64,000 nucleotides of DNA from Salminus brasiliensis (Eukaryota > Chordata > Actinopteri > Characiformes > Bryconidae), in assembly GCF_030463535.1 (NCBI RefSeq), contig NC_132894.1:13227433-13291432 (forward strand), given 5' to 3'. Made by a program: the position numbers and the translations under genes. This document shows positions 1-64,000 of the stretch, piece by piece. Position 1 is the first letter of the stretch, and each line of letters opens with the position of its first letter. The notes beneath the pieces are model-generated. The model was given only the letters and a program-made list of their open reading frames with translations, was not told where the DNA came from and did no database searches.

Positions 1-943
1 ACAACCATTCTATCTCATTTCTATATTCTTCCATGCTTCTTTTGTTATGTCCTTTCTCATCAGGCTTGTAACTCTCTTCTTCCTTTTTGATTTCTTTTCT
101 TTTTGTGTTTTGGGATTTTTTTTCCTGATATTTTCAAGGCGGTTCTGGTTTAGATAACATTTTCCCAAATGTGTTCAAATGTCAGACCATGGATGAGTCA
201 GGTCTGTTAGCAATATTTTTTCACACACATGTTTATTACAGTATGACTCCTGTAATATAAAGACAATGATCTTGTTCAGTATCAAATACTTGCAGGCCTA
301 TTTGTGCTACACCACAAAGTAGCATTAATAAGTTTAGTTACAGTCTAAACTTGGTATTAGTATACCAGCTTTAAAGTAAAAAGAAAACAACAATGCACTG
401 AAATTGACATTTTTAGTCTCTTTTTAAAAGTCTAAGATGTTCTCACGGAAAATACTAGCGTGTCAACTGGCTTAAACTTTTTTCCGCATAAAAAACGTTC
501 TCTTCACTCCCATGGCACAGTTTGACTGACACAAAGGCAAACAACAGGCCCTGTGTATTGTGCATACACTTTCCTTCTGATTCGCCATTTGTACACTTAT
601 TTTTATGCGGCCAAAAGTGTTTTTCTTCAGTCATTTTATTTTTAAGATAGTCATTTCTTTTGCTCTACTCTGCCTCTGTAGAAAAATTAGTGCTTCTGCC
701 ATGTGTACTTTTTCTTCAGACCATTAAAATCCTAAAGACTAATCGTTCAATTGTTTCTGTCCGAATATTGCAAGGAAACAAGTGTTTGTAGTATTGGTTG
801 TGATGTTTAAGCCTGTAACCCTTGCTTCCATTTATGTGCGGGTTTTGCAGTGGAATCTAAACCTGTTAGTGAATGCTGAGGACAATTGTTTCATCAGTGT
901 CAGTGAAAAGAATGTATTATTTGAGTTTAAACCACAGTGAATG

Positions 944-1243
944 AAAAAGACTGAGTCCCGCTGTCTTGCTCAGGCTGCACTGCAGGGTCTATTCACAGGC
1001 GCCATCCCACTACTGATCGGCACGGGGGCTTTGACCTGCTCCGTTTCCGACCTGGGCCGGTTCACCCCTCCTTAGACGACCTGGTGGTCCCGAGCTCCCT
1101 CAGAAACACCATATCGACACCGACCTTAGTGCGGACACCCGATCAACATAGTCCACTACAGCCCAGAACCCCTGAACTCAAACGGTCCGCCAGCCTCAGC
1201 CTCCCGATAACTTGGATTACAGGCGCGCGCCACTTCGCCCGGC
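944..1243 (-). ncRNA. rn7sl: 7SL RNA (SRP RNA) gene, array copy 1
   Basis: This is a full-length 300-nt signal recognition particle RNA, the scaffold that binds SRP9/14, SRP19, SRP54 and SRP68/72 to target secretory proteins to the ER. On the minus strand it starts GCCGGGCGAAGTGGCGCGCG, like vertebrate 7SL and Alu 5' ends. A 7SL-type A box (GTGGCGCGCGCCTG) and B box (GTTTGAGTTCAG) follow. The S domain has a perfect GAG-GGAG-CTC hairpin, which is the SRP19-binding helix 6 tetraloop. It also has helix 8, CAGGTCGGAAACGGAGCAGG, with a GAAA loop and the SRP54-binding symmetric loop. The 3' end is a five-T Pol III terminator at 944-948. The whole S domain is present, so this is 7SL and not an Alu-like SINE. 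The helix 5/6 strand reads CACTAAGGTCGG, where human has CACTAAGTTCGG. Confidence 0.95.
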
Positions 1244-1364
1244 GGCAGTCGAGTTGATTTGGGGAGGTTTTAGCCTGCAGATACAAACTCACGCTGCCCA
1301 CTGGTGGGAAAACGAGGAGTTACACAGACCTAAAGAGTCTCTTACAGACAGCGCCCTCTGGTCT
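1244..1364 (-). promoter_or_regulatory. Conserved 5' flank of the 7SL genes (shown for copy 1)
   Basis: Vertebrate 7SL genes need upstream elements as well as the internal boxes. Reading away from the start at 1243, there is an A-rich CTAAAA segment at about -24 to -31, a possible TATA-like position. A GCGTGAGTTT motif lies at about -42 to -55, roughly where human 7SL has its ATF/CRE site, though it is not a consensus CRE. At 1351-1364 (-108 to -121) is AGACCAGAGGGCGCTG, a good but imperfect CTCF-type core. The same arrangement precedes the other copies (for example 2953-2966 for copy 2). Function is inferred from position only. Confidence 0.45.
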
Positions 1365-2545
1365 TTTATCTTTTAGTTTACATTGCTTGTTACATTGAGT
1401 TCTATGCTTCATCTTCACCAGTTATTCAGTTTTCAGGTAAGATGCCACGTTGTTTTAGGCGAACATTAAACCTGTTCACTGTAGTCTACTGACAGGGCGG
1501 TTAAAACCTCTGTAGACTAGTAGTACATTTCATCATTTTAGACTGAATGAATAATAGTCATGAACTCAACTGCTTTGAAATGTGTAAATCAGGAGTTACA
1601 AGAATAAACTTCAGCATGTTTAGAGCTCTGTCAAAAATACAACCATTCTATCTCATTTCTATATTCTTCCATGCTTCTTTTGTTATGTCCTTTCTCATCA
1701 GGCTTGTAACTCTCTTCTTCCTTTTTGATTTCTTTTCTTTTTGTGTTTTGGGATTTTTTTTTTCCTGATATTTTCAAGGCGGTTCTGGTTTAGATAACAT
1801 TTTCCCAACTGTGTTCAAATGTCAGACCATGCATGAGTCAGGTCTATTAGCAATATTTTTTCATTCACATGTTTATTACAGTATGACTCCTGTAATATAA
1901 AGACAATGATCTTGTTCAGTATCAATACTTGCAGGCCTATTTGTGCTACACCACAAAGTAGCATTAATAAGTTTAGTTACAGTCTAAACTTGGTATTAGT
2001 ATACCAGCTTTAAAGTAAAAAGAAAACAACAATGCACTGAAATTGACATTTTTTGTCTCTTTTTAAAAGTCTAAGATGTTCTCACGGAAAATACTAGCGT
2101 GTCAACTGGCTTAAACCTTTTTCTGCATAAAAAACGTTCTCTTTACTCCCATGGCACAGTTTGACTGACACAAAGGCAAACAACAGGCCCTGTGTATTGT
2201 GCATACACTTTCCTTCTGATTCGCCATTTCAGTCATTTTGTTTTTAAGATAGTCATTTCTTTTGCTCTACTCTGCCTCTGTAGAAAAAGTAGTGCTTCTG
2301 CCATGTGTACTTTTTCTTCAGACCATTAAAATCCTAAAGACTAATCGTTAAATTGTTTCTGTCCGAATATTGTAAGGAAACAAGTGTTTGTAGTATTGGT
2401 TGTGATGTTTAAGCCTGTAACCCTTGCTTCCATTTATGTGCGGGTTTTGCAGTGGAATCTAAACCTGTTAGTGAATGCTGAGGACAATTGTTTCATCAGT
2501 GTCAGTGAAAAGAATGTATTATTTGAGTTTAAACCACAGTGAATG

Positions 2546-2845
2546 AAAAAGACTGAGTCCCGCTGTCTTGCTCAGGCTGCACTGCAGGGTCTATTCACAG
2601 GCGCCATCCCACTACTGATCGGCACGGGGGCTTTGACCTGCTCCGTTTCCGACCTGGGCCGGTTCACCCCTCCTTAGACGACCTGGTGGTCCCGAGCTCC
2701 CTCAGAAACACCATATCGATACCGACCTTAACGCGGACACCCGATCAACATAGTCCACGACAGCCCAGAACCCCTGAACTCAAACGGTCCGCCAGCCTCA
2801 GCCTCCCAGTAACTTGGATTACAGGCGCGCGCCACTTCGCCCAGC
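2546..2845 (-). ncRNA. rn7sl: 7SL RNA gene, array copy 2 (GCT-type 5' end)
   Basis: This is a 300-nt 7SL copy with all domains and a TTTTT terminator at 2546-2550. The 5' end reads GCTGGGCG instead of GCCGGGCG. The helix 6 strand reads GTTAAGGTCGGTAT. The GGAG and GAAA tetraloops are intact. Copies 6, 9 and 11 share this haplotype, including the flanking GATTTAGGG on the plus strand. Confidence 0.94.
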
Positions 2846-3148
2846 GGCAGTCGAGTTGATTTAGGGAGGTTTTAGCCTGCAGATACAAACTCACGCTGCC
2901 CACTGGTGGGAAAACGAGGAGTTACACAGACCTAAAGAGTCTCTTACAGACAGCGCCCTCTGGTCTTTTATCTTTTAGTTTACATTGCTTGTTACATTGA
3001 GTTCTGTGCTTCATCTTCACCAGTTATTAAGTTTTCAGGTAAGATGCCACGTTGTTTTAGGCGAACATGAAACCTGTTCACTGTAGTCTACTGACAGGGC
3101 GGTTAAAACCTCTGTAGACTAGTAGTACATTTCATCATTTTAGACTGA

Positions 3149-4070
3149 ATGAATAACAGTCATGAACTCAACTGCTTTGAAATGTGTAAATCAGGAGTTA
3201 CAAGAATAAACTTCAGCATGTTTAGTGCTCTGTCAAAAATACAACCATTCTATCTCATTTCTATATTCTTCCATGCTTCTTTTGTTATGTCCTTTCTCAT
3301 CTGGCTTGTAACTCTCTTCTTCCTTTTTGATTTCTTTTCTTTTTGTGTTTTGGGATTTTTTTCCCTGATATTTTCAAGGCTGTTCTGGTTTAGATAACAT
3401 TTTCCCAACTGTGTTCAAATGTCAGACCATGGATGAGTCAGGTCTGTTAGCAATATTTTTTCATTCACCTGTTTATTACAGTATGACTCCTGTAATATAA
3501 AGACAATGATCTTGTTCAGTATCAATACTTGCAGGCCTATTTGTGCTACACCACAAAGTAGCATTAATAAGTTTAGTTACAGTCTAAACTTGGTATTAGT
3601 ATACCAGCTTTAAAGTAAAAAGAAAACAACAATGCACTGAAATTGACATTTTTAGTCTCTTTTTAAAAGTCTAAGATGTTCTCACGGAAAATACTAGCGT
3701 GTCAACTGGCTTAAACTTTTTTCCGCATAAAAAACGTTCTCTTTACTCCCATGGCACAGTTTGACTGACACAAAGGCAAACAACAAGCCCTGTGTATTGT
3801 GCATACACTTTCCTTCTGATTCGCCATTTGTACATTTATTTTTATGCGGCCAAAAGTGTTTTTCTTCAGTCATTTTGTTTTTAAGATAGTCATTTCTTTT
3901 GCTCTACTCTACCTCTGTAGAAAAAGTAGTGCTTCTGCCATGTGTACTTTTTCTTCAGACCATTAAAATCCTAAAGACTAATCGTTAAATTGTTTCTGTC
4001 CGAATATTGCAAGGAAACAAGTGTTTATAGTATTGGTTGTGATGTTTAAGTAGTACATTTCATAATTTTA
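3149..4070. repeat. Truncated array unit that has lost its 7SL gene
   Basis: The spacer half of this unit is normal down to GATGTTTAAG at 4041-4050. The sequence then jumps to TAGTACATTTCAT, which normally lies about 710 bp further on. The missing stretch contains the whole 7SL gene and its 5' flank. The LINE insertion begins about 20 bp after the junction. The unit is therefore dead as a 7SL locus. Confidence 0.9.
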
Positions 4071-6010
4071 GAATCAGAATCAGAATCTCTTTATTTCACC
4101 AAGTATGTTACTCATACAAGGAATTTGTCTTGGTGAGAGCAACACGTATGACAAGTAACAAAAAACACAGAACACAGTCTTAAACTAAAGGAAAATGACA
4201 CTAAACAATAAATAGGGTAGGAGATAAATTAAAAAAGTAAAAAGTACTAAAGGTAATAAAGAGCTGAAAATATATTTACAGAAAAGAAAAGAACATCTGT
4301 ACAGGTGTGCAAATAGTCATAGTGCAAAATAGGCAGAGTGCAAAATAGCTGTTCAGTCCGGTTTGGTACAGTTCAGTTGTAAGTTTAGAGGTTTACAGTG
4401 GGAGGTGACCACTGTGATTGAGGAGCGCTACAGCTCTGGGGAAGAAGCTGTTAGCATTACGTGTTGTGCTGGTTTTGATGGACCGCAGTCTTCTACCCGA
4501 GGGGAGTGTCTGGAAGAGGAGGTGTCCAGGATGTGAGGGGTCAGATGTAATCTTGCCAGCCCGCTTCCTCACCCTGCTGGTGTAGATCTGCTGAAGTGAT
4601 GGCAGGTTACATCCGATGATCCTCTCTGCTGTCCTGATGATGCGCTGGAGTTTGGTTCTTTCTTGTGAGGTGGAGGAACCAAACCAGATAGTTATGGAGG
4701 CTGTGATAATGGACTCGATGATCGCTGTGTAGAACTGGATCATCAGGGTCTGTGGCAGGTTGAATTTCTTGAGCTGTCTCAAGAAGAACATTCTTTGTTG
4801 AGCTTTCTTGATGATGGAGATGGTGTTTTTCTCCCATTTCAAGTCTCTGGAAATGGTGGTGCCCAGGAACTTGAGTGACTCCACCATTGATACTGCAGTG
4901 TTGTTGATGTGGAGGGGGGGAAGGGTGGGTGGATTGCGTCGAAAGTCCACCACCATCTCTACAGTCTTTTCTGTGTTTAGCAGCAGGTGGTTGTTGCTGC
5001 ACCAGGACACCAGCTGCTCAATTTCCTTTCTGTAAGCAGACTCATCACCGTTGGCTATGAGGCCCACCAGAGTGGAGTCATCTGCAAATTTCAGGATCTT
5101 TACAGCTGGATCTTTGGAGACACAGTCATTAGTGTAGAGGCTGAAGAGAAGGGGTGAAAGAACACAACCCTGAGGGACTCCAGTACTGAGTGTCCGGAGG
5201 TCTGAAGTGTGCTTCCCCAGCCGCACCTGCTGTCTCCTGTCTGTCAGAAAATCCACGATCCACCGACACATGGAGTCTGGCACTGACAGCTGGGAGAGTT
5301 TGGCCTGAAGAAGCTGCGGCACAACAGTGTTAAAGGCCGAGCTAAAGTCCACAAACAAAACCCTAGCATAGTTTCCATGGCTGTCGAGATGTTGCAGGAT
5401 AAAGTGCAGGGTCAGGTTGACCACATCATCGATAGACCTGTTTGCTCGGTACGCAAACTGCAAGGGGTCCAGCAGGGGATCTGTGATGGACTTCAGGTGG
5501 GCTAGGATCAGGCGTTCAAAGACCTTCATGACTACAGAGGTCAGGGCGACAGGCCTGTAATCATTCAGTCTGGTGATGGTGGATTTCTTGGGAACTGGAA
5601 TGATGGTGGAGGTTTTGAAGCAGGCTGGAACAGAGCAGAGTTCCAGTGATCTGTTAAAAATGTCTGTAAACACTGGAGCTAGTTGGTCACAGCAGTGTTT
5701 TAGGGTGGATGGAGAGACTGAGTCGGGCCCGGGGGCTTTCCTCACCTTCTGTCTGCTGAAGAGCCTGTGAACATCCTGCAGGTTGATGCAGAGATGAGCA
5801 GGAGGCAGAGGTGAGAGGGCCAGTGTGGGGGTGGAGGTGGAGGGGGGTGATGGGTGGTAGACGGTCTGATTGTCTTTTGTGAGTTCAAATCTGCAGTAGA
5901 ACTCATTCAGGTCATTGGTGAGGTGTCGGTCGTTCAGAAGGTGGGGGGTCTTTCTCACCTTGTGACCAGTGAGAAGCTGAAGGCCTTTCCAGGCTGAAGA
6001 TGGGTCGTAT
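4071..6010 (-). mobile_element. 5'-truncated non-LTR retrotransposon (CR1/L2/Rex1-like LINE)
   Basis: A LINE fragment of about 1.94 kb lies on the minus strand inside a 7SL array unit. The 3' tail, at the left end, is a short direct repeat based on GATTCT. The 5' end stops within the coding frame near 6010, so the endonuclease part is absent, as expected from incomplete target-primed reverse transcription. The insertion lies between TTTTAGA and AATGAATAA of the unit, with a few bases of the target lost and no clear target-site duplication. The unit next to it also lacks its 7SL gene. I place it in the CR1/L2/Rex1 group from its reverse-transcriptase motifs; the exact family is uncertain. Confidence 0.9.
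4393..6009 (-). pseudogene. LINE reverse transcriptase, C-terminal part of ORF2
   Basis: The open frame is uninterrupted from the truncated 5' end (about 6009) to the stop at 4393. The first Met-like codon near 5958 is really GTG, and the frame continues upstream as SSAWKGLQLLTGHK, so no native start is present. Motifs in order are RKAPGPDSV, the palm entry NDYRPVALTSVVMKVFERL, FVDFSSAFNT, GVPQGCVLSPLLF, the catalytic FADD (usual form YADD or FADD) and KFLGTTIS. After these comes the C-terminal region typical of fish CR1/L2-like elements. The AP-endonuclease domain is missing, so it cannot be autonomous. The frame has no internal stop, which suggests a fairly recent insertion. Confidence 0.88.
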
Positions 6011-6990
6011 AATGAATAATAGTCATGAACTCAACTGCTTTGAAATGTGTAAATCAGGAGTTACAAGAATAAACTTCAGCATGTTTAGTGCTCTGTCAAA
6101 AATACAACCATTCTATCTCATTTCTATATTCTTCCATGCTCATTTTGTTATGTCCTTTCTCATCTGGCTTGTAACTCTCTTCTTCCTTTTTGATTTGTTT
6201 TGTGTTTTTTTTTTCCTGATATTTTCAAGGCGGTTCTGGTTTAGATAACATTTTCCCAAATGTGTTCAAATGTCAGACCATGGATGAGTCAGGTCTGTTA
6301 GCAATATTTTTTCACACACATGTTTATTACAGTATGACTCCTGTAATATAAAGACAATGATCTTGTTCAGTATCAATACTTGCAGGCCTATTTGTGCTAC
6401 ACCACAAAGTAGCATTAATAAGTTTAGTTACAGTCTAAACTTGGTATTAGTATACCAGCTTTAAAGTAAAAAGAAAACAACAATGCACTGAAATTGACAT
6501 TTTTAGTCTCTTTTTAAAAGTCTAAGATGTTCTCACGGAAAATACTAGCGTGTCAACTGGCTTAAACCTTTTTCTGCATAAAAAACGTTCTCTTTACTCC
6601 CATGGCACAGTTTGACTGACACAAAGGCAAACAACAGGCCCTGTGTATTGTGCATACACTTTTCTTCTGATTCGCCATTTCAGTCATTTTGTTTTTAAGA
6701 TAGTCATTTCTTTTGCTCTACTCTGTAGAGAAAGTAGTGCTTCTGCCATGTGTACTTTTTCTTCAGACCATTAAAATCCTAAAGACTAATCGTTAAATTA
6801 TTTCTGTCCGAATATTGCAAGGAAACAAGTGTTTGTAGTATTGGTTGTGATGTTTAAGCCTGTAACCCTTGCTTCCATTTATGTGCGGGTTTTGCAGTGG
6901 AATCTAAACCTGTTAGTGAATGCTGAGGACAATTGTTTCATCAGTGTCAGTGAAAAGAATGTATTATTTGAGTTTAAACCACAGTGAATG

Positions 6991-7290
6991 AAAAAGACTG
7001 AGTCCCGCTGTCTTGCTCAGGCTGCACTGCAGGGTCTATTCACAGGCGCCATCCCACTACTGATCGGCACGGGGGCTTTGACCTGCTCCGTTTCCGACCT
7101 GGGCCGGTTCACCCCTCCTTAGACGACCTGGTGGACCCGAGCTCCCTCAGAAACACCATATCGACACCGACCTTAGCGCGGACACCCGATCAACATAGTC
7201 CACGACAGCCCAGAATCCCTGAACTCAAACGGTCCGCCAGTCTCAGCCTCCCAGTAACTTGGATTACAGGCGCGCGCCACTTCGCCCGGC
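6991..7290 (-). ncRNA. rn7sl: 7SL RNA gene, array copy 3
   Basis: This is a full 300-nt copy in the first unit to the right of the LINE. It has a GCCGGGCG 5' end, a GGAG helix 6 loop, a GAAA helix 8 loop and a TTTTT terminator at 6991-6995. The helix 6 strand is GCTAAGGTCGGTGT. A small difference from the other copies lies upstream of the B box (plus strand CAGAATCCCTG). Confidence 0.94.
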
Positions 7291-8626
7291 GGCAGTCGAG
7301 TTGATTTGGGGAGGTTTTAGCCTGCAGATACAAACTCACGCTGCCCACTGGTGGGCAAACGAGGAGTTACACAGACCTAAAGAGTCTCTTACAGACAGCG
7401 CCCTCTGGTCTTTTATCTTTTAGTTTACATTGCTTGTTACATTGAGTTCTGTGCTTCATCTTCACCAGTTATTCAGTTTTCAGGTAAGATGCCACGTTGT
7501 TTTAGGCGAACATGAAACCTGTTCACTGTAGTCTACTGACAGGGCGGTTAAAACCTCTGTAGACTAGTAGTACATTTCATCATTTTAGACTGGATGAATA
7601 ATAGTCATGAACTCAACTGCTTTGAACTGTGTAAATCAGGAGTTACAAGAATAAACTTCAGCATGTTTAGTGCTCTGTCAAAAATAAAACCATTCTATCT
7701 CATTTCTATATTCTTCCATGCTCATTTTGTTATGTCATTTCTCTTCTGGCTTGTAACTCTCTTCTTCCTTTTTGATTTCTTTTCTTTTTGTGTTTTGGGA
7801 TTTTTTTCCTGATATTTTCAAGGCTGTTCTGGTTTAGATAACATTTTCCCAACTGTGTTCAAATGTCAGACCATGGATGAGTCAGGTCTGTTAGCAATAT
7901 TTTTTCACACACATGTTTATTACAGTATGACTCCTGTAATATAAAGACAATGATCTTGTTCAGTATCAATACTTGCAGGCCTATTTGTGCTACACCACAA
8001 AGTAGCATTAATAAGTTTAGTTACAGTCTAAACTTGGTATTAGTATACCAGCTTTAAAGTAAAAAGAAAACAACAATGCACTGAAATTGACATTTTTAGT
8101 CTCTTTTTAAAAGTCTAAGATGTTCTCACGGAAAATACTAGCGTGTCAACTGGCTTAAACTTTTTTCCGCATAAAAAACGTTCTCTTCACTCCCATGGCA
8201 CAGTTTGACTGACACAAAGGCAAACAACAGGCCCTGTGTATTGTGCATACACTTTCCTTCTGATTCGCCATTTGTACATTTATTTTTATGCGGCCAAAAG
8301 TGTTTTTCTTCAGTCATTTTATTTTTAAGATAGTCATTTATTTTGCTCTATTCTGCCTCTGTAGAAAAATTAGTGCTTCTGCCATGTGTACTTTTTCTTC
8401 AGACCATTAAAATCCTAAAGACTAATCGTTCAATTGTTTCTGTCCGAATATTGCAAGGAAACAAGTGTTTGTAGTATTGGTTGTGATGTTTAAGCCTGTA
8501 ACCCTTGCTTCCATTTATGTGCGGGTTTTGCAGTGGAATCTAAACCTGTTAGTGAATGCTGAGGACAATTGTTTCATCAGTGTCAGTGAAAAGAATGTAT
8601 TATTTGAGTTTAAACCACAGTGAATG

Positions 8627-8926
8627 AAAAAGACTGAGTCCCGCTGTCTTGCTCAGGCTGCACTGCAGGGTCTATTCACAGGCGCCATCCCACTACTGAT
8701 CGGCACGGGGGCTTTGACCTGCTCCGTTTCCGACCTGGGCCGGTTCACCCCTCCTTAGACGACCTGGTGGACCCGAGCACCCTCAGGAGCACCATATCAA
8801 TACCGAACTTAGCGCGGACACCCGATCAACATAGTCCACGACAACCCAGAACCCCTGAACTGAAACGGTCCGCCAGCCTCAGCCTCCCAGTAACTTGGAT
8901 TACAGGCGCGCGCCACTTCGCCCGGC
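8627..8926 (-). ncRNA. rn7sl: 7SL RNA gene, array copy 4, probably a pseudogene
   Basis: The copy is 300 nt and has a TTTTT terminator, but it has changes no other copy has. The helix 6 apical hairpin reads GAG-GGTG-CTC where the others have GAG-GGAG-CTC, which alters the SRP19-binding tetraloop. The internal B-box core reads GTTTCAGTTC in place of GTTTGAGTTC. Flanking helix positions also differ (GGTGCTCCTGAGGG against GGTGTTTCTGAGGG). Together these suggest a decaying or specialised copy. The 5' end and helix 8 are normal. Confidence 0.88.
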
Positions 8927-10226
8927 GGCAGTCGAGCTGATTTGGGGAGGTTTTAGCCTGCAGATACAAACTCACGCTGCCCACTGGTGGGCAAACGAGG
9001 AGTTACACAGACCTAAAGAGTCTCTTACAGACAGCGCCCTCTGGTCTTTTATCTTTTAGTTTACATTGCTTGTTACATTGAGTTCTGTGCTTCATTTTCA
9101 CCAGTTATTCAGTTTTCAGGTAAGATGCCACGTTGTTTTAGGCGAACATGAAACCTGTTCACTGTAGTCTACTGACAGGGCGGTTAAAACCTCTGTAGAC
9201 TAGTAGTACATTTCATCATTTTAGACTGAATGAATAATAGTCATGAACTCAACTGCTTTGAAATGTGTAAATCAGGAGTTACAAGAATAAACTTCAGCAT
9301 GTTTAGTGCTCTGTCAAAAATACAACCATTCTATCTTATTTCTATATTCTTCCATGCTCATTTTGTTATGTCCTTTCTCATCTGGCTTGTAACTCTCTTC
9401 TTCCTTTTTGATTTCTTTTCTTTTTGTGTTTTGGGATTTTTTTTCCTGATATTTTCAAGGCTGTTCTGGTTTAGATAACATTTTCCCAACTGTGTTCAAA
9501 TGTCTGACCATGGATGAGTCAGGTCTGTTAGCAATATTTTTTCACACACATGTTTATTACAGTATGACTCCTGTAATATAAAGACAATGATCTTGTTCAG
9601 TATCAATACTTGCAGGCCTATTTGTGCTACACCACAAAGTAGCATTAATAAGTTTAGTTACAGTCTAAACTTGGTATTAGTATACCAGCTTTAAAGTAAA
9701 AAGAAAACAACAATGCACTGAAATTGACATTTTTTGTCTCTTTTTAAAAGTCTAAGATGTTCTCACGGAAAATACTAGCGTGTCAACTGGCTTAAACCTT
9801 TTTCTGCATAAAAAACGTTCTCTTTACTCCCATGGCACAGTTTGACTGACACAAAGGCAAACAACAGGCCCTGTGTATTGTGCATACACTTTTCTTCTGA
9901 TTCGCCATTTCAGTCATTTTGTTTTTAAGATAGTCATTTCTTTTGCTCTACTCTGCCTCTGTAGAAAAAGTAGTGCTTCTGCCATGTGTACTTTTTCTAC
10001 AGACCATTAAAATCCTAAAGACTAATCGTTAAATTGTTTCTGTCCGAATATTGTAAGGAAACAAGTGTTTGTAGTATTGGTTATGATGTTTAAGCCTGTA
10101 ACCCTTGCTTCCATTTATGTGCGGGTTTTGCAGTGGAATCTAAACCTGTTAGTGAATGCTGAGGACAATTGTTTCATCAGTGTCAGTGAAAAGAATGTAT
10201 TATTTGAGTTTAAACCACAGTGAATG

Positions 10227-10526
10227 AAAAAGACTGAGTCCCGCTGTCTTGCTCAGGCTGCACTGCAGGGTCTATTCACAGGCGCCATCCCACTACTGAT
10301 CGGCACGGGGGCTTTGACCTGCTCCGTTTCCGACCTGGGCCGGTTCACCCCTCCTTAGACGACCTGGTGTACCCGAGCTCCCTCAGAAACACCATATCCA
10401 TACCGAACTTAGCGCGGACACCCGATCAACATAGTCCACTACAGCCCAGAACCCCTGAACTCAAACGGTCCGCCAGCCTCAGCCTCCCGATAACTTGGAT
10501 TACAGGCGCGCGCCACTTCGCCCGGC
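10227..10526 (-). ncRNA. rn7sl: 7SL RNA gene, array copy 5
   Basis: This is a 300-nt copy with a GCCGGGCG 5' end, both diagnostic tetraloops and a terminator at 10227-10231. Its helix 6 strand GCTAAGTTCGGTATGG keeps the CTAAGTTCGG core found in human 7SL. Copies 7, 10, 14 and 15 share this class, and it looks the most canonical of the array. Confidence 0.95.
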
Positions 10527-11828
10527 GGCAGTCGAGTTGATTTGGGGAGGTTTTAGCCTGCAGATACAAACTCACGCTGCCCACTGGTGGGCAAACGAGG
10601 AGTTACACAGACCTAAAGAGTCTCTTACAGACAGCGCCCTCTGGTCTTTTATCTTTTAGTTTACATTGCTTGTTACATTGAGTTCTGTGCTTCATCTTCA
10701 CCAGTTATTCAGTTTTCAGGTAAGATGCCACGTTGTTTTAGGCGAACATGAAACCTGTTCACTGTAGTCTACTGACAGGGCGGTTAAAACCTCTGTAGAC
10801 TAGTAGTACATTTCATCATTTTAGACTGAATGAATAATAGTCATGAACTCAACTGCTTTGAAATGTGTAAATCAGGAGTTACAAGAATAAACTTCAGCAT
10901 GTTTAGTGCTCTGTCAAAAATACAACCATTCTATCTCATTTCTATATTCTTCCATGCTTCTTTTGTTATGTCCTTTCTCATCAGGCTTGTAACTCTCTTC
11001 TTCCTTTTTGATTTCTTTTCTTTTTGTGTTTTGGGATTTTTTTTTTCCTGATATTTTCAAGGCGGTTCTGGTTTAGATAACATTTTCCCAAATGTGTTCA
11101 AATGTCAGACCATGCATGAGTCAGGTCTATTAGCAATATTTTTTCATTCACATGTTTATTACAGTATGACTCCTGTAATATAAAGACAATGATCTTGTTC
11201 AGTATCAATACTTGCAGGCCTATTTGTGCTACACCACAAAGTAGCATTAATAAGTTTAGTTACAGTCTAAACTTGGTATTAGTATACCAGCTTTAAAGTA
11301 AAAAGAAAACAACAATGCACTGAAATGGACATTTTTAGTCTCTTTTTAAAAGTCTAAGATGTTCTCACGGAAAATACTAGCGTGTCAACTGGCTTAAACT
11401 TTTTTCTGCATAAAAAACGTTCTCTTTACTCCCATGGCACAGTTTGACTGACACAAAGGCAAACAACAGGCCCTGTGTATTGTGCATACACTTTCCTTCT
11501 GATTCGCCATTTCAGTCATTTTGTTTTTAAGATAGTCATTTCTTTTGCTCTACTCTGCCTCTGTAGAAAAAGTAGTGCTTCTGCCATGTGTACTTTTTCT
11601 TCAGACCATTAAAATCCTAAAGACTAATCGTTAAATTGTTTCTGTCCGAATATTGTAAGGAAACAAGTGTTTGTAGTATTGGTTGTGATGTTTAAGCCTG
11701 TAACCCTTGCTTCCATTTATGTGCGGGTTTTGCAGTGGAATCTAAACCTGTTAGTGAATGCTGAGGACAATTGTTTCATCAGTGTCAGTGAAAAGAATGT
11801 ATTATTTGAGTTTAAACCACAGTGAATG

Positions 11829-12128
11829 AAAAAGACTGAGTCCCGCTGTCTTGCTCAGGCTGCACTGCAGGGTCTATTCACAGGCGCCATCCCACTACTG
11901 ATCGGCACGGGGGCTTTGACCTGCTCCGTTTCCGACCTGGGCCGGTTCACCCCTCCTTAGACGACCTGGTGGTCCCGAGCTCCCTCAGAAACACCATATC
12001 GATACCGACCTTAACGCGGACACCCGATCAACATAGTCCACGACAGCCCAGAACCCCTGAACTCAAACGGTCCGCCAGCCTCAGCCTCCCAGTAACTTGG
12101 ATTACAGGCGCGCGCCACTTCGCCCAGC
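11829..12128 (-). ncRNA. rn7sl: 7SL RNA gene, array copy 6 (GCT-type)
   Basis: This is a 300-nt copy with a GCTGGGCG 5' end and a GTTAAGGTCGGTAT helix 6 strand. It is the first gene of the 4803-bp higher-order block and corresponds to copy 9. The tetraloops and the terminator (11829-11833) are intact. Confidence 0.94.
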
Positions 12129-13427
12129 GGCAGTCGAGTTGATTTAGGGAGGTTTTAGCCTGCAGATACAAACTCACGCTGCCCACTGGTGGGCAAACGA
12201 GGAGTTACACAGACCTAAAGAGTCTCTTACAGACAGCGCCCTCTGGTCTTTTATCTTTTAGTTTACATTGCTTGTTACATTGAGTTCTGTGCTTCATCTT
12301 CACCAGTTATTCAGTTTTCAGGTAAGATGCCACGTTGTTTTAGGCGAACATGAAACCTGTTCACTGTAGTCTACTGACAGGGCGGTTAAAACCTCTGTAG
12401 ACTAGTAGTACATTTCATCATTTTAGACTGAATGAATAACAGTCATGAACTCAACTGCTTTGAAATGTGTAAATCAGGAGTTACAAGAATAAACTTCAGC
12501 ATGTTTAGTGCTCTGTCAAAAATACAACCATTCTATCTCATTTCTGTATTCCTCCATGCTTCTTTTGTTATGTCCTTTCTCATCTGGCTTGTAACTCTCT
12601 TCTTCCTTTTTGATCTCTTTTCTTTTTGTGTTTTGGCATTTTTTTCCTGATATTTTCAAGGCTGTTCTGGTATAGATAACATTTTCCCAACTGTGTTCAA
12701 ATGTCAGACCATGGATGAGTCAGGTCTGTTAGCAATATTTTTTCACACACATGTTTATTACAGTATGACTCCTGTAATATAAAGACAATGATCTTGTTCA
12801 GTATCAATACTTGCAGGCCTATTTGTGCTACACCACAAAGTAGCATTAATAAGTTTAGTTACAGTCTAAACTTGGTATTAGTATACCAGCTTTAAAGTAA
12901 AAAGAAAACAACAATGCACTGAAATTGACATTTTTAGTCTCTTTTTAAAAGTCTAAGATGTTCTCACGGAAAATACTAGCGTGTCAACTGGCTTAAACCT
13001 TTTTCTGCATAAAAAACGTTCTCTTTACTCCCATGGCACAGTTTGACTGACACAAAGGCAAACAACAGGCCCTGTGTATTGTGCATACACTTTCCTTCTG
13101 ATTCGCCATTTCAGTCATTTTGTTTTTAAGATAGTCATTTCTTTTGCTCTACTCTGCCTCTGTAGAGAAAGTAGTGCTTCTGCCATGTGTACTTTTTCTT
13201 CAGACCATTAAAATCCTAAAGACTAATCATTAAATTGTTTCTGTCCGAATATTGCAAGGAAACAAGTGTTTGTAGTATTGGTTGTGATGTTTAAGCCTGT
13301 AACCCTTGCTTCCATTTATGTGCGGGTTTTGCAGTGGAATCTAAACCTGTTAGTGAATGCTGAGGACAATTGTTTCATCAGTGTCAGTGAAAAGAATGTA
13401 TTATTTGAGTTTAAACCACAGTGAATG

Positions 13428-13727
13428 AAAAAGACTGAGTCCCGCTGTCTTGCTCAGGCTGCACTGCAGGGTCTATTCACAGGCGCCATCCCACTACTGA
13501 TCGGCACGGGGGCTTTGACCTGCTCCGTTTCCGACCTGGGCCGGTTCACCCCTCCTTAGACGACCTGGTGTACCCGAGCTCCCTCAGAAACACCATATCC
13601 ATACCGAACTTAGCGCGGACACCCGATCAACATAGTCCACTACAGCCCAGAACCCCTGAACTCAAACGGTCCGCCAGCCTCAGCCTCCGGATAACTTGGA
13701 TTACAGGCGCGCGCCACTTCGCCCGGC
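13428..13727 (-). ncRNA. rn7sl: 7SL RNA gene, array copy 7
   Basis: This is a 300-nt copy of the CTAAGTTCGG class. The Alu-domain stem reads TTATCCGGAGG where most copies have TTATCGGGAGG or TTACTGGGAGG; this form is shared with copies 14 and 15. The terminator is at 13428-13432. It corresponds to copy 10, 4803 bp to the right. Confidence 0.94.
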
Positions 13728-15029
13728 GGCAGTCGAGTTGATTTGGGGAGGTTTTAGCCTGCAGATACAAACTCACGCTGCCCACTGGTGGGCAAACGAG
13801 GAGTTACACAGACCTAAAGAGTCTCTTACAGACAGCGCCCTCTGGTCTTTTATCTTTTAGTTTACATTGCTTGTTACATTGAGTTCTGTGCTTCATCTTC
13901 ACCAGTTATTCAGTTTTCAGGTAAGATGCCACGTTGTTTTAGGCGAACATGAAACCTGTTCACTGTAGTCTACTGACAGGGCGGTTAAAACCTCTGTAGA
14001 CTAGTAGTACATTTCATCATTTTAGACTGAATGAATAATAGTCATGAACTCAACTGCTTTGAAATGTGTAAATCAGGAGTTACAAGAATAAACTTCAGCA
14101 TGTTTAGTGCTCTGTCAAAAATACAACCATTCTATCTCATTTCTATATTCTTCCATGCTTCTTTTGTTATGTCCTTTCTCATCAGGCTTGTAACTCTCTT
14201 CTTCCTTTTTGATTTCTTTTCTTTTTGTGTTTTGGGATTTTTTTTTTCCTGATATTTTCAAGGCGGTTCTGGTTTAGATAACATTTTCCCAAATGTGTTC
14301 AAATGTCAGACCATGCATGAGTCAGGTCTATTAGCAATATTTTTTCATTCACATGTTTATTACAGTATGACTCCTGTAATATAAAGACAATGATCTTGTT
14401 CAGTATCAATACTTGCAGGCCTATTTGTGCTACACCACAAAGTAGCATTAATAAGTTTAGTTACAGTCTAAACTTGGTATTAGTATACCAGCTTTAAAGT
14501 AAAAAGAAAACAACAATGCACTGAAATGGACATTTTTAGTCTCTTTTTAAAAGTCTAAGATGTTCTCACGGAAAATACTAGCGTGTCAACTGGCTTAAAC
14601 TTTTTTCTGCATAAAAAACGTTCTCTTTACTCCCATGGCACAGTTTGACTGACACAAAGGCAAACAACAGGCCCTGTGTATTGTGCATACACTTTCCTTC
14701 TGATTCGCCATTTCAGTCATTTTGTTTTTAAGATAGTCATTTCTTTTGCTCTACTCTGCCTCTGTAGAAAAAGTAGTGCTTCTGCCATGTGTACTTTTTC
14801 TTCAGACCATTAAAATCCTAAAGACTAATCGTTAAATTGTTTCTGTCCGAATATTGTAAGGAAACAAGTGTTTGTAGTATTGGTTGTGATGTTTAAGCCT
14901 GTAACCCTTGCTTCCATTTATGTGCGGGTTTTGCAGTGGAATCTAAACCTGTTAGTGAATGCTGAGGACAATTGTTTCATCAGTGTCAGTGAAAAGAATG
15001 TATTATTTGAGTTTAAACCACAGTGAATG

Positions 15030-15329
15030 AAAAAGACTGAGTCCCGCTGTCTTGCTCAGGCTGCACTGCAGGGTCTATTCACAGGCGCCATCCCACTACT
15101 GATCGGCACGGGGGCTTTGACCTGCTCCGTTTCCGACCTGGGCCGGTTCACCCCTCCTTAGACGACCTGGTGGTCCCGAGCTCCCTCAGAAACACCATAT
15201 CGATACCGACCTTAACGCGGACACCCGATCAACATAGTCCACGACAGCCCAGAACCCCTGAACTCAAACGGTCCGCCAGCCTCAGCCTCCCGATAACTTG
15301 GATTACAGGCGCGCGCCACTTCGCCCGGC
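15030..15329 (-). ncRNA. rn7sl: 7SL RNA gene, array copy 8
   Basis: This is a 300-nt copy that combines the GTTAAGGTCGGTAT helix 6 strand of the GCT class with a GCCGGGCG 5' end and a TTATCGGGAGG stem. It looks like a conversion or recombination mosaic of two classes. The tetraloops and the terminator (15030-15034) are intact. Confidence 0.94.
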
Positions 15330-16631
15330 GGCAGTCGAGTTGATTTGGGGAGGTTTTAGCCTGCAGATACAAACTCACGCTGCCCACTGGTGGGCAAACG
15401 AGGAGTTACACAGACCTAAAGAGTCTCTTACAGACAGCGCCCTCTGGTCTTTTATCTTTTAGTTTACATTGCTTGTTACATTGAGTTCTGTGCTTCATCT
15501 TCACCAGTTATTCAGTTTTCAGGTAAGATGCCACGTTGTTTTAGGCGAACATGAAACCTGTTCACTGTAGTCTACTGACAGGGCGGTTAAAACCTCTGTA
15601 GACTAGTAGTACATTTCATCATTTTAGACTGAATGAATAATAGTCATGAACTCAACTGCTTTGAAATGTGTAAATCAGGAGTTACAAGAATAAACTTCAG
15701 CATGTTTAGTGCTCTGTCAAAAATACAACCATTCTATCTCATTTCTATATTCTTCCATGCTTCTTTTGTTATGTCCTTTCTCATCAGGCTTGTAACTCTC
15801 TTCTTCCTTTTTGATTTCTTTTCTTTTTGTGTTTTGGGATTTTTTTTTTCCTGATATTTTCAAGGCGGTTCTGGTTTAGATAACATTTTCCCAAATGTGT
15901 TCAAATGTCAGACCATGCATGAGTCAGGTCTATTAGCAATATTTTTTCATTCACATGTTTATTACAGTATGACTCCTGTAATATAAAGACAATGATCTTG
16001 TTCAGTATCAATACTTGCAGGCCTATTTGTGCTACACCACAAAGTAGCATTAATAAGTTTAGTTACAGTCTAAACTTGGTATTAGTATACCAGCTTTAAA
16101 GTAAAAAGAAAACAACAATGCACTGAAATGGACATTTTTAGTCTCTTTTTAAAAGTCTAAGATGTTCTCACGGAAAATACTAGCGTGTCAACTGGCTTAA
16201 ACTTTTTTCTGCATAAAAAACGTTCTCTTTACTCCCATGGCACAGTTTGACTGACACAAAGGCAAACAACAGGCCCTGTGTATTGTGCATACACTTTCCT
16301 TCTGATTCGCCATTTCAGTCATTTTGTTTTTAAGATAGTCATTTCTTTTGCTCTACTCTGCCTCTGTAGAAAAAGTAGTGCTTCTGCCATGTGTACTTTT
16401 TCTTCAGACCATTAAAATCCTAAAGACTAATCGTTAAATTGTTTCTGTCCGAATATTGTAAGGAAACAAGTGTTTGTAGTATTGGTTGTGATGTTTAAGC
16501 CTGTAACCCTTGCTTCCATTTATGTGCGGGTTTTGCAGTGGAATCTAAACCTGTTAGTGAATGCTGAGGACAATTGTTTCATCAGTGTCAGTGAAAAGAA
16601 TGTATTATTTGAGTTTAAACCACAGTGAATG

Positions 16632-16931
16632 AAAAAGACTGAGTCCCGCTGTCTTGCTCAGGCTGCACTGCAGGGTCTATTCACAGGCGCCATCCCACTA
16701 CTGATCGGCACGGGGGCTTTGACCTGCTCCGTTTCCGACCTGGGCCGGTTCACCCCTCCTTAGACGACCTGGTGGTCCCGAGCTCCCTCAGAAACACCAT
16801 ATCGATACCGACCTTAACGCGGACACCCGATCAACATAGTCCACGACAGCCCAGAACCCCTGAACTCAAACGGTCCGCCAGCCTCAGCCTCCCAGTAACT
16901 TGGATTACAGGCGCGCGCCACTTCGCCCAGC
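16632..16931 (-). ncRNA. rn7sl: 7SL RNA gene, array copy 9 (GCT-type)
   Basis: This is a 300-nt copy with a GCTGGGCG 5' end. It lies exactly 4803 bp from copy 6 and carries the same haplotype. The tetraloops and the terminator (16632-16636) are intact. Confidence 0.94.
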
Positions 16932-18230
16932 GGCAGTCGAGTTGATTTAGGGAGGTTTTAGCCTGCAGATACAAACTCACGCTGCCCACTGGTGGGCAAA
17001 CGAGGAGTTACACAGACCTAAAGAGTCTCTTACAGACAGCGCCCTCTGGTCTTTTATCTTTTAGTTTACATTGCTTGTTACATTGAGTTCTGTGCTTCAT
17101 CTTCACCAGTTATTCAGTTTTCAGGTAAGATGCCACGTTGTTTTAGGCGAACATGAAACCTGTTCACTGTAGTCTACTGACAGGGCGGTTAAAACCTCTG
17201 TAGACTAGTAGTACATTTCATCATTTTAGACTGAATGAATAACAGTCATGAACTCAACTGCTTTGAAATGTGTAAATCAGGAGTTACAAGAATAAACTTC
17301 AGCATGTTTAGTGCTCTGTCAAAAATACAACCATTCTATCTCATTTCTGTATTCTTCCATGCTTCTTTTGTTATGTCCTTTCTCATCTGGCTTGTAACTC
17401 TCTTCTTCCTTTTTGATCTCTTTTCTTTTTGTGTTTTGGCATTTTTTTCCTGATATTTTCAAGGCTGTTCTGGTATAGATAACATTTTCCCAACTGTGTT
17501 CAAATGTCAGACCATGGATGAGTCAGGTCTGTTAGCAATATTTTTTCACACACATGTTTATTACAGTATGACTCCTGTAATATAAAGACAATGATCTTGT
17601 TCAGTATCAATACTTGCAGGCCTATTTGTGCTACACCACAAAGTAGCATTAATAAGTTTAGTTACAGTCTAAACTTGGTATTAGTATACCAGCTTTAAAG
17701 TAAAAAGAAAACAACAATGCACTGAAATTGACATTTTTAGTCTCTTTTTAAAAGTCTAAGATGTTCTCACGGAAAATACTAGCGTGTCAACTGGCTTAAA
17801 CCTTTTTCTGCATAAAAAACGTTCTCTTTACTCCCATGGCACAGTTTGACTGACACAAAGGCAAACAACAGGCCCTGTGTATTGTGCATACACTTTCCTT
17901 CTGATTCGCCATTTCAGTCATTTTGTTTTTAAGATAGTCATTTCTTTTGCTCTACTCTGCCTCTGTAGAGAAAGTAGTGCTTCTGCCATGTGTACTTTTT
18001 CTTCAGACCATTAAAATCCTAAAGACTAATCATTAAATTGTTTCTGTCCGAATATTGCAAGGAAACAAGTGTTTGTAGTATTGGTTGTGATGTTTAAGCC
18101 TGTAACCCTTGCTTCCATTTATGTGCGGGTTTTGCAGTGGAATCTAAACCTGTTAGTGAATGCTGAGGACAATTGTTTCATCAGTGTCAGTGAAAAGAAT
18201 GTATTATTTGAGTTTAAACCACAGTGAATG

Positions 18231-18530
18231 AAAAAGACTGAGTCCCGCTGTCTTGCTCAGGCTGCACTGCAGGGTCTATTCACAGGCGCCATCCCACTAC
18301 TGATCGGCACGGGGGCTTTGACCTGCTCCGTTTCCGACCTGGGCCGGTTCACCCCTCCTTAGACGACCTGGTGTACCCGAGCTCCCTCAGAAACACCATA
18401 TCCATACCGAACTTAGCGCGGACACCCGATCAACTTAGTCCACTACAGCCCAGAACCCCTGAACTCAAACGGTCCGCCAGCCTCAGCCTCCCGATAACTT
18501 GGATTACAGGCGCGCGCCACTTCGCCCGGC
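18231..18530 (-). ncRNA. rn7sl: 7SL RNA gene, array copy 10
   Basis: This is a 300-nt copy of the CTAAGTTCGG class, 4803 bp from copy 7. It differs from copy 7 at two places I noticed: the TTATCGGG stem in place of TTATCCGG, and plus-strand CAACTTAG in place of CAACATAG. The terminator is at 18231-18235. Confidence 0.94.
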
Positions 18531-19832
18531 GGCAGTCGAGTTGATTTGGGGAGGTTTTAGCCTGCAGATACAAACTCACGCTGCCCACTGGTGGGCAAAC
18601 GAGGAGTTACACAGACCTAAAGAGTCTCTTACAGACAGCGCCCTCTGGTCTTTTATCTTTTAGTTTACATTGCTTGTTACATTGAGTTCTGTGCTTCATC
18701 TTCACCAGTTATTCAGTTTTCAGGTAAGATGCCACGTTGTTTTAGGCGAACATGAAACCTGTTCACTGTAGTCTACTGACAGGGCGGTTAAAACCTCTGT
18801 AGACTAGTAGTACATTTCATCATTTTAGACTGAATGAATAATAGTCATGAACTCAACTGCTTTGAAATGTGTAAATCAGGAGTTACAAGAATAAACTTCA
18901 GCATGTTTAGTGCTCTGTCAAAAATACAACCATTCTATCTCATTTCTATATTCTTCCATGCTTCTTTTGTTATGTCCTTTCTCATCAGGCTTGTAACTCT
19001 CTTCTTCCTTTTTGATTTCTTTTCTTTTTGTGTTTTGGGATTTTTTTTTTCCTGATATTTTCAAGGCGGTTCTGGTTTAGATAACATTTTCCCAAATGTG
19101 TTCAAATGTCAGACCATGCATGAGTCAGGTCTATTAGCAATATTTTTTCATTCACATGTTTATTACAGTATGACTCCTGTAATATAAAGACAATGATCTT
19201 GTTCAGTATCAATACTTGCAGGCCTATTTGTGCTACACCACAAAGTAGCATTAATAAGATTAGTTACAGTCTAAACTTGGTATTAGTATACCAGCTTTAA
19301 AGTAAAAAGAAAACAACAATGCACTGAAATGGACATTTTTAGTCTCTTTTTAAAAGTCTAAGATGTTCTCACGGAAAATACTAGCGTGTCAACTGGCTTA
19401 AACTTTTTTCTGCATAAAAAACGTTCTCTTTACTCCCATGGCACAGTTTGACTGACACAAAGGCAAACAACAGGCCCTGTGTATTGTGCATACACTTTCC
19501 TTCTGATTCGCCATTTCAGTCATTTTGTTTTTAAGATAGTCATTTCTTTTGCTCTACTCTGCCTCTGTAGAAAAAGTAGTGCTTCTGCCATGTGTACTTT
19601 TTCTTCAGACCATTAAAATCCTAAAGACTAATCGTTAAATTGTTTCTGTCCGAATATTGTAAGGAAACAAGTGTTTGTAGTATTGGTTGTGATGTTTAAG
19701 CCTGTAACCCTTGCTTCCATTTATGTGCGGGTTTTGCAGTGGAATCTAAACCTGTTAGTGAATGCTGAGGACAATTGTTTCATCAGTGTCAGTGAAAAGA
19801 ATGTATTATTTGAGTTTAAACCACAGTGAATG

Positions 19833-20132
19833 AAAAAGACTGAGTCCCGCTGTCTTGCTCAGGCTGCACTGCAGGGTCTATTCACAGGCGCCATCCCACT
19901 ACTGATCGGCACGGGGGCTTTGACCTGCTCCGTTTCCGACCTGGGCCGGTTCACCCCTCCTTAGACGACCTGGTGGTCCCGAGCTCCCTCAGAAACACCA
20001 TATCGATACCGACCTTAACGCGGACACCCGATCAACATAGTCCACGACAGCCCAGAACCCCTGAACTCAAACGGTCCGCCAGCCTCAGCCTCCCAGTAAC
20101 TTGGATTACAGGCGCGCGCCACTTCGCCCAGC
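19833..20132 (-). ncRNA. rn7sl: 7SL RNA gene, array copy 11 (GCT-type)
   Basis: This is a 300-nt copy with a GCTGGGCG 5' end and the GTTAAGGTCGGTAT strand, 4803 bp from copy 8. Unlike copy 8 it carries the full GCT-class haplotype in its 5' half and flank. The terminator is at 19833-19837. Confidence 0.94.
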
Positions 20133-21428
20133 GGCAGTCGAGTTGATTTAGGGAGGTTTTAGCCTGCAGATACAAACTCACGCTGCCCACTGGTGGGAAA
20201 ACGAGGAGTTACACAGACCTAAAGAGTCTCTTACAGACAGCGCCCTCTGGTCTTTTATCTTTTAGTTTACATTGCTTGTTACAATGAGTTCTGTGCTTCA
20301 TCTTCACCAGTTATTCAGTTTTCAGGTAAGATGCCACGTTGTTTTAGGCGAACATGAAACCTGTTCACTGTAGTCTACTGACAGGGCGGTTAAAACCTCT
20401 GTAGACTAGTAGTACATTTCATCATTTTAGACTGAATGAATAACAGTCATGAACTCAACTGCTTTGAAATGTGTAAATCAGGAGTTACAAGAATAAACTT
20501 CAGCATGTTTAGTGCTCTGTCAAAAATACAACCATTCTATCTCATTTCTATATTCTTCCATGCTTCTTTTGTTATGTCCTTTCTCATCAGGCTTGTAACT
20601 CTCTTCTTCCTTTTTGATTTCTTTTCTTTTTGTGTTTTGGCATTTTTTTTTTCCTGATATTTTCAAGGCGGTTCTGGTTTAGATAACATTTTCCCAAATG
20701 TGTTCAAATGTCAGACCATGGATGAGTCAGGTCTGTTAGCAATATTTTTTCATTCACATGTTTATTACAGTATGACTCCTGTAATATAAAGACAATGATC
20801 TTGTTCAGTATCAATACTTGCAGGCCTATTTGTGCTACACCACAAAGTAGCATTAATAAGTTTAGTTACAGTCTAAACTTGGTATTAGTATACCAGCTTT
20901 AAAGTAAAAAGAAAACAACAATGCACTGAAATGGACATTTTTAGTCTCTTTTTAAAAGTCTAAGATGTTCTCACGGAAAATACTAGCGTGTCAACTGGCT
21001 TAAACTTTTTTCTGCATAAAAAACGTTCTCTTTACTCCCATGGCACAGTTTGACTGACACAAAGGCAAACAACAGGCCCTGTGTATTGTGCATACACTTT
21101 CCTTCTGATTCGCCATTTCAGTCATTTTGTTTTTAAGATAGTCATTTCTTTTGCTCTACTCTGTAGAGAAAGTAGTGCTTCTGCCATGTGTACTTTTTCT
21201 TCAGACCATTAAAATCCTAAAGACTAATCGTTAAATTATTTCTGTCCGAATATTGCAAGGAAACAAGTGTTTGTAGTATTGGTTGTGATGTTTAAGCCTG
21301 TAACCCTTGCTTCCATTTATGTGCGGGTTTTGCAGTGGAATCTAAACCTGTTAGTGAATGCTGAGGACAATTGTTTCATCAGTGTCAGTGAAAAGAATGT
21401 ATTATTTGAGTTTAAACCACAGTGAATG

Positions 21429-21728
21429 AAAAAGACTGAGTCCCGCTGTCTTGCTCAGGCTGCACTGCAGTGTCTATTCACAGGCGCCATCCCACTACTG
21501 ATCGGCACGGGGGCTTTGACCTGCTCCGTTTCCGACCTGGGCCGGTTCACCCCTCCTTAGACGACCTGGTGTACCCGAGCTCCCTCAGAAACACCATATC
21601 GACACCGACTTCAGCGCGGACACCCGATCAACATAGTCCACTACAGCCCAGAACCCCTGAACTCAAACGGTCCGCCAGCCTCAGCCTCCCAGTAACTTGG
21701 ATTACAGGCGCGCGCCACTTCGCCCGGC
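21429..21728 (-). ncRNA. rn7sl: 7SL RNA gene, array copy 12
   Basis: This is a 300-nt copy with helix 6 strand GCTGAAGTCGGTGTCG and a 3' segment reading GACACTGCAGTGC, where most copies have GACCCTGCAGTGC. Copy 13 shares both features, so the two form a recent pair. The tetraloops and the terminator are intact. A 90-codon antisense reading frame across this copy is a by-product of these substitutions. Confidence 0.94.
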
Positions 21729-23023
21729 GGCAGTCGAGTTGATTTGGGGAGGTTTTAGCCTGCAGATACAAACTCACGCTGCCCACTGGTGGGAAAACGA
21801 GGAGTTACACAGACCTAAAGAGTCTCTTACAGACAGCGCCCTCTGGTCTTTTATCTTTTAGTTTACATTGCTTGTTACATTGAGTTCTGTGCTTCATTTT
21901 CACCAGTTATTCAGTTTTCAGGTAAGATGCCACGTTGTTTTAGGCGAACATGAAACCTGTTCACTGTAGTCTACTGACAGGGCGGTTAAAACCTCTGTAG
22001 ACTAGTAGTACATTTCATCATTTTAGACTGAATGAATAACAGTCATGAACTCAACTGCTTTGAAATGTGTAAATCAGGAGTTACAAGAATAAACTTCAGC
22101 ATGTTTAGTGCTCTGTCAAAAATACAACCATTCTATCTCATTTCTATATTCTTCCATGCTTCTTTTGTTATGTCCTTTCTCATCAGGCTTGTAACTCTCT
22201 TCTTCCTTTTTGATTTCTTTTCTTTTTGTGTTTTGGCATTTTTTTTTCCTGATATTTTCAAGGCGGTTCTGGTTTAGATAACATTTTCCCAAATGTGTTC
22301 AAATGTCTGACCATGGATGAGTCAGGTCTGTTAGCAATATTTTTTCACACACATGTTTATTACAGTATGACTCCTGTAATATAAAGACAATGATCTTGTT
22401 CAGTATCAATACTTGCAGGCCTATTTGTGCTACACCACAAAGTAGCATTAATAAGTTTAGTTACAGTCTAAACTTGGTATTAGTATACCAGCTTTAAAGT
22501 AAAAAGAAAACAACAATGCACTGAAATGGACATTTTTAGTCTCTTTTTAAAAGTCTAAGATGTTCTCACGGAAAATACTAGCGTGTCAACTGGCTTAAAC
22601 TTTTTTCTGCATAAAAAACGTTCTCTTTACTCCCATGGCACAGTTTGACTGACACAAAGGCAAACAACAGGCCCTGTGTATTGTGCATACACTTTCCTTC
22701 TGATTCGCCATTTCAGTCATTTTGTTTTTAAGATAGTCATTTCTTTTGCTCTACTCTGTAGAGAAAGTAGTGCTTCTGCCATGTGTACTTTTTCTTCAGA
22801 CCATTAAAATCCTAAAGACTAATCATTAAATTGTTTCTGTCCGAATATTGTAAGGAAACAAGTGTTTGTAGTATTGGTTGTGATGTTTAAGCCTGTAACC
22901 CTTGCTTCCATTTATGTGCGGGTTTTGCAGTGGAATCTAAACCTGTTAGTGAATGCTGAGGACAATTGTTTCATCAGTGTCAGTGAAAAGAATGTATTAT
23001 TTGAGTTTAAACCACAGTGAATG

Positions 23024-23323
23024 AAAAAGACTGAGTCCCGCTGTCTTGCTCAGGCTGCACTGCAGTGTCTATTCACAGGCGCCATCCCACTACTGATCGG
23101 CACGGGGGCTTTGACCTGCTCCGTTTCCGACCTGGGCCGGTTCACCCCTCCTTAGACGACCTGGTGTACCCGAGCTCCCTCAGAAACACCATATCGACAC
23201 CGACTTCAGCGCGGACACCCGATCAACATAGTCCACTACAGCCCAGAACCCCTGAACTCAAACGGTCCGCCAGCCTCAGCCTCCCAGTAACTTGGATTAC
23301 AGGCGCGCGCCACTTCGCCCGGC
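23024..23323 (-). ncRNA. rn7sl: 7SL RNA gene, array copy 13
   Basis: This is a 300-nt copy of the same subclass as copy 12, with GCTGAAGTCGG and GACACTGCAG. I see no difference between the two within the gene. The terminator is at 23024-23028. Confidence 0.94.
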
Positions 23324-24624
23324 GGCAGTCGAGTTGATTTGGGGAGGTTTTAGCCTGCAGATACAAACTCACGCTGCCCACTGGTGGGCAAACGAGGAGT
23401 TACACAGACCTAAAGAGTCTCTTACAGACAGCGCCCTCTGGTCTTTTATCTTTTAGTTTACATTGCTTGTTACATTGAGTTCTGTGCTTCATTTTCACCA
23501 GTTATTCAGTTTTCAGGTAAGATGCCACGTTGTTTTAGGCGAACATGAAACCTGTTCACTGTAGTCTACTGACAGGGCGGTTAAAACCTCTGTAGACTAG
23601 TAGTACATTTCATCATTTTAGACTGAATGAATAACAGTCATGAACTCAACTGCTTTGAAATGTGTAAATCAGGAGTTACAAGAATAAACTTCAGCATGTT
23701 TAGTGCTCTGTCAAAAATACAACCATTCTATCTCATTTCTGTATTCTTCCATGCTTCTTTTGTTATGTCCTTTCTCATCTGGCTTGTAACTCTCTTCTTC
23801 CTTTTTGATTTCTTTTCTTTTTGTGTTTTGGGATTTTTTTTCCTGATATTTTCAAGGCTGTTCTGGTTTAGATAACATTTTCCCAAATGTGTTCAAATGT
23901 CAGACCATGGATGAGTCAGGTCTGTTAGCAATAGTTTTTCACACACATGTTTATTACAGTATGACTCCTGTAATATAAAGACAATGATCTTGTTCAGTAT
24001 CAAATACTTGCAGGCCTATTTGTGCTACACCACAAAGTAGCATTAATAAGTTTAGTTACAGTCTAAACTTGGTATTAGTATACCAGCTTTAAAGTAAAAA
24101 GAAAACAACAATGCACTGAAATTGACATTTTTAGTCTCTTTTTAAAAGTCTAAGATGTTCTCACGGAAAATACTAGCGTGTCAACTGGCTTAAACCTTTT
24201 TCTGCATAAAAAACGTTCTCTTTACTCCCATGGCACAGTTTGACTGACACAAAGGCAAACAACAGGCCCTGTGTATTGTGCATACACTTTCCTTCTGATT
24301 CGCCATTTCAGTCATTTTGTTTTTAAGATAGTCATTTCTTTTGCTCTACTCTGCCTCTGTAGAAAAAGTAGTGCTTCTGCCATGTGTACTTTTTCTTCAG
24401 ACCATTAAAATCCTAAAGACTAATCGTTAAATTGTTTCTGTCCGAATATTGTAAGGAAACAAGTGTTTGTAGTATTGGTTGTGATGTTTAAGCCTGTAAC
24501 CCTTGCTTCCATTTATGTGCGGGTTTTGCAGTGGAATCTAAACCTGTTAGTGAATGCTGAGGACAATTGTTTCATCAGTGTCAGTGAAAAGAATGTATTA
24601 TTTGAGTTTAAACCACAGTGAATG

Positions 24625-24924
24625 AAAAAGACTGAGTCCCGCTGTCTTGCTCAGGCTGCACTGCAGGGTCTATTCACAGGCGCCATCCCACTACTGATCG
24701 GCACGGGGGCTTTGACCTGCTCCGTTTTCGACCTGGGCCGGTTCACCCCTCCTTAGACGACCTGGTGTACCCGAGCTCCCTCAGAAACACCATATCCATA
24801 CCGAACTTAGCGCGGACACCCGATCAACATAGTCCACTACAGCCCAGAACCCCTGAACTCAAACGGTCCGCCAGCCTCAGCCTCCGGATAACTTGGATTA
24901 CAGGCGCGCGCCACTTCGCCCGGC
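24625..24924 (-). ncRNA. rn7sl: 7SL RNA gene, array copy 14, altered helix 8 loop
   Basis: This is a 300-nt copy of the CTAAGTTCGG class, but helix 8 reads GGTCGAAAACGG where all other copies read GGTCGGAAACGG. The GAAA (GNRA) tetraloop of the SRP54/SRP-receptor domain becomes AAAA. The Alu stem is the TTATCCGG type. Everything else, including the terminator at 24625-24629, is intact. Confidence 0.92.
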
Positions 24925-26224
24925 GGCAGTCGAGTTGATTTGGGGAGGTTTTAGCCTGCAGATACAAACTCACGCTGCCCACTGGTGGGAAAACGAGGAG
25001 TTACACAGACCTAAAGAGTCTCTTACAGACAGCGCCCTCTGGTCTTTTATCTTTTAGTTTACATTGCTTGTTACATTGAGTTCTGTGCTTCATCTTCACC
25101 AGTTATTCAGTTTTCAGGTAAGATGCCACGTTGTTTTAGGCGAACATGAAACCTGTTCAGTGTAGTCTACTGACAGGGCGGTTAAAACCTCTGTAGACTA
25201 GTAGTACATTTCATCATTTTAGACTGAATGAATAACAGTCATGAACTCAACTGCTTTGAAATGTGTAAATCAGGAGTTACAAGAATAAACTTCAGCATGT
25301 TTAGTGCTCTGTCAAAAATACAACCATTCTATCTCATTTCTATATTCTTCCATGCTTCTTTTGTTATGTCCTTTCTCATCTGGCTTGTAACTCTCTTCTT
25401 CCTTTTTGATTTCTTTTCTTTTTGTGTTTTGGCATTTTTTTTCCTGATATTTTCAAGGCTGTTCTGGTTTAGATAACATTTTCCCAACTGTGTTCAAATG
25501 TCAGACCATGGATGAGTCAGGTCTGTTAGCAATATTTTTTCATTCACCTGTTTATTACAGTATGACTCCTGTAATATAAAGACAATGATCTTGTTCAGTA
25601 TCAATACTTGCAGGCCTATTTGTGCTACACCACAAAGTAGCATTAATAAGTTTAGTTACAGTCTAAACTTGGTATTAGTATACCAGCTTTAAAGTAAAAA
25701 GAAAACAACAATGCACTGAAATTGACATTTTTAGTCTCTTTTTAAAAGTCTAAGATGTTCTCACGGAAAATACTAGCGTGTCAACTGGCTTAAACCTTTT
25801 TCTGCATAAAAAACGTTCTCTTTACTCCCATGGCACAGTTTGACTCACACAAAGGCAAACAACAGGCCCTGTGTATTGTGCATACACTTTCCTTCTGATT
25901 CGCCATTTCAGTCATTTTGTTTTTAAGATAGTCATTTCTTTTGCTCTACTCTGCCTCTGTAGAAAAAGTAGTGCTTCTGCCATGTGTACTTTTTCTTCAG
26001 ACCATTAAAATCCTAAAGACTAATCATTAAATTGTTTCTGTCCGAATATTGCAAGGAAACAAGTGTTTGTAGTATTGGTTGTGATGTTTAAGCCTGTAAC
26101 CCTTGCTTCCATTTATGTGCGGGTTTTGCAGTGGAATCTAAACCTGTTAGTGAATGCTGAGGACAATTGTTTCATCAGTGTCAGTGAAAAGAATGTATTA
26201 TTTGAGTTTAAACCACAGTGAATG

Positions 26225-26524
26225 AAAAAGACTGAGTCCCGCTGTCTTGCTCAGGCTGCACTGCAGGGTCTATTCACAGGCGCCATCCCACTACTGATCG
26301 GCACGGGGGCTTTGACCTGCTCCGTTTCCGACCTGGGCCGGTTCACCCCTCCTTAGACGACCTGGTGTACCCGAGCTCCCTCAGAAACACCATATCCATA
26401 CCGAACTTAGCGCGGACACCCGATCAACATAGTCCACTACAGCCCAGAACCCCTGAACTCAAACGGTCCGCCAGCCTCAGCCTCCGGATAACTTGGATTA
26501 CAGGCGCGCGCCACTTCGCCCGGC
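26225..26524 (-). ncRNA. rn7sl: 7SL RNA gene, array copy 15 (last copy)
   Basis: This is a 300-nt copy of the CTAAGTTCGG class with a TTATCCGG stem. Both tetraloops are normal and the terminator is at 26225-26229. It is the copy nearest c6orf120, about 300 bp from the end of the array, and it keeps its complete 5' flank. Confidence 0.95.
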
Positions 26525-26837
26525 GGCAGTCGAGTTGATTTGGGGAGGTTTTAGCCTGCAGATACAAACTCACGCTGCCCACTGGTGGGAAAACGAGGAG
26601 TTACACAGACCTAAAGAGTCTCTTACAGACAGCGCCCTCTGGTCTTTTATCTTTTAGTTTCCATTGCTTGTTACATTGAGTTCTGTGCTTCATCTTCACC
26701 AGTTATTCAGTTTTCAGGTAAGATGCCACGTTGTTTTAGGCGAACATGAAACCTGTTCACTGTAGTCTACTGACAGGGCGGGTAAAACCTCTGTAGACTA
26801 GTAGTACATTTCATCATTTTAGACTGAATGAATAATA

Positions 26838-26890
26838 ATAGTTTAACTTTGCTTGTTATATTGAGTTCTGTGCTTCATCTTCACCAGTTA
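26838..26890. repeat. Displaced fragment of the array unit at the array edge
   Basis: After the array breaks off near 26836, about 50 bp (GTTTAACTTTGCTTGTTATA through CTTCACCAGTTA) match, with a few changes, the stretch at about 26659-26705 of the last unit. It is a rearranged scrap of the unit at the boundary. Confidence 0.75.
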
Positions 26891-27150
26891 GAACTTAGAC
26901 GACCTGAATTTCATTCAAATTATGTAATTTAATAACAAAAACGTCTCGAAACGTTTTTGAGAGCTTTCTTACGCCTATCTTTTTCTCCTGTAAATCTTGT
27001 GTATTGTGTGCTTAAGCGGTAACGGGTTCTTGGGCTTTAAGGATTAAGTGTGAACGGTGTTTCAACATTAACGTCGCTTTGTCTGTGTTTACTCTTAGTC
27101 CTGGTGTGAGAAAGGACCCCTAAGTGCAGTGCTGGAGGATTGCTCCTCAT

Positions 27151-27165
27151 CCGGCAGGGGGCGCT
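27151..27165 (+). promoter_or_regulatory. Candidate CTCF site between the 7SL array and c6orf120
   Basis: CCGGCAGGGGGCGCT matches the CTCF core consensus except for one G at the usual A position. It lies about 315 bp beyond the array edge and just upstream of the first exon of c6orf120, where an insulator would make sense. Binding is inferred from sequence alone. Confidence 0.45.
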
Positions 27166-27879
27166 CGGCGACTCCGGTTTGGCAACGTGAAAAAGAGACA
27201 GTGAACTTCACGCCAGCGGCTGGTGTTCTCACAGCGTGTTTATCGAAATGGGTTACTTTTGACAATGTACTGGTAAGATAATACTGATGGTTTCCTACAT
27301 TTTGTCACAGTGTTGATAGCTAAGCCTATAACTAGTTGTTGATAGAAACACGTATGTAGCCAGTTAGCGAGGCAGTTTATGACTGTACCTGGTCGACTAC
27401 CCTCCCGGCTAGTTAGCTAGCCAACCAAGCTAATTATAGCTAACATTGTATTTAGCAGATACTGGTGTTTACATGAAGGGATTGCCTTAAATGGCTATAA
27501 ATTACTGTTTAGTCTTTCGGTTAAGTTAAGCAGGAACTAAAGGGATTACATGAAGAAATATTGTAGATAATACCCTGCGATTTTCTGTATAGCTGAGTTT
27601 TGAAAGTATACTTGTCAAACGCCTACATAATAAGTTTATCTCAGCGTCCAGGAGCCCTCTTAGCTAATAGGAAGACACCTGAAGACCAGAAAGTCCTTCT
27701 GCACTATCAGTGAGGTATTTTTAGCCTCATCAGGCATAAAACCCTGCAGCCAGTTTAAACCCATCTTATTTAGTTTAGTGTCTGATTGCAGTGTAAGGTC
27801 TCACAGAGCGTAACTTTCATATCATGTTGTATTAAAAATGACAATGACCAGTCAAGTAAGCACTCTTTCTCTATACTAA

Positions 27880-28500
<621 letters not shown>

Positions 28501-28590
28501 TCATTATGTGCTCCTTGCCATTGTAAATGTTTTGCCATTAGTATTTACATTTCAGGAAAGAGCACAGAACTGTGTGGCCAAAATACCTGA

Positions 28591-28596
28591 AATAAA
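28591..28596 (+). promoter_or_regulatory. Proximal poly(A) signal of c6orf120
   Basis: AATAAA lies 91 bp after the stop. A second AATAAA at 29005-29010 could give a longer 3' UTR. Confidence 0.55.
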
Positions 28597-28600
28597 AGCG

Positions 28601-30354
28601 TGAAGAAAGCTTTTTGATAAATGTAGGATTTTTTTTAAAAATCTAAGTCTAGATTTGGTAAAATGAGCTAGTACATCGTGATTCTTTGATTTCCTTGCTT
28701 TCTGTGTCACGTTCCATTGGCCATTCAACTGGTTAAATTCTGCTGTCATTCATTGTTTGCGTATCTACAGAACCGGTTCATGTTCCGAACAGTTCAACCA
28801 TATTACACCATGTGCTCAAATTGTTTGCTAATTTATTATGTTCCAAATCATTTTGGATTTGCTGCGCTTCTGGGTCTGAGCACTATGCAATCAAAGAAAT
28901 CACCTTTCCGAGAAGAACTACACAACTGTGCCTTTTGTAAGAGTCCTTTCTTTAAGAAACAGAAAGGCGTAATCTCATGCAGCTGTAATGTTTGTAACAT
29001 TTTCCAATAAAGGCAATCACGTGCACACTGCAGCATTTCTTTCAACTTGGTTCATTTTTGTTCAAAAAAGTACAATGTTTTTTGGCCTATTAAGATTTTG
29101 AGAAGACCATTATCTGTGCAATCAATATTAGTACACAAACAATTCAATGGCCCCTAATTACTATCAGTCACTACCCAAGTTACATTCATTGTATGATAAA
29201 GAAAAATTAGGGAAAGAGAAACAATAAAAAAAAAACACGTTTACTAAGTAATTCCTCATTTTTGAAATGGGTCAAAAAAGGTCAATGTTTACAGAGCAAA
29301 TATGCCTGAAATGTTCGCTTCAGATGTGCCATAACCTTTTTGACAGTTTCTATGAGATGGTAGCTCAGTCCTCTCAGGAAATATTATTTGCTCAGCAAAA
29401 ACATGAAAAATGCAAATGTATTTTGATTTTGTGTGCATGTAGCTTAACCATTTCCAAAGCTCTTCTTAAGAAAGCCTAATATTTATTGTCAATGTATTCA
29501 ATACCTAGTTTCATCCTTTATTTTTTTAGGAAAGTGACTGGTATATATAAAAGAATGTTTTGGTACCTCCTAAAGAGCCTGATGTATGGACACACTGTTA
29601 CAGTTAAACATGCAGTTTAATTATTGGTGCATAAATGGAAATGAATCTACAAAAACAAAACAAATATTTAAAATATTTGTAATGTCATGAAAAATAACAC
29701 ATTCACTTTCATCCAGCTTTCTATCAGTCTACCTGAATAAGGCTAAAAGACATTAGGCATTCACACTACATGACTTTTTAAATTACGCATGTCAACCTTA
29801 AACATGCAGACATAAACATAACATATTCTGTTTGATAACTATATAAAAAACATACTAAAATGGTCTTTAACAAATTTTCAAATTAGACTAAATTATGACA
29901 CTTGCTCAAACAAGTAGCTACGTTTTTCATAATGCTCACTCTAACTGCATATCTCTAGTTTGGCCATAAAACTTGTGTCTTATTGCAGCATAACCTCTTC
30001 TCTGTTCAGTGCTTTCCAAAAGATACTAGCTAGATTTATACTGGAAGTGTAATAGAGGGAACTTGTCTTCTGGTCCATCCTCCATTGTAGTAGCAGATTT
30101 AACACTTACCCAGTCAAATACCAGCTAAGAACAGAGAGGGCGCTAATGCAACCTTTCTCCAACGCGACTGGAACCCAGAGTAGAAGAAGAAGAAGAGTAG
30201 CGCTGTTACGTCTAATACAGTTGCCCACACACGGCCTTACGTCATGTGTCGGGGACTGCATGTTTCTCCAGCTCGACCTTACCTTGGTGTTTGACAGGGC
30301 GATGCTACATGTGCTGATTGTGTACTGAATGAGTGTTTGTTCTAAGCCAGAGTC
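28601..30354. other. c6orf120 distal 3' region and mrpl4 upstream region
   Basis: This stretch is AT-rich. Apart from the distal poly(A) signal at 29005 and the GC-richer mrpl4 promoter flank (about 30130-30350), I recognise no gene, RNA or transposon here. The short open frames are in low-complexity AT-rich DNA. Confidence 0.5.
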
Positions 30355-31030
30355 ATGCTTCGAACCACGCTAACTATATGTAGAGGAGGTATCGCTAAAC
30401 GTGTAAGTAACACACGCAGCTTGGCGTGCTCCGGTTTATCCCACACGCTCCTGTGGCTAATCGTGGCTAATCACAGTAGCAATAACATAGCTAGCTACCT
30501 ACACTGCAGCTCTCCCTAGCTGATCTGTGTCTCTTTCAGTGCGTTTGTATTTCTTATAAGGATCTGATCGTATTATGCTGTTACTAACAGCAAAATGCAC
30601 GAGATCCTATCATTAACCAGCTTGTCTGACCGTGTTATGGTGTGATTCTCGCCCCAGCTCATCTCCTCTCTCTCTGGAGAAGGCGCTCTGCCATCGAATT
30701 TACGACTTCCACCAAATCTGATCGGGCTTCCGAGAGAAAGTAAGTTAGTTCCCAATTAAGTAATTCTTGTCATGCATTGACTTTCAGTTTTTAAGGAGAG
30801 ACATTTTGCCTTTATATGCTGAGCCTGTTTAATCCGTTTCAGAGAAACCCCTTCCACTTGGCTCTGATCTACCAGTGCTGCGCAGGTGTGAGGAGGACAT
30901 CCCGGCTCATCTTGCACCCATTCAGACATGGTTGCAATCATTAGGAAGTCAAGACAGCGAACCGCTAGGTCTTGTTGATCTGCACCCTGATGTTTTTTCT
31001 GTGCCTGTCAGGTAACACCCCCCCCCCCCC

Positions 31031-31073
<43 letters not shown>

Positions 31074-33111
31074 TTCTGTTAAACCATAAATTGCAGTGGA
31101 TACATTTCGGGATCTCGTGTCAAAATAGCTAGAGAAAAAGATCTAAGTGACTCCACAAAGAGTGGTTATTAATGGGGCACGGATGGCAGGGGCTTCATAA
31201 CAAATACTGTCCAGCTGGCTGGTGTTTCAAAAGGAATAGCAACAGAAGTGCGGAAATTTGATGTGTGATTTCATGAGTGTCACTGCAGGAAGTAATAAGA
31301 CAGTAATATAAGCAAGTAGAACTACAGTGACATGCATATTTGAGTGACTTGCTGAAAACACAAGTGACTTTGCTTTAGTTTTGATGTTTCACAAGCAATT
31401 TCTTCTAGATTGGATATCTTGGTGACATTTGCATGGTTTTGAAGGCATCTTATACCAACATAACAAATCTGGATGTATTTCTGGCAGCTTTCAGTTGTCA
31501 TTTCATTGTTAGCTTGAGATTAAACCCCAAATTGGTGGGACTGAGCTTCCACATTATTAAAACTTTCATTAAGCAAAAAACAAAAGTAACATTTCAGTGC
31601 AGATTTATTGTTCTTATAATACTAATATTCTTTATAATTATATTGTTTTTATATGATCTTTTTTTGTTTTCTCTGCTTCACTTTGGAAACCAGGCTAGAT
31701 ATACTTCATGCTGTGGAGGTCTGGCAAAGAAATTTCAAGAGAATTGTAAGTTAATATGAAATACTGACCCCTGTGATACTATCACACTCTCTCACAATGC
31801 TGTCACATCAGATGAACACAATTATATAAAAATGCAGAAAAAACTTAGTCTGCATTCTCATTTGGAAAACATTCAGTGCAGAAACCAATATTGTTACATT
31901 CAACTGACCTGACTAATTGTATCTAATGTATTCATTAAACTACAGAGCTATGCCAAAGTGAAAAGCAGAGCAGAGGTGAGAGGAGGAGGTAGAAAGCCCT
32001 GGAGCCAGAAGGGCAGTGGACGGGCTCGCCATGGAAGCATACGATCACCATTATGGAGAGGGGGTGAGATAATATTGTAACTAATATGGTCTAGGAATAC
32101 AGTATTTTATATCCAATATAGAACAAACTGTTGGATATCTTGTTTTTTGAAATCTTGAATTCACTGAGTAAAAGCCTGTGGCTCTCCTTCTGTTTCAGGT
32201 GGTGTTGCTCATGGTCCAAGAGGACCGACCAGCTATTATTACATGGTGCCTATGAAGGTCCGTGTACAAGGACTAAAAATCGCACTGACCTCCAAACTGG
32301 CTCAGGTAAGTTTGAACTGGTGCTTGCTTTTGTGTTTAATCAGCAAAAGACAAGGTGGTAAAACCCCAATTTTGTCTTCATTATAAGAGCTTGACAGTAC
32401 TGTATAAACAAATTGTTGATGATTTATGCTTTCTGATAGCTTCATGATTTCTATCCATGCCTGGAAACAGGAAATTATTAAAAACCGAACTTTACCCAAC
32501 CGCTTAATTTATAACAGATTTTGAATTGTTATTTTTTTTTTTTTTTTTCCCCTCTGCAGGATTGTCTTTATATCGTTGACTCTTTGGAGATTCCCACTCC
32601 AGATCCACACTATCTACAAGACCTGGTTAAACACAGACAGTGGGGGAATTCTGTCCTCATTGTGGATGTGTAAGTAGATCATCCAGTGTTTTTAAGAAAG
32701 TCTTTGTTTTTATACATATTCATAAAATTACCATTTTTTTTCTTTACTTAATTAGAGCGGAGGAGTTCCCACAGAACATTGTCCAGGCCACTGAAACCTT
32801 ACAGACAGTAAGCCTCATTCCAGCAATAGGTAGGTTGCACTGAGATTGGGGGGCGATACCAGAGCTTTACATTAACATTAAAAAGATCAATCAAGTATTA
32901 TCTGATTATTACATGACCAGTGCTGAGTTGGTAACCTTTCCCCTAAATTTCCATTTGGCTTACAGGTCTGAATGTTCACAGCATGCTGAAATATGAAAGT
33001 CTGGTTCTTACTCTTGACACTGTGAAGTTCCTAGAAAAGAAGCTGCTGTGGCATGACTCCCGATTCACACCGCTGTACCCTTTCAAACTCCCCTACAGTG
33101 ACCTGCCATGA
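30355..33111 (+). CDS. mrpl4: Mitochondrial ribosomal protein uL4m (MRPL4)
   Basis: This is the mitochondrial large-subunit protein of the uL4 family, which lines the nascent-peptide exit tunnel. Nine coding exons join in frame: 30355-30402, 30658-30739, 30843-31011, 31694-31745, 31946-32063, 32199-32305, 32560-32669, 32756-32829 and 32966-33111. They give 301 aa (human 311). The first ~45 residues are basic and lack acids, fitting a mitochondrial presequence. Recognisable segments are [27 protein letters not shown], and the uL4 extended loop [20 protein letters not shown] with [10 protein letters not shown]. Further on are [27 protein letters not shown] and the C-terminal [13 protein letters not shown]. 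All introns are GT-AG. Intron 3 begins with a C-run and a (CA)n tract. The gene is convergent with hyls1, with overlapping 3' ends. Confidence 0.96.
31017..31072 (+). repeat. (C)n and (CA)n microsatellite in mrpl4 intron 3
   Basis: A run of C starting a few bases after the exon 3 donor is followed by a pure CA dinucleotide tract to about 31070. It is a simple-sequence repeat expected to vary in length. Confidence 0.95.
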
Positions 33112-33133
33112 ACTCTCAGTGTATTAAAAAACA

Positions 33134-33139
33134 TTTATT
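33134..33139 (-). promoter_or_regulatory. hyls1 poly(A) signal
   Basis: The plus-strand TTTATT (minus-strand AATAAA) lies 75 bp beyond the hyls1 stop and within the mrpl4 3' UTR. Confidence 0.65.
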
Positions 33140-33179
33140 TCTTAAGCAGTGATCTGCCATTCATTTCAAATGATACAAC

Positions 33180-33189
33180 AATAAATAAA
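33180..33189 (+). promoter_or_regulatory. mrpl4 poly(A) signal, inside the hyls1 3' end
   Basis: Two overlapping AATAAA hexamers (33180 and 33184) lie 69 bp after the mrpl4 stop and only 25 bp before the hyls1 stop on the other strand. Confidence 0.7.
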
Positions 33190-33213
33190 AACAACGACGC
33201 AACAGGCAACAGG

Positions 33214-36200
33214 TCAAGGGTAAGTGATTTTTGATGGAATTAGGCCGTTTGCCAAGTCATGACGAATTTCCCATCTCAAGGCTGACCGTTTCTTTTCTGT
33301 AGGCACCACGTAGTTATTGGGCACGTATGTTCTCTGAGGCTTTGGCTGTAAGAATAATAAAATGACTTCAAAAAGCAATTAAAAAATTCCATTGTCAAGA
33401 CACTGTGAAGGTTATGTGATGGGACCTTATAATCTGAATGGATGTTACTTACGGGTGGAGGCTGATACATAAGTTGTTCCTGTAGAAAGAAACCTCAATG
33501 TTAGTTATGATATTACACATGATATTGTCACAGTGTCACATACACAAAAAAGTAAATTGTACCCTGATGGCCCAGTGCAGCTCCTTCCTGCTTTTCTCTC
33601 CAGGGGGCTTAAACAGCTCCCAGTCTTGCTTGTACTGGAAATACCTGAAAAGGAGGGGGATATTAGGCACTGTAAAACCATTTTAGAACAGTGTTAAAGT
33701 ATGGAGTTTGTTAATGAGAGCCTTATAATTTGCTCTATGTGCATGGATCCATTAAAATAAAATTAAAGAAGAGTAATGAGGTTGCTTCTCAAATGCCTTA
33801 CTTTGCAACAGGATCGTTTTTTTTCAGGTTCCTTGTGTGTGGATGATCCATGACTGGACGAATAACTTAAAAAAAAAAAGATTGGATATTAATACTATAA
33901 ACAAGTGCATAAAAGTGCATCATAGAATATGAAAAGGTGAAAGTATGAGAATATTGTCAATTAAAAATATATGCATGGGCATTACTGGACTTGCACAAAG
34001 ACATGGGAATATTTACATTAATGTGAATTTGGTTGGATTTAATATTAAAATGTTTTTAAAAAAGTAAAATATGATAGAAAAGAAAGTAACAAATCTAGGT
34101 TCTTTAATTCTGAAAAAAAGAAAGAAAAAAAAAAAGCCTAATCATATTGAACATGATTTCCAACATGACAATCCAAAAGTAATTTTATCATTTTGCTGGC
34201 AAAGTTTCTGACTCAAATTACTTCTTCATTACTACTTTAATAGATAGAAGAAGGTCGACACATACACCTATAATGACTGTCGAGACACCTAATTATGCAA
34301 AAGAAATACAGTTCATTATAGAAAATGATAGAATCTTACAGGATTTGGGCCGAGGTCTGATGTCGGTTTCACTGCGTGATCTTGTCTGTGTTATGAAAGA
34401 CAAGATGAGACATAAACAATGTCATCATTAGTCATGCAAGAACCTAGAAGCACTACATAGTATCATCAGCTTTATACATTTGACAAACAGTAATGAATAA
34501 TGAACTATGACAGTACTGACCATGCCCTTGATGTAGGCCTCAAAGGCACTGGGGAGTTCTGCTGTCGCGGAGCTATGCCTGTCGCTATAGCTGCTCGTCT
34601 CCTCACTCTCTGATTCAAGTTCACGTCGACCATGAGGAGCAGACACCCGCAGCTGCTCTAATCGTTCTTCCAGCTCACTTGCTGGTTCTACCAAAATAAA
34701 ACAAGAGATACATTAACACGAAGAACCATCAGCAATGTCTAAATGGGCATTAGACTAGTCATTTTGTTCTAATTAACAGGCTGTTTAATCTTTAACTAAT
34801 AACTGACCATAGTATGCTGGGATTGTTTGTAGATTATGGATAATACAGGCCAATAGGAAATTACTAGGCTTTGGAGAGTGATCTTTACAATACAGCCATC
34901 AGGGGCTTTAAGGTCATCTGATGTGTCCAACCAAGTATTGTTTTACTACAGAACAAAGAAAATGTTAACCTACACTATGTTTTAGAGTGAACTACTGCTT
35001 ACCCACCACATTTTAAACTTTGCAGTTTTGCCTTCTTTGTCTTCTTCATCTTCTGTCCTACAAGCTTTTCATTTCTGTGCTCAAGTATGGTCACACTTTT
35101 ACTGAGTCTTAGGTTAAAGGGATGGCGATAGTCCTCATATATTGTGTCTGCCTCACAGTAGTCACTGCCTTTTGCCAGCTCATGGGTGCCTTCCCCTAAA
35201 ACGTGGAAAGGAATGCCACTGATCTGTTCGCCACTTTCTGCAGCAAAGTAAAGTGCTTTATCCTTCCCATTACATCCACCAGGAGATCCAAGTCTGTTCT
35301 CACCAGCTACACCTTGACTGTCATCAGTATTCTGTACAGTTGCTTCTTTATTGGGGTCACAAATATCAAAGGAAGAACCATCACTTCCTTTAAGCAAGTG
35401 TGAAGGAATCTGGTGCTCAGGTGTTTCCAAAAAAACATTGTGTTGATACACAGACTGACTGTTGCCATCCTCACAGTAAACAGCATCAGGGTATTCAGCA
35501 TCATCTTCTAACCCTGTCAGAGTGCAATCATCTCTATAGTCCATGCAATCCAAGTCATCTTTAGGGGAGTCTGGTCTGTAGGTTCCATAACCAGAAGTTA
35601 AGATACTTACTGTAGGGCTGCCTATACTGCCATGGTAATCCTCAAGTGCCTCTTTTTCACCACACATGCAGTCATCATATTCATTTCCTGGTTTATTTTC
35701 TTTCTGGTCAACATTATACTCCCATTTTTGCTCAGGAACACCATATCCATTCTTTGTTTCCCCTTGTTCGGTGTATGACTGGTTGTTAGTTGTATTATTT
35801 TGGTTGAGTTGTTCTACGCAACGCATCTTGCTGAGTTCTCCGTACTTCCATTCATCAAACCTCTTCTGCTCAGTGTTACTATAAGTATTATATTTATTCA
35901 GAAAGTGCCCTCCCTCTTCCTCGTCACTGTCAGTTGTTTGTAAAAACATCCTTCTTTCTAGTCCTTCACTCTCGCAATCTTCTTTCGGCTCCAATTTGTC
36001 TCTACCATCTTGATTAGCAAGAAATGGACTCCTTTCCTCCTTGCTTACTGGCTCTTTTCTTCCCTTTCGCACACCAGACATTACAGCATTGTTAGATTTA
36101 CTGGTAAAATGTTCTATTTCCTCATCAGCCTCCAGACCATCACTTTCAGACTCTTCCACCGGTATTCTCTCCATGCTCTCTTTGCTAACAAAACATTCCA

Positions 36201-38227
36201 CTTGTTCACCATCACTTTCTTCAATGCCGTTTTCACTTCCTAATCTTTTCTCAGTGCCTGCGTCTTCAATAGAAAGGTCTTCACTTCTAGTCTCCTCATA
36301 GTCAGACCATAATTTACTCTTTTGTTTTCCATTCTTGAGCTTTTCTATAGCAGTCACTTTCTCATCATTTTCCTTCTCCAACCTGTAGCTTTCAATTATA
36401 TTCTCTGTTCCATCCTCTTCCTCACTTTCCTGTTTATCCTCAGACTCTGAAGGTTCAGTTTTCTCATCACTGCCTTCTTCACTTCCTGAGTTCCAACATT
36501 TCTCTGCACTATCGTCTCTCGCAAAAGTCTCTCTTTCTTCTTCATCTTCCTCACTTTCTCTAATTCCAGTGCTATCACTCTCACTTTCTTCACCCATGAA
36601 ACATTCTTCTTCACTCTCCTGTTCATCACTTGGCCTTCTGTCAGGATCTTCAGAGTCTCCTTCTACCTTCACATTCGATTCTTCTAGATCATTTTTTTCC
36701 TGCTTGTCGATTTCAGGCTCTTCTTCAGTCCTTCCAGCCCTGCTGTCAGTCTTTGCAAACCATTCTGTCTGTTCTTCTTCACTTTCTTGATCAGTCCAGA
36801 AGGAAGATGATAGAGATGCCTTGTCCTCTTCACTTGCATTCTCCCAGTGGCTGTTGCAGGCCTTATACATGTTGATTTATGAATGAAGGAATGAGTTCTT
36901 TCCGTGATCAAATCCACAAGGAAAACTAGTCTACACACAAAGCCTCAGCAGATGGCTGAGAGGAAGGTGGAGTTAAGTTAAGAAGATTAGCACTGATACA
37001 AAGATCTGTTTGAGAGGCCTAGGTTGCCACATGGTGGCAGGATATGTCCATGGCATTATTAAGGGGGGGGGGGGGGGGGGGGGGGCAATATTCTTGCTCA
37101 CATACAATACAACTAATCTGATCAAAGTTTTTACCAGGTATATTACTAATGTGTGCTGCCCCTCAAGGACATAACTTATAATCCTTCGTCTAGATACGGA
37201 TAAACTTACCAGAGTCTTCACTGTATGTAGATTCATCGCATACTTGGGACTGGCCCCTATGCTTCCTAATAAGAGAAACAAATATTTTAATGATTTTAAA
37301 GAGTGATCTTACAATGTAAAATGCACCAAACAATTCTACCACTTGCATCTCAAATTTACGCTACAATGAAGTTTCAAATGACAAAAGCAAATCTTACCGA
37401 AGTACTTTTCTCTTGACAGCTGGCTTCACAGTAATATGATCTCTGTGAAGGTTGGCCATTTGATTGGTATCGATTACTGAATGGTAAATCTCAGAGGGCG
37501 CCTCCTCTACTTCAAATCTGTTGGGAGCTGTAGATGGCCTAATGTATCTGGGAGCCATTGAGTGCTTTATGTAAGAGTCATAAGGCCCATGATTTACACC
37601 ATAGTCATGGCTGTCTTCATGAAAAGTCAGAACCTTAACACAATACATACAAATATAAATATTCATGCTGAACTGACATTTAGGAACAGAAAATGTAAAC
37701 GTCATGGTTGTGTGTTAAGACAAGTGTTCATACCGATCTCTCCTGATCTGCTCCACCATTGTGAGAATAAACATAGCTGTAGTTGGAGCCATCTCTGTGT
37801 ACTTGGACTAAATCAAACACACAATAACATATTGCTGGCTACAAATATAATTCTAAATATTTGATCATTGTTTTATTTTAAAGTCATTTTAATCGGAGTT
37901 TTAATCACAAACCTTTCTCTTTAGTGATCACAGGCGGACTCTTGCTTGAAGTGCTTTGAGTCTGGGGAGAACTCCACTCAGCTGAAGTCTGGCTCTTTGA
38001 CTTCTCTTGGAAAATCAGCAAGTCAAGGTCTACAAATAATTTAAGAAGCTTTAATATTCATAATACTGCAAAAATGCTAACTCTGTTAGGCAAATGCTAA
38101 TGTTAAAATATGTTGTGAATAACCCACCTCGTTTAAAATCTCGCAGTCTTTGTTTTGTTATGTTTGTGTACCCAAGCGCTGCTAACTGCTGCTCGATTTC
38201 TTCCTCTGAAAAGTCGAGGTTTTCCAT
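33214..38227 (-). CDS. hyls1: Hydrolethalus syndrome protein 1 homolog
   Basis: This is a centriole protein needed for building cilia, with its conserved HYLS box in the C-terminal half. Eleven coding exons, in transcript order: 38227-38128, 38029-37913, 37807-37734, 37633-37398, 37265-37210, 34687-34521, 34385-34340, 33865-33802, 33644-33563, 33479-33453 and 33345-33214. They give 366 aa in frame. The N-terminus [20 protein letters not shown] is the fish-type start. The middle has [10 protein letters not shown] and [10 protein letters not shown], matching the human KRKVLRRKPDG and DESIISES region. The C-terminal part has [50 protein letters not shown] and [12 protein letters not shown] non-coding exon boundary precedes the ATG (TTCTTAG then GTGACAGCAATG). 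Intron 5 (2.5 kb) holds a large same-strand open frame, listed separately. The start codon lies in the TAGC-rich region shared with the col9a1 upstream side. Confidence 0.95.
34999..36870 (-). CDS. 623-codon acidic open frame within hyls1 intron 5 (alternative exon or nested gene)
   Basis: I do not recognise the family. The frame runs 623 codons without a stop in AT-rich DNA, on the hyls1 strand. Residues 1-270 are very rich in E, S and D (runs such as [19 protein letters not shown] and [11 protein letters not shown]). The rest is more complex, with [33 protein letters not shown] and a basic tail [15 protein letters not shown]; no membrane segment is visible. The ATG context is weak, with an in-frame TAA 9 bp upstream. 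hyls1 exon 5 ends in phase 1 and exon 6 starts in that phase. A pyrimidine-rich acceptor ending at 36786 (GATCAAG then AAAGTGAA) and a GTGGGT donor after 35007 would make a 1779-nt exon that fits this phase at both ends. The alternative is an independent intronic gene. It is probably coding; its role is unknown. Confidence 0.6.
   Translation of the reverse strand: MYKACNSHWENASEEDKASLSSSFWTDQESEEEQTEWFAKTDSRAGRTEEEPEIDKQEKNDLEESNVKVEGDSEDPDRRPSDEQESEEECFMGEESESDSTGIRESEEDEEERETFARDDSAEKCWNSGSEEGSDEKTEPSESEDKQESEEEDGTENIIESYRLEKENDEKVTAIEKLKNGKQKSKLWSDYEETRSEDLSIEDAGTEKRLGSENGIEESDGEQVECFVSKESMERIPVEESESDGLEADEEIEHFTSKSNNAVMSGVRKGRKEPVSKEERSPFLANQDGRDKLEPKEDCESEGLERRMFLQTTDSDEEEGGHFLNKYNTYSNTEQKRFDEWKYGELSKMRCVEQLNQNNTTNNQSYTEQGETKNGYGVPEQKWEYNVDQKENKPGNEYDDCMCGEKEALEDYHGSIGSPTVSILTSGYGTYRPDSPKDDLDCMDYRDDCTLTGLEDDAEYPDAVYCEDGNSQSVYQHNVFLETPEHQIPSHLLKGSDGSSFDICDPNKEATVQNTDDSQGVAGENRLGSPGGCNGKDKALYFAAESGEQISGIPFHVLGEGTHELAKGSDYCEADTIYEDYRHPFNLRLSKSVTILEHRNEKLVGQKMKKTKKAKLQSLKCGG
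37063..37085. repeat. 23-bp poly-G run in hyls1 intron 5
   Basis: There are 23 consecutive G on the plus strand, which is C on the transcribed hyls1 RNA. It is simple sequence with quadruplex potential on the plus strand, and its length is error-prone in assembly. Confidence 0.95.
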
Positions 38228-39399
38228 TGCTGTCACCTAAGAAAGATACGAGATACCTGCAAGGAAACAGTAGCTACATAAACAGACTGCAGTTAATGAC
38301 AATGTAGCTAGCTAGCTGCCTTCACCATAACGTAGCACTAAGAAAAAACATTAGCTAGCTAGCTACGCTGCAGTAGATAGCTTGCTTGCTAGCTAGCTAA
38401 ATGGAGAATATAGAAAGACACACAGTTGGCAAGTAGTCTCTTTTATTTGGGGAGACAATCTGAACAAGTATATCTGACATGTAGCTACAACAGTTAGCTA
38501 GTTAGTTACCTAGTCAGCGAGTTAGTTAGCTAGCTAATAAGCAAGTGATGGTTAGCTAGTTAGCTTGATTTCGTTACCAAGGTAACTTATATAAAGCCAG
38601 TGAGCTGCTAAAGCGAACCTGCGCTACAAAAGTTTGAAAAGCTTCTTCCTGTAAAGGTCGGAGGGGAAAGACAAATGAAAACAAGGCTTTATTTATGTGC
38701 CTTGAATCTTTATACTGATATTGGACTTTAAACAAATTACCCCAGCCGACGAGAAGTTTCCTCCAGCACAAAGACAACAACAACAAGCCGTTACAAATCT
38801 TTAAAAATGACGCCCTCACTACTACACACCAGCCAAGGCAGCGCAGACTCGTAGTTGGTTTAATAGCGCCTCCTGTTGTGCGGGAGAAACGTTAAACATC
38901 ACGTCCCTTTTCTTTCTCCTCTCTCTTTTCATGTTTAGTTTTTAATACTTATTCTGTTACATAGATTTTTAAATTGACATTTAGTTAAGCATATAAGAGC
39001 ATCTTCTGTAAATCTTCTGTAGTTGGTGATAGATTTTTTTCAAAGAGAAATTATTTGTGGGAGAAATTAATTTCAAGACAAATATAGCAAGCTAGCTGTA
39101 ATGATAAGCTCATAATAATAAAAGTCAGCTAACTTATTGTAGTTATAACAGTCACTGCTGTAGTCCACAGGTAGTCAGATAGAGCTCCGGGCCACGCCCA
39201 CTCCGCACAGTCTCTTCGCCTCTCCACCAACCGCATTCCAGCTCTGAGAGCGTCATTATGAATAAACATGAGCTTTTAATGGGACATCGAGCATCTCAGT
39301 AGACGGTGTGGCGGTTCAGTTGGGGAATATTGACAGAAAAACCGTGAACCCCAACTAACAAAAAGGACTTTTTGCATTCTCCAAGACATCGGGGAGACC
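38228..39399. promoter_or_regulatory. Shared upstream region of hyls1 (left) and col9a1 (right)
   Basis: The two divergent genes have start codons 1172 bp apart. About 38300-38545 is packed with TAGC/GTTAGC tetranucleotide repeats. From about 38590 to 38900 the sequence is mixed and may hold the non-coding first exon of hyls1. The ~200 bp before the col9a1 start is more GC-rich (GGGCCACGCCCACTCCGCAC at about 39190, a possible GC-box area). I see no TATA box that I would defend. Confidence 0.45.
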
Positions 39400-42300
39400 A
39401 TGGTGTACGCCAGGACTTTCCGGGCGTCCCTTCTGGTGGTTTTACTGCAAATAGTCCTTATCTGCTCCGCTCAGGTGAGTTACAGGCAAGGTAGCCCATT
39501 AATGCATAGCATTACACACAGACTGTTGTTCATCTGTCTTGAGTCGTTGTGAATAATTGAGTTATTATATTTATTTGAACTTGATTTAAGTATGTGCTTT
39601 CTTGTGTAATGTGATGTAGAGAATATAGAGCTCTAAATACCTTTATGCAAATACATATTCAGTATTACATATTCACATAGTTTATTTTATTCGTTTAGAT
39701 ATAGATATATTATATGTATAGCACCATTATTTGGATGCTTTGCTGCATATATTCACAATAGTCGACATGTGGAACTTATTTCCAGTAACTCGTTCAAGGT
39801 GTGTAAATGTGCATTTAATCTGAATGTATCAAAGGGGAGTTGTGTAGAGCTTGATGCCTCTATCTTGACCAATGCTCAAGTCACCTTCAATGACTCCATT
39901 GTGTGGAAGTTCAGCAGCCTTAAACCATTGGAATATTATGAAAAAAAAGACCACAGATGGCTTAAATTATGTGTGTCTGTGCTTGTGTGTGTGTTTTTAG
40001 AGGGGCCCGCCTGGTCCAAGAGGGCCACCTGGCCCCCCAGGACTGGTTGGCTTTTCTGGTGTCGATGGCATTGATGTAAGCTGTATTTTATACATTTATC
40101 TTTTTAACATCTTTACTTTTATCCTTTACTTTACTATTAATTTTTAATAGGAGTTCAGATGAAAAAATATTATATTATATAATTTTATAAAATATATAAT
40201 ATAATATATGAAATATGATGTATTATATTACACAACTTAGATAACACCCAATCAATTTTCTGTGTGTTTTCATTTTAGGGAGAAAGGGGACCAGGGCCTG
40301 GTCCAGATGGCCCTCCGGTAAGTATTCTGGCATCAAGTCATAAGTTTGTCCTGAATATACCATGTAAATATTGCGATGTCTCACACTGTAGTGATTTGCA
40401 ATAGGGCCCAGATGGAGCTGACGGGAAAAATGGTGCTAACGGACTACCAGGAAAACCAGGAGCAGATGTAGGTCTCACTTTTGTTTTTAAAATGGTCTTA
40501 AATTCTTTCAGCATCAGTGGCTAATGGCTAAAATCAGATTTTCTGCCCTGCCGAATACCTGTAGCAGTACAAAGACTGTCTGCAGTTCACACTGCCCCCC
40601 TCCTCCCTCCCCAAAAAGGGGAGTAGTAAAAAAAAAAAAAGGGCTTCCATCAATTTGGCCATTTATATCGAGAGAGGAAAGAGGGGAAAGAGTGCTCCAT
40701 ATAGACCTCAGACAGACAGAGACCTTTTTGTGTGTGCTTTGAGTAAGCATGAAGGTCTGGACTGGCACTGCTGCTAATGGGATGGTGCCTCATGCTAACA
40801 GAAGGCTCCTGTATGCAGTGCTCCCAAGCCACAGAATTCAGTACTAATCAGGATAGAATCAGTTAAGGATAAAAAATAATTAATTTCTTCCATAATCAGC
40901 CTAGTAAGTGTGTTACTACAGCAACACATTAGTGTATTGTTGACAGGGTTGTAATATTGAGGTTTAGTGGCTTCTAATTGGTTGAGTCAGCTGAATCCTG
41001 CTGGTCAGTGTTGGTTGTTGAGTGACTAAATGCAGAATGCTGTCCTGGTCCTCTCTATATACTAGAGTAGCAGTGGGTGGAGTCTGTTACAGGAGAACTG
41101 GATTATCTATTGGATCATCTAGCTATGTATTCCCACCAGGCATTCACACAATGAAGCATTACTTATTAAAAGAATATTTTTATATTTGAGGGAATATTTC
41201 AAATAAGATATATGCCTTTATTTTCATTATACTTGTCACTGTATACATTATAGTATACATCATACTTGCACATTGTCACTGTGAAACAAGCAAACTTGTA
41301 TCTCCAAAACAGTAGCTTTATAGGAGGAGAAAATAAAAAAATTTAATGACATTTTGACATGCTATAAAAATCGCATCTCTTCACATATTCCAGTGTAGAA
41401 GGCTGGAGTCAGGGCACAGCCATGGTCATGGTTAGCCATGCTATGGTACCACTAAGGCAGAGAGTGCTTTGCTTGATAGCCCGAAAGTGGCTGCTTGGTG
41501 AACTTGGGTATCAAACCCACATCCCTGTAGTCAATAATCCAGTGCTCTGATGAATAAACTATCAATATAATCAATGCAGTATTAATATCATTTGGTATAA
41601 GTAACAGAGAGTTTCCAAACATATTACTGTGCAAGTATGCTTTTTGACTGCTCAGGGGCAACAGTGGCCTGTTGGTGAAGTGGGCTGGGGACTAGAAGGT
41701 TGCCATTTTGATCCCATTAAATGGCAGAAAGTGGGGATGTGGGGGGCAGTATCATCTCCACCCTGACTTTCATAGCTTAAGCAAGGCACCTGCCCTTTTG
41801 TCTTATTTTATGTTAAAATAAAAATTGTCACTTTAAAAGCTGATTTTATTTCCTCAGGGTTTGACTGGGCCTATCGGAGAACCTGGCCCAGTTGGGCCTA
41901 TTGGACCCAAAGTAAGTTTCCAGCAACCAGTCAAAGTCTCATATTACTGAAGCTGTGCCTGAATCGATGCCTCATTGACTATCCCTACATGTAAAAAATC
42001 CAGATCACTATTAAAGGGGGCAGACAAGGTAGCAAACAATTTCAGACACGTTGTTATGTGCCACACATAAACAGTCTGACCATTAGTCTTCCTATGTGCT
42101 AATTTTAAACGAAACAACGCAGTTGGTTATGGGTAATCCACGTCTGTTTACTGTATATTGTTTGTACGCTACGTATTAAGGTGCATTGTGGGACTGTTAC
42201 AAAAATGTTTCCCATTACAAAATGAACCAAAGTAGTGCACTATGTAGTAAATTGGGCACAGTTTTGGACACAGCTCAAGAATAATAATAATTTTTGTGTT

Positions 42301-45300
42301 TAGCCTTTTTAAAGTACAGCTAGGTTGAAATGGTCACATATTGACTTTATTATTAGTTAGGATAATTATGAAGTTGTCTATGCATATTCACTTGATCTGA
42401 GTTGTCTTTTATGTGATAATATTGTTAGGGTGAGCCGGGAGCACCTGGACCTAGAGGAAGACCTGTAAGTAGACATGATTAGAATACATTTCAGAATGTA
42501 AACATTATTTGGGTGAACAGGCAGATTTAATGAATTAGTTTGAGTTAATGTCTCTGCCTCAGGGTTAGCATAGAGTTCACTAACATCAAGGATTTTTCTA
42601 TCAATTATATGCTAAAAATACATTGATTGATATTGTCACACAATAATACTCATATCTCCAAAATGGCAACTTTATAGAAGAAGGAAAAATCTTCGTAACT
42701 TTTAAAATAAGTCAATATAAAAATATTTCAGAAGTCATTTGAAGCAATTTTTGGTCATTCATAAATTTTTCAACAATGTCAAGACAAACTGCCATTTTTA
42801 AATTATCAATTTATTTTTTAAATGAACAAAAACAATGACATTGTTTTTTTGTGTGACAGCAATTATATATACTGTCATATATACACAATATATGTACTAT
42901 ATTTTACTTAAATATATGTTTTATTTATTGAAAAGATTGCTTAAAGGTTTCTTACTGCCTTGTAATTTATCTTTGTTTATTTATATTCTCTGTTCCCAGG
43001 GGGTGGGAGAGGATGGAGAAGCTGTAAGTTTCTTTTTCTTACAGTAATTTAGTCTATTAATAATGATTACTACTGATGTCAATTTGTCTCATGTCATCAT
43101 GTTCTTAACACTTTTCAACACTTTCATTTCAATAAGCTTTTTTATATACTTTTGAATGTTGCACAAGTATATGGAACAAATATTCAGGGCTATCTTGATG
43201 ACTTTGTTGTTGAAATAGCTGGCAAACAAAAATGTACACAGATTTTATGCATAACAAAACCTGTTTAGTTTGAAATGTTTAGCTATAGTTCTGTATGTTC
43301 TTCAAGAAGCACACCAAACATAGGAAGCGGAAAATCATTGAATGTTTCAAATGTTACACTTTTGTCTGGAATTAATGAATCAACTTTTTTGGCTCTGGTA
43401 TCATGTGCATTTACTTTTTTTTTTGGAAGGGTGCAGATGGAGAGGATGGATTGCCCGGAGAACTGGGGAAAGCTGGACCTCCAGTATGTAGACTACTCTC
43501 CAGTGTTAGTTCAAATGTCAAAATCACTCCATAATCAGCAATTATTTTGTAATCATATTTGTGATGTGCAATAGGGGAGCCGTGGACCAAGAGGGTCAGT
43601 GGGTCTTCCAGGACCAGCTGGGCCAAGAGTAAGCACTGCTCAGTACATTACTTATATCCCAGATTGTGGGCAATACACATCTACTCTTTGTTTTGAATTA
43701 ATTCTTTTAAACCTAATTCTGAAACACTTTTAGGGTCCCCCTGGGGTTTGGAATGGGGAGGAACTGGTAAGAAATTCATCTTTGTTTTTCTTTTTTTTTT
43801 TTAATTTTTGCATTTACCACATCTTAACAGATGCTACTGATGTGTTTGTCTGTTTCATTAAAATCACATATCTGTATCAGTTATAAAAGCTTGGTAAAAA
43901 GTACTAGTACTATGTACTAGTACTATGCTTAATATGGCCAGAGGCATAAACAAACATGAGTGGCCTTGACTACAATATGTTTCATTTTTAAAACATTTAC
44001 ATTTACTCTAAAAGTAGCTTTTCATACCACAACTCTGATCAGTGATGTGTTGGAGTGACATAATCATAATAGTGACATAATAGTGACATAATAGTCATGG
44101 TCATGATCAAATTCTTGGTTCTGTTTTATCAGTGTCCAAATGCCTGTATAAGTGGACTTTCAGGCTATAGTGGACTACCAGGCATGAAGGTGAGTTCCAG
44201 TACAGCTTTCACCTGTCTGACTATTAAAAACCAAACTACTTTCTTCATTTTCCAAAAGTGATGCCTTAGTTTCTTCAGAAGACATTCATTCTAATGACCT
44301 CTTTTTTATATGCAGGGTCACAAAGGTGTGAAAGGTGAATCTGGTGAACCAGGAAGACAGGGTCATAAGGTAAACACTGTTTGCTAAATTAAGGGAATGC
44401 TAGTTGGGCTACAGTACTGCCTCCACAAGGAGGAGTTTATCGTAACTCAATTATTTTATCCAAGGCTCTACAAAGTTAATTTACTTTATAACCTGCAGAT
44501 TCATAAAAATATGTAAAAGCATGTAAATAAAATACATTTCATTTTTGTGGACCACAAATGTACCATATTTGGCAGCCTTTTTCATATATTTTTTAAATTA
44601 TGTTGTTTATCAGAATGCAGATATATTTTTGCATTTGAAAGGCTTTAATTAGGCTTGTATCGGGTTAGCAGACTTTCTGAGTGACCGTTACAACTAGCCT
44701 CATATGTTAGAATCAACCTTGCCTACGGGGTCATAACATTTGCACACACACACTGTTAGATTGCTCTCTGCTCTCCCTGATATGGCCCTAGCAGTAGAGT
44801 GAATTGGTTTAGGTAGTAAATTTAATTTCTTTTTGGAGGCTCACGAGGAACTAACGGCTGATTATTGGTGCCCACTAACAGTATTTTGTCAAATGTATTA
44901 TTGTTATTTTCTTTTAGGGTGAGGAGGGAGACCAAGGAGCCCCAGGAGATGTTGGCACACAAGGCCCACCGGTAATGTTTGTATATTGTATAATGTATAT
45001 GTTTTTAGAAAATAAAGTACTGAATTTAAAACCGTACACTACCTGACCAAAAGCATTTGGACACCCCTAATAAGTGGGTTCAGCTATTTTAGCCACACCC
45101 ACTGCTAACAAGTGCAAACAACCAGGCATACATACTTGCTTGCACTCTGCGTACACAATAAGAAATCTTGATGTGCATGGGACATAAAAATCATCTGTCC
45201 ACTCACTGCCTCTGAAAGCAACATGGGGAGCTAAGCTGCTGCAAACAAGCCAAAGATCACTGTGTGCAAGTACACCATGTGTGGGCTAGAGTGATGTAAA

Positions 45301-48300
45301 GCACACTACGACTGAAGTGGTGAAAACACAGTCCCTGGAGTGATGAATCATGCTTCCCAATCTAGCAGTCTGAGTTTGGCAGATACCAGGAGGATGCTAC
45401 CTTCCTGAATGCAAACTGTATTCTCCACTCTCTGTAAAGAGAAGTGATGAGAGGAGGCTGATTTAGCTACAAATGTGGGGTGAGGCAGGCAACTCCATAT
45501 CAATGCTCATTTCTTTGCCTGATATTTCGGTGTCCACATGCTTTTAACCATGTTGTATGCATGTACATCATATTCTGAACCCTTTTCAACTGTCTTCTAT
45601 CTGTACCATCTCGACGTTCAAACCACTGCGGATGTGTGTTGAAATTTCAGGGTCCACAGGGACTGAGGGGGATAACCGGCATAATGGGTTCAAAAGGAGA
45701 TAGGGTAAGGGGGAAGGTCCACTTAATCAGAAATACATGAAGTAATAGTTCAACCTGACCTAAATATGTGTATATTCTCTCAAATTTCCAGGGTTCTCGT
45801 GGGGCAGAAGGAAACGTGGGTCCCCAGGGAATTATAGGCGCCCCTGTAAGTGTCAAAGTAAAAATGCATTGTGTGTTGCTTTGTTTTTAATATCTGAATT
45901 AATCTTTAATCTTTCAATGCTATGTTACATTGGAATCTACACTGTAAAAGGTGTTAGTCCTGAAAAGCAAGTGTTTTGCCAACCATTTGTATATACCTCA
46001 GGTCAACAGAGACCAAGCACTTGTGTTGTTGTGACAATGTAAATCTGTTTCTTATTGACCTCAACAAAATACTGTAGTAAATAAAGATAAAATCATATGT
46101 CATATAAGACCCAAACTACTGTCACACAAAAATGTAGCAACTTCACAGAAGACAAAATCAGAAAGTTGGAGTAAAATTACAGACTTGCATTATGTTAGGC
46201 CAGTTTCTCAAACCCAGATTTGTTGATCCACTATTGGCACTTTCATTTGATCCAAGATTACACTTAATCCACATCAAACAAATTGACCCACCAAGTTTCT
46301 TTTGTGAAGTATAGGGTGCTTCAGCTATCTTCAATGCACTTTGACCTAATATCCATTCCATTTTATTCATAATACAATAGATATGATAGATTGATTCCTC
46401 TGTTAGTTGATGTTCTGTATTGTTTAAACACCATATATTTTTATACTAACTCAAATATGTAAGTACTTTGTTATTAAGAATAAGTTGTCTTTACAAGGGT
46501 GATCGGGGACAAAGAGGAAAAGTTGGCGAGACTGGACCAAAAGGAGCTCAAGTGAGTACCAGCAAAGCAACCACAGAACATATGAAACTCCATACATTAT
46601 TATACATGTGTATTTACAGATAAAAAACATAACAGGTAAAAATGTGGTTAAGCTCGCAAGACTCAATGTACATGGTCCTATCACGATATTATAACCCCCT
46701 ACCTAATGGTGGGAATTAACCACCTTGGACTTGGAGATGAGACATTGTGGCATGGACTGTATTATGTGACAGATGTTGTTTATTATAGACGCATCAGTGG
46801 CTCATGGGGCACCACTGTTATGCTGTTGGGAGGCATTCAATGTGCAAGAAGTCCGTTCTTGGTATACCTTTACTACGCCAGCTCCAGAATATCCCACAAA
46901 GTTAGCGGTTTGCGAGATGCTACCACCCTTTGCCCAATACCCTATTATCATGCCATTGACAACAGTCAAATCATGTCCTTTGCCCATGACGATCGTTTTG
47001 CACTCTGCTACAACTGACTGGTGTGCTTGCTTATTTATGCGTTCACCAAACTCTGTCACATGGCATGTGTAATGTCCTGTGCCAAGTTCATTACAAACCA
47101 GGGGTTCCAAACTTTGATATGACTGTGTGTATCGCTCTCTACTGTCTCATACATATACATTCTCCAAACATTGTTTGAAACCTTGTTTTTCTGCACTACA
47201 AGTGTTTTCTAGTATTGCGATAGGAGAAAAATGAAATTCATCTTTATGTGTATCTACTAAGGGACCTCGGGGGCTTCAAGGAGTTGCAGGTTTGCGTGGA
47301 TCTAAAGGAGAAGCTGTAAGTGCATATTCATATCATTTATCATATATATTATTGAAATATTAGTATTTAAAGTGACCTTTCCTGTTTTTTTCCCCCAAAG
47401 GGTTTACCAGCAGTGGATGCCCGAGACGGTATCCCAGGAATGCCAGGGGTTAAGGTATGGTGATGACTCTAATATAGAACAACGACTGCTATACTTATTG
47501 TTGTCTTTCACCTTCACCTAGAGGTGTTCCTTATGCCTGTCACTGTTTTTAGGGTATCCCTGGAAAAGTGGGTTCTCCTGGCGATGTCGGCCCTCAAGGC
47601 CTGCCAGTAAGTATGACTCCTTGGAAAGACACAATCCATATTTAGAGATTTATACAGTTCACACACAGTTTATACCACCACAATGGCTTTTTCAAAGGCA
47701 AAGGCATTTCAAAGAAAAGCAATAATCATTAATGAATTACAGCCATTTTACATAGACCCTTCATATTCACAGGCTCAAAGGTATTTGGACAAACTAACAT
47801 AATTATAAATATAAGAAAAAATGTAATACCTTGATGCACATTATTTGCAGTAAATAACTGCCTAATGTCTGGAACCTATGGACATCACCATATGCTGAGA
47901 TTTCTGACTTAAGATGCTTCTCCAGGCCTTTACAGCAACCGCCTTTAGTTTCTGCTTGTTTGTGGGTCTTAAGAGGCTCTTGGGTTGCTTTTGCAGTATG
48001 TTTTGGATCCATTATCCATCTGCACTGTGAAGCACCATCCTATCAGTTTCACAGCATTTGAATGAATCTGAGTAGAAAGCAAAGCTCTGTACATTTTAAT
48101 ATTCACCCTGTTACTTCTATCAGCAGTCACATTGTCAACTAACACCAGTGACCCGAGTTCTTAACAGTGCCTCCACCATGTTTGACAGATGCTATGCATC
48201 ACATCATCAGTCATTTTCCTTCTTCAGACTTCAGCTATGTACTATTTGTTGATTTGGCCATGCGTAAACTGAAAGTCTCCACTTCAATCACATCTTGGTT

Positions 48301-51300
48301 GCTTCACTTTATTCACTGTGGTGGTGTACAGAGGCAAACTTATGAAAAAGGTGTCACAAATACTATGTGGTACTGAATATTTTTATTTCCTTTAGGGTTT
48401 ACCAGGCATTCCAGGAGCAAAGGGCCACAGTGGGCAGAAGGTAGGTGGTCAAGTTTGATTTGACTGTGTTTTCAGCCACACTTGGTATCACTATTTATCT
48501 CTATACACAGTGATACCAAGTGTGTATGGGAGCATATAAGAGTATGTATTTGTTAACCTGTAATAGCATGAAAGCTGCCTGTCCATCTACTGTAGGGAAA
48601 CGCTGGCGATCCAGGTGTGGCTGGACCAATTGGGAACAATGGAAAAACAGTAAGTGCAGTCGACCAAGTATTTTACTCGAACAAATTGACAGACGGATGA
48701 ACATGAATTAATGATTGTGGTGATTATGCATTATTAGAAATTGAAAAGAAATTGAAAATGACTTATGTCACAATTATGTGTTTGTTATTATGTTTCATTA
48801 TTGTGTGGTGGTTTCCTCAACTGTTAACTTAACTGATTCTGTGTTGCTTGGTTTATTGTAGGGTGAACGTGGAGAACAGGGGGAGGTGGGACCAGTAGGA
48901 CCAAGAGGTGGGCCAGTGAGTATGCTTCCATATAGACATCACTCTTAACAACAGACATAGGAACACCACTCAAATAATAAACTGTCTTTGCTCTTTCTTT
49001 GTTTCTGCTCCTCCATCTCTTTTTATTTACCCGCTCTCTCTATCTGTAGGGAGAGAGGGGAGAGAGAGGTCCAGATGGCCCTCGTGGGCAGCCAGGTTCA
49101 AGAGTGAGTAACCAGTAACTCCACTATTTCCACTATCCAGTATTTCCACTATCACGTCTGGTCCAAAATTCTTCTTTTAAGCTTTGTTCATTCCTCATTG
49201 CTCATCGAGTCTTCTGTTCTCTCTGCTGACACTTTCAACATTCTCATTAGGGGCCTGTACCGAAGTTTCTGTGAAGCTGCTTTCTGACGATGTGTTATAA
49301 GAAGCATTATATAAATATTAAGTGAAGAAGATAATTACAAAGACAAGGAATTGGGGCAGGGACATTGAATTGTTAGACAATTATCATGGAGGAATACATT
49401 ATGTGTCCAAATGTTTGAGGGTGTCCATGATAACTGTCTAACATTCCAATGTCCCTGCCCCAATTTGGACATTCAGACATCCAGACATAATTTGCTTTGT
49501 CCTTCTTCTTCCTTCAAATGAACAAGTTCATCAACTTCAAGTTGCGCTGATTGCTGACATAGATGTGCAAATGCACACACATAGCTTGTCTAGTCCCTGT
49601 GGCGAAGTATTGCCAATAGAATAGGACTCTCTAGAGCATACAAACATGAACCTATTGGCACCATGTTTAATGTTAGGGGATTTTCCAACATCCTGACCTC
49701 CAATGCTCCAAAATCTAGGAGAAATCCTTCTTCCCTGAACAGTAGAGACAGTTACAGGTGTCCCAATATGTTTGTCCATATAGTATATATTAAATAAAGA
49801 ATTATCTATTTAGGTTTAGTTATGTTTGTGAGCTTGTAAGTTTAGTTTCATTCTGTATTTATTAAAAATTGTACAGTGATAGTGTTGCCCACCGAATTTG
49901 GCTCACGTTAGTTTAGGTTTAGCTTTGGCAGATTGCTAACATGCATGTCTACAAAATCTGCCCACTAGAAGCATGAAACTTGTCCAGAACGCATGTCCAA
50001 ACATTAACATTTTAAATAGTGTAAGATTAAGCAGTTTGTCATAAGCAGTAGTTCATCTAACTGTTGAAATATGTTATTTAGGTTTGTTGGGAAATTGTGA
50101 AACATTCAGATAATGAAATTGTTTCTGGTTACCGTAGCAACCCTGCAGCTAATAAAAGACTACTGTCTTATCTCTCTTGCCATTAGCAAGGAATTCCTCC
50201 AAGTCTGGGACATTGTAGTATTATACAGTTAATATGTTAAACACCAAATACAACAATTAGAAACATGTTAGTCTTGGTCCGTATTCTCCTGTACTGTTTG
50301 CACAGTCCTCCACAGAGGATCTGTTCTCTGGTCCAAATTGTAATGAAATCTTCTTATAACGAGCCTGACTGCTGTACTACAGTGATCTGCTGGTAAAGGG
50401 GCATGAATAGGCTGTTGTTATTGAGGCCTAGGCGCTCAGGAGTATTTTCTTTGGTAAGGGGATATTCTGAGTAGGAAGGGGGTCTGAAAGAGCCCTCTGT
50501 TCTGCAGGAATTCCTCAAACCAGCCAAGCCAAGGGCATCAGGCAATCAGCACCCCACATCCATACACACCTAAAGACATCCACGCCCAGTACCCTCTCTC
50601 ATGAAGCCGTGGTGTGTTTTTTTTTTTGTTTTTTTTTTTGAGAAAATGCGGTTTGTAAGTTTGCAAGTTAACAGGCATAAATGTGTGTGTCTGTGTGTGT
50701 GTTTATGTACTCTACAGGGGCCTAAAGGAAATCTCGGCCTACCTGGTCTTCCAGGCCCAGCTGGTTTCTCTGGTCAGAAAGGCGACAGGGTGAGACATGG
50801 AATTTTGTAGTAACGAAAAAAGGAATTGGGAGTAACATTAGAAACCACATAGCTCAGTAGTAATAGGCGTAATATCTGGCCATGTTAATCCTAATACTAT
50901 GATAAAAGTGTCCACACTGGCAGATTGGCTTTGATGTTCAGGTGCCATTGATCATCCATCTCTGCTTTTTTGGAGGAAAAATTACATAATATGCCAACAA
51001 GAAAATACAACTAATGATCAGCAAGGAGTGAGGAAGTTCGGGTGATGTCGTAGACAACTCAATCACCAGATCTACATACCACTGAAAACTAAAAACTTGT
51101 GTAACTGTGTTGGGAAATAAGTGAAGAAGGAAGGTCCAACAATTATAGAAGGTCTGCAGGCTGGAGTGAAGAATGTTTGGAAAGCAGTACATTTACATAA
51201 TTCTTTAGAAAACTTTATGGAAATATATGGTGTAGTGGTATGAGGCAGTCATCAAAGCTAGAGGAGGACCTACAGAATACTAACTCTCAGTCTGGGTTTT

Positions 51301-54300
51301 TTTAATTCATTTCATACTTGTTGTATAAAGGGGCTTTAGAATGTTAATGTTTTAGTCATATAAGTAGTCAGTTGTTCCCAGTCCAAATGCTGGTCTTTCC
51401 TGCATATTTTAGCATTTAGCCTGTAGCATAAGAGATCCTGAAGACTGGATTTGTGAATCGCTAGTCTATACAGGATTTACAATGCAAGTGGAAACAGTCA
51501 GAACAGACATCAGAACTCTGTAAATAGTTATGACCAACTATATAAAAGCTATGGAGTAGTAATATCTTGAGTAAGGAAAGGTCATGAACCTTTTTTAAAC
51601 CATGTTTAATCAATGTTTTTATTTTTTTCCAGGGTGCAGTTGGACTCACAGGTCCAAAAGGCGAGCAGGTAAGGTATCCTGCAATTTTGCAGCTTAGTTA
51701 CTGGATTTAAAATGTAGTTGTATAATTCATCACATCTCGTCTGATCGCTGATAATTCCCTTTATTTGCTTAGGGAGCACCTGGTGAGGAGGGAACCCCAG
51801 GAGAGAAAGGAGACGTGGTATGTAACAAACCTCACACTTACTTTATTTGACTGCCACAGTGGAGGGCAATGTTGTTATCCCCTACACCACCCAACAATTT
51901 GAATGCAGTGATCATAGGTTTTATGCTTATTAAATGCTGTGTTTGCTTGTTATGATAGGATTTGAGTTAAGCATGAATTCTATAAAAACACTGATGCTAA
52001 TAGCTAGTGTTTGAGGTAGGATAGTAACCTTTAATGGTCTGCTCCACTCTTTCTTGTAGGGTGATGAGGGAGAACCAGGCGAGAAAGGATCGGTGAGTGT
52101 GGCCTCTGGTCTCATATTTGTATATATTATAAAATAAATCCAAATTGTCCTCAGAATTAATTAACTTGAATTGTGGTGTAATTTCAGGAAAATGTAGAAT
52201 CCTAACCAAATCAAATAACGTAATCTGAAATCTACACCTATATTTAATATAAATAAACTTCAGTTCAGTTAGACTAGGTTTGGACTGTTAATGGATAGTT
52301 CCTCATTTTGGATGTGCTGTTGTCCAGACAGGAAAACCAGGTGATGCAGGAAACAAAGGGGCAGAGGGAGCACGTGGACAGCAGGGACTAGAGGGCCCAC
52401 CCGGTGAACCAGGGCCTAGAGGCATGCAGGGAGACCGTGGGACACTTGGCTTGCCTGGGATACAAGGACAACCGGTAGGTTCTTTACTGCAGTAGTTTCA
52501 GCTTTACTTCTGGTGACCCAGTGCCTTGGCCATTTTCAAGAGTTCCCTAACACAGAACTGATCCAGCTCATGAACATCTTTATAAATAATCTATTCAGAG
52601 GACTGGGCTTCATAAATACTCTATTCTTCCAGGACTAGGCTTTAGGACCCCTGACTTACTCTGAACACAACATGTAGTTTAAGTCAGAGTTTATGAAATC
52701 AGTCCTTGAGCTCCACCAGATGCTTCTTGTTTTTGCTGTAACTCAAAAACTAGCAGTCCTGTAACAGGTGTTCAGTGAGAACATCTCATATCTTTAATTG
52801 TGTGCCCTTGTACTTGAAAGCAGTGCTTGAAAACGTTATCACAGTGCAAACTTGTGACAGTGTGGATCATGAAGAACTGGCAGTAATAGAGAACAGCAGA
52901 TTTCCAACAACCAACACCACTCCACGGCCCACTCCAGCCTACTTCATGTTCATATTCTTGTTAGAATATTAAGAATCAACTTAAATTGAATCGTGGGCTG
53001 AGTGAGTTGTTATACCCCTAGCTATCGTTTCCTTTCCTTGCATCTTTTCATCATATTTTGGCTCTACTCCCTGAGAACCTTCCGAGGAATGATGCAATGA
53101 TAATATATGAGGATGGAGGAATCAGCGCCAAATGAGATGCTCTTCACTCACTCATCACTCTCATCATCTGTTATTAGGCTTCACAGAACACTGTTTTATC
53201 TTCTTGTCAGCTGGCTTGTCATGTTGGTATGTTAATTAAATTTTTTTAATCAACCACATCAAAAATGTTATTATTTTCATGATGCTTTTACTGTATCGTT
53301 CCATTAATGGTAACCATCCAAAGAGGTGGAAAAATTGCACCATCGGCCTACTGCATGGCTAAAAAATTTCTTCCATGTAATGTGTCCCATGTTATCCTCC
53401 AAATGCAGGCAAAAAGTAATACCTCCTCCTAATTTCCTATATTCTACACGTTTGTATGTATGTATTTGTTTGAGGTCCACTTACAATGTTTGTGTGTTTT
53501 AATGTACCAAAACAGTCATACTTTATTGCTTAGAATTGAAGCAGGGTTGTTCTTGTTACTGTATATTTATTGTACCTTCAAGACTGATGTGAAAATCACC
53601 TCTTGTTACCTGCACTGTTGTGCCTTAAAAGTAAGTCCAAGTACTATACCATAAACAATCCTTGGATCTGCAGTCTGAATAACAAGGTCTGAACTACGCT
53701 CTTTAAAAAAAGTCCTTCAATAATTCTATGCCAGCTCAATTTAAATTGACCATGCCTAAATGGTTATTTTTCAAGAACCTATTGCCACCATGCTTAATTC
53801 CAGGTGTAGGCTAGAGGGGTATAAAGCTCCCCAGCATTCAGCTTTGGAGTTCTCAGGTGTTCTTTGGAGTGATGACTGGTGCTTCATCCAAAACGTTTGG
53901 GATGAGTTGGGAAGTTAGGGATGAGGTAGGGTGGTGATCGTCCAATATCCTGACCTCACTAATGATCTTGTCACTGAATAAGCCTCACAGCAGTGCAAAA
54001 TCTAGAAGATAGACTTTCTGTACAGTAGAGACAGTTACTCCAACAAAAACAGGGTAAACTCTTGATTTCGGAAGAAACAATGAATGAGTCTCAATATTTT
54101 TGAGGATATAGTGTAAGAGCCCTTTACAAATGACTGATCAATTTTCGGGTCATGGGCTGGAGGACATAGGAGAAAGAAGAAAATCAGAGAACTTGAAATG
54201 AATCAGTCAGAGTGGTGAGATGCACACCATTTTCCTAATGATGTATTTCAGGAGTGTTAAAAGCTGGACAAGAGCAAAAATGTGAACTCTCTCCTGGGAT

Positions 54301-56288
54301 CCAAAGAACCGCGTTTAGAAACACCGGTTGAACATATAATCGATCTTTACATTCCAGTTAGATTCTGATTTGAACTGCAGGAACGGCCAATTCTGTGCTT
54401 CCGTTCTAAGCTCTTTACTTGGCCTACCATCAAGAATTTTGCTCATGTGGATCATGTGATTGTGTAGTCTCAGATTTGGGTCACTCTAAAGCCCTGTTGC
54501 AGTTCTCCTGCTCCACAGGCAGAAATGGATAAAATGGTGTAATGTGTCTCTGTGGTCTGTAGTGGAATTACAGCACTCCTTTTGCTCTCTTTCAGGGTCG
54601 TGGACCAACAGATCAACACATTAAGCAGGTCTGCATGAGGGTTTTGCAAGGTCAGTGTTGACATCTGGACATGTGAATTCATGCAGTAAATACAGCAGAA
54701 CTGTGCCAACAGGCCAGGTGATGGGGGTGACATAAGCCACTGTTAATTTGGGATTGACTAAAGTGTTGAACATGTTCTACCACAGAGCAGCTTGCTCAGC
54801 TTGCAGCCAGTCTGAGAAGGCCAGAGTCTGGCATCACCGGACTGCCAGGTCCTCCTGGTCCTCCTGGACCCACTGGATCTGCTGGACAAAACGGCTTTCC
54901 AGGACACCCTGGAGCCAGAGGGTTGCCAGGGCTTAAAGGACCTCCTGGGATGCTGGGACGTAAAGGACCTAAAGGTACAGAAGGAAACACAAATAAATGT
55001 TGCTTTGATTCCTTCAGTTCTGAGCCCAGGATGTATCATTTGTATAATGTGATTAATTGTAGATCTAGAATTAGACTGTTATTAACCCTAACAGACAACA
55101 GAACTGCATAATAGGACTTATAAGGCTGCACAATACGTTCAGGGCAACGGATGTGCATTTGAAATAAGCGTTATGTCAGCTCTATATGTTTATGTACATT
55201 TATATACATTAAGTTGTCATAAAAAGACTTGTATGGTTGTGAAAAAGTTAGGACACCACATGACATACAGACATTTGATCTTCATTTGAACAGTAATGAG
55301 TAATGAACTGCAGTTGCAGATGATTAGAACATCATTAAAGAGGAGGCTGTCTTAAGTAAAGTAAAAATCAGCCGTTCCACCGTCCACTAAAGAGCAGGAC
55401 TTGTGGAACTATGTGCTTTTAGCAGATGAATCTTTAGTCTTGATTATTGTTAAAACTTAGATCAAATGTCTAAATGTTAAGCCACAGTAAAAAAAAAAGA
55501 AAAAAGAAAAAAGGCAAAGGTTTTCATGGGATAATTGCATCACTTAGCTGTATATACACATTTATGAAGGTGTACTCAAACAGGTGTAAGTTATAATAAC
55601 TTTTTCTGAGATGAAATGGCAGACGTTAAAATATGCCTTTTTATTTAATATCTGTGTACATATTGTCAGTAATAAATGAAATGTTAGAAATGACTTTTAT
55701 GTTACAGCGATGATCATATTTGCATTTGAGACAAATAATGATATAATGCTTTAAATGACTACAGACATGCTTTAGGTCATCATTCAGTTCTTAGACATTG
55801 TGTGTATGTTATGATTCCTGTGTAATTGAGTTGTCCTGTCCTCATAAAGGTGACACAGGAGACAGAGGAGATAGAGGGCCTACAGTACAAGGACCTAAAG
55901 GAATACCTGGACCTCCAGGACTTCCAGGTGAGATTTACACTTCATTATGAGGTTGTTATGGGATTGTTTCTTGATTATCAGTGTCGAGCAATCACTGAAA
56001 CTAGCAATGTCAAGCCTACTCAGCCCGAAGCCCCTCACACTGACGCTTTGTATGTGCCCTTCTGTCTTCACCCTGTCATTCTCAGGTGCGCCTGGCCAGC
56101 CAGCATATGGCAGTGATGGTCGTGATGGTATGCGAGGGCCTCGTGGTGTACCCGGAACACCTGGAGTTCCAGGACCTCCCGGGCCTCCCGGCCTTAATGG
56201 ATACTGCGAGCCTTCTCAGTGTATCCTCCAGGCCGCCGCTGGAGTATCTGCCAAAGAGTCTAACATGAAGGGCCCAGACGACTTTTAA
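39400..56288 (+). CDS. col9a1: Collagen type IX alpha-1 chain, short form without NC4
   Basis: This is a FACIT collagen chain that coats cartilage collagen II fibrils. Thirty-two coding exons give 686 aa in frame. Start positions are 39400, 40001, 40279, 40405, 41858, 42429, 43000, 43430, 43575, 43734, 44133, 44316, 44918, 45651, 45792, 46498, 47262, 47401, 47553, 48396, 48596, 48862, 49050, 50718, 51633, 51773, 52060, 52328, 54596, 54786, 55850 and 56086 (to 56288). Exon 1 is a 25-aa signal peptide ending CSAQ, spliced straight to Gly-X-Y repeats. Most exons are 54 nt, the fibrillar-type module, starting with a Gly codon. Landmarks that separate it from COL9A2 and COL9A3 are NC3 [21 protein letters not shown]2 [18 protein letters not shown] and ASLRRPESG, and NC1 GYCEPSQC. 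Two required glycines are alanine in exon 18. Which fish paralogue this is cannot be decided here. Confidence 0.95.
41440..41550 (-). mobile_element. SINE-like relic in col9a1 intron 4
   Basis: On the minus strand, CAGAGCACTGGATTATTGAC followed by GGGATGTGGGTTTGATACCC resembles the A-box and B-box spacing of a decayed tRNA-derived SINE. The right half has diverged. Confidence 0.4.
41655..41800 (+). mobile_element. SINE-like relic in col9a1 intron 4
   Basis: TGGCCTGTTGGTGAAGTGGG and GGTTGCCATTTTGATCCCAT look like worn tRNA A and B boxes. They are followed by the AGCAAGGCACCTGCCC type of tail common in fish SINEs. Confidence 0.45.
45037..45556. mobile_element. Non-autonomous DNA transposon relic in col9a1 intron 13
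   Basis: About 520 bp is bounded by imperfect inverted ends: AAAAGCATTTGGACACC on the left and the complement of GGTGTCCACATGCTTTT on the right. The interior shares short patches (for example GTGTGGGCTAGAGTGATGTA) with the relic near 53.8 kb. This end type is common in fish mariner-like or related short elements. No coding frame remains. Confidence 0.65.
46690..47110. mobile_element. Probable dispersed-element relic in col9a1 intron 16
   Basis: Patches such as CAGAATATCCCACAAAGTTA and GCGGTTTGCGAGATGCTACC resemble a dispersed element I associate with fish genomes. I cannot define its ends or family. The overlapping open frames of about 100 codons on both strands look accidental. Confidence 0.35.
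47768..48350 (-). mobile_element. Decayed Tc1-like transposon fragment in col9a1 intron 19
   Basis: The left end carries CAAAGGTATTTGGACAAACT, a Tc1-type inverted terminal end. On the minus strand the frame 48012-47803 reads [12 protein letters not shown], then a stretch ending [14 protein letters not shown]. This matches the DPKHTAKA region and C-terminus of fish Tc1 transposases, with internal deletions. The rest of the transposase is missing or frameshifted. Confidence 0.8.
49215..49325 (+). mobile_element. SINE-like 3' end relic in col9a1 intron 23
   Basis: AGCTGCTTTCTGACGATGTG followed by AGCATTATATAAATATTAAG resembles the common fish retroposon tail that ends in a CGCTATACAAATAAA-type sequence. 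Confidence 0.45.
49349..49466. repeat. Long inverted repeat (hairpin) in col9a1 intron 23
   Basis: The left arm at about 49349-49389 (GGGGCAGGGACATTGAATTG, TTAGACAATTATCATGG) and the right arm at about 49424-49466 (CCATGATAACTGTCTAACAT, TCCAATGTCCCTGCCCC) are near-perfect reverse complements of about 41 bp around a ~35-bp loop. Confidence 0.85.
49590..49792. mobile_element. DNA transposon relic in col9a1 intron 23
   Basis: The segment ends with GGTGTCCCAATATGTTTGTC and CATATAGTATA, a terminal type common in short fish DNA elements. It shares GAACCTATTG.CACCATG, AACATCCTGACCTC-like and CAGTAGAGACAGTTAC patches with the relic at 53.75-54.1 kb, so both belong to one family. Confidence 0.6.
53745..54112. 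mobile_element. DNA transposon relic in col9a1 intron 28
   Basis: This is related to the relic at 49.6-49.8 kb, with GAACCTATTGCCACCATGCT, CAATATCCTGACCTCACTAA and ACAGTAGAGACAGTTACTCC. It ends with a degraded CTCAATATTTTTGAGGATAT terminus. No coding frame is left. It lies in the 2.1-kb intron before the NC2 exon. Confidence 0.55.
55236..55620. mobile_element. Possible DNA transposon relic in col9a1 intron 30
   Basis: TGTGAAAAAGTTAGGACACC at the left resembles the start of a common fish DNA element. The body is too decayed to name, and includes an A-rich stretch at 55488-55514. Confidence 0.35.
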
Positions 56289-56598
56289 AAGAACACATAA
56301 TTATATGTTGGCTGGAAACCAGAAGCTGCAGCCATGAGACGTTCAGAGACTAATGAAGAAGCCCTTCAACAACTGTGTAGTTCTTTGCCACCGTGACAGT
56401 GTGAATTGTGCAGATATAGCATTCAGTTCTGTTTTTATCTGTAGAGATATACCACGTAAGATTCTTTGCCTGGGAGACATTTACGTTCTGATAAATCAAG
56501 AGCTGTTTACAAAAGCTGACAACAGACAGTTCTGTACTATGACAAAGTGTCATAGCACATCTTCTCTAAAAGGTTTCTGAAGCTGAAGTGTCAAGCAA

Positions 56599-56604
56599 AA
56601 TAAA
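56599..56604 (+). promoter_or_regulatory. col9a1 poly(A) signal
   Basis: AATAAA lies 311 bp after the col9a1 stop, within the stretch CAAGCAAAATAAAACCAG. Confidence 0.6.
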
Positions 56605-56619
56605 ACCAGATGCTGTCCT

Positions 56620-57692
56620 CCATACTCAACTCATGTATAGTGACATTAGTCCTAATGAAGGTTTGTACATGAATTAAATGCATAGAACTAAATGTAAATA
56701 CAGTGACCTCAAAGTTAGTTGTACTTCATATTCCCAACATCTACACCGCCTTACTTCCAAGAACCAAAACTCAATGTAAATTTGTAACACCTAACTCTTA
56801 AATTACAGCACTGCATAAACTCTTTCATGGTTTTTTTTTTACCGGCGTATTAATTTCTTCTTCCAACTCCCCAACTGATGAAGCCATTCTACTATTGTGG
56901 AGTAACGTGTGTGGTTTGGTGCAATGAGGAGGCATGTTTAGAGAAGTAGCTACAACTTTTCTATCACTATTTATTTTATGAAGAGGTTCAATGTTACACA
57001 TACAATTGTGAAAAAGGGGTAAATAAATGATTTTGATAAAGCTCTGCATGTTCTTGTATGCGAAGAATGGAAGTGTAGGCATAAAAGCTGTCAAGTCCTC
57101 AGAGGCAATTGGCAGAGTCAACTCATGTTCTCAGTGTATTCTTTATTTCTTTAATGTACTCTGTCTCTCTCTCTCTCTCAAGTAAGTGAACAGTTACAAC
57201 TTCTTTCACTATACTAAAACACATACCCACTGATAGTATAAATAGCCAATCTAATAGTACACATTTCAAATACCGTACATAAATCAAGTATCCAAGTATT
57301 AAGTTACGCACATCAAATAAAAAGGCATACAAAATATCGCAGAGGTCCAGTTTGAAGCCAAAACACAAACATCACACTATTGACATGGCAGTAATTAGTA
57401 AACAAAGTTTGGATAAACAACACAAACTAGATCCCACACCTTCCGTATACACTTCTTCTCTCTCCAGTTCTTCTGTGTAATACATACATATATGTTGTTT
57501 TTTTTAAACTCGTGATTCTCCTGCCCGTACACGTGCCCGGCTTCCACATGTCATACTTACCCCCATGAAATGGCCTCTTTCCATGTTAATAAGGCATTTA
57601 AATATGACCCATGGGAAGGCAGGCATCTTAACGGACATAAGCAAAAATGACTAAATTAAATTATACTTTTTCTGATATTCCACAAATGTTAA

Positions 57693-57724
<32 letters not shown>

Positions 57725-58025
57725 AAAACCACAAACACGTTTTGTTTGGCAGAGAGCACTCCTGGGACAACTTGTCAAAAAAAATTGAAGACGCAACACA
57801 TTAGCATCCCTCGTTCATTTTTAACAAGCATACATAAGCACTCTAAACTTGCCAAACAGTGGCCACAATGTAAAACCCAGACAAAAAAGGGGATACGCAC
57901 AAGTGAATAAGATTCATTTCTTTAGCAGTGTTTTCACATGTTCACTAATTAAGAGAGGAAACTGCCAACATCAGAGAAACATCTGGATAGATAACGCTAC
58001 TCCAGCAGGGTTAATGTGCAAAGCT
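56620..58025 (-). other. Probable long 3' UTR of ptp4a1
   Basis: This interval between the col9a1 3' end and the ptp4a1 stop holds no gene I recognise. It contains a (CT)n tract near 57163-57180 and a (AAAAC)n tract at about 57690-57722. Minus-strand AATAAA candidates exist (plus-strand TTTATT, for example near 56970 and 57141). PTP4A genes usually have long 3' UTRs, so it is most simply read as that. Confidence 0.45.
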
Positions 58026-59601
58026 CTACTGGATACAGCAGTTGTTGCGATGACCATTCGAGTCTTTGAAGCGAAGACGCATCTTTGGACGATACTTCTC
58101 CAAGTAGAAGAGCTGCTTGCTGTTAAATGCTCCACGGCGCTTCCTGGGACATTTCAAAAGATACACACCACTGTGTTAATCTTTAAAATACAAACCATTC
58201 GCTTTTACCACAGACTGAACTTTTCATACTGCAGCAGCTGAAAGTTCATGGTTTTCTTCTTAAACAAGGAACTTGCCAGCTGTTAATAAGTGGTTCATAA
58301 AAAGGGTTAATAAGGGTTGTTGTAAATGGCTAGCATTGGAGGGAAAACAATTACTTACTGGCGAATAAACTGAACTGCATCTTCGTACTTCATTCCACAC
58401 TCGATCAAAGCAAGGGCAACCAAGACTGGGGCTCTGTGGAAGGAAAGTACATAGAGCACATATAGATTTGTCAACTCCCCCACATTAAAGATGTACACAC
58501 AAAAGCAGCCAACAAATCTGCCATATCTATGAATATAGGTCCAAGGCCATTAACAGAGGCTGCAGTCATGTATACAGCCTTGAAGAAAAAAATGTTAATG
58601 CTGATACAAGAATAAAAATAAACAATGAAATATAAATAAAATAATACAACCCCCTCGTCTGCAGTTAATTCTACTGATTTTGAGCCTTTAGTCCTACAAA
58701 GGGCATTTAGGGGAAAACTGTAAATGCAGACTGTTGAACTGAAAACTGACCTACTTACACTTATGTAATGGGAAACGGTACAATGTATTGTTTGGGATGA
58801 AAAACTGCTACTTCTACAAAACCCTTACCTTCCAAGGCCAGCTACACAGTGGACTGCAATGCAGCAGCCTGGCTCCTCCCTAAACTTAATCCTCAACAGA
58901 TTTAACCAGTCATCAACAATCTGGTTGGAAGGAGGAGCTCCATCATCAAATGGCCAGTCCTGCAAGATTTGAAAGGTATTTTAGTCTGAATACTTTCAGT
59001 AGGTTTCAGCTTTTATGTAGAACTGTTTATTCCATTTGTGCGACTCACCAGAACCTGAATGCCTTCTTTGGCCACCAGGTTAGCATCATATGTTGCTTCA
59101 CACACTCGGACGACTGTTGTGACACCATATTTCTTCAGTTCCTGTTCAAAAATAAATCCAATTAAATGTCTTTCAGATGCCCGCACGTGCGAAATGTAAC
59201 GTTTTATTCAAACATATTGCAGCAAAGGAAAGAAATTTCAATTGGATTGTCTAGTTTTACAAAATTATAATGGCTTTTTAGCTTTCTACACCATTACTAC
59301 AAATGTTCACAAGGGTACCAGTCCTTTAAACTGATACGGTTTGGAAGATATCCCTCCTAATCCCCAAGGCTACATGACACTCTTTTCTTAACGATAACTT
59401 CCAGACAGGTCAGAATTTAAGGGAAACCAGCAACATTTATAAACTCTTGAGTTATAGAGTATATAAAGACAAGTTGCACAGTATATAAAGGCTCACCTCA
59501 ATGAATTTATTTAGAGTGGCATTGGTGGGGTTGTGAGTGATGAGGAACCTCATGTTTTTATAGGTGATCTCCACAGGGGCAGGTCTATTCATACGAGCCA
59601 T
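58026..59601 (-). CDS. ptp4a1: Protein tyrosine phosphatase type IVA 1 (PRL-1)
   Basis: This is a small prenylated dual-specificity-type phosphatase, known to act at membranes and to bind CNNM magnesium transporters. Five coding exons, in transcript order: 59601-59497, 59141-59049, 58959-58829, 58433-58359 and 58143-58026. They give 173 aa, the exact length of human PTP4A1. The N-terminus [20 protein letters not shown] is PTP4A1-like. The general acid is Asp72 in DWPFDDG. The P-loop HCVAGLGR (residues 103-110) has catalytic Cys104 and Arg110, with the intron between exons 3 and 4 splitting the Arg110 codon. The C-terminus has a basic stretch ([11 protein letters not shown]) and the CAAX box CCIQ. 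All splice sites are GT-AG. A non-coding upstream exon may end at 61155 (donor GTAAGTA). The gene is convergent with col9a1. Confidence 0.97.
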
Positions 59602-61640
59602 TGTTGAATGAAAAAAAATGAATCAAAATCTACTAAAACGGAAGGGAAACTTCACCAACCCAAAAAATAAATATCTGCCTCAGAGACAGAAAGAAAATGT
59701 CACCCAAATGATGGTGTAAAGAACGAATGCTGGGAATGAAAAAGGGGGAAAAGAACTTTAAAAACAAACAAAAGAAACAATAAAAAAAAAAAAGAAAAGA
59801 AAAAAGGCTGGTCCTCAGGTGAGCGAGGAGACGGAGGGCCAACGAGGGCAGTGCACTTCTGGAGATATTTTACCCCATCCAGACCGGCCTGGCTGCTGTG
59901 GACGCCCGCTCTCCGTGTCCAATCCCTCCAACGTTAAAACACTCACACAAGTCTCTCTTCCGGTGAGGTAGCAAGGCTCTTCGTTCACTTGTCTGCATAT
60001 ACGCCGTGCTGAGCCTGGCAGTAGTCTCCACTGCCCTTCAGAAACTCCATAAATGTGTGACCCAATACACCACAGAACTGCTGTAAAGGCATAAAGCAAA
60101 GAGATGGAGGGGTCAGACAGAGGCAGGTAAACATGTGCAGGGGTGGTGCCGTAGCTACAGCATCAAGGCCCTGCTTTAACCCATGTGAGAGACTTTGCTG
60201 CGAAATTGCCATTTTGAAACGGCTGAGAAGGTGGAAATCAGCCTGAATGATCATTTTACATTCAGAAAACAGTAAAGCCACTTCATTCCACCAAGGCGTT
60301 GATATTTTCCTACTTTAGGGCAGATGGTCAGTCTTGCAGATTGAAACTTGGTATGATTTTATTCTCGCATTTCAACGTTTGTAGCTAACAATTTGTAGGA
60401 GATGCTGAGCCAAGTTAGCTAGGGAATTCTCAAATGAACGTAGCTAGCCATGTGTTCATAGAAACTAGACAGTTAGCTAGCTGTGAACTGTGTGTGACTT
60501 AGACAAAGGGCAGAGCTCGCAAGCCAGCTAACCTCACTCACAAAAGACACAAGAGCCGTAGGAAGAATTCGCTAACCCAGATTTGTGAATGCGGCAACAA
60601 GGCTAGCAACCTGTCGGCCTGATACGGGTGACGACCGACGATACTTAGCTAGAACCATAGCTAGCTAAAATATAACTATATATAAATTACATCACACTAC
60701 TCATTACTTTAATAGAGCAGGTTCTCATTTAAAAGCTAGACTAACAACAATTAAACAACACGTTTACCCTATATTACTGCTTCGGCGCTCGCTAGCACTA
60801 GCTAGCTAGCTAATCTTGGCTAAAGTAGGCTAAAGCACAAAGCTTGCTAGCTAGCTAGCGCTATAGCAGAATACCGCGGCTCTAAACGAGATAATAAATA
60901 CGACTCGCTGTTACAGAAAATACAGAGATATAGCTAGCTAACCAAGACTGGATCAAGTTAGAAAGTTTAGAAACCGCCAACACATTTCACACTCGTCTTT
61001 TCACGCCAGGGTCGCGAAGCTAGCTGGCTAGCATTCGGGCTAACACAATGACCTCGTTTCGAAAACCATTTCGCAAAACCTAAAAGGCAGAAAACATGAC
61101 GGAATATGTCATGGATAAAAGCACCGTATTTAAATAGTGTCGTTTTGTACTTACTGGAATATGCTTACTCATTGAAGATTGTAGCTTAACCATAAAGCCG
61201 GTCCCAAGAAAGCCGTAAAATATCTGAAGTGGGTTTTCACCATACAGCCGCAGCGAGAGCGTCGTGTCTAATAAGCGGCTCTCGGCTTTAACCAGTTACA
61301 GCTAGCCTGGGTCGTGCTTGCAGTAACCGCACCCTGGATCTAGGGGAGGGACGCATTTCACAAAATCAGGTCACATCGCTACTGTAGCGACTTTCTCTGC
61401 GTAGGAAAGAGCAGAGTGGGTTTGATGTGCATTTCACTTCATTCAACCTTCATTCTTTCACGTTCAGGTGGATCAACATCATCTTTTTCACGACTGAAAT
61501 GAAAACAGTGGCGCAAAAGCCCGAGCATCGCTGAGACTGGCATCCAGTGCCAGACAATAATGTGGCACAGCGAGGAGGAGAGTGGCCACTGTGCCACAAG
61601 TTCAGTCATGTGAAATATCATGTAAAATAATATGAATAAA
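59602..61640 (-). promoter_or_regulatory. 5' region of ptp4a1: non-coding exons and TAGC-rich promoter flank
   Basis: No protein gene is seen. The coding exon probably begins at an acceptor near 59628 (CCGTTTTAG on the minus strand). A likely non-coding first exon lies at about 61155-61290, ending at a CCA then GTAAGT donor. About 60395-61035 is dense in CTAGCTAG repeats, as near the other promoters here. Confidence 0.5.
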
Positions 61641-61676
61641 TCACTGCCTCGGATTAGATGGAAACTGACTGACTGC

Positions 61677-63606
61677 TATATCGAGGGGAATGATAGGAAC
61701 GAATTATTATATCGAGGGGACGATTTGTCAAATGATGGGAACGAATTATTATATTGAGAGGACGATTTATCAAATGATGGGAACGAATTATTATATTGAG
61801 AGGACGATTTGTCAAATGATGGGAACGAATTATTATATCGAGGGGACGATTTGTCAAATGATGGGAACGAATTATAATATCGAGGGGACGATTTATCAAA
61901 TGATGGGAACAAATTATTATATCGAATGGACGATTTATCGAAATGATGGGAACAAATTATTATATCGAGGGGACGATTTATCAAATGATGGGAACAAATT
62001 ATTATATCGAGGGGACGATTTATCGAAATGATGGGAACAAATTATTATATCGAGGGGACGATTTGTCAAATGATGGGAACGAATTATTATATCGAGGGGA
62101 CGATTTGTCAAATGATGGGAACGAATTATATCGAGGGGACGATTTGTCAAATGATGGGAACGAATTATAATATCGAGGGGACAATTTATCAAATGATGGG
62201 AACAAATTATATCGAGGGGACGATTTGTCAAATGATGGGAATGAATTATAATATCGAGGGGACGATTTATCGAAATGATGGGAACGAATTATATCGAGGG
62301 GACGATTTGTCAAATGATGGGAATGAATTATTATATCGAGGGGACGATTTGTCAAATGATGGGAACGAATTATAATATCGAGGGGACGATTTATCAAATG
62401 ATGGGAACAAATTATTATATCGAATGGACGATTTATCGAAATGATGGGAACAAATTATTATATCGAGGAGACGATTTGTCAAATGATGGGAATGAATTAT
62501 TATATCGAGGGGACGATTTGTCAAATGATGGGAATGAATTATTATATCGAATGGACGATTTATCGAAATGATGGGAACAAATTATTATATCGAGGGGACG
62601 ATTTGTCAAATGATGGGAATGAATTATTATATCGAGGGGACGATTTGTCAAATGATGGGAACGAATTATAATATCGAGGGGACGATTTATCGAAATGATG
62701 GGAACAAATTATATCGAGGGGACGATTTGTCAAATGATGGGAATGAATTATAATATCGAGGGGACGATTTATCGAAATGATGGGAACGAATTATATCGAG
62801 GGGACGATTTGTCAAATGATGGGAATGAATTATTATATCGAGGGGACGATTTGTCAAATGATGGGAACGAATTATAATATCGAGGGGACGATTTATCAAA
62901 TGATGGGAACAAATTATTATATCGAATGGACGATTTATCGAAATGATGGGAACATTATTATATCGAGGGGACGATTTATCAAATGATGGGAACAAATTAT
63001 TATTTTGAGGGGACGATTTATCGAAATGATGGGAACAAATTATTATATCGAGGGGACGATTTGTCAAATGATGGGAACAAATTATAATATCGAGGGGAAG
63101 ATTTATCAAATGATGGGAGAAAATTATTATATCGAATGGACGATTTATCAAATGATGGGAACGAATTATTATATTGAGAGGACGATTTATCGAAATGATG
63201 GGAACGAATTATATCGAGGGGACGATTTATCAAATGATGGGAATGAATTATTATATCGAGGGGACGATTTGTCAAATGATGGGAACGAATTATAATATCG
63301 AGGGGATGATTTATCAAATGATGGGAACAAATTATTATATCGAATGGACGATTTATCGAAATGATGGGAACAAATGATTATATCGAGAAAACGATTTATC
63401 AAATGATGGGAACTAATTATTATATTGTGGGGACGATTTATCAAATGATGGGAACAAATTATTATATCAAGGGGAATGATCGGAACGAATTATTTTATCA
63501 AGGGGCGATTTATCGAAATGATGAGAACAAATTATTATATCGAGGGAACGATTTATCAAATGATGGGAATGAACTATTATATCGAGAGAACGATTTATTA
63601 AGTTAG
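61677..63606. repeat. 42-bp minisatellite, about 46 copies
   Basis: Tandem copies have a core of GATGGGAACGAATTATTATA followed by TCGAGGGGACGATTTGTCAA. The common period is 42 bp (for example 61731 to 61773), with 39-bp copies lacking one TTA and 43-bp copies with an extra A (TTTATCGAAATG). Variants alternate TCGAGGGG/TCGAATGG and TTTGTC/TTTATC in recurring runs, which suggests multi-copy duplication steps. Long open frames on both strands arise only because the period is divisible by three; there is no start context or splice structure, so I call no gene. Confidence 0.97.
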
Positions 63607-64000
63607 GAGAATGCTATTTCAAATACTGGGAATACTATATTTTCCTAATTTGACACTCCATAGTAATCAAAACACATCATATGCATTTACAGTAAGGTAA
63701 TGTGCATCGTGCATATGAAGCCTGAATCACAGACAAGACAATGACTGTGATTTATTTTCTTTCTCTTTGCTTTTAAATGCATCTTTCTAGAAGTTTGACA
63801 AGCGGTGTTTTGTGGCCTGTGCAAAAAAAGCTGATCACAGCATTGTTTTCACTGGTGCACGCCTACACAATAGATCAGTGAACAGCCTAGACAGCTCACA
63901 GGCCTGGCCAATGAGAGGGAGAGTGTATTTCAGGCATAGGTTGTTAGTTGTGTAAACCACTCTACTGTGGATACACTGGGGGCCACAGAGGGAATGTTCC
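63607..64000. other. No recognised feature
   Basis: This is about 400 bp of mixed sequence to the right of the minisatellite. I see no gene, RNA or repeat that I can name. Confidence 0.5.

Follow-up and report, generated by a model that had tools for sequence, protein, structure and literature searches.

Background

7SL RNA is the core of the particle that directs new proteins to the cell membrane. The closest described arrangements of its genes are found in a fish with 24 7SL genes, of which eight (7SL-9 to 7SL-16) lie adjacent on chromosome 12 and the most active one, 7SL-23, on another chromosome (PMC11893794), and in Hydractinia, where the draft H. echinata assembly holds tandem arrays of non-coding RNA genes including SRP RNA (PMC11067881). 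For a different RNA polymerase III (Pol III) product, the 5S RNA of zebrafish, 2,330 maternal-type genes were located on one chromosome and 12 somatic-type genes on another (PMC5513064). Mammalian 7SL genes are described with internal A and B boxes, a TATA-like element at −31/−24 and a CRE at −51/−44 (PMC7279448).

The stretch of DNA analysed here (64 kb in full, referred to as the window) contains part of a tandem 7SL array, termed W; a second array, termed E, with 17 intact 7SL genes, lies 281 kb from W on the same chromosome in opposite orientation. As in the fish of PMC11893794, 7SL genes are many, with neighbouring copies, but the excerpted passages of that paper describe neither a regular head-to-tail unit nor an inverted partner array, both of which are present here. 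Even tandem spacing of SRP RNA genes with similar spacers is shared with Hydractinia, which, however, is a cnidarian, and for which the excerpted text gives neither a diverged inverted array pair nor an analysis of the SRP RNA copies (PMC11067881). The zebrafish 5S genes are likewise a Pol III RNA family in separate, diverged genomic sets; they encode another RNA, and stage-specific expression was shown for zebrafish 5S/45S, whereas for W and E it is a hypothesis (PMC5513064, as excerpted). W shares a TATA-like element and the internal A and B boxes with mammalian 7SL genes as outlined in the cited part of PMC7279448, but lacks their CRE, and its upstream block has CCACCAG..GGCAG and ACCAGAGGRCGCT motifs.

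An earlier note on this DNA, made from the sequence alone, had called such an array an unusual way to supply 7SL RNA. The large regular array stands, and the claim of unusualness was softened in view of the adjacent fish genes and the cnidarian SRP RNA arrays already in print (PMC11893794 and PMC11067881, both in excerpt). On the same excerpts, the W/E arrangement is a variation on the published smaller fish clusters and on the cnidarian arrays. No report of a large regular fish 7SL array was found in a literature search that left subscription journals mostly outside its reach.

Results

Array W in and beyond the window

Using cmscan with the Rfam gathering threshold (70 bits for RF00017), 15 minus-strand matches to RF00017 (Metazoa_SRP) were obtained in the window, spanning 945–26524, each covering model positions 1–299 of 299 and scoring 252.9–265.1 bits. 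The SRP RNA array read by eye in the earlier note is therefore real, with 15 full-length genes where it had placed them. The copies, each differing from their own consensus at 4–8 sites, are located at 945–1243 (265.1 bits), 2547–2845, 6992–7290 (B-box variant G75A), 8628–8926 (the most divergent of the 15, with eight differences, among them the B-box variant C83T), 10228–10526, 11830–12128, 13429–13727, 15031–15329 (judged by eye to be recombinant between two haplotypes), 16633–16931 (part of the reference unit, 16633–18231), 18232–18530, 19834–20132, 21430–21728, 23025–23323, 24626–24924 (G197A in the helix 8 loop region, by copy comparison) and 26226–26524, the rightmost.

By BLAST with the reference unit, the array occupies bases 1–26835 (minus strand) in head-to-tail units of approximately 1,600 bp that are 97.2–100% identical, so that the regular one-strand layout first noticed by eye was borne out. 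The repeat is interrupted at about 4051–6010, where a non-LTR retrotransposon (RVT_1; 4072–6010, minus strand) is present, which is duplicated with its flanks at C17:13212395–13214335; a deletion of approximately 0.7 kb at this break took out one gene. At the right edge a unit fragment of 52 bp (94.2% identity) lies at 26839–26890 on the minus strand, followed by the c6orf120 coding exon (PF17065; 27880–28497, plus strand), which lies divergently next to the last 7SL gene. C6orf120 and the intermediate-filament and HAP1 domains nearby fit a vertebrate. The left edge of the window cuts W in mid-unit, and the adjoining DNA holds six further intact copies and one decayed copy, in keeping with the suspicion that the array ran on to the left. 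The whole of W thus comprises 21 intact genes at C17:13,215,317–13,253,956, and 18 of its 20 intervals measure 1,595–1,638 bp; the other two are longer, with a retrotransposon in each. The window contains no N, and a 2,568-base overlap with the genome sequence was identical at every base.

Genome-wide census

Above the gathering score, W had 21 full-length RF00017 matches and E had 17, with the E genes nearer to the Rfam consensus (267.6–285.8 bits vs. 252.9–265.1 bits in W). A 5′-domain pattern (≤3 mismatches) was run against the 1.07-Gb genome and gave 39 matches, all of them inside W and E, and none with the reversed pattern as control. With an S-domain pattern (≤2 mismatches), 40 of 45 matches fell in the arrays, and the five outside were diverged or partial copies. 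No intact 7SL copy was found elsewhere within the mismatch limits of these searches, beyond which copies such as old retrocopies are left out of the census. One census step scored 26 of 12,637 candidates; the family concerned also gave below-cut-off matches in five of 14 control genomes. A 20-base pattern gave no match in viral contigs. Within these census limits, all intact 7SL genes found sit in two oppositely oriented arrays on one chromosome; the inverted second array and the absence of intact copies elsewhere lay beyond the reach of the earlier note.

Promoter, terminator and SRP landmarks

Each gene had been credited with Pol III boxes and a terminator, and across W this was upheld with little exception: the A box and the T5 terminator were present in 21/21 copies and the exact B box in 18/21, being altered in three. 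Upstream of the last W copy (26525–26643, minus strand), TAAAA at −29, CCACCAG..GGCAG at −64 and ACCAGAGGGCGCT at −119 form a block, each element of which was present in all 21 W copies. TAAAA at −29 was seen in only seven of the 17 E copies, and W-type upstream motifs in three. An octamer-like TTTGCAT occurred upstream of 9/17 E copies vs. 0/21 W copies, and a CRE of the mammalian type (TGACGT) was absent within 150 bp upstream of all copies (0/21 W, 0/17 E).

Landmark words were counted at fixed gene positions, since GGAG occurs four times per gene. TGTAAT (23–28), GAACCGG (181) and AGCAG (204) were present in 21/21 W copies, GGAG (146) and CGGAAAC (195) in 19/21; we take these positions to be SRP protein-binding landmarks. 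CTAAG at 115 was missing in eight of the 21.

Two versions of the RNA

W and E differ by fixed bases at gene positions 9, 10, 59, 98 and 241, two of which lie in the Alu domain, so that use of the two versions can be told apart in RNA data; the W-type bases include A9, A10 and G241. Every one of the 21 W copies has A9 and A10, by which two helix 3 pairs kept in E are disrupted, and the predicted fold of W is less stable than that of E. The upstream regions differ for the most part. In the gene tree the copies of each array group apart from those of the other, with one branch (support 100/99) between the distinct sequences of W (12) and those of E (15); with the 29.02-Mb pair placed outside, W forms one clade surrounded by E.

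Variants breaking a consensus pair were fewer in W than expected at random (5/26 vs. 10.7, P = 0.005), also when matched for gene part (5 vs. 11.05, P = 0.006). The corresponding deficits in E were not significant (12 vs. 14.1, P = 0.27; matched for gene part 11 vs. 14.2, P = 0.16).

Concerted evolution and the variable 5′ part of W

An 8-kb block tagged by a LINE is duplicated inside W (offset 19,074 bp, 99.0% identity), and W gene haplotypes recombine, as seen from four-gamete violations (Rm 3). W thus shows concerted evolution; together with the W/E branch, these data agree with the openness to this process that the array's regularity had suggested. The classical rDNA pattern of constant gene and variable spacer was not observed in W, where only gene positions 159–299 were nearly invariant (2/141 variable sites). 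Positions 1–158 varied at 22/158 sites vs. 53 of 1,341 spacer columns (approximately 3.5-fold, p = 3e-6), and the whole gene at 24/299 vs. 53/1,341 (p = 0.006). Were a working gene under constraint, the reverse of this excess of 5′ variation over the spacer would be expected, and the inversion is puzzling on the usual view of concerted evolution.

Exchange from E to W as its source was mostly rejected, as at the fixed sites 9, 10, 59, 98 and 241 the E base occurs in no W copy. Polymorphisms common to both arrays numbered seven vs. 1.85 expected (P = 0.001), hinting at some exchange between the arrays. In one E copy (12927115), positions 114, 156 and 258 show the base of the W majority and position 157 a W base; position 241 of this copy is still E-type, which argues against a single simple conversion tract. 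CpG decay appears an unlikely source: by eye, few of the variable sites are CpG transitions, and CpG counts in the reference unit are 14 for the spacer, 13 for gene positions 1–158 and eight for 159–299.

Discussion

From sequence, W is very probably a working, Pol III-transcribed 7SL array, one of two inverted arrays with 21 and 17 intact genes, and W and E together are most likely the working 7SL supply of the genome. We infer transcription of the copies and incorporation of their RNA into SRP. Each W unit would carry its own promoter, composed of the upstream block with its TATA-like box and the internal A and B boxes, and its own terminator, giving one 7SL RNA per unit, and dose would come from many copies. 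Unequal crossing-over and gene conversion within an array would keep its copies alike, and such homogenisation within arrays would let W and E diverge into two 7SL versions. The broken helix 3 pairs, the less stable fold and the 5′ variability are points against a working W, as are the missing CRE (0/21), the altered B box in three copies and the absence of CTAAG in eight of 21. For E, the non-significant deficit of pair-breaking variants and the presence of TAAAA at −29 in only 7/17 copies likewise count against the explanation.

A special case of this explanation is that W and E may encode stage- or tissue-specific 7SL RNAs, by analogy with the maternal and somatic 5S/45S of zebrafish (PMC5513064), a reading to be held tentatively as possible. 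Separate arrays with fixed differences and mostly different upstream regions would suit it, as would the octamer-like TTTGCAT found only before E copies, and in the excerpted zebrafish account maternal-type and somatic-type 5S genes also occupy separate chromosomes. Against it, W and E share a chromosome and lie only 281 kb from each other, some polymorphisms occur in both and hint at exchange, and three of the 17 E copies have W-type upstream motifs. In its fuller form, in which two homogenised sets would give structurally different SRP RNAs, that of W with an altered Alu helix 3, split by stage or tissue in the manner of a maternal/somatic switch of SRP, the proposal is speculative and rather doubtful. 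If it were true, the high variability in the 5′ part of the W gene would be diversity within one SRP class.

It appears distinctly unlikely that E alone is active and that W, with 7SL genes in it by chance, is a satellite-like array already dead or on its way out. The higher bit scores of E, the two broken helix 3 pairs and less stable fold of W, and gene variation above that of the spacer speak for this reading. Against it, W variants avoid pair breaks (P = 0.005; matched P = 0.006), with no significant deficit in E, and 21/21 W copies have the upstream elements, the A box and the terminator, TAAAA at −29 being present in only 7/17 of E.

False stacking of copies by the assembler is very improbable: arrays are difficult to assemble, but the copies here differ in sequence and the units in length, the stretches retrieved contain no N, and the array is tagged by two different retrotransposon insertions. 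Although 7SL gave rise to SINEs in mammals, a cluster of 7SL-derived SINEs or retropseudogenes is scarcely conceivable, being ruled out as far as tested by the layout of full-length 299-nt genes, head-to-tail, with a common upstream block and T5 terminator, and by 5′-domain matches of which none is dispersed (39/39 in the arrays).

If the census holds, an essential RNA is supplied in this animal, probably a fish, from two arrays on one chromosome, and the dose, homogenisation and loss of 7SL genes would become open to study as for rDNA. The diagnostic W/E bases make the question of specialised SRP RNAs directly testable from RNA data.

Layout and extent of the window array

The window was scanned with Rfam, and the 15 above-threshold matches were all to Metazoa_SRP (RF00017), full length and on the minus strand; their scores, 252.9-265.1 bits, lie above the cut-off of 70. 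Using a single unit as BLAST query, copies of the ~1.6-kb unit (97.2-100% identity) were found to span bases 1-26835, with one interruption at ~4051-6010. The coordinates, gene count, strand and period given for this array (W) in the earlier note were thus borne out, the metazoan SRP model matching where 7SL genes had been proposed. The array was also, as claimed, found to continue beyond the left window edge: W comprises 21 intact 7SL genes at C17:13,215,317-13,253,956 and ends on the left in a decayed copy (98.8 bits).

Read by eye, the unit starting at 2547 reaches unit coordinate ~1466 and then jumps to ~575, a ~0.7-kb deletion that took out one 7SL gene between 2547 and 6992; the window part of W therefore formerly held at least 16 genes. 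The deletion junction is followed by an RVT_1-bearing non-LTR retrotransposon (~4072-6010); the RVT_1 frame also matches ALKBH8_N in Pfam. A second, different non-LTR retrotransposon (C17:13219151-13222528) shares with it the 7SL orientation, and both insertion points lie a few bases apart in the unit, at ~598. The open frame of the second element (C17:13219427-13222531; 1,035 codons, RVT_1 in the tested portion) is retained, and the element may accordingly be young. The right edge of W (unit ~610) and one deletion end (~575) are found at this point as well, and the place, ~0.3 kb upstream of the 7SL gene, is perhaps a fragile or preferred site.

In the flanks, an acidic 624-codon open frame (34999-36873; no Pfam match at E 0.001) and a tandem repeat of period 42 bp (61689-63598; 46 copies, 88% matches) were seen within the window. 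Left of W, keratin-like open frames were located at C17:13173870-13205658 (one tested, giving an intermediate-filament match; the rest by eye), with a HAP1_N frame at C17:13122806; these frames are helpful for synteny.

Genome-wide census and the second array

The genome (1.066 Gb, 103 contigs), in which the window occupies C17:13,227,433-13,291,432, was searched with a 23-base S-domain pattern at up to 2 mismatches and with a 29-base 5'-domain pattern at up to 3 mismatches, the reversed 5' pattern serving as control; a genome covariance search, in which just 26 of 12,637 candidates were scored, is no census on its own. A second array on C17 (E) holds 17 intact 7SL genes and a fragment at C17:12,899,686-12,934,347 (loci L010-L014), in the orientation opposite to W, with the nearest intact genes of the two arrays 281 kb apart. 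Its spacing is irregular (1,036 to 5,898 bp), with a recurring dimer of 1,349 and 2,233 bp. The mid-gap 150 kb (12,960,001-13,110,000) gave no matches to either pattern.

The S-domain pattern matched 45 times. W accounts for 22 of these matches and E for 18, fragment and decayed copy included, which makes 40 within the arrays; the remaining five comprise a pair at C17:29.02 Mb and single matches at C17:31.84 Mb, on C8 and on C19. The first ~22 nt of the 29.02-Mb pair are unrecognisable, yet its members reach 209.9 and 187.4 bits. The three remaining copies are more diverged or shorter. Near the diverged copies, tRNA matches were observed, two in C17:29020001-29030000 (L037) and two in the locus L038. 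All 39 matches of the 5'-domain pattern fell in the arrays (17 in E, 22 in W counting the decayed copy), with none outside W and E and none for the reversed control genome-wide at up to 3 mismatches. Within the mismatch limits of both patterns, intact 7SL genes are confined to W and E.

Intactness and promoter elements

All 21 W genes carry an A box, TAAAA at -29, a T5 terminator and two more upstream motifs, one at -64 and one at -119; 18 of them have an exact B box. TGTAAT, GAACCGG and AGCAG stand at fixed positions in 21/21, GGAG at 146 and CGGAAAC in 19/21. TAAAA occupies the same place as the TATA-like box at -31/-24 that mammalian 7SL genes need (PMC7279448). The mammalian CRE was found upstream of none of the 21 W genes. 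In E, the upstream regions are of several types (TAAAA at -29 in 7/17, TTTGCAT in 9/17, W-type motifs in 3/17). By their resemblance, the -64 and -119 motifs of every W gene (26575-26643 in the window) may be CTCF sites, as may a motif upstream of the neighbouring protein-coding gene c6orf120 (27150-27170). The W upstream flank could be aligned to three E copies over ~120-140 bp and to the others over 0-47 bp; downstream of the gene, the W-E alignment extends as far as position 563, so the common stretch is not limited to the promoter.

Constraint and uneven variation

Each variant allele was counted once, and pair-breaking was scored on pairs formed in the consensus. In W, 5 of 26 variants break a consensus pair against 10.7 expected if changes with the same transition/transversion mix fell at random (P=0.005), or 11.05 when gene part is matched as well (P=0.006). 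The values for E were 12 of 38 against 14.1 (P=0.27), or 11 against 14.2 when scored by consensus partner (P=0.16). The W deficit supports function, present or until recently.

Variation was counted in 18 complete W units from the 21 genes, excluding two insertion-bearing intervals and the last gene. Gene positions 1-158 carry 22 variable sites, compared with 53 in 1,341 spacer columns (p=3e-6; p=0.0006 for an equally variable 158-column window by chance), and positions 159-299 carry 2 in 141, below the spacer but not significantly (p=0.16); these p-values are too optimistic because related W copies are non-independent. The skew is milder in E (25 of 38 variable sites within 1-158). Transcription-linked mutation, conversion tracts or relaxed selection on single copies may underlie the 5' excess in W.

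Exchange within and possibly between arrays

A retrotransposon-bearing 8.2-kb block occurs twice in W at an offset of 19,074 bp (99.0% identity; 99.95% between the retrotransposon copies), a trace left by unequal exchange or by duplication of the block. The haplotypes of the W genes have recombined: of 210 informative site pairs, 18 violate the four-gamete criterion, giving at least three exchanges provided there was no recurrent change. Polymorphisms with the identical two bases are common to W and E at 7 sites against 1.85 expected (P=0.001), which hints at either inter-array exchange or recurrent change at permissive sites.

Two RNA versions and working model

W and E are parted by a single tree branch (support 100/99); placing the 29.02-Mb pair outside leaves W as one clade surrounded by E, 16 of 26 inner branches being weak. 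Sites 9, 10, 59, 98 and 241 carry fixed W-E differences. A9 and A10, present in all 21 W genes and in the decayed edge copy, disrupt two helix 3 pairs formed in E. Single-strand, protein-free folding predictions give -13.9 (W) and -18.8 kcal/mol (E) for the initial 48 nt, and means of -123.8 and -131.6 for the whole RNAs.

In our working model, the 38 genes of W and E most likely constitute the genome's 7SL supply; we infer that each unit would be transcribed separately by Pol III, and exchange within each array would keep its copies alike. Published work describes 24 7SL genes in a croaker, eight of them adjacent (PMC11893794), SRP RNA in tandem arrays in Hydractinia (PMC11067881), and maternal and somatic sets of 5S and 45S in zebrafish (PMC5513064); given these precedents, a tandem SRP RNA array as such is not a new kind. 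As far as the literature searched shows, what is new are two inverted, diverged arrays containing every intact copy found, together with a gene 5' part more variable than the spacer. Different use of W and E is possible, and can be tested directly.
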